Assembly (NCBI GenBank): GCA_024345305.1
Contig: BRON01000011.1
Span: 1-64,000, forward strand
Origin: Mrakia gelida
Lineage: Eukaryota > Basidiomycota > Tremellomycetes > Cystofilobasidiales > Mrakiaceae
Direction: 5' to 3'
Length of the DNA: 64,000 nt
This document shows positions 1 to 64,000 of this stretch, piece by piece; position 1 is the first letter of the stretch, and each line of letters starts with the position of its first letter. A program made the position numbers and the translations under genes. The notes beneath the pieces were generated by a model. It searched no databases and had not been told where the DNA came from. It was given only the letters and a program-made list of their open reading frames with translations.

Positions 1-3000
1 CTTCACAACGTGGAACGTGACTCCAGGACGACGAAGAGGGAAGTTGAGCTCGGTGAGGGTTGAGTGAAGGAGTGTTCCGGCGTGTCTCCGTGCTCCCTCA
101 GTCCAGCTGCCGGAGAGAAGGAGGAAGGGAGCTCGCGCGAGTCGAGCGAGGGAGACGTAGCCCATCGACGGCCTCCAATCCGACTGAGTCGCCCAGGTGT
201 GAGCCTCATCCCCGACGAACTGGAGGACTTTCCCTATGGTGCCGAGGGAAGCGAGGTCCTCTCGAAGCTGCTTGTTGCCTAGCTGCTCGATCGAGATGAG
301 GAGGACACCTCGGAGGCTGACGAGAGGGGTTTCGGGAGGGAAGGGGTGGGTGTGGACGTCGAGACTGCTGTTCCGACATCGAGCGTGAAGCGTAGCGAGG
401 ATGGAGCGGAAGGGTGTTATGAAGACGACGAGACGACCAGTAGGGTGACTGCGGTCGAGGAGAGCTCGAAGGAGGGAGAGGAAGGTCTTGCCCGACCCAA
501 CGGGGCTGCTGAGAAGGTAATCGGTTCCTCCGCGGATGATCTTGGCAGCAGCTTCGAGCTGGTTCTCGTAAAGCTCCGCTGATGGGTTGCCGGTCCACTC
601 CCGAAGAAGGCTGGTGATGACGTCCGCTTGGGAGTAGGGAGGAGGAACGAGGAGAGGGGAGGGTTTGGGAGGAACGCGAGGAGGCGGAGGAGGAGGAGGA
701 GGGGGACTGGATCCGTCGAAGTCGTCCATGTCGTCGTCGAAGTCGACACCGTCCGTGAGAGCTTGGAGATCGAGAGGAGTCCGGCTTCTTGAGGATACTT
801 CCACCGCACTTGGTGGAAGAATCGAAATCCTCTCCTCCTCCTCCGAGACTGGATCTCCTCCTCCTGCCGCGTCGTCGCGACTTAGCTCCATCGGCTCGGA
901 TCCTTCGTCGTCGTACCCTGAGACTGGAGGAGGGGAGGGTGGTACTGGTGTGGGACGTTTGAAGAGAGGTTGGGAGGAAGAGAGAGAAGAGGAGGAGGGA
1001 CGCTTGGAGGAGAGCTGAAGAGAAGGAGAGAAAGAGAGACGCGTCAGTCAGGCGAGGGACGTCGACAGAAGAGAGAAGGGAGGAAAGACTCACCGACGGA
1101 TGAGAGCTACGCCCAAGAAACAGATCCAGCCTGTCGGGCAAGCGATCGATCTTGAGAACCTGCGTAGCGGAGGGGGAAGAGGAGGGTTGGTCAGAACGAG
1201 GGGTCGAGTGAAGATCGAGAACGAGCCTGGAGGCGAAGACTCACAGGATCCACTCCCAACGCGAGTTGATACAGGCTCACGACCCTCATCGCATTCGTTG
1301 CATCTCCAAAAGCAGCCAAGTCCCGAATCCCACCACTGGAGTCGGTGTTTCCGTAAGCGGCCTCGTCCGTCTTGAGCGAGTGGCCTCGTTGGCTCGACTG
1401 AGTCTCCAGAGCGACGAGGAGTCCGTTGGCGTCTGATCCGAGGAGAGGGAGGATGATCCGACTGATGAAGACTTCGGCGTGTCGAACCGTTTGGAGCCCG
1501 ACTCCCGACGAGGAGCCTGACAAGACGAAGGCGAGCTTGAGGTGGGATCGGAGGTCGGCGGCGACGATCTGCTTCCCGACACCGTCTGTCCAAAGGAACG
1601 TCCTGAAGGTGGTCTGAACGGCGAGGTTGTTGTCCAGAGGGCTGAGAGAGTGGAGGAGGGAGAGAAGGTAGAGAGCGAAGGGTTGTACGACTCCGAAGAG
1701 CTGGATGACGAGAGGCACGAGGGTCGGAGACACGAAGCGATGGATGGTCTTCGTTCCTGTCTTGTTGACCTCCGTACGAACGGCGAGTCGGTTGGAGGTG
1801 ATGAAGAGAGAGGAGCCGTGGTCGACCGTTCGGGTGAGCTGCTGAGTAACGAGTTCCGAAGCTCGACCTCCAGGGGAGGAGAGGTGGATGGCGACGAGGA
1901 GGTTGAGCTTCGCGGCGGCGAGGGAGTGAAGGAAGGCTCGGGCGTGAGGAAGGTTGAGCTGGGGTTTGAGAGAATCCGAGGGGTTTGAGATCCAGAGCTT
2001 GGAGTTGGAGAGAGAGAGGGAGAGGAGGAGAGCCTGTTGGTTCCGAGGTATCCCGAGCTTGATGCAGTTTGATGGATCCGTGAAGATCGATCCTCCAACC
2101 TCTCCCGCAACTCCTCCGACCGTCACTCCTTCCATCGTTCGGCCAACTGCTGAGAGGTCTGCCGAGAAGGTGAGGGTCTTGATCAAGGAAGCAGCTGATG
2201 CGATGGCTCCCTTGGCTGCGTCGGCGATAGCGGTGAGGGAGATGAAGCGGTTGTAGGAGAGGAGAGGGAGGAGGTGGCCTTCAACTGGGTCGTGGAGGGG
2301 TTGGATGGAGACGACGGGTCCAGCAGCGGTGATGGCGTGGGAGATGGGATAGCGAGTAGCTCGAAGGACGACGAAGGGTGTGACTTGAGCTCCGTTGGGG
2401 TGAGCTGTGACGAGGTCGAAGAGCGGCGAGTCGAGACTGAGAAAGAAGAAAGAGAGAAAGAGAGGTGAGCGACCCGTTTCGAACGCCGAAGCGATCAAGA
2501 CAACAGACTTACCCTCTCGACACTGGCACTGCTCCAACCTCAGCTTCATTCAACTCCCTAACCTCTCCCCATCCAATCTCGTCCAGCACTAGGCGGTAGA
2601 CGACGAGTCGAACGAAGAACTCGCAGGACGCGAGCTGAGGTCCGAACGATCCGATCTCCCGAAAGCCTCCTCCAGCAGCGAGGGAAAGGCAGATTAGGAA
2701 CTGATCTAGGACCATCTGGCCCCGAGGAGGAGTGGATGAGTATCGAGGGGAGTAGATCGCAAGGAGGAACTGGAGGAGGGCGTCCTGAACCTCCTTCGAC
2801 TCCTCGACTCCTCCTCTCCCTCCTCCTCTGACGACCCCGTTCGGCTGGGCGAGGACGTCCCTCTGGAGGACCTGACGGAGGGTGTTGGCTGCGAGTACCA
2901 TCCGCTCGGTGGTGTGGAAGGAGGGAAGGTCGATGGAGGTGGTGAAGGAGGAGGAGGAGGGAGGAGGGGAGATGATTGGAGGAGGTGCGAGCTCGCCCTG

Positions 3001-4990
3001 AGGGATGGGGATGGGGTTTCGGTAGACCGTTGGCGTGACCCTGAGGGCAAAGAGGATGAGCGAGCTTGAATCCCTGCTGTATCGTTTGAGGGTCGAATCC
3101 GCGAGCCGCGGCTTGAAGATCCTCGTCGGTCTTCCCTCCTCGCTCTTCCTCGACCATGTCCTCCGAGATCTGCACCGACCCGTCCCCCATCCCGATCTTC
3201 CTCGCCACAGCAAACTTGCTCGGATTCGTCCCGTACTTCCGAACTCCTAAGGCGAGATCCTGAACGTGGACCCAGACGTTTCGCAGAGGGTCGCGGTCTT
3301 CGATTCGAGTCTTGTCCGAGGATCGGTAGTTGTGGGCGGGGGAGATGGCTGAGCGGAGGACGGCGAGAGGGTAGGGTCGGATGAAGGAGCCGTAGCCGAG
3401 AGGGTTCTGGTAGACTGGCTGTTGGTAGAGGGAATCGTCGAGCTTGTCGCTGGGGGTGGGAAGGGAGGAGAGTATTTCGTTCTGCTGCTCGAGAAGGAAG
3501 GCTGCTGATGCTGAGGAGGGATCCGATCGTGGGACCTTGGGAGGGGGAGGAGGAAAGAGGTTGGTGGAGTCGTGGGAGGGAGGGGGAACGGCGAAAGCGG
3601 GGAGGTGAGCGTCGGGGAAGAGTCGTTGGGAGTAGGCGGGAGTGGGAGCGAGGTTCGTTCCTCCGTGCTTCTTGTGACGATGGCTTCGGAGGGAGTCGCC
3701 ATCCTTGCAGACCACACCACAGCTCCCACACCCTACTCCCATCCTCACGGCGATGCCCTCGACCATAGGGAAGGTCGAGGTGGGCCGTCTGGAGAGGAGC
3801 AGCTGGCTTGCGAGTGTCCGATCGGAGAGGGGATCGTAGATGGAGTGGTGGAGGGAAGGTGCAAGATTGAGGAGATGGGTTGCTTCTTGAACGAGGGTTT
3901 TTCGATGGGAGGAGGAGAGGGAAGGGCAGAACTTGAGTAGATGAGCGGTGAGTCCGGATGGTGCGACTCCTCCTCCGTACGGGTCCTCGTGGGTGGAAAC
4001 GACGAGACCGATCCTCATGTTGATGGCTAGAGAAGCGGCGTGGAGGTTGGTCGTGGCTGAGAGAGAGAGAGAAAGAGAAAGGAAGATCAGGATCGGGAAG
4101 CAAGAGATTGGAGAGAAGGAGATGAAGGACGAACAAGCGAGGCTCTCTCCTTTCCAAAACGCGACAAGTCCTTCCACGTCGAGTTTCCTGAAGCATCCAA
4201 TCCCAGCTTCGTCGTCTCTTGGCACCGATGCTGTTGAGCCTGATGGAAGGAAGAAGGGTTTAAAGATCAGCACAGGTCCATACTCTCGAGCGAGAGAGCA
4301 AACAAGAGTGACCTAGAGAGACTCACCATCGTCCGAAGAGACCTCGCCCTCGACTCCATCCATCCCACATGCAGCACCAACCCCTCCACCTTCCGAAAGG
4401 TTCCTATCCTTCCCACCACCGCCCTCTCTCTCCTCAACAACCTCGCGGTCCTTCCCCTTCCTCGTCCCAAAACCTTCTCCGTCCCCTAGGTGAGTGTTGT
4501 CCTCCTCCTCCTGCTGATCCTGGGTTGGTGGAGGGGGAGCGTCGGGTTGGGGAGAGGGAGAGGGAGAGTGAACGAGAGGGGAAGGGAAGAGCGGATGGAG
4601 AGGTTCGGTGACTGTACACGTCCTCCAGTGTTTGTGTAGGGCGAAGGGCTTGGAGCATCGGTGGGGGTTGGAGTGAGGTCGAGGGCAGGTCAGAGAACCA
4701 TCGTCTCCACGAAGAACTGAGCGGGGAGGTTGGGACAGAGGGAGGGAGGAAAGAGAGAGGGAGGGAAGGAGATGAGCTTCGTGCTTCGTTCAGTGAGAAG
4801 CGAGACGTATGGAGAAAGAGGGAGCTCACCTTGGAAACCTCCAGCAAGGAGAACTTCAGTTTGGTGCCGATCCTTGATGTGCTGAGTGACCTTAGAGAGA
4901 GAGGAGAAAGGTGAGAGGCCGTGGCAGATAGCTCTCGGGCACGGGAAGCTCATATGCTCAAGCACGAACGAGAGAAGGCCAATCAAGAGT
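1..4990 (-). pseudogene. OrsD/RecQ-like helicase gene, copy 1, frameshifted
   Basis: This is the same gene as in copy 2, seen from the helicase Walker A exon (about 1-1020) back to the N-terminal C2H2 finger near 4850-4960. The middle conserved exon (about 2520-4060) carries a 2-nt deletion near 3131: copy 1 reads GGTCTTCCCTCC where the other copies read GGTCCCTTCCCTCC. The deletion shifts the frame between the OrsD-like part and the middle region, so this copy is probably not able to make the full protein unless splicing differs. The C-terminal exons are outside the window. Function, if any, would be as described for copy 2. The assignment rests on near identity to copy 2. Confidence 0.7.
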
Positions 4991-6611
4991 CAGAACAAAA
5001 CCAAGTGGTGCGTGGATGGTGTGGGAGGATGGGTGTAGGCGAGAGGAGCATACGTGATCAAAGAAAGAACCTGAGAGTGCAAGGGGAAGGAGGAAGAGCG
5101 AGTGAAGTGAAGGGAAGGACGATGGTCAGCTCGGGCTCGCAACTCCTCCTTCCTTCTTCGTTCCCCCTCCCTTCCCTCCCCTTCCAAAGGCAGATCACAC
5201 CTCATCCGACCTTTCCCTACCCCCACCTCCATAGCAGAAAGCAAAAGACTCACTTGAATCCTACGAGAAGGTCTCTCGAGCGCTCGTTCAGCGAGGGTTC
5301 CAAAGGGGAAGGAGGTTTGGCTGAGGTCGCTTTCGAAGGAAGCTCGAGAGGGTTGTGACAGTAGATCGGGTCCGTTGGATGGATAGAAGTAGAGGAGGAG
5401 TGGGGGAGAAGTCCCTGGTAGAGAGGGAAGGGGAGGAAAGAGGGTCAGCACCGAGCTCGCTCGTGGAGGAGGGAAGGGAAGGAGGAGGGGAAGACCGAGT
5501 CATGAGCAAGCGGGCGAGCTCCTCCCTCCTTCCTTCCAACGAGAGACCTTCCCAGCATACATCCACGTTCTCAGTGGGTTCTATACACCCCAGAGGATAC
5601 ACTCCCAACATAGAAGCTCGAGAGAAAGGACTCTCCTTCCTTTGCGAGAGGAGGAGGGGTTAAGGAAAGGGAAGCGATAAGGGAGCGATAAGGTGAGGGA
5701 GCTCACCAAGTCTGCCGTTCAAGCACTGCTCCAGTGGGTCCTGGGGAGGGAGGCTAGTCCCTCGTAGGAGCTGACAAGTTGGTGGTAGGGGAAGTGGGAA
5801 ATGGAAAGGAAGGTGTCAAGGGAAGAGGTCGATGTCGATGTGGTTGGGGGAGAGAGCAGTTCCGCGACTTCTCCTCGAAGACACGCGATTGACTTGGAGC
5901 TCGTCCCCTTCGGTCCACAGCTTTGTAGATCCACCAATTTATGAAACCACCCTCCCATCGCCCAGGTCGATCCTAGAGTATCAAAGAGGCAGGAGGTCCA
6001 GGAAGAGTGCAGCTGCTGTTGTAGGAGGTAAGCGAGAGAGCAGGGAGAGAAGGGAGGAGGTCGATGTTGAGCTTGAACGAACGGAACGCTCCTTCTTCCA
6101 TCGGCAGGTTCGTCGCTGCTGTGAGGGGGTCGTTGCAGTAAATCCAAACCTGAGAAGTAGGGTTAGAGAACACGATCCCCCTTCGAGCGAGCAGGTTTTC
6201 CTGCTAAGAAGGCTCACAGCTCCATGGGCGAGAGGAGAAGGAGCTCAGAGGTGAGCTTGAGCTCATACCTTTCAACCTCGAGACGTCGGCAAATCTTCAC
6301 TCTAAAGCTAAGCCCTTTTTACGGGACATACTAGAGCTATGTACCAACGACTCCAGCTGTTTACAATCTGCGGTTTTGGTCTCGAGTATACATAGAAGCT
6401 GAAAGAGAGAGGATGGAGCTCCTCCGAAAAGAACTCGCGGAAGTCAGCTCGAGCTCGCCCTCTCCTTCGTTTTGAGGTACCTCTCGGGAGAATAGCTGTC
6501 GACGATGCAGATCTTCTCGTACGGAGCCGTGCTTCTGATACATTGTGCTTCATAGGTAGATCTCGCTGGTCGTTCTTCCCGTTTGCGATTTGATGGAAAG
6601 GGGAGGGAGAA

Positions 6612-6735
6612 CGAAGCGACGCAAAGTCCGTATCCCTCGGCAAGCCTGTTGGAACGCTCGAGGGATACGGATCCGTATCCCTGGGGATACGGAAACGGCC
6701 GTTCCAACGCGTTGGAACGGGGCGCATACCGTTAG
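6612..6735. repeat. Terminal palindrome block of copy 1
   Basis: The variable arm unit reads CCGTATCCCTC and appears in the order plus, minus, plus, minus (about 6628, 6658, 6673 and 6684), with a BamHI-like GGATCC at the centre of the middle palindrome. It is followed by the constant 22-nt palindrome built on CCGTTCCAACG (6699-6720), an 11-nt spacer ending CGCATACCG, and TTAG at 6732-6735. It could form a multi-stem or cruciform structure. Confidence 0.85.
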
Positions 6736-6749
6736 GAGGACACGAGTTA

Positions 6750-9700
6750 CTACGTAGGGCGAGAGACAGTCTTGTAGAACCAGAGGAGGAGAAGAGCAGC
6801 GTTGGTGAAAGGAAGTGTAGGGGAGAGCAAACCTAGCCAGAACGAGAACTCCACGTCCTTCTCCTTCGTGATCTTCCACTTGTAATATTCCCTCGTCCCC
6901 AGCAGTATCCCTTCTCCGTCAGACACCCACCCCCAGTCTGATCCAATCCTCCCCTCCTCGATAGCCCTCTCCCTCCAACTCCGATCCCGGAACAGCTGCA
7001 TGCAAAGAGGAACAACCATCTTCGCAGCTCTGAACGGACACCCTCCTCCCATCCCACCCTCCGCCGCCTCCTCGTGCAGCGAGATAGGGAAGAGGCATCC
7101 AAAACAGCAGTTGGAGTAGGTAGAGCGTTGAGCGGTAAGGACTGCGCATGTCTCGAGACTCCTCCAGTTGCAGCCAGTACAGTACGAGCACCTGCGAGAG
7201 AAGAGAAGAAAGCGACGTCAGAACGCGTCGCGGTCAAGAAGGAGAGGCAAACAGAATCGAAAACGTACTCTTTCTTCTTGCTGGGGCATCCGTACTTGTG
7301 GAGTGAGGTGGCGTTGGGAGAGAGTTGAGTGGTTGGGTGAAGGAGGATGCACGACGAGCAGAGGGAGTCGAGGGTTCGGAGGAGATGGGCAAGTTCGTCG
7401 TGGAGGATGTTTGCTTGAGTATGGAGCTGACGGGATTGGAGGTAGGCTTCGGGGATCTCGGAGGAGTGAGGGATGGTAGGGAAGAGAGAGCTGATGAGGG
7501 GAGGAGAGATGGCTGAGGGGAGGAGGTTGGTGGTTCGGTGGGAGGGGAGGGAGGGAGATTGAGGAGGGGCAACGCGACGACGACGACATTCCGTACAGAG
7601 CCCACAGTCTCCCGACGAGAAATCGTTGAGCTGCTCCTCCAGTGCTTTGGCAATGCAGCTGTTTGGAGAGCGGAAGCGAGGGTCGAACCCGTTTGGGTGG
7701 TCGACAAAAAAGAAAAGCGGCGACTTCTTCCGTTGGAAGTCCCAGACGACGGTCTCCCAGTCTCGACCTCGACCTCCTCCCTGAACGCGCTCGGAGACTG
7801 TCCATCCTTTTGGGTGAGGAAGGAAGATGACGAGGTTGCATTGCTGGAAGAGGAAGGAAGAGAGTTCGGTTGTTGTTCTCGTCCTGACCCGACGCGACGC
7901 AAGGGGGGTTGTGTTTGACTCACCGGACAGTCCAGAGCTTGAATCCCCGCTGTTGTGCAGAACAGGTAGTCGATCCTTCCGGCTTCCCAATCCCTGCTCG
8001 TTCCATCCATCTTCCTTGTCTCCTCCACACCCGTCACCGCGTAGTAGACCTCCGTCCTCACCTCGACACCCTTCCTCTCCGCCTCCTCAACCAGCCTTCC
8101 TCGTAGCGCGTCCAGCTCCTTCTTGGTGAATCCAAAGATGATGACTGGAGCTCTAGGAGCAGAGAGGTGACCGTTCCCGAAAGTATCCATCATCGTCTTG
8201 AAGACGTCGTCGCTGGAGTCCAGCTTCACAACGTGGAACGTGACTCCAGGACGACGAAGAGGGAAGTTGAGCTCGGTGAGGGTTGAGTGAAGGAGTGTTC
8301 CGGCGTGTCTCCGTGCTCCCTCAGTCCAGCTGCCGGAGAGAAGGAGGAAGGGAGCTCGCGCGAGTCGAGCGAGGGAGACGTAGCCCATCGACGGCCTCCA
8401 ATCCGACTGAGTCGCCCAGGTGTGAGCCTCATCCCCGACGAACTGGAGGACCTTCCCTATGGTGCCGAGGGAAACGAGGTCCTCTCGAAGCTGCTTGTTG
8501 CCTAGCTGCTCGATCGAGATGAGGAGGACACCTCGGAGGCTGACGAGAGGGGTTTCGGGAGGGAAGGGGTGGGTGTGGACGTCGAGACTGCTGTTCCGAC
8601 ATCGAGCGTGAAGCGTAGCGAGGATGGAGCGGAAGGGTGTTATGAAGACGACGAGACGACCAGTAGGGTGACTGCGGTCGAGGAGAGCTCGAAGGAGGGA
8701 GAGGAAGGTCTTGCCCGACCCAACGGGGCTGCTGAGAAGGTAATCGGTTCCTCCGCGGATGATCTTGGCAGCAGCTTCGAGCTGGTTTTGGTAAAGCTCC
8801 GCTGATGGGTTGCCGGTCCACTCCCGAAGAAGGCTGGTGATGACGTCCGCTTGGGAGTAGGGAGGAGGAACGAGGAGAGGGGAGGGTTCGGGATGAACGC
8901 GAGGAGGCGGAGGAGGAGGAGGAGGGGGACTGGATCCGTCGAAGTCGTCCATGTCGTCGTCGAAGTCGACACCGTCCGTGAGAGCTTGGAGATCGAGAGG
9001 AGTCCGGCTTCTTGAGGATACTTCCACCGCACTTGATGAAAGAATCGAACTCCTCTCCTCCTCCAAGACTGGGTCTCTCGCGCTGTCTCCTCCTCCTGAC
9101 GCGTCGTCTCGACTTAGCTCCATCGGCTCGGATCCTTCGTCGTCGTACCCTGAGACTGGAGGAGGGGAGGGTGGTGCTGGTGTGGGACGTTTGAAGAGAG
9201 GTTGGGAGGAAGAGAGAGAAGAGGAGGAGGGACGCTTGGAGGAGAGCTGAAGAGAAGGAGAGGAAGAGAGACGCGTCAGTCAGGCGAGGGACGTCGCCAG
9301 AAGAGAGAACGGAGGAAGGACTCACCGACGGATGAGAGCTACGCCCAAGAAACAGATCCAGCCTGTCGGGCAAGCGATCGATCTTGAGAACCTGCGTAGC
9401 GGAGGGGGAAGAGGAGGGTTGGTCAGAACGAGGGGTCGCGTGAAGATCGAGAGAACGAACATGGAGGCAAAGACTCACAGGATCCACTCCCAACGCGAGT
9501 TGATACAGGCTCACGACCCTCATCGCATTCGTCGCGTCTCCAAAAGCAGCCAAGTCCCGAATCCCACCACTGGAGTCGGTGTTTCCGTAAGCGGCCTCGT
9601 CCGTCTTGAGCGAGTGGCCTCGTTGGCTCGACTGAGTCTCCAGAGCGACGAGGAGTCCGTTGGCGTCTGATCCGAGGAGAGGGAGGATGATCCGACTGAT

Positions 9701-12700
9701 GAAGACTTCGGCGTGTCGAACCGTTTGGAGCCCGACTCCCGACGAGGAGCCTGACAAGACGAAGGCGAGCTTGAGGTGGGATCGGAGGTCGGCGGCGACG
9801 ATCTGCTTCCCGACACCGTCTGTCCAAAGGAACGTCCTGAAGGTGGTCTGAACGGCGAGGTTGTTGTCCAGAGGGCTGAGAGAGTGGAGGAGGGAGAGAA
9901 GGTAGAGAGCGAAGGGTTGTACGACTCCGAAGAGCTGGATGACGAGAGGCACGAGGGTCGGAGACACGAAGCGATGGATGGTCTTCGTTCCTGTCTTGTT
10001 GACCTCCGTACGAATGGCGAGTCGGTTGGAGGTGATGAAGAGAGAGGAACCGTGGTCGACCGTTCGGGTGAGCTGCTGAGTAACGAGTTCCGAAGCTCGA
10101 CCTCCAGGGGAGGAGAGGTGGATGGCGACGAGGACGTTGAGCTTCGCGGCGGCGAGGGAGTGAAGGAAGGCTCGGGCGTGAGGAAGGTTGAGCTGGGGTT
10201 TGAGAGGATCCGAGGGGTTTGAGATCCAGAGCTTGGAGTTGGAGAGAGAGAGGGAGAGGAGGAGAGCCTGTTGGTTCCGAGGTATCCCGAGCTTGATGCA
10301 GTTCGATGGATCCGTGAAGATCGATCCCCCAACCTCTCCCGCAACTCCTCCGACCGTCACTCCTTTCATCGTTCGGCCAACTGCTGAGAGGTCCGCCGAG
10401 AAGGTGAGGGTCTTGATCGAGGAAGTAGCTGATGCGATGGCTCCCTTGGCTGCGTCGGCAATAGCGGTGAGGGAGATGAAGCGGTTGTAGGAGAGGAGAG
10501 GGAGGAGGTGGCCTTCGACTGGGTCGTGGAGGGGTTGGATGGAGACGACGGGTCCAGCAGCGGTGATGGCGTGGGAGATGGGATAGCGAGTAGCTCGAAG
10601 GACGACAAAGGGTGTGACTTGAGCTCCGTTGGGGTGAGCTGTGACGAGTTCAAAGAGCGGCGAGTCGAGACTGAGAAAGAAGAAAGAGAGAGGTGAGCGA
10701 CGCGTTTCGAACCCCAAAGCGATCAAGACAACCGACTTACCCTCTCGACACTAGCACTGCTCCAGCCTCAGCTTCATCCAACTCCCTAACCTCTCCCCAT
10801 CCAATCTCGTCCAGCACTAGGCGGTAGACGACGAGTCGAACGAAGAACTCGCAGGACGCGAGCTGAGGTCCGAACGATCCGATCTCCCGAAAGCCTCCTC
10901 CAGCAGCAAGGGAAAGGCAGATTAGGAACTGATCTAGGACCATCTGGCCCCGAGGAGGAGTGGATGAGTATCGAGGGGAGTAGATCGCAAGGAGGAACTG
11001 GAGGAGGGCGTCCTGAACCTCCTTTGACTCCTCGACTCCTCCTCTCCCTTCTCCTCCGACGACCCCGTTCGGCTGGGTGAGGACGTCCCTCTGGAGGACT
11101 TGACGGAGGGTGTTGGCTGCGAGTACCATCCGCTCGGTGGTGTGGAAGGAGGGAAGGTCGATGGAGGTGGTGAAGGAGCAGGAGGAGGGAGGAGGGGAGA
11201 TGATTGGAGGAGGTGCGAGCTCGCCCTGAGGGATGGGGATGGGGTTTCGGTAGACCGTTGGCGTGACCCTGAGGGCAAAGAGGATGAGCGAGCTTGAATC
11301 CCTGCTGTATCGTTTGAGGGTCGAATCCGCGAGCCGCGGCTTGAAGATCCTTGTCGGTCCCTTCCCTCCTCGCTCTTCGTCGACCATGTCCTCCGAGATC
11401 TGCACCGACCCGTCCCCCATCCCGATCTTCCTCGCCACAGCAAACTCGCTCGGATTCGTCCCGTACTTCCGAACCCCTAAGGCGAGATCCTGAACGTGGA
11501 CCCAGACGTTTCGCAGAGGGTCGCGGTCCTCGATTCGAGTCTTGTCCGAGGACCGGTAGTTGTGGGCGGGGGAGATGGCTGAGCGGAGGACGGCGAGAGG
11601 GTAGGGTTGGATGAAGGAGCCGTAGCCGAGAGGGTTCTGGTAGACTGGTTGGTGGTAGAGGGAATTGTCGAGCTTGTCGCTGGGGGTGGGAAGGGAGGAG
11701 AGTATCTCGTTCTGCTGCTCGAGAAGGAAGGCTGCTGATGCTGAGGAGGGATCCGATCGTGGGACCTTGGGAGGGGGAGGAGGAACGAGGTTGATGGAGT
11801 TGTGAGACGGAGGAGGAACGGCGAAGGCGGGGAGGTGAGCGTCGGGGAAGAGTCGTTGGGAGTGAACGGAAGCGGAGGAGAGATTCGTTCCTCCGTGCTT
11901 CTTGTGACGGTGGCTTCGGAGGGAGTCGCCATCCTTGCAGACCACACCACAGCTCCCACACCCTACTCCCATCCTCACGGCGATGCCCTCGACCATAGGG
12001 AAGGTCGAGGTGGACCGTCTCGAGAGGAGCAGCTGACTTGCGAGTTTCCGATCGGAGAGGGGAGCGTAGATGGAGTGCTTGAAGGAGTTCGCGAGGTTCA
12101 GGAGGAGGGTTGCTTCTCGGACGAGGGTTTTTCGATGGGAGGAGGAGAGGGAAGGGCAGAACTTGAGTAGGTGAGCGGTGAGTCCGGATGGTGCGACTCC
12201 TCCTCCGTACGGGTCCTCGTGGGTGGAAACGACGAGACCGATCCTCATGTTGATGGCTAGAGAAGCGGCGTGGAGGTTGGTCGTGGCTGAGAGAGAGAGA
12301 GAAAAAGAAAGGAAGATCAGGATCGGGAAGCAAGAGATTGGAGAGAAGGAGATGAAGGACGAACAAGCGAGGCTCTCTCCTTTCCAAAACGCGACAAGTC
12401 CTTCCACGTCGAGTTTCCTGAAGCATCCAATCCCAGCTTCGTCGTCTCTTGGCACCGATGCTGTTGAGCCTGATGGAAGGAAGAAGGGTTTAAAGATCAG
12501 CACAGGTCCATACTCTCGAGCGAGAGAGCAAACGAGAGTGACGGAACAGGACGCGAGAGACTCACCATCGTCCGAAGAGACCTCACCGACGACTCCATCC
12601 ATCCCACATGCAGCACCAACTCCTCCATCTTCCGAAAGGTTCCAATCCTCCCCACCACTACCCTCTCTCCCATCAACAACCTCGCGTTCCTTCCCCTTCC

Positions 12701-13290
12701 TCGTCCCACTCGAGCTCGACCCACTCGCAATCTCTCCAACTCCCTCGCCACCACCTCCCTCGGTCTCTCCCTCTCCCTCCCCCTCGTCCATCCCATAACC
12801 AAAACCTTCCCCGTCCCCTAGGTGAGCGTTCTCCTCCTCCTCCTCCTGATCCTGGGTTGGCAGAGGGGGAGTGTCGGGTTGGGGAGAGGGAGATGGAGAG
12901 TGAACGAGAGGAGAAGGGAAGAGCGGGTGGAGAGGTTCGGTGAGGATGCAGATCTTCCAGTGCTTATGAAACGCGTTTGGGGTACGGGAAAAGTGAGGTT
13001 CCGAGTGAGGTCGAGGGCAGGAGAACGATCTGTTGGTTCCACGCGGCACTGAGAGGGATGGGGGAGGGAGAACGAGAGGAAGGGAGGAACGGGATGAGTG
13101 TTGGGCTTGAACGGAACCTACACGGAGAAGATGTGTGCAAGCGCACCTTTGAGACCTCCAGCAAGACGAATTTCAGCTTGATGAACATCCTTCACATGCT
13201 GGGTGAGTTTAGCAAGGGTGGAGAAGGGTGAGAGGGCATGGCAGATCGCTCTTGAGCATGGGAAGCTCATCTGCTCGAGCACGAACGAGA
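6750..13290 (-). CDS. OrsD-like / RecQ-like DEAH helicase, multi-exon (5' end uncertain)
   Basis: Probably a DNA helicase of the fungal telomere-linked RecQ type. Minus-strand reading: an N-terminal C2H2 finger near 13270-13160 (MSFPCSRAICHALSPF, then H-x4-H); a second Cys/His cluster near 13000; an OrsD-like segment in the exon 10741-12286, with the finger CGSCGVVCKDGDSLRSH then HKKH; a middle exon 9479-10670; a small exon 9326-9391; the helicase exon 7924-9246 with Walker A VGSGKT, RecQ-type motif II DEAHTWATQSDWRP and motif III LLSGSWT; exon 7270-7883 with CGLCTEC and CSSC; and the last exon 6750-7190 with CSYCTGCNW and CCFGC. GT/AG borders fit each named intron. Exons between 12286 and 13290, and possible further 5' exons up to about 14860, are not settled. 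This appears to be the only possibly intact copy in the window. Confidence 0.7.
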
Positions 13291-14920
13291 GAAGGTCAAT
13301 CGAAAGTCAGAACAGAACCAAGTGGAGGGTGGATAGTATGAGAAGATTGAGGTATGCGAGGGCAACTTACGGTACTGAAGAAAGAACCTGAGAGTGCAAG
13401 GGGAAGGAGGGAGAGCGAGCGAGGTAGAGGGAAGAACGATGGTCAGCTCGAGCTCGCAACTCCTCCTTCCTTCTCCTTCCTTCTGCAAAGGCAGGTGACA
13501 CCTCATCCCACCTCCCCTACCTCCAACTGAAAGCGAAAGACTCACTTGAGTCCACGAGAAAGTCTCTCGAGAGCTCGTTCAGCGAGGGTTCCAAAGGGGA
13601 AGGAGGTTTGGCTGAGGTCGCTTTCGAAGGAAGCTGAAGAGGGTTGTAGAATTGGATCGGATCCGTTGGATGGCTAGGAGTAGAGGAGGAGTGGAGGAGA
13701 AGTTCCTGGTGGGAGAAAAGTGGAGGAAAGGGGTCAGCATCGAGCTCGCTCATGAAGGAGGGAAGGGAAGGAGGAGCGGAAGACCGAGTCATAAGCGAGC
13801 GAGCGAGCGACGAGCTCCTCCCTTCTTCCTTCAAACGAGAGACCTTCCCAGCATGCATCCACCTTCTCAGTGGGTTCTATTCACCCCAAAGGATACTCTC
13901 CCAACATGGAAGCTCGAGAGAAAGGACTTTCCTTCCTTTGCGAGAGGAGGAGGAGTTGAGGAAAGGGAAGCGATGAGGAAGCGATAAGGCGAGGGAGCTC
14001 ACCAAGGCTGCCGTTCAAGCACTGCTCCAGTGGGCCCTTGGGAGGGATGCTACTCCCTCGTAGGAGCTGACAAGTTGTTGGTAGAGGAAGTGCGAAATGG
14101 AAAGGAAGTGGTCAAGGGAAGAGGTCGATGTGGTTGGGGGAGAGAGCAGCTCCGCAACTTCTCGTCGAAGACACGCGGTTGACTCGGACCTCGTCCCCTT
14201 CGGTCCACGGCTTTGTAGATCCATCGATGTATGAAACCACCCTCCCATCGCCCAGGTCAATCCTATAGTACCAAAGAGGCAGGAGGCCCGAGAAGAGTCC
14301 AGCTGCTGTTGTAGGAGGTAAGCGAGGGAGGAGGGGGAGGGGGGAGGAGATGGGGGTTGAGCTTGAACGAACGAGAGGGCCCTTCCATCGACAGGTTCGC
14401 TGCCGCTGCGCAACGACTCTAGCAGTAAATCGAAATCTGAAAACATATTAGTCAGAGGCCGGATATAAAGAACACGTTCCTCCTTCGAGCGAGCAAATTT
14501 TCTTACCACGAGGCTCAGACTCGCATAGGAAAAAGGAGGAGGAGCTGGGAGGTGAGCTTGAGCTTATACCTTTCAACCTCGAGACGTCGGCAAATCTTCA
14601 CTCTAGAGCTAAGCCCTCTTTAGGGGACATACTAGAGCTATGTACCAACGACTCCAGCTCTTTACAATCCGCGGTTTCGGCCTTGAGTATACAGAGAAGC
14701 TGAAAGAGAGAGGATGGAGCTCCTCCGAAAAGAACTCGCGGAAGTCAGCTCGAGCTCACCCTCTCCTTCGTTTTGAGGTACCTCTCGGGAGAATCGCTGT
14801 CGACGATGCAGATTTTGTTCTAGAGAGCTGTGCTTCTGATACATTGTGCTTCATGGGTAGATCTCGCTGGTCGTGTTTTTCGTTTGCGATTCGGTGGAAG
14901 GAGGAAGGAGAACAAAGCGA

Positions 14921-15037
14921 CGCAAAGTCCGGGTAGTCCAAAAAGGGCTGTTGGAACGGTCGGACTACCCGGATCCGGGTAGTGGACTCCACGGAAACGA
15001 CCGTTCCAACGCGTTGGAACGGCACGCATACCGTTAG
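14921..15037. repeat. Terminal palindrome block of copy 2 (chimeric arms)
   Basis: The variable arm unit is CCGGGTAGTCC, in the order plus (14930), minus, plus around a central GGATCC. The fourth arm (about 14984-14994) reads GGACTCCACGG instead, which is the arm type of copy 4. It is followed by the constant palindrome built on CCGTTCCAACG (15001-15022), an 11-nt spacer and TTAG at 15034-15037. Confidence 0.85.
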
Positions 15038-17070
15038 GGCAAAGAGGATGAGCGAGCTTGAATCCCTGCTGTATCGTTTGAGGGTCGAATCCGCGAGCCG
15101 CGGCTTGAAGATCCTCGTCGGTCCCTTCCCTCCTCGCTCTTCCTCGACCATGTCCTCCGAGATCTGCACCGACCCGTCCCCCATCCCGATCTTCCTCGCC
15201 ACAGCAAACTCGCTCGGATTCGTCCCGTACTTCCGAACTCCTAAGGCGAGATCCTGAACGTGGACCCAGACGTTTCGCAGAGGGTCGCGGTCTTCGATTC
15301 GAGTCTTGTCCGAGGATCGGTAGTTGTGGGCGGGGGAGATGGCTGAGCGAAGGATGGCGAGAGGGTAGGGTTGGATGAAGGAGCCGTAGCCGAGAGGGTT
15401 CTGGTAGACTGGTTGGTGGTAGAGGGAATTGTCGAGCTTGTCGCTGGGGGTGGGAAGGGAGGAGAGTATCTCGTCCTGCTGCTTGAGAAGGAAGGCTGCT
15501 GATGCCGAGAGGGGATCCGATCGTGGGACCTTGGGAGGGGGAGGAGGAACAAAGTTGGTGGAGTCGTGGGAGGGAGGAGGAACGGCGAAGGCGGGGGAGT
15601 GAGCGTCGGGGAAGAGCCGTTGGAAGTAGGCGGGAGTGGGAGCGAGGTTCGTTCCTCCGTGCCTCTTGTGACGGTGGCTTCGGAGGGAGTCGCCATTCTT
15701 GTAGACAGCTCCACAGCTCCCACACCCTATTCCTGACCTCACAGCGAGTCCCTCGACCATAGGGAAGGTCGAGCCTGAACTCGTCGAGAGGAGGAGGCCG
15801 ATCGTGTCTTGGTTGTTGGCGAGGGAAGCGTAGTCGGAGGTGTCGAGAGAGGAAGAGAGGTTGAGGAGGTGGGTGGCATCTCGGGTGAGAGTCTTCCGCT
15901 GGGAGGAGGAGAGGGACGGAGTGTAGAGTGAAAGATGGTGTCCGATGCGAGAGGGACGAACACCTCCTCCGTGGGAGTCCTCGTGGGTTGAGATGACGAG
16001 GCCGATGCGAGTGTTAACAGCAAGAGAGGCGATATTGAGAGCAGGAGTGGCTGAGAGGAGGAAGAGGAGAAAGGTCAGCGTCAGGAAGGAAGGGGGAGAG
16101 CAAGGAGGAGGGAGGAGAAGAAGAACGAACTGGCGAGATGAGGTAGCTTCCAGAACGCGTCTCGAACGAAAGATCCTCCGATCGTGAGTCCCCTGAGGCT
16201 GTTGTTCCCAGCCCCGTCGTCTCTACGAACCGATGCTGTTGAGCCTGATGGAGGGAAGAAGGGTTTGAGGATCAGCACGAGTCCATACTCTCGAGCGAGA
16301 GAGCAAACGAGAGTGACGGAACAGGACGCGAGAGACTCACCATCATCCGAAGAGACCTCGCCCTCAACTCCATCCATCCCGCATGCAGCACCAACCCCTC
16401 CACCTTCTGGAAGGTTCCCATCCTCCCCACCACCAACCTCTCTCCCATCAGCAACCTTGCGGTCCTTCCCCTTCCTCGTCCCACTCAAGCTCAACCCACT
16501 CGCACTCCCTCCAACTCCCTGGCCACCACCTCGCTCGGTCTCTTCCTCTCCCTCCCCCTTGTCCATCCCAGAACCAAACCCTTCCCCATCCCCTAGGTGA
16601 GCAGGGTGAGCAGGCACCTCCTCCTCCAGCGGATCCTGTGTTGGCGGAGGGGGAGTGTCGGGTTGGGGAGAGGGAGATGGAGAGTGGACGAGAGGAGAAG
16701 GGAAGAGCGGATGCAGAGGTTCAGCCACCGTGCAGGTCTTCCAGTGCTCGTGGAGAGCAGAGGGAGTTGGAGAGAGGTGAGGTTGATCATGAGGGCGAGG
16801 GCAGGGGAAGGATCCGTTGCTGCCTCGAGGAACTGAGAGGAGAGAGGGGAAGGAACGAGAGGGAGGGAGCAATGGGTTGAGTGTCGAGCTTGAACGAAGC
16901 AAACACAAGCACGGTGAAGATAGATGCAAGCGCACCTTTGAGACCTCCAGAAAGACGAACTTGAACCTGGTGAACATCCTTCACATGCTGAGTGAGTTTG
17001 GCGAGGGTGGAGAAGGGTGAGAGGTCCCGGCAGAGCGCTCTCGAGCAAGAGAAGCTCATCTGCTCGAGCA
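15038..17070 (-). pseudogene. OrsD-like gene fragment, copy 3 (no helicase)
   Basis: Keeps the N-terminal finger exon (near 17060-16940, MSFSCSRALCRDLSPF), the acidic/proline linker exons and the OrsD-like exon (about 15038-16050) with CGSCGAVYKNGDSLRSH. The reading frame then runs across the junction at 15037/15038 into the palindromes of copy 2 and ends there. The middle region, helicase and Cys-rich C-terminus are absent, so a helicase cannot be made. A short OrsD-only protein with a junction-derived tail is possible but unproven. Confidence 0.75.
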
Positions 17071-18731
17071 CGAAGGGGAGAAGGCCAATCGAGAGTCAGA
17101 ACAGAACCAAGTGGTGGGTGGACGGTATGGGAGGATGGGTGCATGTAAGAGGAACATACAGTATCAAAGAAAGAACCTGAGAGTGGAAGGGGAAGGAGGA
17201 AGAGCGAGCCAGGTGAAGGAAGGAACGATGGTCAGCTCGAGCTCGCAACTCCTCCTTCCTTCTCCTTCGTTCCTCCTTCCCTCTCCCTTCCCTCCCCTTC
17301 CAAAGGCAGATCACACCTCATCCGACCTTTCCGTACCCCCACCTCCATAGCAGAAAGCGAAAGACTCACCCGAATCCTACGAGAAGGTCTCTCGAGCGCT
17401 CGTTCAGCGAGGGTTCCAAAGGGGAAGGAGGTTTGGCTGAGGTCGCTCTCGAAGGAAGCTCAAGAGGGTTCTGGCAGTAGATCAGGTCTGTTGGATGGGT
17501 AGCAGTAGAGGAGGAGTGATGAAGAAGTTCCTGGTAGAGAGGGAAGGGGAGGAAAGAGGGTCAGCATCGAGTTTGCCCGTGGAGGAGGGAAAGGAAGGAG
17601 GAGGGGAAGACCGAGTCATGAGCGAGGGAGCCTGCTCCTCCTTCCTTCCAACGAGAGACCTTCCCAGCATACATCCACGTTCTCAGTGGGTTCTATACAC
17701 CCCAAAGACTTCTCTCCCAACATAGAAGCTCAAGAGAAAGGACTTCCCTTCCATTGCGAGAGGAGGAGGGGTTGAGGAAAGGGAAGCGATAAGGGAGCGA
17801 TAAGGCGAGGGAGCTCACCAAGTCTGCCGTTCAAGCACTGCTCCAGTGGGTCCTTGGGAGGGAGGCTGGTGATCCCTCGTAGGATCTGACAAGTTGTTGG
17901 TAGAGGAAGTGGGAAATGGAAAAAGGTGTCAAGGGAAGAGGTCGATGTGGTTGGGAGAGAGAGCAGCTCCGCGACTTCTCGTCGAAGACACGGGATGGAC
18001 TCGGAGCTCGTCCCCCTGGGTCCACGGCTTTGTAGATCCACCGATTTATGAAACCACCCTCCCATCGCCCAGGTCGATTCTAGAGTACCAAAGAGGCAGG
18101 AGGTCCAGGAAGAGTCCAGCTGCTGTTGTAGGAGGTAAGCGAGGGAGGAAGGAGAGAGGGGAGGAGGTTGATGCTGAGCTTGAACGAACGAGGTCTTTCC
18201 ATCGACAGGTTTGCTGCCACTGCGCCAGCGTTCTCGCAGTGAATCGGAATCTGAGAAAAGCCTAGTCAGGAAACTAGGTATAGAGAGCACGCTCCCTCTT
18301 CGAGCGAGCAACTTTTCTTACCACGAGGCTCAGACTCGCATAGGAGAAAGGAAGAGGAGCTGGGAGGTGAGCTTGAGCTCATACCTTTCAACCTCGAGAC
18401 GTCGGCAAATCTTCACTCTAGAGCTAAGCCCTCTTTACTGGACATACTAGAGCTATGTACCAACGACTCCAGCTCTTTACAATCCGCGGTTTCGGCCTTG
18501 AGTATACAGAGAAGCTGAAAGAGAGAGGATGGAGCTCCTCCGAAAAGAACTCGCGGAAGTCAGCTCGAGCTCGCCCTCTTCATCGTTTTGAGGTACCTCT
18601 CGGGAGAGTCGCTGTCGACAATGCAGATTTTATCGTATGAATCTGTACTTCTGATACATTGTGCTTCATAGGTAGATCTCTCTGGTCGTTTTTCCCGTTT
18701 GCGATTTGGTGGAGGGAGGAGGGAGAACGAA

Positions 18732-18851
18732 GCGACGCAAAGTCCGTCAAGTCCGTCAAGGCTGCTGGAACGGTCGGACTTGACGGATCCGTCAAGTCGA
18801 CTTGACGGATTCGACCGTTCCTGCTAGCAGGAACGGCACGCATACCGTTAG
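18732..18851. repeat. Terminal palindrome block of copy 3
   Basis: The variable arm unit GTCCGTCAAGTC appears in the order plus, plus, minus, plus, minus (18742-18809), giving two overlapping perfect palindromes. The second palindrome uses CCGTTCCTGC and its complement (about 18815-18836), unlike the CCGTTCCAAC of copies 1, 2 and 4. The 11-nt spacer and TTAG are conserved. Confidence 0.85.
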
Positions 18852-20890
18852 GGATGGGGATGGGGTTTCGGTAGACCGTTGGCGTGACCCTGAGGGCAAA
18901 GAGGATGAGCGAGCTTGAATCCCTGCTGTATCGTTTGAGGGTCGAATCCGCGAGCCGCGGCTTGAAGATCCTCGTCGGTCCCTTCCCTCCTCGCTCTTCC
19001 TCGACCATGTCCTCCGAGATCTGCACCGACCCGTCCCCCATCCCGATCTTCCTCGCCACAGCAAACTCGCTCGGATTCGTCCCGTACTTCCGAACTCCTA
19101 AGGCGAGATCCTGAACGTGGACCCAGACGTTTCGCAGAGGGTCGCGGTCTTCGATTCGAGTCTTGTCCGAGGATCGGTAGTTGTGGGCGGGGGAGATGGC
19201 TGAGCGGAGGACGGCGAGAGGGTAGGGTCGGATGAAGGAGCCGTAGCCGAGAGGGTTCTGGTAGACTGGCTGTTGGTAGAGGGAATCGTCGAGCTTGTCG
19301 CTGGGGATGGGAAGGGAGGAGAGTATCTCGTTCTGCTGCTTGAGAAGGAAGGCTGCTGATGCCGAGAGGGGATCCGATCGTGGGACCTTGGGAGGGGGAG
19401 GAGGAACAAAGTTGGTGGAGTCGTGGGAGGGAGGAGGAACGGCGAAGGCGGGGAGGTGAGCGTCGGGGAAGAGCCGTTGGAAGTAGGCGGGAGTGGGAGC
19501 GAGGTTTGTTCCTCCGTGCCTCTTGTGACGGTGGCTTCGGAGGGAGTCGCCATCCTTGTAGACAGCTCCACAGCTCCCACACCCTATTCCTGACCTCACA
19601 GCGAGTCCCTCGACCATAGGGAAGGTCGAGCCTGAACTCGTCGAGAGGAGGAGGCCGATCGCGTCTTGGTTGTTGGCGAGGGAAGCGTAGTCGGAGGTGT
19701 CGAGAGAGGAAGAGAGGTTGAGGAGGTGGGTGGCATCTCGGGTGAGAGTCTTCCGCTGGGAGGAGGAGAGGGACGGAGTGTGGAGTGAAAGATGGTGTCC
19801 GATGCGAGAGGGACGAACACCTCCTCCGTGGGAGTCCTCGTGGGTTGAGATGACGAGGCCGATGCGAGTGTTGACAGCGAGAGAGGCGATATTGAGAGCG
19901 GGAGTGGCTGAAAGGAGGAAGAGGAGAAAGGTCAGCGTCAGGAAGGAAAGGAGAGAGCAAGGATGAGGGAGGGGAAGAAGAACGAACTGGCGAGATGAGG
20001 TCCCTTCCAGAACGCGTCTCGAACGAAAGATCCTCCGATCGTGAGTCCCCTGAGGCTGTTGTTCCCAGCCCCGTCGTCTCTACGAACCGATGCTATTGAG
20101 CCTGATGGAGGATCAGCACGAGTCCATACTCTCGAGCGAGAGAGCAAACGAGAGTGACGGAACAGAACGCGAGAAACTCACCATTGTCCGAAGAGACCTC
20201 GCCCTCAACTCCATCCATCCCACATGCAGCACCAACCCCTCCACCTTCCGAAAGGTTCCCATCCTCCCCACCAACAGCCTCACTCTCAACAACAACCTCG
20301 CGTTCATTCCCCTTCCTCGTCCCACTCAAGCTCGACCCACTCACACTCCCTCCAACTCCCTCGCCACCACCTCGCTCGGTCTCTCCCTCTCCCTCCCCCT
20401 TGTCCATCCCAAAATCATACCCTTCCCCATCCCCTAGGTGAGTGTTGTCCTCCTCCTCCTGCTGATCCTGGGTTGGTGGAGGGGGAGCGTCGGGTTGGGG
20501 AGAGGAAGAGGGAGAGCGAACGAGAGGAGAAGGAAAGAGAGGGTGGAAGGGTTCCGTGATGTCGCAGGTCTTGTAGTGCTTGTGAATCGCGCTGGGAGTA
20601 GGAGAGGAGTGTGGTTTGAAGTGAGGTCGAGGACAGAGGAACTGGCTGTCTAACCCTCGAGGAACTGACGTAGAAGAGGGGAAAGGAGAGGGGAGAAGGA
20701 AGTACGGCCGATGAGCTTCGGTTCGTCCTTCGGGAACGCGAGACAGCAAAAGGGGGGGTGAGCTGACCTCGGATGCCTTCAGCAAGAAGAACTTCAGCTT
20801 GGTGCTGATCCCTAGTGTGTTGGTTGAGTTGAGAGCGAGAGGGGAAGGGTGGGAGGCCATGGCAGACAGCTCTCGGGCAGGAGAAGCTCA
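18852..20890 (-). pseudogene. OrsD-like gene fragment, copy 4 (no helicase)
   Basis: Contains the finger exon near 20888-20790 (MSFSCPRAVCHGLPPF), the linker exons and the OrsD-like exon (about 18852-19910) with CGSCGAVYKDGDSLRSH. The frame continues through the copy 3/copy 4 junction into the copy 3 palindromes. The helicase and C-terminal exons are missing. The linker and finger exons differ from copies 1-3 by many substitutions, which suggests an older or separately evolved subfamily. Confidence 0.75.
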
Positions 20891-22560
20891 TCTGCTCGAG
20901 CCCGAACGAGAGAAGGGAAGTCGAGAGTCAGAACAGAACTCAGTGGCGGGTGGATAGTATGGGAAGATTGGTGTAGGCGAGAGGAACATACGTGATCAAA
21001 GAAAGAATCTGAGAGGGAAGGGGGAAGGAGGGAGAGCGAGTGAGGTGAAGGGAAGAACGATGGTCAGCTCGAGCTCGCAACTCCTCCTTCCTTCTTCGTT
21101 CCCTCTCCCTTCCCTTCCCTTCCAAAGGCAGGTCACACCTCATCCGATCTCCCCCCACCTCCACCTGCATAGCAGAAAGCGAAAGACTCACTTGAATCCT
21201 ACGAGAAGGTCTCTCGAGCGCTCGTTCAGCGAGGGTTCCAAAGGGGAAGGAGGTTTGGCTGAGGTCGCTTTCGAAGGAAGCTCGAGAGGGTTCTGAGAGT
21301 GGATCGGATCCGTTGGATGGATAGGAGTAGAGTAGAAGTGACGGAGAAGTTCCTGGTAGAGAGGGAAGGGGAGGAAAGAGGGTCAGCATCGAGCTCGCTC
21401 GGGGAGGAGGGAAGGGAAGGAGGAGGGGAAGACCGAGTCATGAGCGAGCGAGCGAGCTCCTCCTTCCTTCCTTCCAACGCGAGACCTTCCCAGCATACAT
21501 CCAGGTTCTCAGTGGGTTCTATTAACCCCAAATGATGCTCTCCCAACATAGAAGCTGGAGAGAAAGGACTTCCCTTCCTTTGCGAGAGGAGGAGGGGTTG
21601 AGGAAAGGGAAGCGATAAGGGAGCGATAAGGCGAGGGAGCTCACCAAGTCTGCCGTTCGAGCACTGCTCCAGTGGGTCCTTGGGAAGGAGGCTGGTCCCT
21701 CGTAGGATCTGACAAGTTGTTGGTAAGGGGAAGTGGAAATGGAAAGGAAGGTGTCAAGGGAAGAGGTCGATGTCGATGTGGTTGGGGGAGAGAGAGCAGC
21801 TCCGCGACTCCTCGTCGAAGACACGCGATTGACTCGGAGCTCGTCCCCTTCGAGCTACGGCTTTGTAGACCGATTTATGAAACCACCCTACCATCACCCA
21901 GGTTGATCCTATAGTACCAAAGAGGCAGAAGGTCCAGGAAGAGTGCACTGCTGTTGTAGGAGGTAAGCGAGAGAGGAGGGAGAGAGGGGAGGAGGTTGAT
22001 GGTGAGCTTGAACGAACAAGAAGGCCCTTCCATCGACAGGTTCGCTGCCGCTGCGCAACGACTCTAGCAGTAACTCGAAATCTGAAAACATATTAGTCAG
22101 GAAGCCGGATATAAAGAACACGTTCCTCCTTCGAGCGAGCAAATTTTCTTACCACGAGGCTCAGACTCGCATAGGAGAAAGGAGGAGGAGCTGGGAGGTG
22201 AGCTTGAGCTCATACCTTTCAACCTCGAGACGTCGGCAAATCTTCACTCTAAAGCTAAGCCCTTTTTACGGGACATACTAGAGCTATGTACCAACGACTT
22301 CAGCCCTTTACAACCCGCGGTTTCGGCCTTGAGTATACAGAGAAGCTGAAAGAGAGAGGATAGAGCTCCTCCGAAAAGAACTCGCGGAAGTCAGCTCGAG
22401 CTCACCCTCTTCATCGTTTTGAGGTACCTCTCGGGAGAATCGCTGTCGGCGATGCAGATTCTATCATAAAGAGCTGTGCTTCTGATACATTGGGCTTCAT
22501 GGGTAGATCCTGCTGGTCGTCTTTCCCGCTTGCGATTCGGTCCGGAGGGGAGGGAGATCG

Positions 22561-22682
22561 AAGCGACGCAAAGTCCGTGGAGTCCGTGGAGTCTGTTGGA
22601 ACGCTTGGACTCCACGGATCCGTGGAGTCGACTCCACGGAAACGACCGTTCCAACGCGTTGGAACGGGTCGCATACCGTTAG
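22561..22682. repeat. Terminal palindrome block of copy 4
   Basis: The variable arm unit GTCCGTGGAGTC appears in the order plus, plus, minus, plus, minus (22573-22640). This forms overlapping palindromes centred on GGATCC and GTCGAC. It is followed by the CCGTTCCAACG palindrome (about 22647-22668), an 11-nt spacer and TTAG at 22679-22682. Confidence 0.85.
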
Positions 22683-24505
22683 AGATCCTGAACGTGGACC
22701 CAGACGTTTCGCAGAGGGTCGCGGTCTTCGATTCGAGTCTTGTCCGAGGATCGGTAGTTGTGAGCGGGGGAGATGGCTGAGCGAAGGATGGCGAGAGGGT
22801 AGGGTTGGATGAAGGAGCCGTAGCCGAGAGGGTTCTGGTAGACTGGTTGGTGGTAGAGGGAATTGTCGAGCTTGTCGCTGGGGGTGGGAAGGGAGGAGAG
22901 TATCTCGTCCTGCTGCTTGAGAAGGAAGGCTGCTGATGCCGAGAGGGGATCCGATCGTGGGACCTTGGGAGGGGGAGGAGGAACAAAGTTGGTGGAGTCG
23001 TGGGAGGGAGGAGGAACGGCGAAGGCGGGGGAGTGAGCGTCGGGGAAGAGCCGTTGGAAGTAGGCGGGAGTGGGAGCGAGGTTCGTTCCTCCGTGCCTCT
23101 TGTGACGGTGGCTTCGGAGGGAGTCGCCATTCTTGTAGACAGCTCCACAGCTCCCACACCCTATTCCTGACCTCACAGCGAGTCCCTCGACCATAGGGAA
23201 GGTCGAGCCTGAACTCGTCGAGAGGAGGAGGCCGATCGCGTCTTGGTTGTTGGCGAGGGAAGCGTAGTCGGAGGTGTCGAGAGAGGAAGAGAGGTTGAGG
23301 AGGTGGGTGGCATCTCGGGTGAGAGTCTTCCGCTGGGAGGAGGAGAGGGACGGAGTGTGGAGTGAAAGATGGTGTCCGATGCGAGAGGGACGAACACCTC
23401 CTCCGTGGGAGTCCTCGTGGGTTGAGATGACGAGGCCGATGCGAGTGTTGACAGCGAGAGAGGCGATATTGAGAGCGGGAGTGGCTGAAAGGAGGAAGAG
23501 GAGAAAGGTCAGCGTCAGGAAGGAAAGGAGAGAGCAAGGATGAGGGAGGGGAAGAAGAACGAACTGGCGAGATGAGGTCCCTTCCAGAACGCGTCTCGAA
23601 CGAAAGATCCTCCGATCGTGAGTCCCCTGAGGCTGTTGTTCCCAGCCCCGTCGTCTCTACGAACCGATGCTGTTGAGCCTGATGGAGGGAAGAAGGGTTT
23701 GAGGATCAGCACGAGTCCATACTCTCGAGCGAGAGAGCAAACGAGAGTGACGGAACAGGACGCGAGAGACTCACCATCATCCGAAGAGACCTCGCCCTCA
23801 ACTCCATCCATCCCGCATGCAGCACCAACCCCTCCACCTTCTGGAAGGTTCCCATCCTCCCCACCACCAACCTCTCTCCCATCAGCAACCTTGCGGTCCT
23901 TCCCCTTCCTCGTCCCACTCAAGCTCAACCCACTCGCACTCCCTCCAACTCCCTGGCCACCACCTCGCTCGGTCTCTTCCTCTCCCTCCCCCTTGTCCAT
24001 CCCAGAACCAAACCCTTCCCCATCCCCTAGGTGAGCAGGGTGAGCAGGCACCTCCTCCTCCAGCGGATCCTGTGTTGGCGGAGGGGGAGTGTCGGGTTGG
24101 GGAGAGGGAGATGGAGAGTGGACGAGAGGAGAAGGGAAGAGCGGATGCAGAGGTTCAGCCACCGTGCAGGTCTTCCAGTGCTCGTGGAGAGCAGAGGGAG
24201 TTGGAGAGAGGTGAGGTTGATCATGAGGGCGAGGGCAGGGGAAGGATCCGTTGCTGCCTCGAGGAACTGAGAGGAGAGAGGGGAAGGAACGAGAGGGAGG
24301 GAGCAATGGGTTGAGTGTCGAGCTTGAACGAAGCAAACACAAGCACGGTGAAGATAGATGCAAGCGCACCTTTGAGACCTCCAGAAAGACGAACTTGAAC
24401 CTGGTGAACATCCTTCACATGCTGAGTGAGTTTGGCGAGGGTGGAGAAGGGTGAGAGGTCCCGGCAGAGCGCTCTCGAGCAAGAGAAGCTCATCTGCTCG
24501 AGCAC
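22683..24505 (-). pseudogene. OrsD-like gene fragment, copy 5 (no helicase)
   Basis: Keeps the finger exon (near 24495-24375), the linker exons and the beginning of the OrsD-like exon including CGSCGAVYKNGDSLRSH. It is cut about 210 nt earlier in the coding sense than copy 3. The frame reads through into the copy 4 palindromes. The helicase is absent. Confidence 0.75.
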
Positions 24506-26163
24506 GAAGGGGAGAAGGCCAATCGAGAGTCAGAACAGAACCAAGTGGTGGGTGGACGGTATGGGAGGATGGGTGCATGTAAGAGGAACATACAGTATCA
24601 AAGAAAGAACCTGAGAGTGGAAGGGGAAGGAGGAAGAGCGAGCCAGGTGAAGGAAGGAACGATGGTCAGCTCGAGCTCGCAACTCCTCCTTCCTTCTCCT
24701 TCGTTCCTCCTTCCCTCTCCCTTCCCTCCCCTTCCAAAGGCAGATCACACCTCATCCGACCTTTCCGTACCCCCACCTCCATAGCAGAAAGCGAAAGACT
24801 CACCCGAATCCTACGAGAAGGTCTCTCGAGCGCTCGTTCAGCGAGGGTTCCAAAGGGGAAGGAGGTTTGGCTGAGGTCGCTCTCGAAGGAAGCTCAAGAG
24901 GGTTCTGGCAGTAGATCAGGTCTGTTGGATGGGTAGCAGTAGAGGAGGAGTGATGAAGAAGTTCCTGGTAGAGAGGGAAGGGGAGGAAAGAGGGTCAGCA
25001 TCGAGTTTGCCCGTGGAGGAGGGAAAGGAAGGAGGAGGGGAAGACCGAGTCATGAGCGAGGGAGCCTGCTCCTCCTTCCTTCCAACGAGAGACCTTCCCA
25101 GCATACATCCACGTTCTCAGTGGGTTCTATACACCCCAAAGACTTCTCTCCCAACATAGAAGCTCAAGAGAAAGGACTTCCCTTCCATTGCGAGAGGAGG
25201 AGGGGTTGAGGAAAGGGAAGCGATAAGGGAGCGATAAGGCGAGGGAGCTCACCAAGTCTGCCGTTCAAGCACTGCTCCAGTGGGTCCTTGGGAGGGAGGC
25301 TGGTGATCCCTCGTAGGATCTGACAAGTTGTTGGTAGAGGAAGTGGGAAATGGAAAAAGGTGTCAAGGGAAGAGGTCGATGTGGTTGGGAGAGAGAGCAG
25401 CTCCGCGACTTCTCGTCGAAGACACGGGATGGACTCGGAGCTCGTCCCCCTGGGTCCACGGCTTTGTAGATCCACCGATTTATGAAACCACCCTCCCATC
25501 GCCCAGGTCGATTCTAGAGTACCAAAGAGGCAGGAGGTCCAGGAAGAGTCCAGCTGCTGTTGTAGGAGGTAAGCGAGGGAGGAAGGAGAGAGGGGAGGAG
25601 GTTGATGCTGAGCTTGAACGAACGAGGTCTTTCCATCGACAGGTTTGCTGCCACTGCGCCAGCGTTCTCGCAGTGAATCGGAATCTGAGAAAAGCCTAGT
25701 CAGGAAACTAGGTATAGAGAGCACGCTCCCTCTTCGAGCGAGCAACTTTTCTTACCACGAGGCTCAGACTCGCATAGGAGAAAGGAAGAGGAGCTGGGAG
25801 GTGAGCTTGAGCTCATACCTTTCAACCTCGAGACGTCGGCAAATCTTCACTCTAGAGCTAAGCCCTCTTTACTGGACATACTAGAGCTATGTACCAACGA
25901 CTCCAGCTCTTTACAATCCGCGGTTTCGGCCTTGAGTATACAGAGAAGCTGAAAGAGAGAGGATGGAGCTCCTCCGAAAAGAACTCGCGGAAGTCAGCTC
26001 GAGCTCGCCCTCTTCATCGTTTTGAGGTACCTCTCGGGAGAGTCGCTGTCGACAATGCAGATTTTATCGTATGAATCTGTACTTCTGATACATTGTGCTT
26101 CATAGGTAGATCTCTCTGGTCGTTTTTCCCGTTTGCGATTTGGTGGAGGGAGGAGGGAGAACG

Positions 26164-26285
26164 AAGCGACGCAAAGTCCGTCAAGTCCGTCAAGGCTGCT
26201 GGAACGGTCGGACTTGACGGATCCGTCAAGTCGACTTGACGGAATCGACCGTTCCTGCTAGCAGGAACGGCACGCATACCGTTAG
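26164..26285. repeat. Terminal palindrome block of copy 5
   Basis: Same five-arm arrangement and same arm sequence (GTCCGTCAAGTC unit) as copy 3, with one visible base change between the last variable arm and the constant palindrome. TTAG lies at 26282-26285. Confidence 0.85.
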
Positions 26286-29200
26286 GGCTGCTGAGAAGGT
26301 AATCGGTTCCTCCGCGGATGATCTTGGCAGCAGCTTCGAGCTGGTTTTGGTAAAGCTCCGCTGATGGGTTGCCGGTCCACTCCCGAAGAAGGCTGGTGAT
26401 GACGTCCGCTTGGGAGTAGGGAGGCGGAACGAGGAGAGGGGAGGGTTCGGGATGAACGCGAGGAGGCGGAGGAGGAGGAGGAGGGGGACTGGATCCGTCG
26501 AAGTCGTCCATGTCGTCGTCGAAGTCGACACCGTCCGTGAGAGCTTGGAGATCGAGAGGAGTCCGGCTTCTTGAGGATACTTCCACCGCACTTGATGAAA
26601 GAATCGAACTCCTCTCCTCCTCCAAGACTGGGTCTCTCGCGCTGTCTCCTCCTCCTGACGCGTCGTCTCGACTTAGCTCCATCGGCTCGGATCCTTCGTC
26701 GTCGTACCCTGAGACTGGAGGAGGGGAGGGTGGTGCTGGTGTGGGACGTTTGAAGAGAGGTTGGGAGGAAGAGAGAGAAGAGGAGGAGGGACGCTTGGAG
26801 GAGAGCTGAAGAGAAGGAGAGGAAGAGAGACGCGTCAGTCAGGCGAGGGACGTCGCCAGAAGAGAGAACGGAGGAAGGACTCACCGACGGATGAGAGCTA
26901 CGCCCAAGAAACAGATCCAGCCTGTCGGGCAAGCGATCGATCTTGAGAACCTGCGTAGCGGAGGGGGAAGAGGAGGGTTGGTCAGAACGAGGGGTCGAGT
27001 GAAGATCGAGAACGAGCCTGGAGGCGAAGACTCACAGGATCCACTCCCAACGCGAGTTGATACAGGCTCACAACCCTCATCGCATTCGTTGCATCTCCAA
27101 AAGCAGCCAAGTCCCGAATCCCACCACTCGAATCCGTGTTTCCGTAAGCCGCCTCGTCCGTCTTGAGCGAGTGGCCCCGTTGGCTCGACTGAGTCTCCAG
27201 AGCGACGAGGAGTCCGTTAGCGTCGGATCCGAGGAGAGGAAGGATGATCCGACTGATGAAGACTTCGGCGTGTCGAACCGTTTGGAGCCCGACTCCCGAC
27301 GACGAGCCTGACAAGACGAAGGCGAGCTTGAGGTGGGATCTGAGGTCGGCGGCGACGATCTGCTTCCCGACACCGTTCGTCCAAAGGAACGTCCTGAAGG
27401 TGGTCTGAACGTCGAGGTTGTTGTCCAGAGGGCTGAGAGAGTGGAGGAGGGAGAGAAGGTAGAGAGCGAAGGGTTGTACGACTCCGAAGAGCTGGATGAC
27501 GAGAGGCACGAGGGTCGGCGACACGAAGCGATGGATGGTCTTCGTTCCTGTCTTGTTGACCTCCGTACGAACGGCGAGTCGGTTGGAGGTGATGAAGAGA
27601 GAGGAGCCGTGGTCGACCGTTCGGGTGAGCTGCTGAGTAACGAGTTCCGAAGCTCGACCTCCAGGGGAGGAGAGGTGGATGGCGACGAGGAGGTTGAGCT
27701 TCGCGGCGGCTAGGGAGTGAAGGAAGGCTCGGGCGTGAGGAAGGTTGAGCTGGGGTTTGAGAGGATCCGAAGGGTTTGAGATCCAGAGCTTGGAGTTGGA
27801 GAGAGAGAGGGAGAGGAGGAGAGCCTGTTGGTTCCGAGGTATCCCGAGCTTGATGCAGTTTGATGGATCCGTGAAGATCGATCCTCCAACCTCTCCCGCA
27901 ACTCCTCCGACCGTCACTCCTTCCATCGTTCGGCCAACTGCTGAGAGGTCTGCCGAGAAGGTGAGGGTCTTGATCAAGGAAGCAGCTGATGCGATGGCTC
28001 CCTTGGCTGCGTCGGCAATAGCGGTGAGGGAGATGAAGCGGTTGTAGGAGAGGAGAGGGAGGAGGTGGCCTTCGACTGGGTCGTGGAGGGGTTGGATGGA
28101 GACGACGGGTCCAGCAGCGGTGATGGCGTGGGAGATGGGATAGCGAGTAGCTCGAAGGACGACGAAGGGTGTGACTTGAGCTCCGTTGGGGTGAGCTGTG
28201 ACGAGTTCGAAGAGCGGCGAGTCGAGACTGAGAAAGAAGAAAGAGAGAGGTGAGCGACGCGTTTCGAACCCCAAAGCGATCAAGACAACCGACTTACCCT
28301 CTCGACACTGGCACTGCTCCAACCTCAGCTTCATCCAACTCCCTAACCTCTCCCCATCCAATCTCGTCCAGCACTAGGCGGTAGACGACGAGTCGAACGA
28401 AGAACTCGCAGGACGCGAGCTGAGGTCCGAACGATCCGATCTCCCGAAAGCCTCCTCCAGCAGCGAGGGAAAGGCAGATTAGGAACTGATCTAGAATCAT
28501 CTGGCCCCGAGGAGGAGTGGATGAGTATCGAGGGGAGTAGATCGCAAGGAGGAACTGGAGGAGGGCGTCCTGAACCTCCTTTGACTCCTCGACTCCTCCT
28601 CTCCCTTCTCCTCCGACGACCCCGTTCGGCTGGGTGAGGACGTCCCTCTGGAGGACTTGACGGAGGGTGTTGGCTGCGAGTACCATCCGCTCGGTGGTGT
28701 GGAAGGAGGGAAGGTCGATGGAGGTGGTGAAGGAGGAGGAGGAGGGAGGAGGGGAGATGATTGGAGGAGGTGCGAGCTCGCCCTGAGGGATGGGGATGGG
28801 GTTTCGGTAGACCGTTGGCGTGACCCTGAGGGCAAAGAGGATGAGCGAGCTTGAATCCCTGCTGTATCGTTTGAGGGTCGAATCCGCGAGCCGCGGCTTG
28901 AAGATCCTCGTCGGTCCCTTCCCTCCTCGCTCTTCCTCGACCATGTCCTCCGAGATCTGCACCGACCCGTCCCCCATCCCGATCTTCCTCGCCACAGCAA
29001 ACTCGCTCGGATTCGTCCCGTACTTCCGAACTCCTAAGGCGAGATCCTGAACGTGGACCCAGACGTTTCGCAGAGGGTCGCGGTCTTCGATTCGAGTCTT
29101 GTCCGAGGATCGGTAGTTGTGAGCGGGGGAGATGGCTGAGCGAAGGATGGCGAGAGGGTAGGGTTGGATGAAGGAGCCGTAGCCGAGAGGGTTCTGGTAG

Positions 29201-30830
29201 ACTGGTTGGTGGTAGAGGGAATTGTCGAGCTTGTCGCTGGGGGTGGGAAGGGAGGAGAGTATCTCGTCCTGCTGCTTGAGAAGGAAGGCTGCTGATGCCG
29301 AGAGGGGATCCGATCGTGGGACCTTGGGAGGGGGAGGAGGAACAAAGTTGGTGGAGTCGTGGGAGGGAGGAGGAACGGCGAAGGCGGGGGAGTGAGCGTC
29401 GGGGAAGAGCCGTTGGAAGTAGGCGGGAGTGGGAGCGAGGTTCGTTCCTCCGTGCCTCTTGTGACGGTGGCTTCGGAGGGAGTCGCCATTCTTGTAGACA
29501 GCTCCACAGCTCCCACACCCTACTCCTGACCTCACAGCAAGTCCCTCGACCATAGGGAAGGTCGAGCCTGAACTCGTCGAGAGGAGGAGGCCGATCGCGT
29601 CTTGGTTGTTGGCGAGGGAAGCGTAGTCGGAGGTGTCGAGAGAGGAAGAGAGGTTGAGGAGGTGGGTGGCATCTCGGGTGAGAGTCTTCCGCTGGGAGGA
29701 GGAGAGGGACGGAGTGTGGAGTGAAAGATGGTGTCCGATGCGAGAGGGACGAACACCTCCTCCGTGGGAGTCCTCGTGGGTTGAGATGACGAGGCCGATG
29801 CGAGTGTTGACAGCGAGAGAGGCGATATTGAGAGCGGGAGTGGCTGAAAGGAGGAAGAGGAGAAAGGTCAGCGTCAGGAAGGAAAGGAGAGAGCAAGGAT
29901 GAGGGAGGGGAAGAAGAACGAACTGGCGAGATGAGGTCCCTTCCAGAACGCGTCTCGAACGAAAGATCCTCCGATCGTGAGTCCCCTGAGGCTGTTGTTC
30001 CCAGCCCCGTCGTCTCTACGAACCGATGCTATTGAGCCTGATGGAGGATCAGCACGAGTCCATACTCTCGAGCGAGAGAGCAAACGAGAGTGACGGAACA
30101 GAACGCGAGAAACTCACCATTGTCCGAAGAGACCTCGCCCTCAACTCCATCCATCCCACATGCAGCACCAACCCCTCCACCTTCCGAAAGGTTCCCATCC
30201 TCCCCACCAACAGCCTCACTCTCAACAACAACCTCGCGTTCATTCCCCTTCCTCGTCCCACTCAAGCTCGACCCACTCACACTCCCTCCAACTCCCTCGC
30301 CACCACCTCGCTCGGTCTCTCCCTCTCCCTCCCCCTTGTCCATCCCAAAATCAAACCCTTCCCCATCCCCTAGGTGAGTGTTGTCCTCCTCCTCCTGCTG
30401 ATCCTGGGTTGGTGGAGGGGGAGCGTCGGGTTGGGGAGAGGAAGAGGGAGAGCGAACGAGAGGAGAAGGAAAGAGAGGGTGGAAGGGTTCCGTGATGTCG
30501 CAGGTCTTGTAGTGCTTGTGAATCGCGCTGGGAGTAGGAGAGGAGTGTGGTTTGAAGTGAGGTCGAGGACAGAGGAACTGGCTGTCTAACCCTCGAGGAA
30601 CTGACGTAGAAGAGGGGAAAGGAGAGGGGAGAAGGAAGTACGGCCGATGAGCTTCGGTTCGTCCTTCGGGAACGCGAGACAGCAAAAGGGGGGGTGAGCT
30701 GACCTCGGATGCCTTCAGCAAGAAGAACTTCAGCTTGGTGCTGATCCCTAGTGTGTTGGTTGAGTTGAGAGCGAGAGGGGAAGGGTGGGAGGCCATGGCA
30801 GACAGCTCTCGGGCAGGAGAAGCTCATCTG
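26286..30830 (-). pseudogene. OrsD/RecQ-like gene, copy 6, cut at the helicase Walker A
   Basis: Encodes, in minus sense, the finger exon (30825-30720), the linker exons, the OrsD-like exon with its finger, the middle exons (28310-29840 and about 27035-28235), and the first 130 or so residues of the helicase exon, up to YLLSSP just before the GSGKT of Walker A. The frame then enters the copy 5 palindromes. ATPase activity is therefore not possible. The upstream exons look open, so the loss is by truncation rather than scattered mutations. Confidence 0.75.
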
Positions 30831-32510
30831 CTCGAGCCCGAACGAGAGAAGGGAAGTCGAGAGTCAGAACAGAACTCAGTGGCGGGTGGATGGTATGGGA
30901 AGATCGGTGTAGGCGAGAGGAACATACGTGATCAAAGAAAGAATCTGAGAGGAAGGAGGAAGGAGGGAGAGCGAGTGAGGTGAAGGGAAGAACGATGGTC
31001 AGCTCGAGCTCGCAACTCCTCCTTCCTTCTCCTTCCTTCTTCCTTCCCTCTCCCTCCCCTCCCCTTCCAAGGGCAGGCCCCACCTTTTCCGACCTCTCCC
31101 AACCTCCAGCTCCATAGCAGAAAGCAAAAGACCCACTTGAATCCTACGAGAAGGTCTCTCGAGCGCTCGTTCAGCGAGGTGTCAAAGGGGAAGGAGGTTT
31201 GGCTGAGGTCGCTTTCGAAGGAAGCTCGAGAGGGTTCTGAGAGTCGATCGGATCCGTTGGATGGATAGGAGTAGAGTAGAAGTGACGGAGAAGTTCCTGG
31301 TAGAGAGGGAAGGGGAGGAAAGAGGGTCAGCATCGAGCTCGCTCGTGGAGGAGGGAAGGGAAGGAGGAGGGGAAGACCGAGTCATGAGCGAGCGAGCGAG
31401 CTCCTCCTTCCTTCCTTCCAACGCGAGACCTTCCCAGCATACATCCAGGTTCTCAGTGGGTTCTATTAACCCCAAATGATGCTCTCCCAACATAGAAGCT
31501 GGAGAGAAAGGACTTCCCTTCCTTTGCGAGAGGAGGAGGGGTTGAGGAAAGGGAAGCGATAAGGGAGCGATAAGGCGAGGGAGCTCACCAAGTCTGCCGT
31601 TCGAGCACTGCTCCAGTGGGTCCTTGGGAAGGAGGCTGGTCCCTCGTAGGATCTGACAAGTTGTTGGTAAGGGGAAGTGGAAATGGAAAGGAAGGTGTCA
31701 AGGGAAGAGGTCGATGTCGATGTGGTTGGGGGAGAGAGAGCAGCTCCGCGACTTCTCGTCGAAGACACGGGATGGACTCGGAGCTCGTCCCCTTCGGTCC
31801 ACAGCTTTGTAGATCCACCGATTTATGAAACCACCCTTCCATCACCCAGGTTGATCCTATAGTACCAAAGAGGCAGAAGGTCCAGGAAGAGTGCACTGCT
31901 GTTGTAGGAGGTAAGCGAGAGAGGAGGGAGAGAGGGGAGGAGGTCGATGGTGAGCTTGAACGAACAAGAAGGCCCTTCCATCGACAGGTTCGCTGCCGCT
32001 GCGCAACGATTGTAGCAGTAAATCGAAATCTGAAAACATATTAGTCAGGAAGCCGGATATAAAGAACACGTTCCCTCTTCGAGCGAGCAAATTTTCTTAC
32101 CACGAGGCTCAGACTCGCATAGGAGAAAGGAGGAGGAGCTGGGAGGTGAGCTTGAGCTTATACCTTTCAACCTCGAGACGTCGGCAAATCTTCACTCTAG
32201 AGCTAAGCCCTTTATACCGGACATACTAGAGCTACTAATCAGCGGCCCTAGCTCTTCGCATAGCAGGAACTCGGCCTTGAATATACAGTGCAGCTAAAAG
32301 AGAGAGGATGGAGCTCCTCCGAAAAGAACTCGCGGAAGTCAGCTCGAGCTCGCCCTCTTCATCGTTTTGAGGTACCTCTCGGGAGAGTCGCTGTCGACAA
32401 TGCAGATTTTATCGTATGAATCTGTGCTTCTGCTACATTGGGCTTCATAGGTAGATCTCGCTGGTCGTTTTTCCCGTTTGCGATTCGGTTGGGAGGGGAG
32501 GGAGGAACGA

Positions 32511-32632
32511 AGCCGCGCAGGTTGCGTACCCTCCGGAAAGGCGCCAGGAACGGTCGGAGGGTACGCATGCGTACCCTCGAGGGTACGCAGAGGCCCGTTC
32601 CTGGAGGCAGGAACGGGGCGCATACCCGTTAG
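32511..32632. repeat. Terminal palindrome block of copy 6 (array border)
   Basis: The variable arm unit GCGTACCCTC appears in the order plus, minus, plus, minus (32524-32588) around a central GCATGC and a CTCGAG. The second stem uses CCCGTTCCTG and its complement around a GAGG loop (32594-32617). The 11-nt spacer is kept and TTAG is at 32629-32632. Single-copy DNA follows. Confidence 0.85.
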
Positions 32633-32890
32633 AAGATTGTCCCGAGTGAAAGACTTCCCGCGTTCAACTTGAAACACGTCGATGCACTCGTTTCCTCTTG
32701 ACTTTTGATTCTGAGCTTTCGTTTCGCTCCCAACCAACCACTCACTCCCAACTCCTTTGCCTTCCCGACCTCCGTACGACGCAGACTTTCGTCAGTCTCT
32801 TAATCCAAGTACACTCCATCCAACCAAGCAAAGGAGACGCGTGAAAACCTTCCACGAGGCGAGATTGGCCATGGAAACGAGTCAGAATCC

Positions 32891-32915
32891 GGAAATCACA
32901 ACGCTCGAAATGAGG
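32891..32915 (+). repeat. 25-bp direct repeat, left copy
   Basis: Identical over 25 bp to 34007-34031. The shared sequence begins GGAAATCACAACG. The copies are 1.1 kb apart in non-coding DNA. Confidence 0.9.
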
Positions 32916-34006
32916 TCGCGATCTGGTGGTCTGAAAACGAAAGACTCCGCGCTCTCTCCGCTCTGTTTCTATGCCTCTCTTCTAGAGGGAGGAGCATCCG
33001 CCCTTTTCTGCCTCTAACAGTATCGACTAGCGGAGCAGTTTCTGGATGTAAACGAGCGAGACTCGATACTGCTTGCTCGCCTTCCTTGTCTCTCTTGCCT
33101 GCTCCGTCTTCTAAGTTCCTCTCCTCTCTTTTTTTTCCCCCATCCCTTCGCGCCATCCCCTCTCACGCGAATCGATTGAGGTCTGCGTCATAGATCCACG
33201 ACGCTTGCGAAGCCTAAGAGCCCTCGAGCGATCCCGTTCTCTCGCGCTTTTTCAGAGCAACCACCTCGCTTCTCTGCCGTTCTTTCTGCTTGTCCCCTTG
33301 CTCTGCTCTCCGGCACTGAAAGACTGTTGCTTGAGGGTCTTCGACCTCAGCTCTGTCACGCTCATCCCTTTCTCTTTCGCTGTTCCGGGATGCGTTTGTT
33401 CTTCTCCCTTCCTTCCTTTGCACTAGGAATGTCCTCTGGTTGACGAATCTCGTCCGCTGGTCTGTTCCTTTCGCCCCGCAGAATGAAAACAAACAGCGTC
33501 ATGGGCTTGCAAGCGAGTGGGTCGGCTGAACGGGATGCGATCAAGAGACGAAAGGAAGGGTTCGGCGAGCGCTGGCTGGACAGAGAAGACCGAGGATTGA
33601 GACAGAGAAAGAAGAGACCTCCTGGCTGACCGAAAACATGACCTTCGACTAATGCTCGTCGAGCGTCTGGGGGATCTTTCTAGTTACGACAGACCGAATG
33701 AGATCGCATGCCGGGTGGCTCTATACGCTAAGCGGATTCGAACGCTAAGGCTCGCTTCTTTGAGCTCAAACCGTCGCTCGTGGACGTCTCTTGCGTGAGA
33801 CGGATCTTAGCAAGATGCCTATCGACCGGGCTACACATGACCATGCAGACAGCTTTCGCCAACTCGCATCTGTCCCAACTCCAAGCCTTTTCAGCGCCAA
33901 TGTCATTCGGTGGCATGGTGTTACCCTGGAAGGATCCTTCCAACGACGAGACAACATGAAGAACTTTCTCTTGGGGTGTTCTGGCTTTTGAGAGCCATCG
34001 TCGACA

Positions 34007-34031
34007 GGAAATCACAACGCTCGAAATGAGG
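34007..34031 (+). repeat. 25-bp direct repeat, right copy
   Basis: Second copy of the 25-bp repeat at 32891-32915, same orientation. Flanking bases differ on both sides. Confidence 0.9.
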
Positions 34032-34442
34032 CGCCGTCAAAGGCACTCGTTTCTTACGTCCAACGCACAGCACCCTCATTTCTGCTCTCGACTCCAACTC
34101 TTTTTATCTCCCCATTCTCGGCCTGAGACTGGGGTGTGTTACTTACTCCTTGATCTGCCCTCCCGCCGTGCAGGACTGACACTCTCTCTCATCAGACCTT
34201 TCGCTCTTTCCTCGTCATTGTTTGCTTTTGATTCTCCCAGCTCTCACGCTACATCATCGGGCCCCATCTAGTATGGTGTCTGCTCGCTTTGATCCCTTCG
34301 ACCTAAGTACAACATATCATCGCGGACAGATTAGGCATGCAGATCGCCGGCCCTCCTTGTCGCCACTGCGTCTCCCTCTGTCACTTCTCCCGTCTTCCTC
34401 TCTTCTCTCGAGCGGACCCTCGTCTCTCCCTCTGGTTCGCAG

Positions 34443-35535
34443 GACTCACGCTCCTTCGAAGCTTAGAATCTGGTTCTTCACCATCGGAGTTCTCGGGGAA
34501 AGCAGCTACGCCGGAAGTCGAGTCAGTCGAGCACACAGCGGAGAGTCTTCTCTCTCGAGTTCACCATGCCTTCCCTCCCCCGTTTCCTTCGTCTTTTGGA
34601 TCGCTCACAGGGGGAGATATTCGCGTTGAGGTTCACGTACGTATATATTTATCGCTTTCGTTTCTGCCTACCCGTCTTGATGCGCTCTCAGGAGAGGGAA
34701 GAGCTGCTCTCTCGAACGCTCGAGCTCACATTCTTCTCCCTCCCTCCCCTTCGTCCCCTTCCCTCACTTCGCTCTCCATGGACACAGCTTCGGCCCTCGC
34801 TACCCCATCGAGTGCCCAGAAGTCGTATGGGTCGTTGCTGCTCGAACGTTCACATCTGCGCTTCGATCTTGGGGAACGAGTGGTCTCGTGAGTCTGCGTT
34901 TTGTCTTGCTTGTTTCGGTTTCGTTCAAGTCTGTTCGAGGAGCGGGTGCGAGTCTCGAGCTAAACTTAACCTCTTTTCTTCATTCTTCTCCCTCCTCCTT
35001 CCGACTCGTTCGATGGTTGATGCAGCCGTGCTGAACGTTCAGGCCGTCTGTCTCACCCTTCAGTGCATGATTGCGAGCTGTAAGGTACGTTTCAAAAATC
35101 TGATGGCGCTCCCTTGCCTTTGCTTTCGGAGGGTGTTGTTCGCGTCGTGTGGTCGTCTTTCGAACTCGAGCTGACCTTCGCTTCCTTTCCTTCCCATCCC
35201 GTTCATCAGTCTGAATCGAGCAGAGGAAGGAGAAGTAAGTACTCAGATCACAACTGTTCTCGTCCATCACAACTCGTCGAACCCTCGCCTCGCCCTCGTC
35301 CTCTCGACGCGTCCAAATCTGACCCCCTCCCTCCTTTTCCCATCTTCGTTCTCTCAGGCCAAAGGACAACGACTCCTACGTCAAGCGAGCTCCCAAGTAT
35401 GTCCCACTGTCTCTCTCCCTCCCCCTTCCCCTTCCACTTCTTTCCGCCTCCGTCCTCACCCCGCCTCGCTGACCCTCCTCGTTGCCCTCCATCCAATCCA
35501 GATCGCCAAAGACACGATGTTCCACTACGACGTCA
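34443..35535 (+). pseudogene. Decayed UBE2W-like ubiquitin-conjugating enzyme (E2)
   Basis: Pieces of an E2 fold appear in order. They are WFFTIGVLGESSYA (34443-34512); GEIFALRF (34611-34636); FGPRYPIECPEVVW, then in another frame SNVHICASILGNEWS (34788-34887); PVLNVQAVCLTLQCMIASCK (35026-35084); a possible 11-nt exon (35224-35234); PKDNDSYVKRAPK (35358-35396); and KDTMFHYD (from 35502). This order and wording match the UBE2W family, with HIC holding the catalytic Cys. Intron borders look usable, but the frame is broken inside the third piece, where the residues between PEVV and the HIC motif are lost, and again before KDTMFHYD. No clear first exon was found. It is most likely a relic; sequencing error or unusual splicing is the alternative. 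Confidence 0.6.
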
Positions 35536-35539
35536 GTCT

Positions 35540-37838
35540 CTCTTCTACCTCCTCCTCCTCTCCTACACCCGCGTTCCGCCTCCCCGTTTCACCCATCCCC
35601 AGGACCAAGCTCCCTTTCATACAATCACAGGGACTCGGCACTCGCGCTGGGTTGAAGATTTGACGAGAACGGCTCACGTTCCAGGGTCCCCGGGGAAGAC
35701 TGAAGACAAGAGGAAAAGCAGGTCAGCGGGAGTTCGAAGGAACAACAGCCAGCATCTGACGCCGGTCGACTCACTGATTATGGAACGCCATGGGGGGTGT
35801 CAGTTCGGGCCGCAATGCTGGTGAAAATTTGCTTCAGCTCGTCAATTCGTTCGAAGCGGAAAGAAATCGACTCACTCTCCGGCTGGCTGATGAATCGCGT
35901 CGACGGCTCGAACTAATCGCAGCTGCTTCCCAGACTTCGTAGCCGATTGCCTTTTGCCAGCAGCAAGTGACCTACTATCTCTCGCTCTTCCGAGCATCTT
36001 AGCCCTGGTAAGAATCTGTTTCATCGCTTCCATCCGTTCAAAGAGTAAACTGATCGTTCGACGCGCAACAAACTAAACGCGTCTCATCCGACTGATTGCA
36101 CCCTTCCCGGCAGCGAACTGGTTGATGTCAGACCTCAACGGGTCACTCACCATAGATCTCACAAGCAACTATCCCGACACAAAACTCATTCAAGAGCCTC
36201 GATTGGTTCCGTTCGAGCTGGCTGCTGAATGAATCGAAGGCACATCGATGCACTTATTCATGGGTGAGCTCGACGCGGAGCCCTTCGTCGTTGCAGCGAA
36301 CGATGAAGATCTTTGCGCCTTTCAGGCGAAACCTAGCCTCAATCAACTCAACACGCGGTTGGACTCTCACGTTTTTTGGGGGTGAAGACCTCTTTTTGGT
36401 TCGATTAGAAGTCTCTCTTCTCGTCCTCTTCTGACAAAGACCACTGCCCCTCTCGCTCCTACAGCATATGAGGTAGGCTTTTGAGAACGAGAGAGCAGGA
36501 AGACAAACGCCGACGAGTGAGAGCGAGAGCGAGGTCGAGACGCGTTTCTTCGCTTCGTTTCTCGCTTTTCTGGAGAAGAGAGAGAGGAACGGGTTTACTT
36601 CCTCTTCCTTTCCTCGTCCTTCGTCTTTTCTCTGTTCATTTTCTTCCCTTTCTCGCACTCTTAGTCTCCTGGGATATCATCTCCTCTTCAAAACGTTCTT
36701 CTCATATTTTTCCTTCTGTTTACCCTCTCGTCGTCGCGTCGTTCCCCCCTCCCATCCCTTCGCGGACTCTCCGTCCCCCTACCGCTTCGATTGTTCATCC
36801 ATCTCCCCACGGACTCATTACGTGGGAGCAAGGGTGGAGGCTACGAAAGGAAGGGTGATGTCGACTCTGTGAGGGGGCAAAGTGATGAAGCGTAAGAGGC
36901 TGATCTCGTTCGTTCGAGTCGACGCGCCGCTCCTTTGTCCTCTTCTCTCTTTTTCCCGCCGTTGGCCTCATTCTTCACTTCAATTCGCTTGGATGATCTT
37001 TCTGCATCAACTCGTCTCGTCATCTGCTCTCTCTCTCTCTCCCTCTCTCTCTCTTCCTCCGCGGTCCCAACGAGTGCCACGTCGCGTCGTGCTCCGAACG
37101 GCTTTTCTTCTTCTTCCTCTCAAGTTCCTCCTCTCAAGTTCCTCCTCTTCGACCCTCTCTCCACTGCGGTCTTCAGCCTCTTCTCCATCTTTTCAGCGTC
37201 AACATGACCGCAAGAAATAGATACGAGGTTGAAGAGATCGCAGTGGGCACTGGTTGAAGAAAAGCGCTCCCTCGAACGCAGGTCTGGAGTCAGGACGCCC
37301 TCTTTCCCAAACGCGTGGGGTCTCAACTTCTTCTGGGGTTGTTCAAGACGAGTCCCATGTGCTTCATCGAAAGACGCTTTGGACTCAGCTCCGGGTCAAC
37401 TCAGAAATCGTTGGCCTCCCCCGAGGGCGAGCGAGGCGAGAGCCGACGCGTTTCTAGCATGCCTTTCTGAACGCTTCTCGGTCGAACGAACGAAGCGGTC
37501 TTAGAGTGTTGATAATACGTAGTCCAACCAGGCAAATTTCATGTAACTCAGAATCAAAAGCTGGAGTGATAAAAAAGAACGAAGCGCGTGTCATTCGACT
37601 TTTCGCTCGACGCGTCGACATCGAAATGTTCGCTTTCGTCTTGAGAGGAGACTTGTTTGGAAAGGGGGAAGTCTGAGTGAGGAAGAGGGATCGTACATAG
37701 ATCGTTGCTGAAAGTGTAATGATACAAGACAGACAGACAGAGGGCAAGGTAAGATCGTGAACAAAAGAGACGCGACTCGCTCGTTCGTCCTCGACCTACC
37801 CCCCAGCAACACACCAGCCAAGGCGACGTAAAGCTAGA
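35540..37838. other. Intergenic region, no gene seen
   Basis: Open frames here are short, overlap on both strands and carry no recognisable motif. Pyrimidine-rich stretches (about 36600-37150) look like non-coding low-complexity DNA. The right part is downstream of the permease gene. Confidence 0.5.
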
Positions 37839-40750
37839 TTAGGCAGTATATCGGAACCCAACAGCGAGATCGTAGTCGTTGACCACGTCGATAGGAGCTC
37901 CGGGAGCGGGCCTGAAGGAGGAAAGAACCCAAGAAGAACGAAGGGTCAGCCAGAGCTCGTCGACTCGAACAGCGAAGAGAAGGAACGGAGATGAAAACGT
38001 ACCTTCCACCCTCCCTCTTATCTCGTCGGTTGTTCTCAGTCTTGTAGAAGATGTACATTCCGAGGGTGATGAAGAATCCGAGCGTCTGGAAGGCGACGTT
38101 GATCGACGCGCCCTTGATGAATTTCGGTCCCTCCACGGAGGGGAAGAGGAAGGCGGCGAGGATGGCGAGGCATTGACCGATGGTGTTGAGCACTGGAGAG
38201 AGGAAAAAGGAGCGCGATAAAAGGGGGTGGAGGGGAACGTCAGCTCTTTGGAATCGAAACGAGAACGCGTCGCGAACGAACGAAGAAAAGCAAAGAGAGA
38301 AAAGAGACAACGCACTTCCGAGGGAAACAGCCCTCTGAGATTGAGCTCCAGTGTTTCCAGCTTGCCATGAGATGATGAGAGGGATGTTGGTGTACCCAGC
38401 GGCGACGACGCAGAAGCATCCGAAGTATCGAGCTCGAAGCGCTCCCTCGGACGCATGAACTGGAGAGACTCCGAGGAGGAGGGACCCTGGAGGAGAAAAA
38501 GCAAGGGGCAAGGAGTGCGAGAGTCAGCCTCGAGTTGAGATGAAAGGCGGGGGAGTGAGTGAGAAAGAGCGAGAGTGAAAGACTCACATCCGACGACTCC
38601 AACGAGGAAGACCATCATGACTGGAATCGCTCGCTGCTGGTATCGATCCGAGACGGAGGTGACGATGAGCATGAAGACCAGAGAGACGGCATAAGGAGGG
38701 ACGGTGTAGAGCTAGAATGAAACAAAGAGGAGGAACGGGGAAGTCAGTCGAGTGGGAGCGAAGGACGAAGAGACACGTCACGAAAATTCACCTGAGCCTC
38801 AGCGTTGGTGTACCCAAGTCCCTTGATGATGGTGGGCAGGTAAGCAGAGACGGATCCGAGACCGAGGTTCATGCACGAGTAGGCGATCGAGACGGCGTAG
38901 GTCTTCCAGTCGGTGAAGGCTCGAATGACGGCCTGCGAAAGCGAAAGAGAAAGAGAGAACGAGGTGAGTTTCGATCTCGATTGTCTGGACGCGACGACGA
39001 AGAAGCAATGACGCGACTCACTCCTTTGTCGATACCAACGGAGCTCTCTCCGAGGTTCTCCGAGTTGAGTCGAGTGAGAGCGATGACTCGCTCGTCTTCG
39101 TTGAGGTACTTCGAGACATGAGGTCGATCGGGGAGGCAGAAGAAGACGACGATGGCGAGGATGACTGATCAAAAAGAAGCAGAACGAGAGCGAAGGGTCA
39201 GTCACGAGTCGAGGGTGAGGTAGAAAAAGAAGAGGGGATGGGAGAGGGCGTACATGAAGGGATTCCCTCGATGAGGAAGAGAATTCGCCACTGAGGGATC
39301 TTGCTGTTGGTGATAGACGAGACTCCGAACGAGATCAAGCCTCCAAACGCTCCAGCGAGGGATCCAGCAGAGATGAAGAGTCCGACACGCTTGGCGAGCT
39401 CCTCCTTTTTATACCAGTCTGCGGAAAAGAGCAGAGATGCGATCGAGAGTCAGCGACGCGTCTCGTTTCGAAGACCGAGCGAGAACTAGTTGATTTTGTT
39501 TCCGTGGGTGAAAAAGGGACGTACAGGTGAGGTAGAAAGCGATGGCTTGACCGAACATAGCCTCTCCGATACTACCGAAAGGATGCATGAAAATAACAAA
39601 CCCGAGTCAGCCCAAACGAGACGGACCAAAAGAGACGCGTGGAGCAGTGACGGAGACAAAGAAGAGTCGACTCACCCAACGAAAGCTCTGCAGACGTAAA
39701 GACCGGCAGGATTGGTGGTTCCAGCTTGACAGGTCGCTCCGATGGACCAGAGAATAGCTCCGATCGAGATGGTTGTCGAAGGGTTAAAGGCTTTGGCGAG
39801 GAGAGTTCCAGGGATGGAGAGGACGATGTAGAAGATGAAGAAGACCATGAGGCTGGAAGGAAGAGAAGAGGAACAGGGACAAGTCAGTTTAAAGATTCAA
39901 AGAGAGGAAGGAAAGGGAAAGCTGAGGAAGAACGACAGCAGGGGCAAGGGAACGAGAGCGAGAAAGGTGGGACGAACGCGATGGAGTACTTCAAATCGCT
40001 GCCACCGAGCACGCTCTTCTGCAGCCCTTGAAGCTTGGCATTTCCGAGGTTACTGTGGGGTAGTAAGAGGAACGAGGAAGGGAGTCAGCGAAGGTTGGTT
40101 CCTTTCGGGTGAGAGCGAATGCGGACGCGAACGCGGCATGAGCGAGGAGGGAGGAACGAACCCTCGATCGAGGTAGGCAGAGAGGTAGAGAAGGACAGCG
40201 AGAGGGAGGATGAGGACATCTGTGAGTACGAGCGAAGGTGAGGGGTCAGCTGATCTCGAAGGGGAAGTCGAACTAGAAAGAAGGGAACGAGGGGAAGAGG
40301 AACGAAAAGCTCACCAAGTTTGCGAACGAGTTTCCTCTCTGCTTTACGAGTCTCAGCCGTGAGCTCACTACAAACGAGCGAGGGGAAGGAATGAAGGAAG
40401 GGAAGGGAGGGAGGTCAGCTACCTCGGCTGAACAGATCGAAAGTCGAGCGAGGTCGAGAAGGAAGGCCGCGAGTCAACTCACGCGTAGGCAGGGTTCGTC
40501 TGATCCGTCGTGTTCGAGTTGAACTCCTTGAGCCCATCCTCGTTGGCGTACTGTCCAATCCCAACGTTCGAAGAGGTCAGCTCAGCGAAGAAATCACCGA
40601 AGACGAAGAGGAGCGCCAGCCAAAGTTGTGGGGACTCGAAGAGGAGGAAGGGGTGGGAGAACGAACCATCTCTCGATGAGTAACGTGTGCCTTCTCTCCT
40701 CCTCCAGAGTCCGCGGGAAGCGAGGGATCCATGGTAACTGTCTTGACCAT
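37839..40750 (-). CDS. MFS permease of the Dal5/Tna1 (anion:cation symporter) family
   Basis: A plasma-membrane transporter, probably for a carboxylated small molecule such as allantoate, nicotinate or a related vitamin or nitrogen source; the substrate cannot be told. About 14 exons are visible on the minus strand, from MVKTVTMDPSLPAD (ATG at 40750-40748) to the ending DYDLAVGFRYTA at 37839. Family marks are LSAYLDRG followed across an intron by NLGNAKLQGL, the loop CLPDRPHVSKYLNEDER between the two six-helix halves, and a hydrophilic end with YKTENNRRDKREGG. Hydrophobic segments fit the 12-helix MFS plan. The introns are short and mostly of the GTGAGT or GTACGT type. The family assignment is firm; the exact exon ends are my reading. 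Confidence 0.85.
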
Positions 40751-41351
40751 CTTGATGTCGTGAGGGAGGGATGAGAAGTGGAAAGGAAGGGTCGTGGTTG
40801 GGGGAATGAAAAGAGGGAAGGAAGGAGGAACCGAGTCGTTTGGTTTCGACGCGTATTTTTGGACGCGAGATCAAGAAGCGGGTACTTAAGTCGGGCCGAC
40901 CCGCCACATCCTCAGGCGTCCCAGAAAAGATCCAAGATCCGACGGCATCAGATCCACCGAGGGAAGGAAAAGATCTGGCTCGTCGACGTGGCAGGTTCTC
41001 GATGCGTCGAGCAGCTCGCTCGGATCTGTTAAAAACTTCTCTCGACGACCCAGGCTGCTGCATCACGAAGAGCTGTTTTGACCATGCCAAAAGCATCGCA
41101 AAGGCTCGACGCATTCCACCGGCCTTCCTTCGCTCCCTCCGATTAGAATCGATGGGGAGACGACGCGTCGGTTCGAAACTCATCCAAAGCCGATTGAGGC
41201 GGAGGGGAGCCGAGAGGGTGTCCATCCCAGGGAGGAGCGCAGGAGGGGAAGAAGGAAGGGGAGGGAACGAAAGGGGCGTGTGTTCAAAAAACGAAAAGTC
41301 CTCGAGGCGTCGCGATCAGCTTGAGGAGCTAGCGGATCTTCTGAGAACGAG
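40751..41351. promoter_or_regulatory. Upstream region of the permease gene
   Basis: About 600 bp between the permease start and the stop of the next minus-strand ORF. It presumably holds the permease promoter. No defined regulatory motif could be assigned by eye. Confidence 0.4.
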
Positions 41352-42330
41352 TCAAGCCTGAGCAGGAGAGTGTTGACTCCCAAGGCTCAAAGTTACAGGT
41401 AGCAGCGCTGGCCTCAAAGGCTTGAGGGATTCGTGAGAATAGTTTCCATGTCGTTCGACGAAGAGCGAGAGCGACGTCGGCCGTTCCACTTGGTGCTGAA
41501 CGATCGCGAGCCAACCATCTGTGCGACGTTGCCGAGGAGAGCTGCGTCGAGTTATCAGGTCTCGATTTATACGGACTGCTGAGGGAAGACGAGCCGGTGC
41601 TACCGTAGGAAGGTGACGGCGTTGGCGAGGGAAACGCGTCGCGACGCGCTCGGTTGTAGAAGAGAGGTTCTGGCGCTTTCGTTCCAGAGGCGGGAGACGA
41701 GGTGAAGTGGGAGATGGCCGCCAGGTATCGTTCCAGGCGGACGAGGGGTAGCGTTGATAAGCGCGATGGAGTGATGGTAGTAGGAAGGGCTGATGGGCGA
41801 GGATCTCGTCTTGATCCAGTCGATGGGAGATTCGGTCGCTGAGACTGTAGAGGTCGAATGAGAGATCTGTGAGAAGGGAAAGTAGACAAAGAGTATCCTG
41901 GCCAGTCGGAAAGATGGGGGGGATTGCACAGAGGCGGTCAAAGAAGCTTATCGAAGCGAGGAATCGAGCGGAGGGAGAGGGAGGAGTTGAAGGAGGGAAA
42001 GCGAGAGCCGTGGCGATCTGAACCTCGCAAGCAAGCAAGGAATGATGAGATGGTACGAGAGGAGAGGAGGATATAAGGATCAGCTTAATATCCAGCAATC
42101 TTCTCAACCACAACAAGACGCAGAGGGAGGGGGTGGGGTGGGGGGGGGGGGGGGGGGGTGAAGGAGGAACGGACGAACCTCTTGAAGCTGATCGCTTGCT
42201 GAGATCGACCTCGGAGATCCTCCTCTCATCTAGATAGATCTGGTGCCGAGGTCTTCGTCCTCGGATCTGAAGTCCTGGAGGTAGGGAAAGAAGAGAGAGG
42301 CGAGAAGGGAGGGAGGTGAGCTCAACGAGT
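41352..42330 (-). CDS. Unrecognised minus-strand gene
   Basis: An open frame of about 250 residues (42116-41352) ends at 41352. The upstream part (about 42190-42290) could be a further exon (HQIYLDERRISEVDLSKRS) joined by an intron that would contain the long G run. The segment FFDRLCAIPPIFPTGQDT then LSFDLYSLSDRI has the feel of an amphipathic helical protein, and a distant PEX11-type peroxin was considered but could not be supported. The start is not known. It may also not be a real gene. Confidence 0.35.
42140..42158 (+). repeat. Run of 19 G
   Basis: An uninterrupted G homopolymer preceded by further G-rich sequence from 42127. It is likely to be length-variable and error-prone in sequencing. 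Confidence 0.9.
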
Positions 42331-42632
42331 TCGACTGGCAGCTCATACTTCGAGAGACAGCCTTCCTTCGAGCTGGAAAAGAACAGAACTCAAACAGAAT
42401 GCTATCCTCGACATGTAAGGAGGTGGAACGAGTAGATTTGAGACCGACCTATACATTTTGAGGCAAGAATGGGCCCTCGGAGGCAACTTGAGGAGGACAG
42501 GCAGGCAGGTCGAAGTTCGAGGTCAGCCTCAGGTTCAGCCCTCCGTTGTTTCCGTCCCCCAACCCCTTACAAACCGTCGACCTCGAAAGTACTCGAACTC
42601 TTTCAGTCAAGGAGAACTCCATATCGTTCCCA

Positions 42633-44540
42633 ATGGTGAAGACGAGATCGATGAAGATGGCAAAGGAGGAGCAGCAGGTCAGTTCATCCCTCCCTTCGCT
42701 CGAGCTCATCAGGAACGCTCCCTTCCCTTTCCTCCAGCTCCTCGCCCTCTGTTCCCTCGTCCATCTTCGCTCTTCGCTCCTCTCTACTTCGATGACGACT
42801 AACCGAAACCTGATCTGCCCCTCCTTTTCCCTTCTCTCAGTCTCAACTCGATCCTACGGGAGCTCAGGGAGCCTCTCAACCCTCTTCCCCTCCTCTCCTT
42901 CCTCCAGCCCAAGCTCAGCAGGCTGACTCTCCTCCCTCTTCCCCCGTTCATTCCTTCCTCGCCTTCTAGGACAGCTACCTCCCGAGACCGACGAGATCTG
43001 ACCTCTGTTCCCTTCTTCCTTCTTGGTGTCTTCATCCAGGACCAACCTCTCGTCTCTGCCTCGAACCATACGATCCAACCTCATCCTCCTCCTCCCTCCC
43101 TTGAAGCTCCCTCTCCTTCCTTCTCGGCCGATGCCGTCGCTTCCTCTCTTACTTCTCAGGACATCTCTACCTCCCTGGTCGGACCGAGCCTTCCGTCTAC
43201 CCTCCATATCCTTGCCATCGTTGAACGTCTCTCCTCAACCGTCGATCAGCTCAACTCGGAAGTCACTCGTCTTTCGTCCGAGAACGAAGAGCTCAGGAGG
43301 AAGGACGAGGAGCATAAGAGGACCATGGACTTGATCTCGTACTCTGCTTTGGACCGAGCGCACTGGAGCTGGGAAGCAGGAGTTGCAGGAGGGCGAGGAA
43401 GATTTATCTGGGCGAAGGTGAGCTTCGATTCGTCGCGTTCGTTTCCCTTCTCTTCCCTCCCGCTGACTCCCCCTCTTCTCCTCTTTTTTTCCCCTAGGAA
43501 CGACACCGAGACTTTACCATCCAGAACACCGCCGACACCAACGCAAACCTTCCCGCCTCTCTCGAAGCCATCCCCGTCGAGCTCTTCAACCTCATCACGT
43601 CGCTCGTCGGAAAGTCGGAACATCTCTCGCTCGCCGCCACGTCCTTCAGGCTCTTCGATAAGGTCGCGAAGCTCGCTTACTCGAGGAAAGTCATCGTTCT
43701 CACTTCGGAGACGGCAGCGGTGTACTTCCCGACCATGGTTCGTCTCTCACTCTCTCCCGACCTCTCGCCTTCGCTCTCCTCACCTCCTACCCTCCTTTGT
43801 TTCCTCAGTCCAACTCTCTTCTCCACGAAGACTTCCGAGTCCAACGTGTCCTTCTCCCACCCCTCATCAAACTCGACTCGACAAACTTCGACGCCAGCCA
43901 CCTCGAAACCCTCTCCTCGCCCTCGCCGCTCCTCGACCCCATCGAAGTCGACGCTGTCGCCCTCCTCATCCACGATCCCTCTTTCTCCTTCCTTCAGTGG
44001 ATCCCTGTCCTCCGACTCCTCAACCCACTCCAGCTACAGATCAGTGGCCGCGGGTACGCGAAACCCTACCAAACTCCGAGAGAGTTCTTCGTCGAGAGGG
44101 AATCCCTCGCTTTCCCCCAAAGCTGGACGCGTCTCGCCAAGTTCGTAGGAGGAGGAAACCCCGCCGTTCCCATCATCGGAGACTTCCTCGGTCCCTTCGC
44201 CTTCGCCGAGTGTATGGAACGAGCAGCTTCGCCGGGGACGAAACTCGAAATCTACCTCGTCTTGACCTCTCTCGTCCGAGGCTCGTCGGGGAAGAAGAAG
44301 CAACAGGGGATGAGCATTACCGATCTCCTCGCCGTACGACTCCTTTGTCTTCCTCGCAAGCTGGGTCAAAACCTGGGTCAAACGCGGCTCGATGTCCTGG
44401 CGGAGTGCGTTTCGGTGGAGGAAGAGGAGGAGGGTGGAGAAGGGGGAGGAGGAGGCGGTTCGGAGACTGCTCGTCGCGTCGACGGTTCGATTTTTGCTGG
44501 GACGAGCACGATGGGTACTGAGACGGGAGGGGTGGTGTAA
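42633..44540 (+). CDS. F-box-like protein with N-terminal coiled coil
   Basis: Probably a substrate adaptor of an SCF ubiquitin ligase. The first exon is 42633-42677 (MVKTRSMKMAKEEQQ). A Pro/Ser-rich second exon starts at 42841, and its end is unclear because only a GC-type donor keeps the frame open. The exon from 43040 holds a short coiled coil (VDQLNSEVTRLSSENEELRR). The next exon, from about 43499, holds the F-box-like segment IPVELFNLITSLVGKSEHLS followed by LAATSFRLFDKVAK, which fits the usual P-x-E-L start. The last exon, about 43807-44540, is a helical region ending in an acidic/Gly tail. No leucine-rich or WD repeats are visible, so the substrate-binding part is not identified. Confidence 0.7.
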
Positions 44541-45087
44541 GTTGGTTGCCTGCCTTCGGACTGGGTTGAGTTTTCTTGCTACTTTTACGATTGAACGAAC
44601 GTTTCCCTCCCTGGACGATCTCGTCGGAACGCAAGTCGAGCGAACAGCTCATCTTCGTAATTCTTCTGGACTCTTGTGTTGAAGTGGATAGATCGCGCAA
44701 TCGCTTTTCTACACGGGCTTGGGGGTCGTAGTAGAATGACTCATGGTGAGGAAGAAGAGAGGGAGGGAGGGAGAAGAGGAGGCGCTCGACGTTGGGGTCA
44801 GCTCGAGGGAGGAGCTCTCAGTTTCAGCTCTCGCTCTCTCAGCGACCGACGTCGACAGGCAATTTTTTCGACTCGAATCCATCTGACACCTGTGAATTCA
44901 AGATGAGGGTTGAGTGGAGTCAAGTACGAAAATTTGCCTGGTCTTGACGACGACTCCCTCTTCAACCCCGCATCAAGTTTGAGCTCGACGTTGTCTTTCC
45001 TCCAACTCCTTCGACCTCTCCTCCAAGCTGGAAAGCTTCTACGCCTTCGCTTCCCAGCCATCCATCCAGCAGCTCCCTTCCTTCGAC
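44541..45087. promoter_or_regulatory. Upstream region of the HSF gene
   Basis: A 547-bp gap between the F-box-like gene and HSF, both on the plus strand. It should contain the F-box gene 3' end and the HSF promoter. The stretch is rich in GAG/CTC tracts; no certain motif is called. Confidence 0.4.
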
Positions 45088-47803
45088 ATGGCTCCTCGTA
45101 AAGCAGCAGTCCAGGCTGCGAACAACCTCGCTGTTGCGAGGATAGGATCAGGACCAGGAGGAGACATTCCAAAGTCGGGCGTCGCTGGAGTAGGAACAAA
45201 GGTCCCAGCCTTTCTCAACAAGCTGTACTCGTGAGTTTCTTCCCCTCTATATATGCTGGCTCGCCTCTCTATGGGCTAGAAGGTCCATGGAGATGAAAGG
45301 TGGGATGGAGGGAGAATGGTGGGCAGGGCAAGAGGCGAAGGAGAGGAAGACGTCAACTCCCTCCGCCCTTCGCCGGTTTCAAGAGAGGTCAAAGAGCAGC
45401 GATCCTTCCCTTATCTAGAGACTTCGAAGCTGACCGTACTCTCATTCCTATCGATCTCTACAGGATGGTCAATGATCCTTCTACGGACGAGCTCATTCAC
45501 TGGTCAGACGACGGAGACTCCTTCTTTGGTACGTCGACCTCTCCTCCTGTTCCTCCCTCTCCCTCCTCCTTCCCCTCCCCAACCCTTCCCATCTTCCCAC
45601 GAGCTCATCTGACCGTCCCCTTCGGCCTCTACCATTACCTCTGTCTGCAGTCCCCAACCATGAACGATTCGGAAAGGAGCTCCTTCCTCGATTCTTCAAG
45701 CACTCCAACTTCTCCAGCTTCGTCAGGCAGCTCAACATGTTCGTCTCCTTCCCCTCTTTCTTCTATCCCTTCATCCTTGCTTTCGGACCTCGGAGCTGAC
45801 TATCGACCCTCTCTCTCTCATCAGGTACGGCTTCCACAAGGTCCCTCACCTTCAAACAGGCGTCCTCGAACCCAACTCCTCGACCGAGCTCTGGGAGTTC
45901 GTCAACCCCAACTTCCTTCGAGATCAACCCGACCTCCTCCCTCTCGTCCAACGCAAGAAGACTCAGTCCGAAGGAGTCTCCACCAATCTCGTCTCTTCGT
46001 CCCACGACCCTTCCTCCTCCTCCCAACCTACCGCTTCCTCCTCCAAAGCTGGTCCCTCCGGCACCTCCTCCCATCCTCTCGACCTGCAAACCGTCCTCTC
46101 TGGAATTACCAACATCCGAGCTCAACAAGCATCCATATCTCAGGAGCTGAAGGATCTTCAGAACTCGAACGCTCACCTCTGGCAGGAGGCTCTCGCGTCG
46201 AGAGAACGACACAAGCGTCACCAGGAGACGACAGATCGAATCTTGAGGTTCTTGGCTGGGGTGTTTGGAGCTGGAGCTGCTGGAGACATGGCCGGTGGTG
46301 CGAGTGGGAGTGGAGGTGCGAGCGGGACGGCGGAGAGTCCTGCGAGTGACCAGGGAGGTACGGGGGACAAGGGGAAGGGGAAGCGAGGAGTTGCGGTTGT
46401 GCCCAAGGATCGAGGGAGGTTGATGATTGGAGACGGAAGGATTGGACTGGCAGACGAGGATGCTGGAGAGGATGATGGACTGGAGGAGATTGAGCTGCCA
46501 TACGCTGATGGAGAGAACGAGGAGATGGAGGAGATTTCGTCGAGTGAGTTGATTTTCCCTCCAACGAGGTTCGACGCGTCCGCCTTTCGTCGAGCTCCAG
46601 CTGACATTCGTCCCCCTTCTTCCCATCCTCTTCCTTCTCGCAGGTCGCTTCAACGAGGCCTTCTCTCCTACCACCGACAGCGTCCCCAAGTTCGGTGGAC
46701 CTCCAGCTCGAAACAACGCTCCCAACACTCGCTCCTCCTCTTCCTCCATTCGAAACCTCGACTCCCCTCCTGAACAACGATTCACGACCCTCTCCCCTTC
46801 CAACCATGCCACTACCTCCTCCACTCCCACAGCTCGACCATCCCCTCTCAACAACAGCCTAGCCCTCTCCTTCCCCAACCTCGCACTCCCTAACTCCCCT
46901 CAAACCAACCACGCGACTCCCTCGGATCCTCAACCTCCCTCGCCTCAGCCCCTCTCTCCCTTCAGTCAGTGGATGAACGCCGACGTACACCTTCCTGCCA
47001 CCCTTAGCGTCCCAGACACCAACGCCTACGCGTCGTCCTCCCAAAACTCGAATGGAAACGTCGCAGGTCTCGTCACCGACTACCCTTACTCCTTCTCCCC
47101 TCCACCTCCCCTCTCCCAAAACACCCTCGTCCCTCCTCCCTTCAACTTCAACAACGACTTCTCCTCCTCCTCCACCAACCCAGCTCGACCTCTCTCCCCT
47201 TCCACCCTCGCCCTCCTCTCCACCTCCATCCGAAACGACGCCCTCTCCGGTCCCTCCGCCCACGCCCACAACTCCCAACTCGGCAAGGCCTACAAGTCAG
47301 CCGAAGACATCTCCGCCGACGTCGACCGTCTTCAGACGAGCATCGCTGCTCTCGTCTCCAGCTTGGGATTAGACGCCAACGCTGCTGCTCAACTGAGAGG
47401 AGAAGTCATCGATGGACCGAATGGACCTCTACACCAGGATCAGAACCACCACGACGCGACGAATGGGCTTCCCTCGACGGCGGGAGGGTACGGGGACTTC
47501 GATATCAGCTCGTTCTTGATGAACGATGCGGAGGAGCATGGGTCGGATGGGTTGATGAACGATGGGTTGGTGAATGGAGTTGCAGGAGGAGGTGGAGGGG
47601 AGGATGTTGGAGATCTTACGTCCGTTGGGAGTGAGGATTTCGACTCGATGATGGCTGGACCGGTGATTGCGAATGGAGCGTCGAGAGGGAAGAAGAGGAA
47701 GTCGGAGGGTGGGACTTGGGAGGATGGGGAAGGGGGAGAGTTTGGGTTTGGGGATGGGGAGGTCGACGCGTCGAGGAAGAAGGGGAAGGAGAGTGAACGA
47801 TGA
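45088..47803 (+). CDS. HSF1: Heat shock transcription factor (HSF family)
   Basis: A nuclear transcription factor that binds heat shock elements. The start ATG at 45088 begins [16 protein letters not shown]. The DNA-binding domain is split over three exons: [10 protein letters not shown], then [20 protein letters not shown], then [20 protein letters not shown] followed by [14 protein letters not shown], which is the recognition-helix signature. A linker with VQRKK follows, then a coiled-coil trimerisation region ([17 protein letters not shown] and onwards) near 46090-46250. The C-terminal half is Ser/Pro-rich and then acidic, ending with a basic RKKGKESER and stop at 47803. At least five introns are present. 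Length and layout fit fungal Hsf1; a second HSF-type paralogue such as Sfl1 is the alternative. Confidence 0.9.
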
Positions 47804-48738
47804 TCGTAATGAACGCACTTTAGATCTACACAGGGACCAGTTGGAGGGGGGGGGGGAGGGAGATCAAGACAGGCGGGGTTTGCTTGTTTCTGGACGTGTT
47901 CGCGACTGGTCTCGAGCGAGTCGAGCATCTCGACAACCCCTCCATTCGACGCGTTCTCTCCTGCCTTGGTATAGAACGCGCAGCACGAGTTCATTCTTAA
48001 AACTCTCGGCTAGCTCTCTCATCCATCTCGTCTCAAACTCAGGCCTCCGAACTCGACCCCAAATTCGCTCCTTTCGAACCCGTCGCGTCGCGTCTCACTC
48101 GAACAACATCTCCCTCGTCCCAACTTCCCCTCTCCCTTCCCTTCCTTAGGTCTCTTGCTCGAGTCCAGCAAACCGATCTCGTGCCAAACTGCGTGTATCT
48201 GAGAACCCCCGAAAGAAAAAGAAAGAAAAATGAAAGAAAGGCAAGCGGTGAGAAACTTTTGATCGATGGTTCGTAAACGAACGGGGGAGATGGAGCGAGG
48301 TTCTTGTATGTAGGAAATCGTTGAACAGTAGCAGTATAATCAAACTTGATCTCGGAAGAGGCAAAGGCGATTAGGTACGAGGAGGGAAAGAGAGCGATGG
48401 AATGGTGTCATGACCGAGAACGAAGCGAATGTGAGTGCGAAAATGTGCAAGGGGTGGGGGTGGGGGTGGGGGTGCAGACAGCAAGGTGCGTAACGAGCAA
48501 GCAAAGCAAAGTCTAATCTAATGCAGTAAGGGAAGGGGTTGAGACGGAAACGAGACGAACGAAACGAACGAGAACGAGAGGAGAGAGGAGACAGGACTAA
48601 GCAAGCAATCGTACGAAGGGAGAGCGAAGCGAAGCAAGAGCAAGTCATCTAATGTATGTAGGAAGCGAAACTAACCGGGACGAGGGCGGAGAGGGCGAAC
48701 AGAGCGAGGAGACGAGACGCGTCGAACGGTCGATCGTC
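47804..48738. other. Convergent 3' region between HSF and glycogenin
   Basis: About 930 bp shared as the 3' ends of two converging genes. No coding region is supported. It contains a purine-rich G run near 47846-47857 and a G-quadruplex-like repeat at 48451-48473. Confidence 0.5.
48451..48473 (+). repeat. G-quadruplex-type motif
   Basis: Four runs of four to five G separated by single T residues, followed by GCAG. This perfectly fits the G4 pattern and lies between two convergent genes. Confidence 0.8.
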
Positions 48739-51700
48739 CTACTGCTGTTGCTGCTGCTGCTGCTCCTGCGCCGACCTCATGAACCGATGGAGAACCGAGA
48801 CGGTCTCCGTTTTGAACTGCTCGACGTTTCGAGCGGGATCTGAGAACGAAAAGGGAGGAAGCGAGGAAGCGAAGTCAGCGAGAGAACACGAACGAGTTCG
48901 AGGAGGGAACCGAGATCGAGGAAGAGACTCACCCCAACTCCTTCCAACCGCACCACCCCCACCCGTCTTCCCACCGAACCTCCCTCCTCCAGCATCCATC
49001 TCAGGACTCCCCAGCGGCGTAATCACCCCTGCACTCGTCCCAGCGCTCGTCACCGTCTCCGAGCTCTCCTGCCTCGCGTGAGCCAATCCTCCTCCCGCTC
49101 CACCAAGTCTCGCAATCCTCTCCCTCTCCTGTTCGCGTTCCCTCTCGAAATCCTCCTGCTCCTGACTCCTCCTCCTGGGAGCGAGTTTAGGCTTGGAGGG
49201 CTCGAAGCCGTACCTCTTGAGGTTCGACAGCTCTTGCTCGGGTGATTTGGGGAGGGAGGTGGTAACAGGCGAGGTGGGAGCTGAGGGATGAGAGGCTGCA
49301 GGTCGTTGTTGATGAGGGGAGTGTTGAGAGAGTCGTTCTCGTTCCTGGGAGGAGTTGGTAGGAGTGGACGATCCGGATTCGAGTTGGGACGCGTTCGTCG
49401 AAGAAGCTGACTCGGATTGAGCGTCCTCTCGATCGTCCTGCTGGTACTGAACTCCTCGTTCCTGGGTGCCGGTGCGATCAGTTTGGGAGGCGGAGTTGGC
49501 GTAGTTGTTGGAGGCGTTTCCGTGGGAGGGGTAGGTGTAGGAAGCCGAGTTGGAAGAGTTGTTGTGTCCTCGCGACGACGAACCTCCGTGACCGTGTTGA
49601 TCTCCTCCTCGACTTCCTCGACTGCTAGGTCGGGAGGACCCTCCTCCACCAGCACTTCCACCTCCACCTCCTCGACCGTCCCTCTTCTTGCCAGAAGGAG
49701 GAGTCGTCTCCCCGTGAGCCTCGCTCTGACTCTCCTCGCTATCCTCCTCCTCGTCGTCTCCATCGTCCCCTCCATCTCGACTGGGCTCCTTCCTCCCTCC
49801 CGATCCACCATGACCTCGATCCTCTCGTCTCCCTCGTCCTCCAGGAGGAGTCCTAGTTCCCTCGCTTCCTCCCCGCGAAGACGAAGTCGATCCTCCCTTC
49901 GCTCCTTGGTTCGCTGGAGGACCGGTGAGACGAATGACGTATTTCTGGATAGCAGGGACGGCGTCCCAGGCGTTGACGTATTTCGAAGCCGACTGGAAGC
50001 TCGAGGGAGGAGGGGGAGGAGGTTGATGGTTGTGGTGGTGAGGGTACTGGTTTTCGAGAAGGGTGTGGTCGTGTGTTGAGTCGTTGGAGGAGGTGGGAGG
50101 GGAGGATCGTTGAGGAGGTGGGGTTTCGCCTCGAGGGAAGACTCGAGAAGGAGCTGAACGGACTCGAGACTCCCACGGGAAGATCTTCCCGACGAGAGAG
50201 GAGTCGGCGTGTTGGGTGGTCACGTTGTACCTAACAGAAACGAAGGCGAAGAGGGAAGAAGAAAGGGAACGCGTCGAGTCAGCGAACCGCATCTTTCCTC
50301 GTCTCCTTCCTCATCCCGTCGAGGTCAAGTCGACAAAGAAGAAGAGAAAGCATGACTCACCTCCCGTCTCTCAGCTCTTGAGGAACATCCCAAACAGCCT
50401 GACCTCCCTGCCCACCCTCCCTCCACCTCCTCTCGTTCTCCTTCGCCTCCCACGCACTGGCGTCCCAAGCGTTCCCGTACTTCGTATCGATCGGCTCCTG
50501 CATCTGATGGAACTCCTTCCCCTCTCCCTTGGGAGGTGGCCCGAGTGCTGGATCCCAGACGGCGAGGTAGGGGGCTCCTCCAGGATGAAGCGCCGTAGGC
50601 TGAGGAGATAAGATCCTCGTCGCCTCCTCCTGCTGCTGTTCGACCTCCTTCTCCAGCTCGACGACGGCAGTGGGAGGAGTGACGATGAGCCTTGCTCGCA
50701 TGAGGTCGATCCTTCCATCGAGAGGCAAGCTCGTGTATCCTCCGTCGGCGGCGGACGAGTCTCGGTTTCCCCATCCTTGAGTAGCGATGGCTTTGAGCTC
50801 CTCCAGTCCGTACGAAGCAGCGGTGGAACGAGGACCTTCTCCCTCCCAGGCAGCGACGTTGTGAGGGACCTCGAACCTCTTCTTCTCGTCGGCGGAAGAG
50901 CGAACGAACTTGTCGTAGACTCCGAACCAGCGATCGACGAGGGACTGGTAGTCGAAGGGGAGGTGTTCGGAGGGAGAGGGTCGAGAGGCTCGGTAGGAGA
51001 GGGAGGACCAGGGTTTGTTGGCTCCGATGAAGTGAACGCAGTTGATGGTGGGTCCGTAGTGGGAGTAGGCGGGGGCGTAGCTGTTGAGAAGAGTAGTGAG
51101 GGAGGAGAGGGAGACGCGTCGAGGTCAGCGATGAGCTCCGCTTCGAACTTCGAGCGAGGAGGGGGAGGCAAGATGAACGAACGTGTAGGCAGCCGTAGGA
51201 GTGGTATTGTAGCTGTATCGATATGAGATAATAGGTCAACGACGAGCGAGGAAGAAGGAGGAAGAGCGAGCAAGTGGGTGAACGAACGTGAAGCTGATTC
51301 GGTTCCACTCAGGTCGACCATCCTCTCCATTGAAGTACTGGTTCAAGATCCTGCGAAAAGAACGATACATAAAAGTCAGCTTCATCTCCTCAGCACATAC
51401 ATGAAAGAGAGATCGCGACTCGCCCTTGATCTCCTCCATCGAACGACCCTCCTCCTCGTTGACCCTTCCCAGCGAGCATCATCTCCCTCAGCCCTTCGAA
51501 CGTCTCCTCCGACGGCTCGAGGACCATGACTCCCGAGTTGAAGCAGTCCGGCCATCCAGTATCCGGAGCAGCAGAGAATCTATGGCGACGAACGAAGAGG
51601 AGTCAGGATCGAGAGTGAAGAAGATCGTCGGTCGCTGTGACGTAGAGGAGAGGAGGGGAGGAGGAGGAGGGAGGACTGACGAGTGAGGGATGGCGAAGAG

Positions 51701-52645
51701 GTGAGCGAGAGGTCGCAGAGGCAGGACATCTGCGTCGAGGAAGATGATTTTGGTGAAGGGAGCGAGTCTGAAGACGTGGAGTTTGGTGAGGACCGTTGAG
51801 AGATCAGGTCGACCTGCATGGGAGGAAGGGGAGGGAGAGGAGGTCAGCTCTCCTTTGCAACTGCGGTAGGAGACGGAGTTGAGAGAGGAGGAGGTCGGAA
51901 GGACGAGGAAGAACTGAGCAAGGGGAGCGACAGGTTGAAGGGAAGTGGTTGAACAGATTGGAGAGAGAGGGAAGCGAAGGCAAGCATGCTGTTGTTCCCT
52001 TGATTTGTAGAAAGAAGGGAGGGAGGAAGGAGGAGAGAGACATCTCGGTTCTGCTCCTCCGAAGAGGAGGGACGTCAACACCTCGCCCTCCCTCCCTCTC
52101 CCTTCGCCACCCCTCCCCTTCTATACGAGCGACAGCTTCGCCCTCGACGTTCCCTCGTCGTCATTCCGTCTGTTGTTGACCTCGTCTTGATCTTTTTCAA
52201 CTCGGTCCCTCCCCCCTCCCCCCTCCTCCTCCTTCGCCCCCACAAGCTCGCTCGCCCTCTAGCTCTCGTCCTCCCCTCCCTCTCCTCGCATCTCGTTCTT
52301 GAAACTCACCTAGCAGACCGAGTCCTTCCTCCTGACCTAGACACTCGAGCACCTCTACTCCTACTACGAGATCCCAGACCTCCCTGAGAGCCTTGATGCT
52401 CTTCGCATCTACCGTTTCTGGAGTAACGAGACAGACGAGTTTGAAAGGGATCGGATTCGAACTCTTGGGGTGAAGAGAACGAAGAGAGTGACCGAGAACG
52501 AGAGCACCAGGGCTACGAAGGTGTATAGACGAGGAAGAGACTCAGCGTGTGGGTAGTGCGAGATGGAGAGCGAGAGGTCGAAGGGGACTGACAGGTAGGA
52601 GGACGAAGAGAGAAGGGTTACGAAAGCGTAAGATTGAGCACCCAT
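48739..52645 (-). CDS. Glycogenin (self-glucosylating glycogen primer)
   Basis: A family 8 glycosyltransferase that uses UDP-glucose to build the first glucose chain on itself and so primes glycogen synthesis in the cytosol. Start ATG at 52645 ([18 protein letters not shown]), then [15 protein letters not shown]. The metal-binding DxD is in [14 protein letters not shown]. Further family motifs are [12 protein letters not shown] and DQGILNQYF, and [11 protein letters not shown] follows the acceptor site. The likely acceptor Tyr is in [10 protein letters not shown], matching human Tyr195. The catalytic exons are between 50360 and 52645 and include a 30-nt exon at 51183-51212. A long Ser/Pro/Gly-rich tail follows, with [18 protein letters not shown], which may bind glycogen synthase, then a Q7 end at 48739. 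About nine exons. Confidence 0.9.
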
Positions 52646-53217
52646 TGGGGAGGAGGACGAGAAGGAGCGCCGAGGGGATGGGAGCCGAGGAGGTAGAGCT
52701 ACTCCTACAAGAGAGAGAAGGCGAGGGAGAGGAGGAGGGGGGAGGGAGACGCCTGGGAAGGACGACGTACGTCGACGGCGGACCGGAAAGGGAAGGAGAG
52801 AAGAAGGAGAAGGATGGGGTTGGGGAGAGGAGAAGGAGGGGCGACCTTCGACTAGCCAAAATCGATTCGGCGGCGCCTTCGCTTTTTTGTTCCGAGATGT
52901 CAACAAGGGAAGATGAAGATTTGCTCCACGTTCTCAAAGTTGTGAAAAGCATACCTGCCTTTCGTTGCTGAGCAAATTTTGACAGCACAGAGTCCAATGG
53001 AAACAACAACAGCAGCGACTGCAAAAACAAACAAGACCAAGAGCGAGCCTTCCCCTCCTCCTCTTCCCCGTCGTCGAAGCATCTCCGTCGTTCATCAAGG
53101 TGAGGCTTCTCGAAGCTGATCTCGGAACCTTCTCTACTCTTCATCTACGCCCCTCTCAGCAACCCGATCTCAGGCAGGCTCTTTTTCTCGCCTCCCAGCG
53201 AGTCCAAGACGAGGTCG
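52646..53217. promoter_or_regulatory. Divergent region between glycogenin and MYND genes
   Basis: A 570-bp shared upstream region. A short open frame from an ATG at 52898 (MSTREDEDLLHVLKV) could be an upstream exon of the plus-strand gene, but it stops quickly. No defined promoter motif is called. Confidence 0.4.
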
Positions 53218-54456
53218 ATGCTGAACGACGTGAACTCGAAACGAACTCGCACGATGGAGGAGCTCATGAACGAGACCGTCTCTGCAGTCTCTCAGGTTCG
53301 TTGCGCTCGAGAGTTCCGTCAGGACGACGGGCTGCCTACTCAACTCGACCATTTCTCCTTTGTTCTACCAGTACGTCGAGAGAGACGCCTCGGCTGAAGA
53401 ATCAAGCGCGTACGGAGTGAGTCTCTAGACCGATCCATGAGCTCGCCCCTCGTCTCACTGACCTCGGCTCCCTCCTTTCCGCCCTCGATCTTCCTCAAAT
53501 TTGCGTAGGACAATTCGCCAGTCTCTTTTTCCCGTCCTACGGTCGAACCTTCGTCGGTATCCAGGAGGAAGGAAGACCTGCGATGCTCTGTTTCGGCCTG
53601 TTCCAGAATCTCTGCACCACGAGCTCGACCGCTCGGTTCGTTCGAGAGCACCCCCAAGAAGCTCTGAAGCTGTACGTCGCAGTTGCTCACGCTCTCAACT
53701 TCATTGCAAAAGGCGCTGAAACTACGCTCGTACGTCAAACTTTCCTACCTTCGTCCTCAATCCTTTGCTTCGCCTGACGGACTCCCTCCCTCTCCTTCTC
53801 ATTCCCTTTCACATTCTTGCCGTCGGAACCCTCTTCACTTCCCTAGATGATCGACAGTAGTGGTGCAACCAAAATCTGGAACTTCATCACCGCTCTGACC
53901 TTCTTAGTGCTCGAGCTCGCGACGCAACTTCCCTCGTCCTACATCCTCCTCCCTCCCCTCCCCTCAACCATCAAAGTCGGACTTCGCCGCCTCCTCGCTC
54001 TCGTCCAAGAGGATCCTCGCTTCATCCCCTCCTCCCACGACGTAGGTATCCTCGTCCTCGAGGAAGCGATCGGTGGTCGAGATCTAGGGCTCTTTCGAGA
54101 GGTCGTCGGCGAGAACGAACGGAAGCGCGCATAGTTCGACTGTGAACTCGCGCGAGGATCACCACATATCGCCTGCGTCGAGCGTCCAGTTGGTCGAGAG
54201 ATGATGGCTTGTTCTCGAGTGAGTCGATCTCTCGTCCCATGCATTCTTCGCGGCCGAAAAAAGACGGCTGATCTCGTCCTCGACGCGTCTCGTTTTGTTC
54301 GTTCAGTGTCTCGCCGTTCGCTACTGCTCGAAGGGGTTAGCCTCACTCCCGTCCCGTCACGACTCCAAACTCACTCCGTCCTTTTCCCCTCTAACAGAAC
54401 ATCAGAAGGCCGACTGGAAACGACACAAGCTCGTCTGCTTCAAGCCGAGTTGGTGA
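53218..54456 (+). CDS. MYND-type zinc finger protein
   Basis: Probably a protein-interaction protein, as MYND fingers usually bind proline-rich partners. No SET domain is seen. The start chosen is ATG at 53218 (MLNDVNSKRTRTMEELMNE). Exons follow with YVERDASAEESSAYG, FASLFFPSYGRTFVGIQ, MLCFGLFQNLCTTSS and a helical part to about 54130. The C-terminal finger is assembled from three exons: ACVERPVGREMMACS, CLAVRYCSKG and HQKADWKRHKLVCFKPSW, then stop at 54454-54456. The CxxC-x4-YC...H...C half is clear, while the first Cys pair is incomplete in this reading, so one splice site near 54130-54160 is uncertain. There may also be an earlier 5' exon. Confidence 0.65.
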
Positions 54457-54532
54457 ACGGACGCGACTCGTGAGTTCGTTCGTTCTCGTCTCCGTCGTTT
54501 TCCTTCGTTTTCGAGCACCGGAAGAGCTCGTG

Positions 54533-57500
54533 CTAACGCTTCTTCTTTGTTTTCGCAGGCTGTTGAACCCCCTCTGGAACCATCAAGCTGGAAAACGTCG
54601 GGTCGAGGTTCGTTTTGGCGAAAAAGAGGGGGAGGGATCGAGGAGGGAGCGGACGGTCGACGATGTTGGTCTGCAAAGAAGAGAGAATCGAAAGTGGTCA
54701 GTGCTTCGAAGGATGAGCACGCAGAGACAGAGAGAGAGAGAGAGTATACGAACCTGCTGACGTTCCATCACTCGAATTACTTCGAGGCGATTACACTGCG
54801 AACGCGACGTCGAGAAGTCAGTCAGGTTTCCGACGATCAGAGGGGAAAGCGACGACGAGAGAAGTGCGAAGAGGGAGACGCGAAGAACAAGTTAGTCACC
54901 TGCCCTTGATGTACCTCAGACGGTAGATCCAGAACAGCGGCCAGAATGACCCGCCGCTCGACGAGAACACGGTCGAGCTCAGCTTGGTTCCCTCCTCCTC
55001 CCCCGAAGGACCTGAGCCATTCTTGCCGAGTCGAAACCGAACCGGTCGCGACGAGGTGGGCATCGATCGCCTTGAAGAGCTCCTTGGTGGCAGAGATGGG
55101 GGAGAGACTGTCCTTCTTGCAGACCAACTTGAGTTCCTGGAGGCCGAGGAGCGCCCTCTCTCCGAGATGAAGACCCTCCAGAGCTGTGAGAACGGCGTTG
55201 GAGATGGCGGGTCCAGCGAAGCTGAAGAAGAGTGAAGAGAAAGCAAGTCGGCGTCAGATCTTCGCGTCGCGTCTCGAGCTTTGTAGATGGACTCAACGTG
55301 TGGACGACGCTGCCCGTCGGCTTACAATTCAGAACCAATGATGACCTCAGACGCTCTCTCTGTAGAAACAAAAAAGCGCGTCCGTCGAGTGGTCAGACAC
55401 GTTCGATGAGCGAGGCGAGCGAAGTGGAAGGGACTCACAAGAGGCGAACCCTTTTTCGAATTCATCTGCCTCCCGAACATCCTCTGGAACTCGTCGGTCT
55501 TCTCAGAGAGTGGAGAGAGGACGTCAAAGATCTTGAGGGAGAGGGCGTTGATGCCTGCGAAATGCGGGAGGGAGGAAGCGGTCAGCCCAACCTCGTCGCG
55601 TTCTTCTAAGAGAGGGGAGGGACGTACCTTCGAGCTCAGTACAGTCAAAGAACATTCCCTTGGTGTCCTTCTTGTCGGGGTCTACGTATCCCTCAACGCG
55701 AAGTTCAGCTGTGGGAGGGGAGGAGAGACGCGAGTCAGCGGAGGAGTTGCGCTCCTTTCCGACCAACGAAAAGGGACGAGGATACTCACCCAGCTGATCA
55801 AGGTGACCCGAGATCTGTGCCTCCGCATCGATCCATTGCTCCGTCATTTCGACCTTCGACGCTTTGGTTGAGGCTTGCGAAGAGAGTGAAGAGCGACGGA
55901 GAGCGACCGTCAGCCTTTGTCGAACGAACACGAACGAGAGCCACGACGGAAGAGGAGAGCACACTTACTGGACGTGTTCGACACCCTCGAGATCTTCGAC
56001 GCAGTCGAGTGGTCCGAGTCCTCTCCTGTCTCGAACGAAGATACGCTCGTCTGGCGAGACCTGCTGGGTCTCTTGGACGACGACGCGACGAGCTTCGATG
56101 GAAGAGTCGGTCCAGCAGAAGCAGAGGCGAAACTGGTACTTCGGCTAGACCTCAACGACGCTGGAGCAACTAAGGAGGCGGAGGAAAATCGACCAGAAAG
56201 AAACGAAACGAGTTCAGCCTGCTGTTCGAGGGAAAAGAAGTGTGTCGAAGAACGAAACTCACCTTTCGACGAAGAACCAACGGAGAGCTCCAGATCCTTG
56301 CACTTCCCATCCCTCCTTGAGCTCACGATCGTACCAGCGTTATTGTCCTCGGATGACTGGGTAGCAGAAATCGACTTGGCGAGGCCAGAGCGACCCTTCT
56401 TGACCGTTGAAGGGGAGTCGTCGACAGGACGCGACGAGGTCGCTGTAACGCAAGCGAGAAGATGGAGTCAGTATCTCGAGGAGGTCCGAGCGACGAGGTT
56501 CTAGAAGACAGATAGCACTCACCTGGGCTAGCCTTGGGGGTCTCCTGGTCTTGCGACTTGACAGCCGACTTCGGAGTCGCCTTTCTGATCGAGGTCGGTT
56601 CCGCCTGACGGACTTGAGTCTCGAGCTTCCAGTCGGGGTCGTTGGGATGAGGTGGGAGCTGAAGGTTGGAATCCTGATGATAGTGGAGAGGAGGAGACGA
56701 AGCTGGCCGACGGAGGAGAGGAAGGTCGACGACGAGGTCAGCAAAACCGACGAACGAGAGATCCTCGAGCCGCAGAAAGTTAAAATGTATCTCACGTTTC
56801 CTTCGACGATCACGACTGCTTCCTGGGTGACCTCCTTCGACCGACGAGGGATCACGAGTTGAACCTGTTCGAGATTAAGAACGCGAAGGTGAGATCAGTC
56901 AAGACTTCGAGGGAGAGCTTGACGCGTCGAGATCGAGATTGAATCGAGAGACTAAGAACTCACTCGTTCCGACCTTCCTTCCGTCGCGTCCGACCCTCCC
57001 CTTCCCCTTGCCCTTGCCGTTTCCCTTCACGCACTCAATCCCCAAACCGATCCCCCCTCCCACCAACGATCCACCGGCTCCCTCCCCCGTGTCCCCATCC
57101 TCACGACCCTCCTTCTTCTCGGCCTCGCGTTCGTGGGAAGTCTCGACTTCCTTCGAGCCGTCAGTCGAGGTCGAAGACGCTTCAGAGACGGTCAGCGAGC
57201 GAGGGGGTGCTGCAGGAGGAGAGGGAGCCTCGTCGGCGTCCGAGTCGTCTTTGGTCCGAAGGGTTTGAGGCGAGGACTTGGCCGTGGTGGTGGGAGAGGG
57301 AAGGCTGTTGAATGTTGAATTGGGAGAGGAAGAGGAAGAGGAAGGAACCGTCGGAGACGAGTTGGACGAGTTTGGGGGAGAGGGAGGGACTTGAGGGGGG
57401 GTGGGAGCAGCTTTGGGAGCGGGGGTGGCTGCTGGTCTTGGGCTGCTGGGAGTGGGAACCATCTGTCGTTGAACTGCGATCGAAAAGACGGAGAAGCAAA

Positions 57501-59746
57501 GGGTCGAAGGTAAGTCTCGTCGAACGGACGGAGTCGAGATGGCGACAGCGAGAGAGGTACTCACGCTCGGCGAGCTTCTCCTCAGCCGCGATCCTTGCCA
57601 TGGTCTCCTCCTCGAGCCTCTTCTCCATCTCGTCTGTTCGTGCATCCGCACCCCTGCGCACCTCCCTAAGTCGCGAGGTGGTCGTCTCGTCCTCCTCCGA
57701 GAGCCGAAGTCGCGTCGAGGGGGAGACGGAGGAGAGGGGAGGATTGACGAGGGGTTCCAAGTCCGTTTGAGTCGACGACGTCTTAGAGACGGGAAGCAGA
57801 GGTGAAGGAGTGTTGAAGACTTCGCGTACTGAAGAAGCGAAGGGAGGACAAGGAAAGGTCAGCGTTCGTTCGTGTCAATCGAGTCGAAAGACAGGACAGG
57901 ACTCACGCTCCAAAGTCTCCTTCTCCATCTCCACCATCCTGCTCTTTAACGTGCTCACCTCACCGAGTCTTCCAACAGCCAGCTCACTCGCCTCCATCTC
58001 CCTCGCCTCCAGTTCGCGAATCTGCTCCCTCAAACCGTGCATCGTCGCGTCCTTCTCGACGATCTCCTGCGATAGTCTGACTACTTCGGCTGAGGTGGTG
58101 GGGGAGGGAGAGCTGTCGGAAGGTTCGATGAGGTCTGCGGGAACGAAGAGCGAGAAGTGAGGGGAGACGGAGGGTCAGCCTTCGCTCGTTCGAGTTCAAA
58201 ACCCAACAGAAGCGAGGGACTGACGTTGAGCGAGTTTCTCCTTCATCGAGACTATCTCCGCTCTTGCCAAGCTCAGCTCCTCATCTGCTCGAGCGACCAA
58301 CCCAGCCTTCACCGCTTCCCTCTCTCCCGACTCCCGAAGCTCCTCCTCGACGGTCTCGATCCTCTTCGTCTTCTCCTTCACATCCTTCTCCAAACTGCTC
58401 AAACCCAGCTCCAACTGCAGCTTCTCGTCGAATGCAATCTTCAAGCATTCATCCTTCGCCTCCAGCTTCCTCTGAACCCTCAGGGTCTCCTCCTTCGACT
58501 CGCGAAGTCGACGCTTGTCCGATTCGACCTCGCCGTAGAACTGCAGGAGGAGTTTCTCAACCCTGACTGCCGTCCTCTCGGGGTTCGCAGCCACGCCTTC
58601 GGCGAACTCTCGGTAAAGTCGTCGAACTTCGAGGGGCATGTCGAAGGGGTAGGGGACTTTGTCGAGTGGCGATCCGTTTTTGAGAGGTGAGGAGGAGGAG
58701 AGGGAAGCTCGGACGCGAGGTCGTCGAGGGGAACTGAGTCGTAGGAGCGACGGCGTCGTAGGGCGGAGACGGATGGGAGTGAGCACGGCTGTAGGTAGCT
58801 GAGTCGGAGTGGGCGGGGAGGATGTCTGACGAGCGATAACGAAAGAGCGTCGAGTCAGAATCGACGCGATTCGAGCGCGAGGTCGAGATGGAAGAAAACT
58901 CACCATGAACCCTTGAGCGCTGAAGGCAGTTCCATCTCCGTTCCTGAGAAGGTCCTCCTCCTGGTGCTCTTGAGGAACAGGCATGGGTCGGGTGGAAGAA
59001 GTAGGGAGGGGAGGAGGTTGGTTCGACGAGGACGCGACGGCGACCTTTGCTGCTCCAGCGACGTTCTTCGACTGAAGGGACCTTGAAGCTTCCTCGTCCT
59101 TGTCGGCCATCCTTCCCTCACCCTCGGGACTGTGGCCGTCTTCCTCATCCTCGTCCTCCTCCGGGTCTTCGTCCTCGAGAGCATCGTCCTTGTCCTCGAC
59201 GGCGCGTCCGACGTGCGATGGGGAAGTTCCCTCCGACTGCTGATGACTCGAGAGACCTGGAGCGAGCGACTTCCGGTTGTTGGGAGCTCGAGGAATCCCC
59301 GACGACTCGTCCCCGTAGCGCGACTCTCGACTTTTGAGTCGAATCGGAGAGGAGGAGGGTTCTTCGACGTACGAGCTCGCTCCGGAAGGATCCTTGTGAA
59401 CTGCTATCGCCTTCTTGAGAACGACCGAGCGACGTCGGAGCTTGGCGGCCTTCTTCTCGTCGAGAGCAGCTTGCTCCTCGGGATTGAGTCCTGATCCGGC
59501 CTCGATGAAAGACTGGGACGTCCCGTCGTGTCCGAGGTTCTGGGATGGAAAGGCGTAGGGCTTGGCCGAACGATCCCTGCCCTGGCTGTCCTTGACCTGT
59601 GGAAAGACCGACTGGTGTCGCGATCCCTGAGAGGCTCGTCGAGGCGAGTGAACGCCATCTCTCGTCCCTTCGTCCCTCCGAGACGCTCCTTGGAGAGATG
59701 TCTTTGTTCCTTTAGCGTAGGTGGCGATAGTGGGAGCTTTGGGCAT
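54533..59746 (-). CDS. Large coiled-coil protein, unrecognised
   Basis: Starts at ATG 59746-59744 (MPKAPTIATYAKGTKTSLQ). The N-terminal half is a charged, Ser/Pro-rich exon to about 58900, with an acidic DEDPEEDEDEEDGH stretch. Next is a coiled-coil section (about 58700-57550) with VEKLLLQFYGEVESDKRRL and many heptads, then a Pro/Ser-rich linker. Further small exons include VIPRRSKEVTQEAVVIVEG. The C-terminal part looks globular: VEMTEQWIDAEAQISGHLDQ, INALSLKIFDVLSPLSEKTD and LEGLHLGERALLGLQELKL. It ends with VPEGVQQPAKTKKKR, stop at 54533-54535. About fifteen short introns. The layout suggests a cytoskeletal or trafficking scaffold, but no family was recognised, and exon ends are approximate. 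Confidence 0.6.
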
Positions 59747-59869
59747 GGTGGTGGGAGTTTGGAGTGGAGGTGATGGGTGTGGAAGAGGAAAGGAGAAGGA
59801 GGGTGGGTTCGGAGGGAGGAGTGACGGCGACGACGACGATGCTGAAGGTTTGGCTTAGACGGAGAGAAG

Positions 59870-60640
59870 GGTGACTGTTGAGGTTGGAAGAAGAGGATTT
59901 GGGTAGGCGAGGACTGCGAGATCGGACGGAGGGGAGTCTCGTTGATGTCGAGGTTGAAGTTGAGGCGAGGGAGAAGGGGATCCGAAGGAAAGAGAGGTGT
60001 TCGAAGTTTGGAAGCTCGCGTCGACGAGGCGTTGCTTTCTTGACGAGAGGATGCTGGATTTGATGGGATTCGATGGTAGAGGGAGAGACGACGAGGAGGA
60101 GGAGATTGGAGTGGTAGTGGTGATGGTTAGCGATGAAGTCCTTGATGGTCTTGACGAGGTTGGCGAAGCTGAGAGGGAAGAGAACAACAAACGAAGGAAC
60201 GAGGTGAGCTTCGCGCGAAACGAGGGCTGAAGACGAGTCGGCTCTTTAGAAAGAGAAGGAGGCATGGGAAAGGTTCAGAAGCTCACCTTGATGATGATGG
60301 TATATAATCCTCCGTGGTAACGACCGAGAGCGATGAACGAAGCGAAGAGCGAGCAGGGGTTGCTGGGACCTGACCGAAGGGACGGGAGGGATCGAGGTCG
60401 AGTCGAGAGTTGGAGGTTGCTGAGAGCTTGATGAACGAGGATTCCTTTGAAGCTGGAGGCTGAGTGAGAGTGAGCGAAGGGTAGAGGTTCGAGATGGTAT
60501 CTGGATAGAGAAGAAGACCAAGGAGCAAGGCAGTCAGCTCAGGGCGAAGGGAAGGGAAGGGGAAGCGAAGATGCGAGCTTCGACTCTCGAGCTCGCAGAG
60601 GAGGAGGAAAGCAAGAACTAGACTCACTCGTGCGACTGAT
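59870..60640 (-). CDS. Possible small gene, unrecognised
   Basis: A minus-strand exon about 60495-60290 reads NLYPSLTLTQPPASKESSF to VVTTEDYIPSSS and ends at a GTGAGC donor. An acceptor at 60169-60170 joins it to FANLVKTIKDFIANHHHYHS. The downstream frame stays open toward the start of the coiled-coil gene, so the stop and the relation to that gene are unclear; it could be a 5' leader exon of it. Function unknown. Confidence 0.3.
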
Positions 60641-61670
60641 CCTGAGCTACTGAGCTTCTGGTACTTGAACGTGGAGAAGAGAGGTATTCGTCGACTAGGG
60701 TATGCTGGACGAGCAAGGATCGAGCGAGGGCTGGGCCTGGGAGGACGACCGATGGGAGGGAGGAGTGAGTGAGCTCGATGGAGGAGAGAGAGAGCGAGGA
60801 CTCTGGTGCTGTGAGGAAGCTACGAACCGAGTCCTTCCAAACTAGACTTGACGAGGACGAAGGCTTGGATTCCTAGGTCTAGAGGTCGTTGTGGTTTGGA
60901 GGGAAAGAGGGAAGGCAGGGACGAGCCTCTTTCAAGGGCTGAGGAGGGGAGGGAACGAAGAGGGGGGCATCCTCTTCCGCTCGTTCCTGAGACTTGATTC
61001 GATCAAAAGCTTCTTCCCTTAGACTGCTTCTAGGAGCGAATGAGGAGAGGTGCAGTGCTGAGGATCCATGGGAGAAGAAGAAGGCGCTGAGAGAAGAGAA
61101 AAGAGGAGGCGAAGGAGGTAGGTCGAAGGTTGGGAGAGGGAGGAGGAGGGAGGTTGGGGAGAGAGCGGTTGTTTGTTTGACCGGAGCACGGGGTCAATTT
61201 TGCTTCCAGAGACCGATGAAGTTTTTCTTCTCCTGATGGGGACCAAGATGATACTCGAGGCTAGACATTCAGATGATCACATCTGCAAAAGAACGAAGTC
61301 GAACAGTGAAAAAACGAAGAAGAACGAGATCGCTCGACTTTCCCTCGCTTGCCCTCGCCCTCTGCTCTTCCTTTCGAGCGGCAGAAATAGTAGTAGGCGA
61401 AGGCGAGCGGCGTTATGTCTATCATAGATGGGGAGGGTATATGCTAAGAGTAGGTGAGATCCGTTATCGAAAGGATCAAGCTCAGCTCCCACGAGAAATC
61501 TGCATCGAAACCGTTGAAGGGTGGCGCGGAGGGACGACGCGAGTCGCTCTCGCTTACTCTCTCCTCACCAATCGTTCTCTCCCTTCTCTCCCAACTTCCA
61601 AAGCAACCGAATAAATAATCGATCAAAATCGCTCGGTAACTTGCTCCACTAACCTCAAGTCAACCTCCCT
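60641..61670. other. Intergenic region, no clear gene
   Basis: Short overlapping open frames on both strands, none with a motif. The right end, near 61600-61670, is AT-richer and is probably the 3' region of the phosphatase gene. Confidence 0.45.
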
Positions 61671-63365
61671 CTACTTGGACTCGCTCTCCTCGAAGAAGAT
61701 CTCCTTCCAAACCTCCCTCAACGCCTCCAGATCATCCACCGTCGTCACCACCAGCCCCTCCTTCCCCTTCACAGGCAGGTTGTTGACTCTTCCGTGATCG
61801 GTATCCCACTCGCCCTTCTCCTTGAAGTGAACGGCTTTGAATCCGAGGTCGAGGGAGGCGGTGATGCTGTGAGGAGGAAGACGCGTCCGAGGAGTTAGTG
61901 CTCGTTCGTTCGGAAGAGGGAAGTGGGCGATCGCGGGGAGGAAAGTAGATACTCACTTGAGCAGAGAGTCGTCGACGAAGTACTGGGCTGGGAAAGGAGT
62001 GTTGGGAGGGTGGGAAGGGAAGGCGAAAGCGGTTGCCTGGAAGTTCGACGACGAAGAGGAAGAAGAACGAGAGAGTCAGATTGGGTTCAACGACATCACA
62101 CTCCAGCGAAGCGAGCTCCACGAGGTAGCTCATCTAGGAATCGATTTGGTCGACCCGAGGACTGCTCTAGTGTAGAGAAGAGAGCATGAACGAAAGGGAG
62201 GAGACGCGACGAACCTCGTTGAAGAATCCAGCCTCGGGCTTGCAACCGAAGTCGTTATCAGGTCGAGCGTAGTCGCAGAAGACGAGAGCCTCGATCAGAT
62301 CTGACACGCCGATGATGTTGAGGACTCGGAGACCGTGCTGTCGTGTGAATTTAAAAAGAAAGGGATCAGCGTCGACTCGACTCGACTCGCCGCCCACCAA
62401 TCGCGAGCTCAGATGCAACTCACAGTTTTGTAAGCGTTCGTGAGACCTGGATAGAGGCAGGAAAGACTAAGGTCAGCACCCGGAGCCGCCGCAAGGAAAG
62501 AGAAGTAGAGATGAAGATGGACGAACCGAGGATTCGAGCCTTGGAAGGGTCGATGTCTTGGAGGAGTTTCCGAAGCCCAGCGTTGTACGACAAGATCTCC
62601 TCTAACGGCAGGGAAGCATCACAGACTCGATCGTAGTCCAGAGCATCTGAGAAAGGGTGAAACAAGGAGCCCATCGTCAGTTCTTGAGCTCGAATGGCGG
62701 ACGGGTCCAGAACGACGAAAGAGGTCGAGCTCACCGATCTCGTGGTGCTTCACCAGACCTCTTATCGCTAGTCCGTACTCCGAGTAGTACTTCTTGTGCA
62801 GGGTGGAAGCCTTCTCTTCCGAGAGTCCGAGGGAGAGGAAGTAGGCTGGAGGAGGGATGAGAGCAGGAGGAAAGCAAACGAAGCGTGGGGAGGGAGGGAG
62901 AGAGCGAGACGGAGGTGAGCGAACGTTGCTGAGGTTCTGGGAGGTCGACGTCGCTACGAATCCCCCTGGCAGGACTTGAAGGGAGAAGGAAGGACGGTGG
63001 GTACTTACCATGAATCTTCTGCTGCATCAGAAGATGGATCTGAACGAAGAACGAGAGGAGGACGAAGTCAGCTCGAGATCTCTCTTTCCCCTTCCCCGTT
63101 TGCGAGGTTCAGAAGCGCTCACCTTGCTCGACTTTGGGTATAAAGTGTTGTCGATGTCGAGCCAGACGACAGGTCGAGTGTCAGGGTCATCTATTTTGGG
63201 TGTCTTGGTAGAGAGGGTGGAGGAGAGATCTGCTCGAGAAGGTGGCGAAGGGAGGGAAGGAAGGAGGGTTGAAAACGACCGAGCTCATCAGCTTCAGGTC
63301 CCTCCAAGCACCCGTCAACTCAGCTGAGAATGATCTCGATCGCACTCACCGATGTAGCCGGCCAT
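61671..63365 (-). CDS. HAD-family pyrimidine 5'-nucleotidase / phosphatase (Sdt1/Phm8 type)
   Basis: A cytosolic HAD phosphatase likely to act on nucleoside monophosphates (Sdt1-type) or lysophosphatidate/NMPs (Phm8-type). Start ATG at 63365 (MAGYI), then an intron. HAD motif I is WLDIDNTLYPKSSK near 63140, with both Asp. The cap follows (HLLMQQKIH, YYSEYGLAIRGLVKHHEI, ALDYDRVCDASLPLEEIL). Motif II is ILGLTNAYKT near 62430-62530, motif III Lys is in GCKPEAGFF near 62240, and motif IV is YFVDDSLLNI near 61970. The C-terminal exon ends in FFEESESK, stop at 61671-61673. All catalytic motifs are present. About eight exons. Sdt1 and Phm8 cannot be told apart by eye. Confidence 0.85.
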
Positions 63366-63579
63366 TCTAGAGAGATGCTAAACGAGAAAAGGAGACCTTT
63401 GAAAGAGAGGGAAAGAGGGAGTTGATGGACAAAAGAAGGAGAGCTCGCTCGGCCGGGATGAGGTTTCGTTTCGAGGTGACTCGCTCTCCCTTCCCTCCCA
63501 ACCAACTCGACGCTTCGATATCATCAGCAGATAACTCGCTCGGAGCCTCGTCGTCCAGCATCCCTTCCAGTACCTCAAG
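63366..63579. promoter_or_regulatory. Compact divergent promoter
   Basis: Only 214 bp separate the start codons of the HAD phosphatase (-) and the next gene (+), so both promoters must share or overlap here. Confidence 0.5.
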
Positions 63580-64000
63580 ATGGGAAACACGTTTTCGTCC
63601 AGGAAGGAGGAGGAGAGCTCAGAGGAGATCGCCGTTAGTCTTGACCTCCCTCGATTCCCTTCCCCTTCTTCGTCCCGTCCCTCCCATCCTCCTCTAACCT
63701 TCACTCTTTTAAGGCTCGCTGACCATCGCCTCTTCCTTGTTTTTGCAGACTCCTGAACCCGTCATCGAAGAATTCATGCATGTCGAGATCGAGGAGTACG
63801 AACGGTCTTCGCCCATCGACTCTCCCACTCCTCCCTCTCCCGCTTCCTCGACTTCCGAGCTCATCGTGATGGAGGACGAGTTCGCAGAAGTTCATCCTCC
63901 AGAGGAGGAGACTAAGATTGTCAGGAGGGTCGTCGATGAACGTCAAGCGTTCCAACATTGGGTCTGGAAGATCGGCAAGACGAGACAGAAGACGGGCACT
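63580..64000 (+). CDS. Putatively N-myristoylated protein, 5' part only
   Basis: ATG at 63580 opens an 18-codon exon, MGNTFSSRKEEESSEEIA (63580-63633), a classic N-myristoylation start with Gly2 and Ser at position 6. An intron (63634-63748, ending TTTTTGCAG) leads in phase 0 to an exon starting TPEPVIEEFMHVEIEEYERS. That exon stays open to the window end, with acidic and Ser/Pro-rich sequence and then VVDERQAFQHWVWKIGKTR. The protein is probably tethered to a membrane. The family was not recognised. The gene continues beyond 64000. Confidence 0.6.

Follow-up and report, generated by a model that had tools for sequence, protein, structure and literature searches.

Palindromic terminal blocks at the inner end of a subtelomeric helicase element in Mrakia gelida

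Helicase repeats and other elements at chromosome ends

Subtelomeric helicases occur in several fungi, and an OrsD-type zinc-finger region is part of some telomere-linked-helicase (TLH) genes. Yeast Y′ elements are tandem subtelomeric repeats that code for a helicase and are at times separated by telomere tracts. HeT-A and TART are telomeric non-LTR retrotransposons that stack end on, whereas Athena and Coprina are Penelope elements that lack an endonuclease and are added to exposed 3′ ends at telomeres. Helitrons encode a Rep/HUH protein together with a PIF1-type helicase, and their 3′ end consists of a hairpin followed by CTRR. The role of subtelomeric helicases is unsettled, as stated for Agaricus in the available part of PMC7473861. 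In Pyricularia TERT knockouts, a pathway (TAIR) that leaves microhomology and telomere vestiges is described in the corresponding part of PMC8381367.

The window is a stretch of 64,000 nucleotides of Mrakia gelida (assembly GCA_024345305.1, contig BRON01000011.1, forward strand). It contains copies of a subtelomeric element of about 11.3 kb, in which the telomere is followed inward by a C-free tail of about 400 nt, a helicase gene, a palindromic block and a terminal TTAG. The blocks are probably the terminus through which a TLH-type element becomes attached when it is added end on to a chromosome. The best reading is serial addition to chromosome 3′ ends, with the palindromes as the terminal recognition or processing structure of the element.

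The element shares with the TLH repeats (Ustilago UTASa/UTASb, Pyricularia TLH, Schizosaccharomyces tlh1 and the Agaricus subtelomeric RecQ helicases) a multicopy helicase gene beside telomeres, a weak OrsD match (here below its cut-off) in the same gene, and full and truncated copies side by side. Unlike them, it has a fixed, covarying palindromic inner end in nearly every copy and a one-base joint rule, neither of which is met in the accessible portions of three TLH accounts (PMC10532341, PMC7473861, PMC8381367). Literature titles and abstract openings hold no mention of palindromic ends of TLH elements among the matches listed, which does not imply absence from print. As in yeast Y′, helicase-coding subtelomeric repeats stand in tandem with occasional telomere tracts between them, but here the joints share a single fixed base and go with hairpins and a 3′-C rule. 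The telomeric retrotransposons FoTeR and MoTeR, so far as the parts of the sources at hand describe them, are alike in end-on stacking, truncated copies and short intervening telomere tracts. The element differs from such retrotransposons in that no reverse transcriptase was seen, its gene reads outward, antisense to the possible template RNA, and its partners at most joints are eroded elements or sequence of other kinds instead of telomere repeats. With Athena and Coprina it would share the addition to exposed 3′ ends; however, no Penelope reverse transcriptase was recognised in the element or the genome, and the element ends in TTAG, not in a telomere complement.

Terminal blocks of the window

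Six terminal blocks are present, with termini at 6735, 15037, 18851, 22682, 26285 and 32632. The sequence-only reading had described six blocks of one plan and unlike sequence whose arms had changed together in nearly every block. This is borne out: the plan A1-(B1)-A2-A3-A4-B2-B3-CGCATA..TTAG is found in 6/6 blocks, arm sequences differ between them, and the arms agree fully in 5/6. The exception is the block at 14921-15037, where A4 is of another type and mispairs. Arm positions of block 1 are offsets taken from an equally long core (B02) and set on the core start at 6620.

6612..6735, plus strand: terminal block 1, type CCGTATCCCT; core start 6620
6628-6637, 6661-6670, 6673-6681 and 6684-6692, plus strand: arms A1, A2, A3 and A4 of block 1
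6648-6657, 6699-6708 and 6711-6720, plus strand: arms B1, B2 and B3 of block 1
6723-6735, plus strand: tail of block 1, CGCATACCGTTAG
14921..15037, plus strand: terminal block 2, type CCGGGTAGTC, A4 arm mismatched
18732..18851, plus strand: terminal block 3, type CCGTCAAGTC, B arm CCGTTCCTGC
22561..22682, plus strand: terminal block 4, type CCGTGGAGTC, B arm CCGTTCCAAC
26164..26285, plus strand: terminal block 5, type CCGTCAAGTC, B arm CCGTTCCTGC
32511..32632, plus strand: terminal block 6, type GCGTACCCTC, tail CGCATACCCGTTAG

Element copies and genome-wide distribution

The blocks form the fixed, centromere-facing end of the element, and nearly every copy ends in CGCATA, a few bases and TTAG. 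The helicase gene reads outward, toward the telomere. Where older copies are cut on their telomere side varies, and the cut is followed by the next copy, which begins with the same end. The following copies are joined in the window.

1..6735, minus strand: element copy e1, outermost; aligns to e2 positions 1489-8302, block at 6612-6735
6736..15037, minus strand: element copy e2, at 8.3 kb the longest in the window, joined to the end of e1
15038..18851, minus strand: element copy e3, telomere side truncated; begins at e2 position ~4531
18852..22682, minus strand: element copy e4, telomere side truncated; begins at e2 position ~4494
22683..26285, minus strand: element copy e5, telomere side truncated; begins at e2 position ~4749
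26286..32632, minus strand: element copy e6, innermost; begins at e2 position ~1991

Copy e2 is cut 14 nt past the helicase stop codon, and the end of e1 is joined at that cut. The sequence past 32632 does not align to e2, and the inner flank of e6 has no reference among the fetched loci. The telomere side of e1 runs off the start of the contig.

In the 34.9-Mb genome, 74 block termini were collected in two rounds (46 + 28) with a filter that required GGAACG near CGCATA, so the set favours intact B3 arms. All but two point inward from within 40 kb of a contig end (72/74; 33 contig ends; median distance 11.4 kb). The two blocks far inside contigs count against end-on addition. Telomere repeats are present at 10/20 contig tips fetched, and complete elements reach them at both ends that were read through. 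With these counts the element has the multicopy, telomere-adjacent character of TLH repeats. All 10 telomere-bearing tips end in the C-free tail and none is cut inside the element, which is unlike the product of a poorly processive reverse transcriptase and is a further point against the preferred reading. The objection that the blocks might be assembly artefacts is unlikely to hold because they recur at 33 contig ends. The blocks do lie at the end of element copies, as had been proposed from the window; their site at chromosome ends, their centromere-facing attachment role and the helicase gene were absent from that proposal.

The block pattern could be fitted to 71 termini, 47 of them distinct, which after removal of three double-counted worn remnants left 44 cores. 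Outside the pairing counts stand C24:15659, which is diverged, and C17:6268 and C1:18614, both without A3:A4. A check in which the terminus was not the bait used the 456 bp preceding the block and gave 43 matches, 40 of them with a terminus already in the set. The others are C14:15959 (ending in TTAG, with one side of B3 mutated), C6 near 2050860 (ending in TTAG, B3 mostly deleted) and C13 near 1347900 (without A3:A4 and without a tail). In the first two, A1:A2 is kept and B2:B3 is broken, as judged by eye. A recognised terminus follows in 42/43 flank matches (TTAG in 41, TTAA in one), and recognised termini overall read TTAG in 71/73, with one TTGG and one TTAA. These two variants, and the absence of the tail at C1:18614 and C13 near 1347900, count against the preferred reading.

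Pairing and covariation of the arms

The A1:A2 stem is perfect (10/10) in 44/44 cores with no G-U pair, and 8/10 of its pairs are variable. Perfect pairing is found for A2:A3 in 42/44 cores, for A3:A4 and for A1:A4 in 32/44 each, and for B2:B3 in 42/44. Arm A4 lags behind the others in 11/44 cores. A B1:B2 pseudoknot was rejected, this pairing being perfect in just 17/44.

Covariation was compared with 500 shuffles in 16 of the 44 cores. Paired cells amounted to 97.8% vs 75.7% in shuffles and the covariation score to 0.590 vs 0.183, and 0/500 shuffles reached either value. Two counts of change showed no excess in these 16 cores: pairs changed on both sides (17 vs 15.2; 61/500) and further pair types (24 vs 25.0; 414/500). 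The collection of genomic copies and covariation test that had been suggested thus place pairing above shuffles and the two change counts within them. When the partner was slid by 1-3 columns, only 28.7-45.5% of cells paired. The alternative pairing A1:A4/A2:A3 reaches 97.3% of cells against 97.8% for A1:A2/A3:A4, scores too close for the data to choose between them.

The arms were earlier called fast-changing. Their sequences do vary, but arm types mostly track lineage: mean flank distance is 0.076 within and 0.147 between types (170-bp flanks; 59/74 termini qualifying). A tree of 900-bp flanks was spoiled by neighbouring blocks inside some flanks, and the shorter flanks were used instead. 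The covariation itself is real and is compatible both with structural selection and with copying between arms. The usual agreement of three or four arms fits rewriting of the arms together. Joint rewriting is also favoured by the many changes that are transversions on both sides and by the scarcity of G-U or one-sided intermediates (0/440 A1:A2 cells). Stepwise compensation under selection is favoured by the CCGGGTAGTC lineage, in which A4 lacks two changes (ACTCCACGG) or a single one (ACTACACGG) to pair. The A and B hairpins reassort, with 13/14 type combinations among the 44 cores.

Three window blocks fold as RNA far better than shuffles on both strands, and in the DNA folds tested block 1 (both strands) and block 6 (one strand) also beat shuffles by far. 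Such folds, and arms that agree in threes or fours with few intermediates, would suit the hairpin ends of a linear extrachromosomal DNA of parvovirus or linear-plasmid type, with arms rewritten by hairpin-primed synthesis. That origin is most improbable. The last ~15 nt, from the tail after B3 to TTAG, lie in no conserved palindrome, so the 3′ end could not fold back over its full length; the copies seen are all chromosomal. The resemblance to parvovirus-type terminal hairpins noted at first sight is likewise unsupported, as the blocks lie inside continuous chromosomal sequence and no Rep was found in the scanned ORFs or the gene model.

A known RNA family or ribozyme was rejected, since Rfam gave no match at the gathering threshold in four loci; for window positions 5900-7000 it gave three matches, all far below gathering scores. 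Some folds show a cloverleaf closed by GCG:CGC and a helix between linker and tail (AACGG:CCGTT), which, by eye, are not kept across variants.

Joints between copies and chromosome ends

A single base, a 3′-terminal C on the chromosome end, is common to every non-telomeric joint that has a best-matching reference (29/29; 35/66 distinct joints have no reference), which fits priming by the chromosome 3′ end without proving it. In the first list made by hand the rule held in 23/23 joints, with a chance of 2e-12 at 31% G. The next base on the inward strand is a purine in 27/29. The several relatives of joint C4:11534 include one, at window 18440, that carries T instead of G at the decisive position, which counts against the preferred reading.

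Two joints, C1:4714 and C1:3242903, lie on telomere tracts of ~50 nt followed by the usual tail, and the first recurs at C12:1396576 and C22:241322. For a third, C24:15659, the tract is short and telomere-like. The element seems to be the source of the terminal G, because this base is present at telomere-tract joints though those tracts have none. The C3 telomere tip holds CCCTAG variants, so that G at telomere joints may instead come from the target, again a point against end-on addition by the element. A true end of TTAGGG with longer joint microhomologies, which the purine bias at +1 and +2 would fit, was set aside because the telomere joints read TTAG directly followed by CCC. At C1:3231379, C17:6289 and C11:1551672, wear had left just 13-21 nt of the end of the older copy when the next one was added.

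Some joints are common to several ends, one of them to 4 blocks. This weighs against addition as the sole route and indicates that ordinary exchange between chromosome ends also moves copies. Dedicated transposition might be dispensed with altogether if eroded ends invaded other ends and copied them to the tip by microhomology-mediated break-induced replication, like TAIR in Pyricularia, with the palindrome as a fragile or nick-prone start site. Whole terminal segments with telomeres are the expected product of such copying, and the shared joints and the reassortment of the hairpins also favour it. Donor start points would be expected to vary, however, and 42/43 flank-found copies have the same terminus; no donor inner flank was carried along in any of the joints inspected by eye, and one matched base offers little homology for invasion. 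End-copying is on balance a rather unlikely explanation of the whole pattern.

Proposed mechanism and significance

Under serial addition, loss of the telomere would expose an eroded chromosome 3′ end that finishes in C. This C would pair with the terminal G of a template molecule ending in UUAG or TTAG, and the chromosome end would then be extended outward through the palindrome, the helicase gene and the telomere repeats. The template could be RNA, in which case telomerase or a borrowed reverse transcriptase would copy it, or else a strand of DNA with TTAG at its end. The hairpin cluster may mark the template 3′ end for cutting, protection or recognition. Structural selection, aided by copying between arms, would keep the arms paired.

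The data suggest a mobile element that extends eroded chromosome ends without a recognised enzyme for doing so. If this is true, it would show how chromosome ends gain DNA in kilobase steps alongside telomerase. With a defined terminus, a strict rule for its joints and a structure that covaries, what had passed for passive subtelomeric repeats would become an element open to assays of its spread, and the blocks would be a natural case of three or four palindrome arms changing together. It is tentatively proposed that the element represents a third kind of telomere-maintaining element, with a helicase but no reverse transcriptase and a multi-hairpin inner end that evolves by coordinated arm replacement. 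It might be copied onto any 3′ end finishing in C, perhaps by host telomerase or a repair polymerase on a UUAG/TTAG template.

The helicase gene and enzyme searches

The gene was predicted with a splice model built in this analysis and then carried over to e2.

6750..13270, minus strand: helicase gene predicted in e2; its 8 exons encode 1983 aa, with the first stop at codon 1984
13270-13147, 13048-12365, 12286-10741 and ~10670-9479, minus strand: exons 1-4 (exon 4 start interpolated)
9391-9326, 9246-7924, 7843-7269 and 7191-6750, minus strand: exons 5-8

All 7 introns are GT-AG and the 1983-aa frame is open. As to a RecQ-type helicase core, DEAD, ResIII and Helicase_C fall just below the cut-off in the gene model, and DEAD and ResIII are above it in one window ORF. 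OrsD (PF12013) matches weakly, below its cut-off (E 4e-4 to 7e-3), and was unreported when the whole spliced protein was scanned. The protein search gave no relative at E<=0.001; the best PDB sequence match has E 0.008.

The scanned window ORFs and the gene model yielded no transposase, HUH/Rep or reverse transcriptase, a point against the preferred reading. The hairpin B2:B3, ~11-12 nt ahead of TTAG, resembles a Helitron 3′ end, in which the transferred strand finishes with a hairpin and, shortly after it, a conserved tetranucleotide, and the genome holds two partial Helitron_like_N matches above cut-off, both on C21 and spanning positions 145-191 only. A rolling-circle origin is nevertheless very unlikely: the gene matches DEAD/ResIII/Helicase_C and no Rep is present in the scanned ORFs or gene model, the end is TTAG and not CTRR, the opposite end is not fixed, and chromosome ends are the only sites for 72/74 termini. 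The likeness to rolling-circle terminators had at first been remarked on as one of form only.

Target-primed reverse transcription by a LINE or Penelope-like enzyme acting in trans, with the block as a structure at the RNA 3′ end, would account for a fixed end opposite a variably truncated one, for priming under a rule of one base and for structure at the 3′ end. HeT-A and Athena are target-primed additions that the element resembles in its fixed and truncated ends and structured 3′ end, and these traits also recall FoTeR additions as far as the available source text describes them. This route is improbable, as the RNA serving as template would be antisense to the helicase gene, the arms contain few G-U pairs, and the 20 places matched by a genome RVT_1 search include only one LINE-like fragment, broken, on C1. 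Neither a LINE nor a Penelope reverse transcriptase was found intact in this search, which also counts against the preferred TLH-type addition. None of the 20 places is on C11, the contig of the window. The other 19 score 121-144 bits, and 16 of these lie in frames of 1246-1493 aa. One stretch near an RVT_1 place (L109) reads by eye as Ty3/gypsy.

The element and its gene

The window is the left end of contig C11 in a genome of 34.86 Mb and 25 contigs. The genome is eukaryotic, as its telomere repeat is TTAGGG, the gene of the element is open only when introns are removed and Telomerase_RBD matches are present on contig C8. It is probably fungal, judging by the helicase gene in its subtelomeres, which resembles OrsD weakly. 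At the left tip of C1 (C1:1-300) lies enterobacterial plasmid sequence with 98.4% identity to the best-matching E. coli plasmids; it is probably a vector or contaminant joined during assembly.

A BLAST comparison of the window with its longest element copy, e2 (6736..15037), found five further copies, numbered from the outermost inward. All reach palindromic blocks on the right, and their left starts differ:

e1: starts at e2 position 1489, cut by the contig start
e3: starts at e2 position ~4531
e4: starts at e2 position ~4494
e5: starts at e2 position ~4749
e6: starts at e2 position ~1991

At C3 left and C11 right, two contig ends extending into telomere repeats, the complete unit could be read. 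Starting from the tip, it consists of the telomere, a stretch free of G on the inward strand, internal repeats, a gene reading outward, about 1.7 kb of further sequence and, with its end about 11.4 kb inside the tip, the palindrome. The stretch with zero G, equivalent to no C on the outward strand, occupies C3 87-483 (397 nt) and positions 1-517 of the C11 right tip including the telomere (~400 nt without it).

The predicted gene has 1983 codons after splicing of seven GT-AG introns. The e2 copy retains the open frame and every splice site of the model. The full copy at C11 right also retains the splice sites and contains a stop at codon 207 in an alignment with gaps on both sides; comparison with this copy gave a dN of 0.036 against a dS of 0.076. 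Pfam matches point to a DEAD-type helicase core, and single ORFs also match OrsD weakly. Scans of four ORFs in window 33000-64000 returned a weak HSF_DNA-bind match, below cut-off, at 45300-46346.

The element is filed as a variant of the telomere-linked helicase (TLH) kind, with a putative RecQ core and OrsD part. Among known systems, UTASa and UTASb contain RecQ and OrsD parts (PMC10532341), Agaricus carries full and truncated subtelomeric RecQ copies (PMC7473861) and TLH regions adjoin FoTeR retrotransposons (PMC12857005). The passages covered in these papers and in PMC8381367 make no mention of palindromic ends. The terms ‘hairpin’ and ‘inverted repeat’ are absent from the main text of PMC7473861, as are ‘palindrom’ and ‘hairpin’ from that of PMC8381367.

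Distribution of the termini

The six window blocks follow the plan A1-(B1)-A2-A3-A4-B2-B3-CGCATA..TTAG, the last base being the terminus. Filtering for the B3 arm and CGCATA gathered 74 termini genome-wide in two rounds (46 and 28), a lower bound. All except C1:18614 fit the end pattern (73/74), and 72, spread over 33 ends, are found no further than 40 kb from a contig end and point inward. The two others, C23:131281 and C15:1069036, are far inside contigs, where they may mark former chromosome ends, fusions or mis-joins.

As an end-independent check, a search with the 456 bp preceding the block matched at least 43 places among the best candidates scored, 40 of the 43 having a terminus already in the set. 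It also recovered two filtered-out blocks, C14:15959 and one on C6, both ending in TTAG, and a block near C13:1347900 with no tail. The A3:A4 hairpin is missing from the blocks at C1:18614, C17:6268 and near C13:1347900, and in the first and last of these the usual TTAG tail is missing as well; the three represent either an older form or deletions between repeated arms.

Pairing and covariation of the arms

After exclusions, 44 distinct cores were left for pairing counts. The A arm occurs as seven types (CCGTATCCCT, GCGTATCCCT, GCGTACCCTC, GCGGACCCTC, CCGTCAAGTC, CCGTGGAGTC and CCGGGTAGTC), and the B stem extension is AA or TG. All 44 cores pair perfectly at A1:A2; its 440 cells contain neither a G-U nor a mismatch. 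A2:A3 and B2:B3 are each perfect in 42/44, and A3:A4 and A1:A4 each in 32/44. Imperfect A3:A4 pairing occurs in 12 cores. Eleven of them are of type CCGGGTAGTC, with A4 one or two changes short of pairing; the other, B46, has a single G-U. In core B13, A1:A2 and A3:A4 are of different types, each paired within itself. Inspection by eye shows that both filtered-out blocks keep A1:A2 and have a disrupted B2:B3, in one through a one-sided change and in the other through a deletion; the count therefore overstates how strict B2:B3 is. The arms thus mostly change together, with exceptions; the sequence-only reading had seen this in nearly every block.

The covariation claimed by that reading was examined in collected genomic copies, using 16 cores picked to span type combinations and 500 shuffles. 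The percentage paired, the cells changed on both sides and the covariation score exceeded all 500 shuffles; the counts of pairs changed on both sides (reached by 61/500) and of pair types (414/500) did not. An alternative arm pairing scores about equally well. The shuffle control leaves relatedness in, and the slid-partner control retains it. Sliding the partner arm lowers pairing to 28.7-45.5%, although a structure derived from the same sequences tends to beat slid versions. Since types follow lineage, each arm-type change is rare; the closest blocks of differing A types have 4 differences in their 170-bp flanks.

Joints with older chromosome sequence

The termini have 66 distinct inner flanks. 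A relative, taken as the best match, was found automatically for 31, two of these being telomere repeats. In each of the other 29, the relative has G immediately before the cut, and the element likewise ends in G. At C4:12309 and C22:229143 the reference chosen automatically is itself a joint, and uncut references also show G. An earlier hand list gave G in 23/23 (chance 2e-12), including C4:11947 and C4:2171875, which have no reference in the automatic set. More distant relatives differ at times, one of several at C4:11534 having T. One base further inward, 27/29 have a purine. Together these bases indicate that the chromosome end was ...C-3', mostly ...YC-3', on the outward strand.

On telomere tracts, TTAG meets CCCTAA or CCCTAATCC, and a diverged block ends TTGG against CCCTACCC. 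These tracts contain no G; the C3 tip holds a few CCCTAG variants. Cut points span 628-11314 in C3 coordinates, none within the C-free tail, which carries little weight at ~20 mapped joints. As a side reading of the sequence, that tail may be a buffer in which a 3'-C could never become exposed. Erosion had left some older copies with 13-21 nt of their own terminus by the time the next copy was added, and C4 carries three blocks in 775 bp.

We infer a template molecule whose 3' end lies physically at TTAG and along which a chromosome 3' end, paired to it by one base, would be extended. Such a template with one-base priming would explain at once why the donor side is fixed, why the recipient side varies and why the C rule holds. 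Chief among the rivals is attrition-induced replication (described in PMC8381367), here with the palindrome as starter site. It accounts for complete tips and shared joints but leaves the near-constant donor side unexplained, and is considered rather improbable.

For extension along a TTAG-ended template, the copying enzyme would have to be telomerase or a repair polymerase. Addition driven by a LINE or Penelope reverse transcriptase is unlikely, because the reverse transcriptase (RVT_1) matches in the genome comprise 19 places that belong to a single size class or are its fragments, plus one decayed LINE-like fragment. Eighteen of the 19 have nearly equal scores. The 19 places (e.g. C21:25408, C18:26126, C10:13161 and C3:2322970) occur in both orientations, and 14 are no more than 50 kb from the end of a contig of known length. 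A stretch near one of the places reads by eye as Ty3/gypsy. The decayed LINE-type fragment, at C1:2138400-2141800, is the weakest of the 20 and adjoins a fragment resembling copia RNase H by eye.
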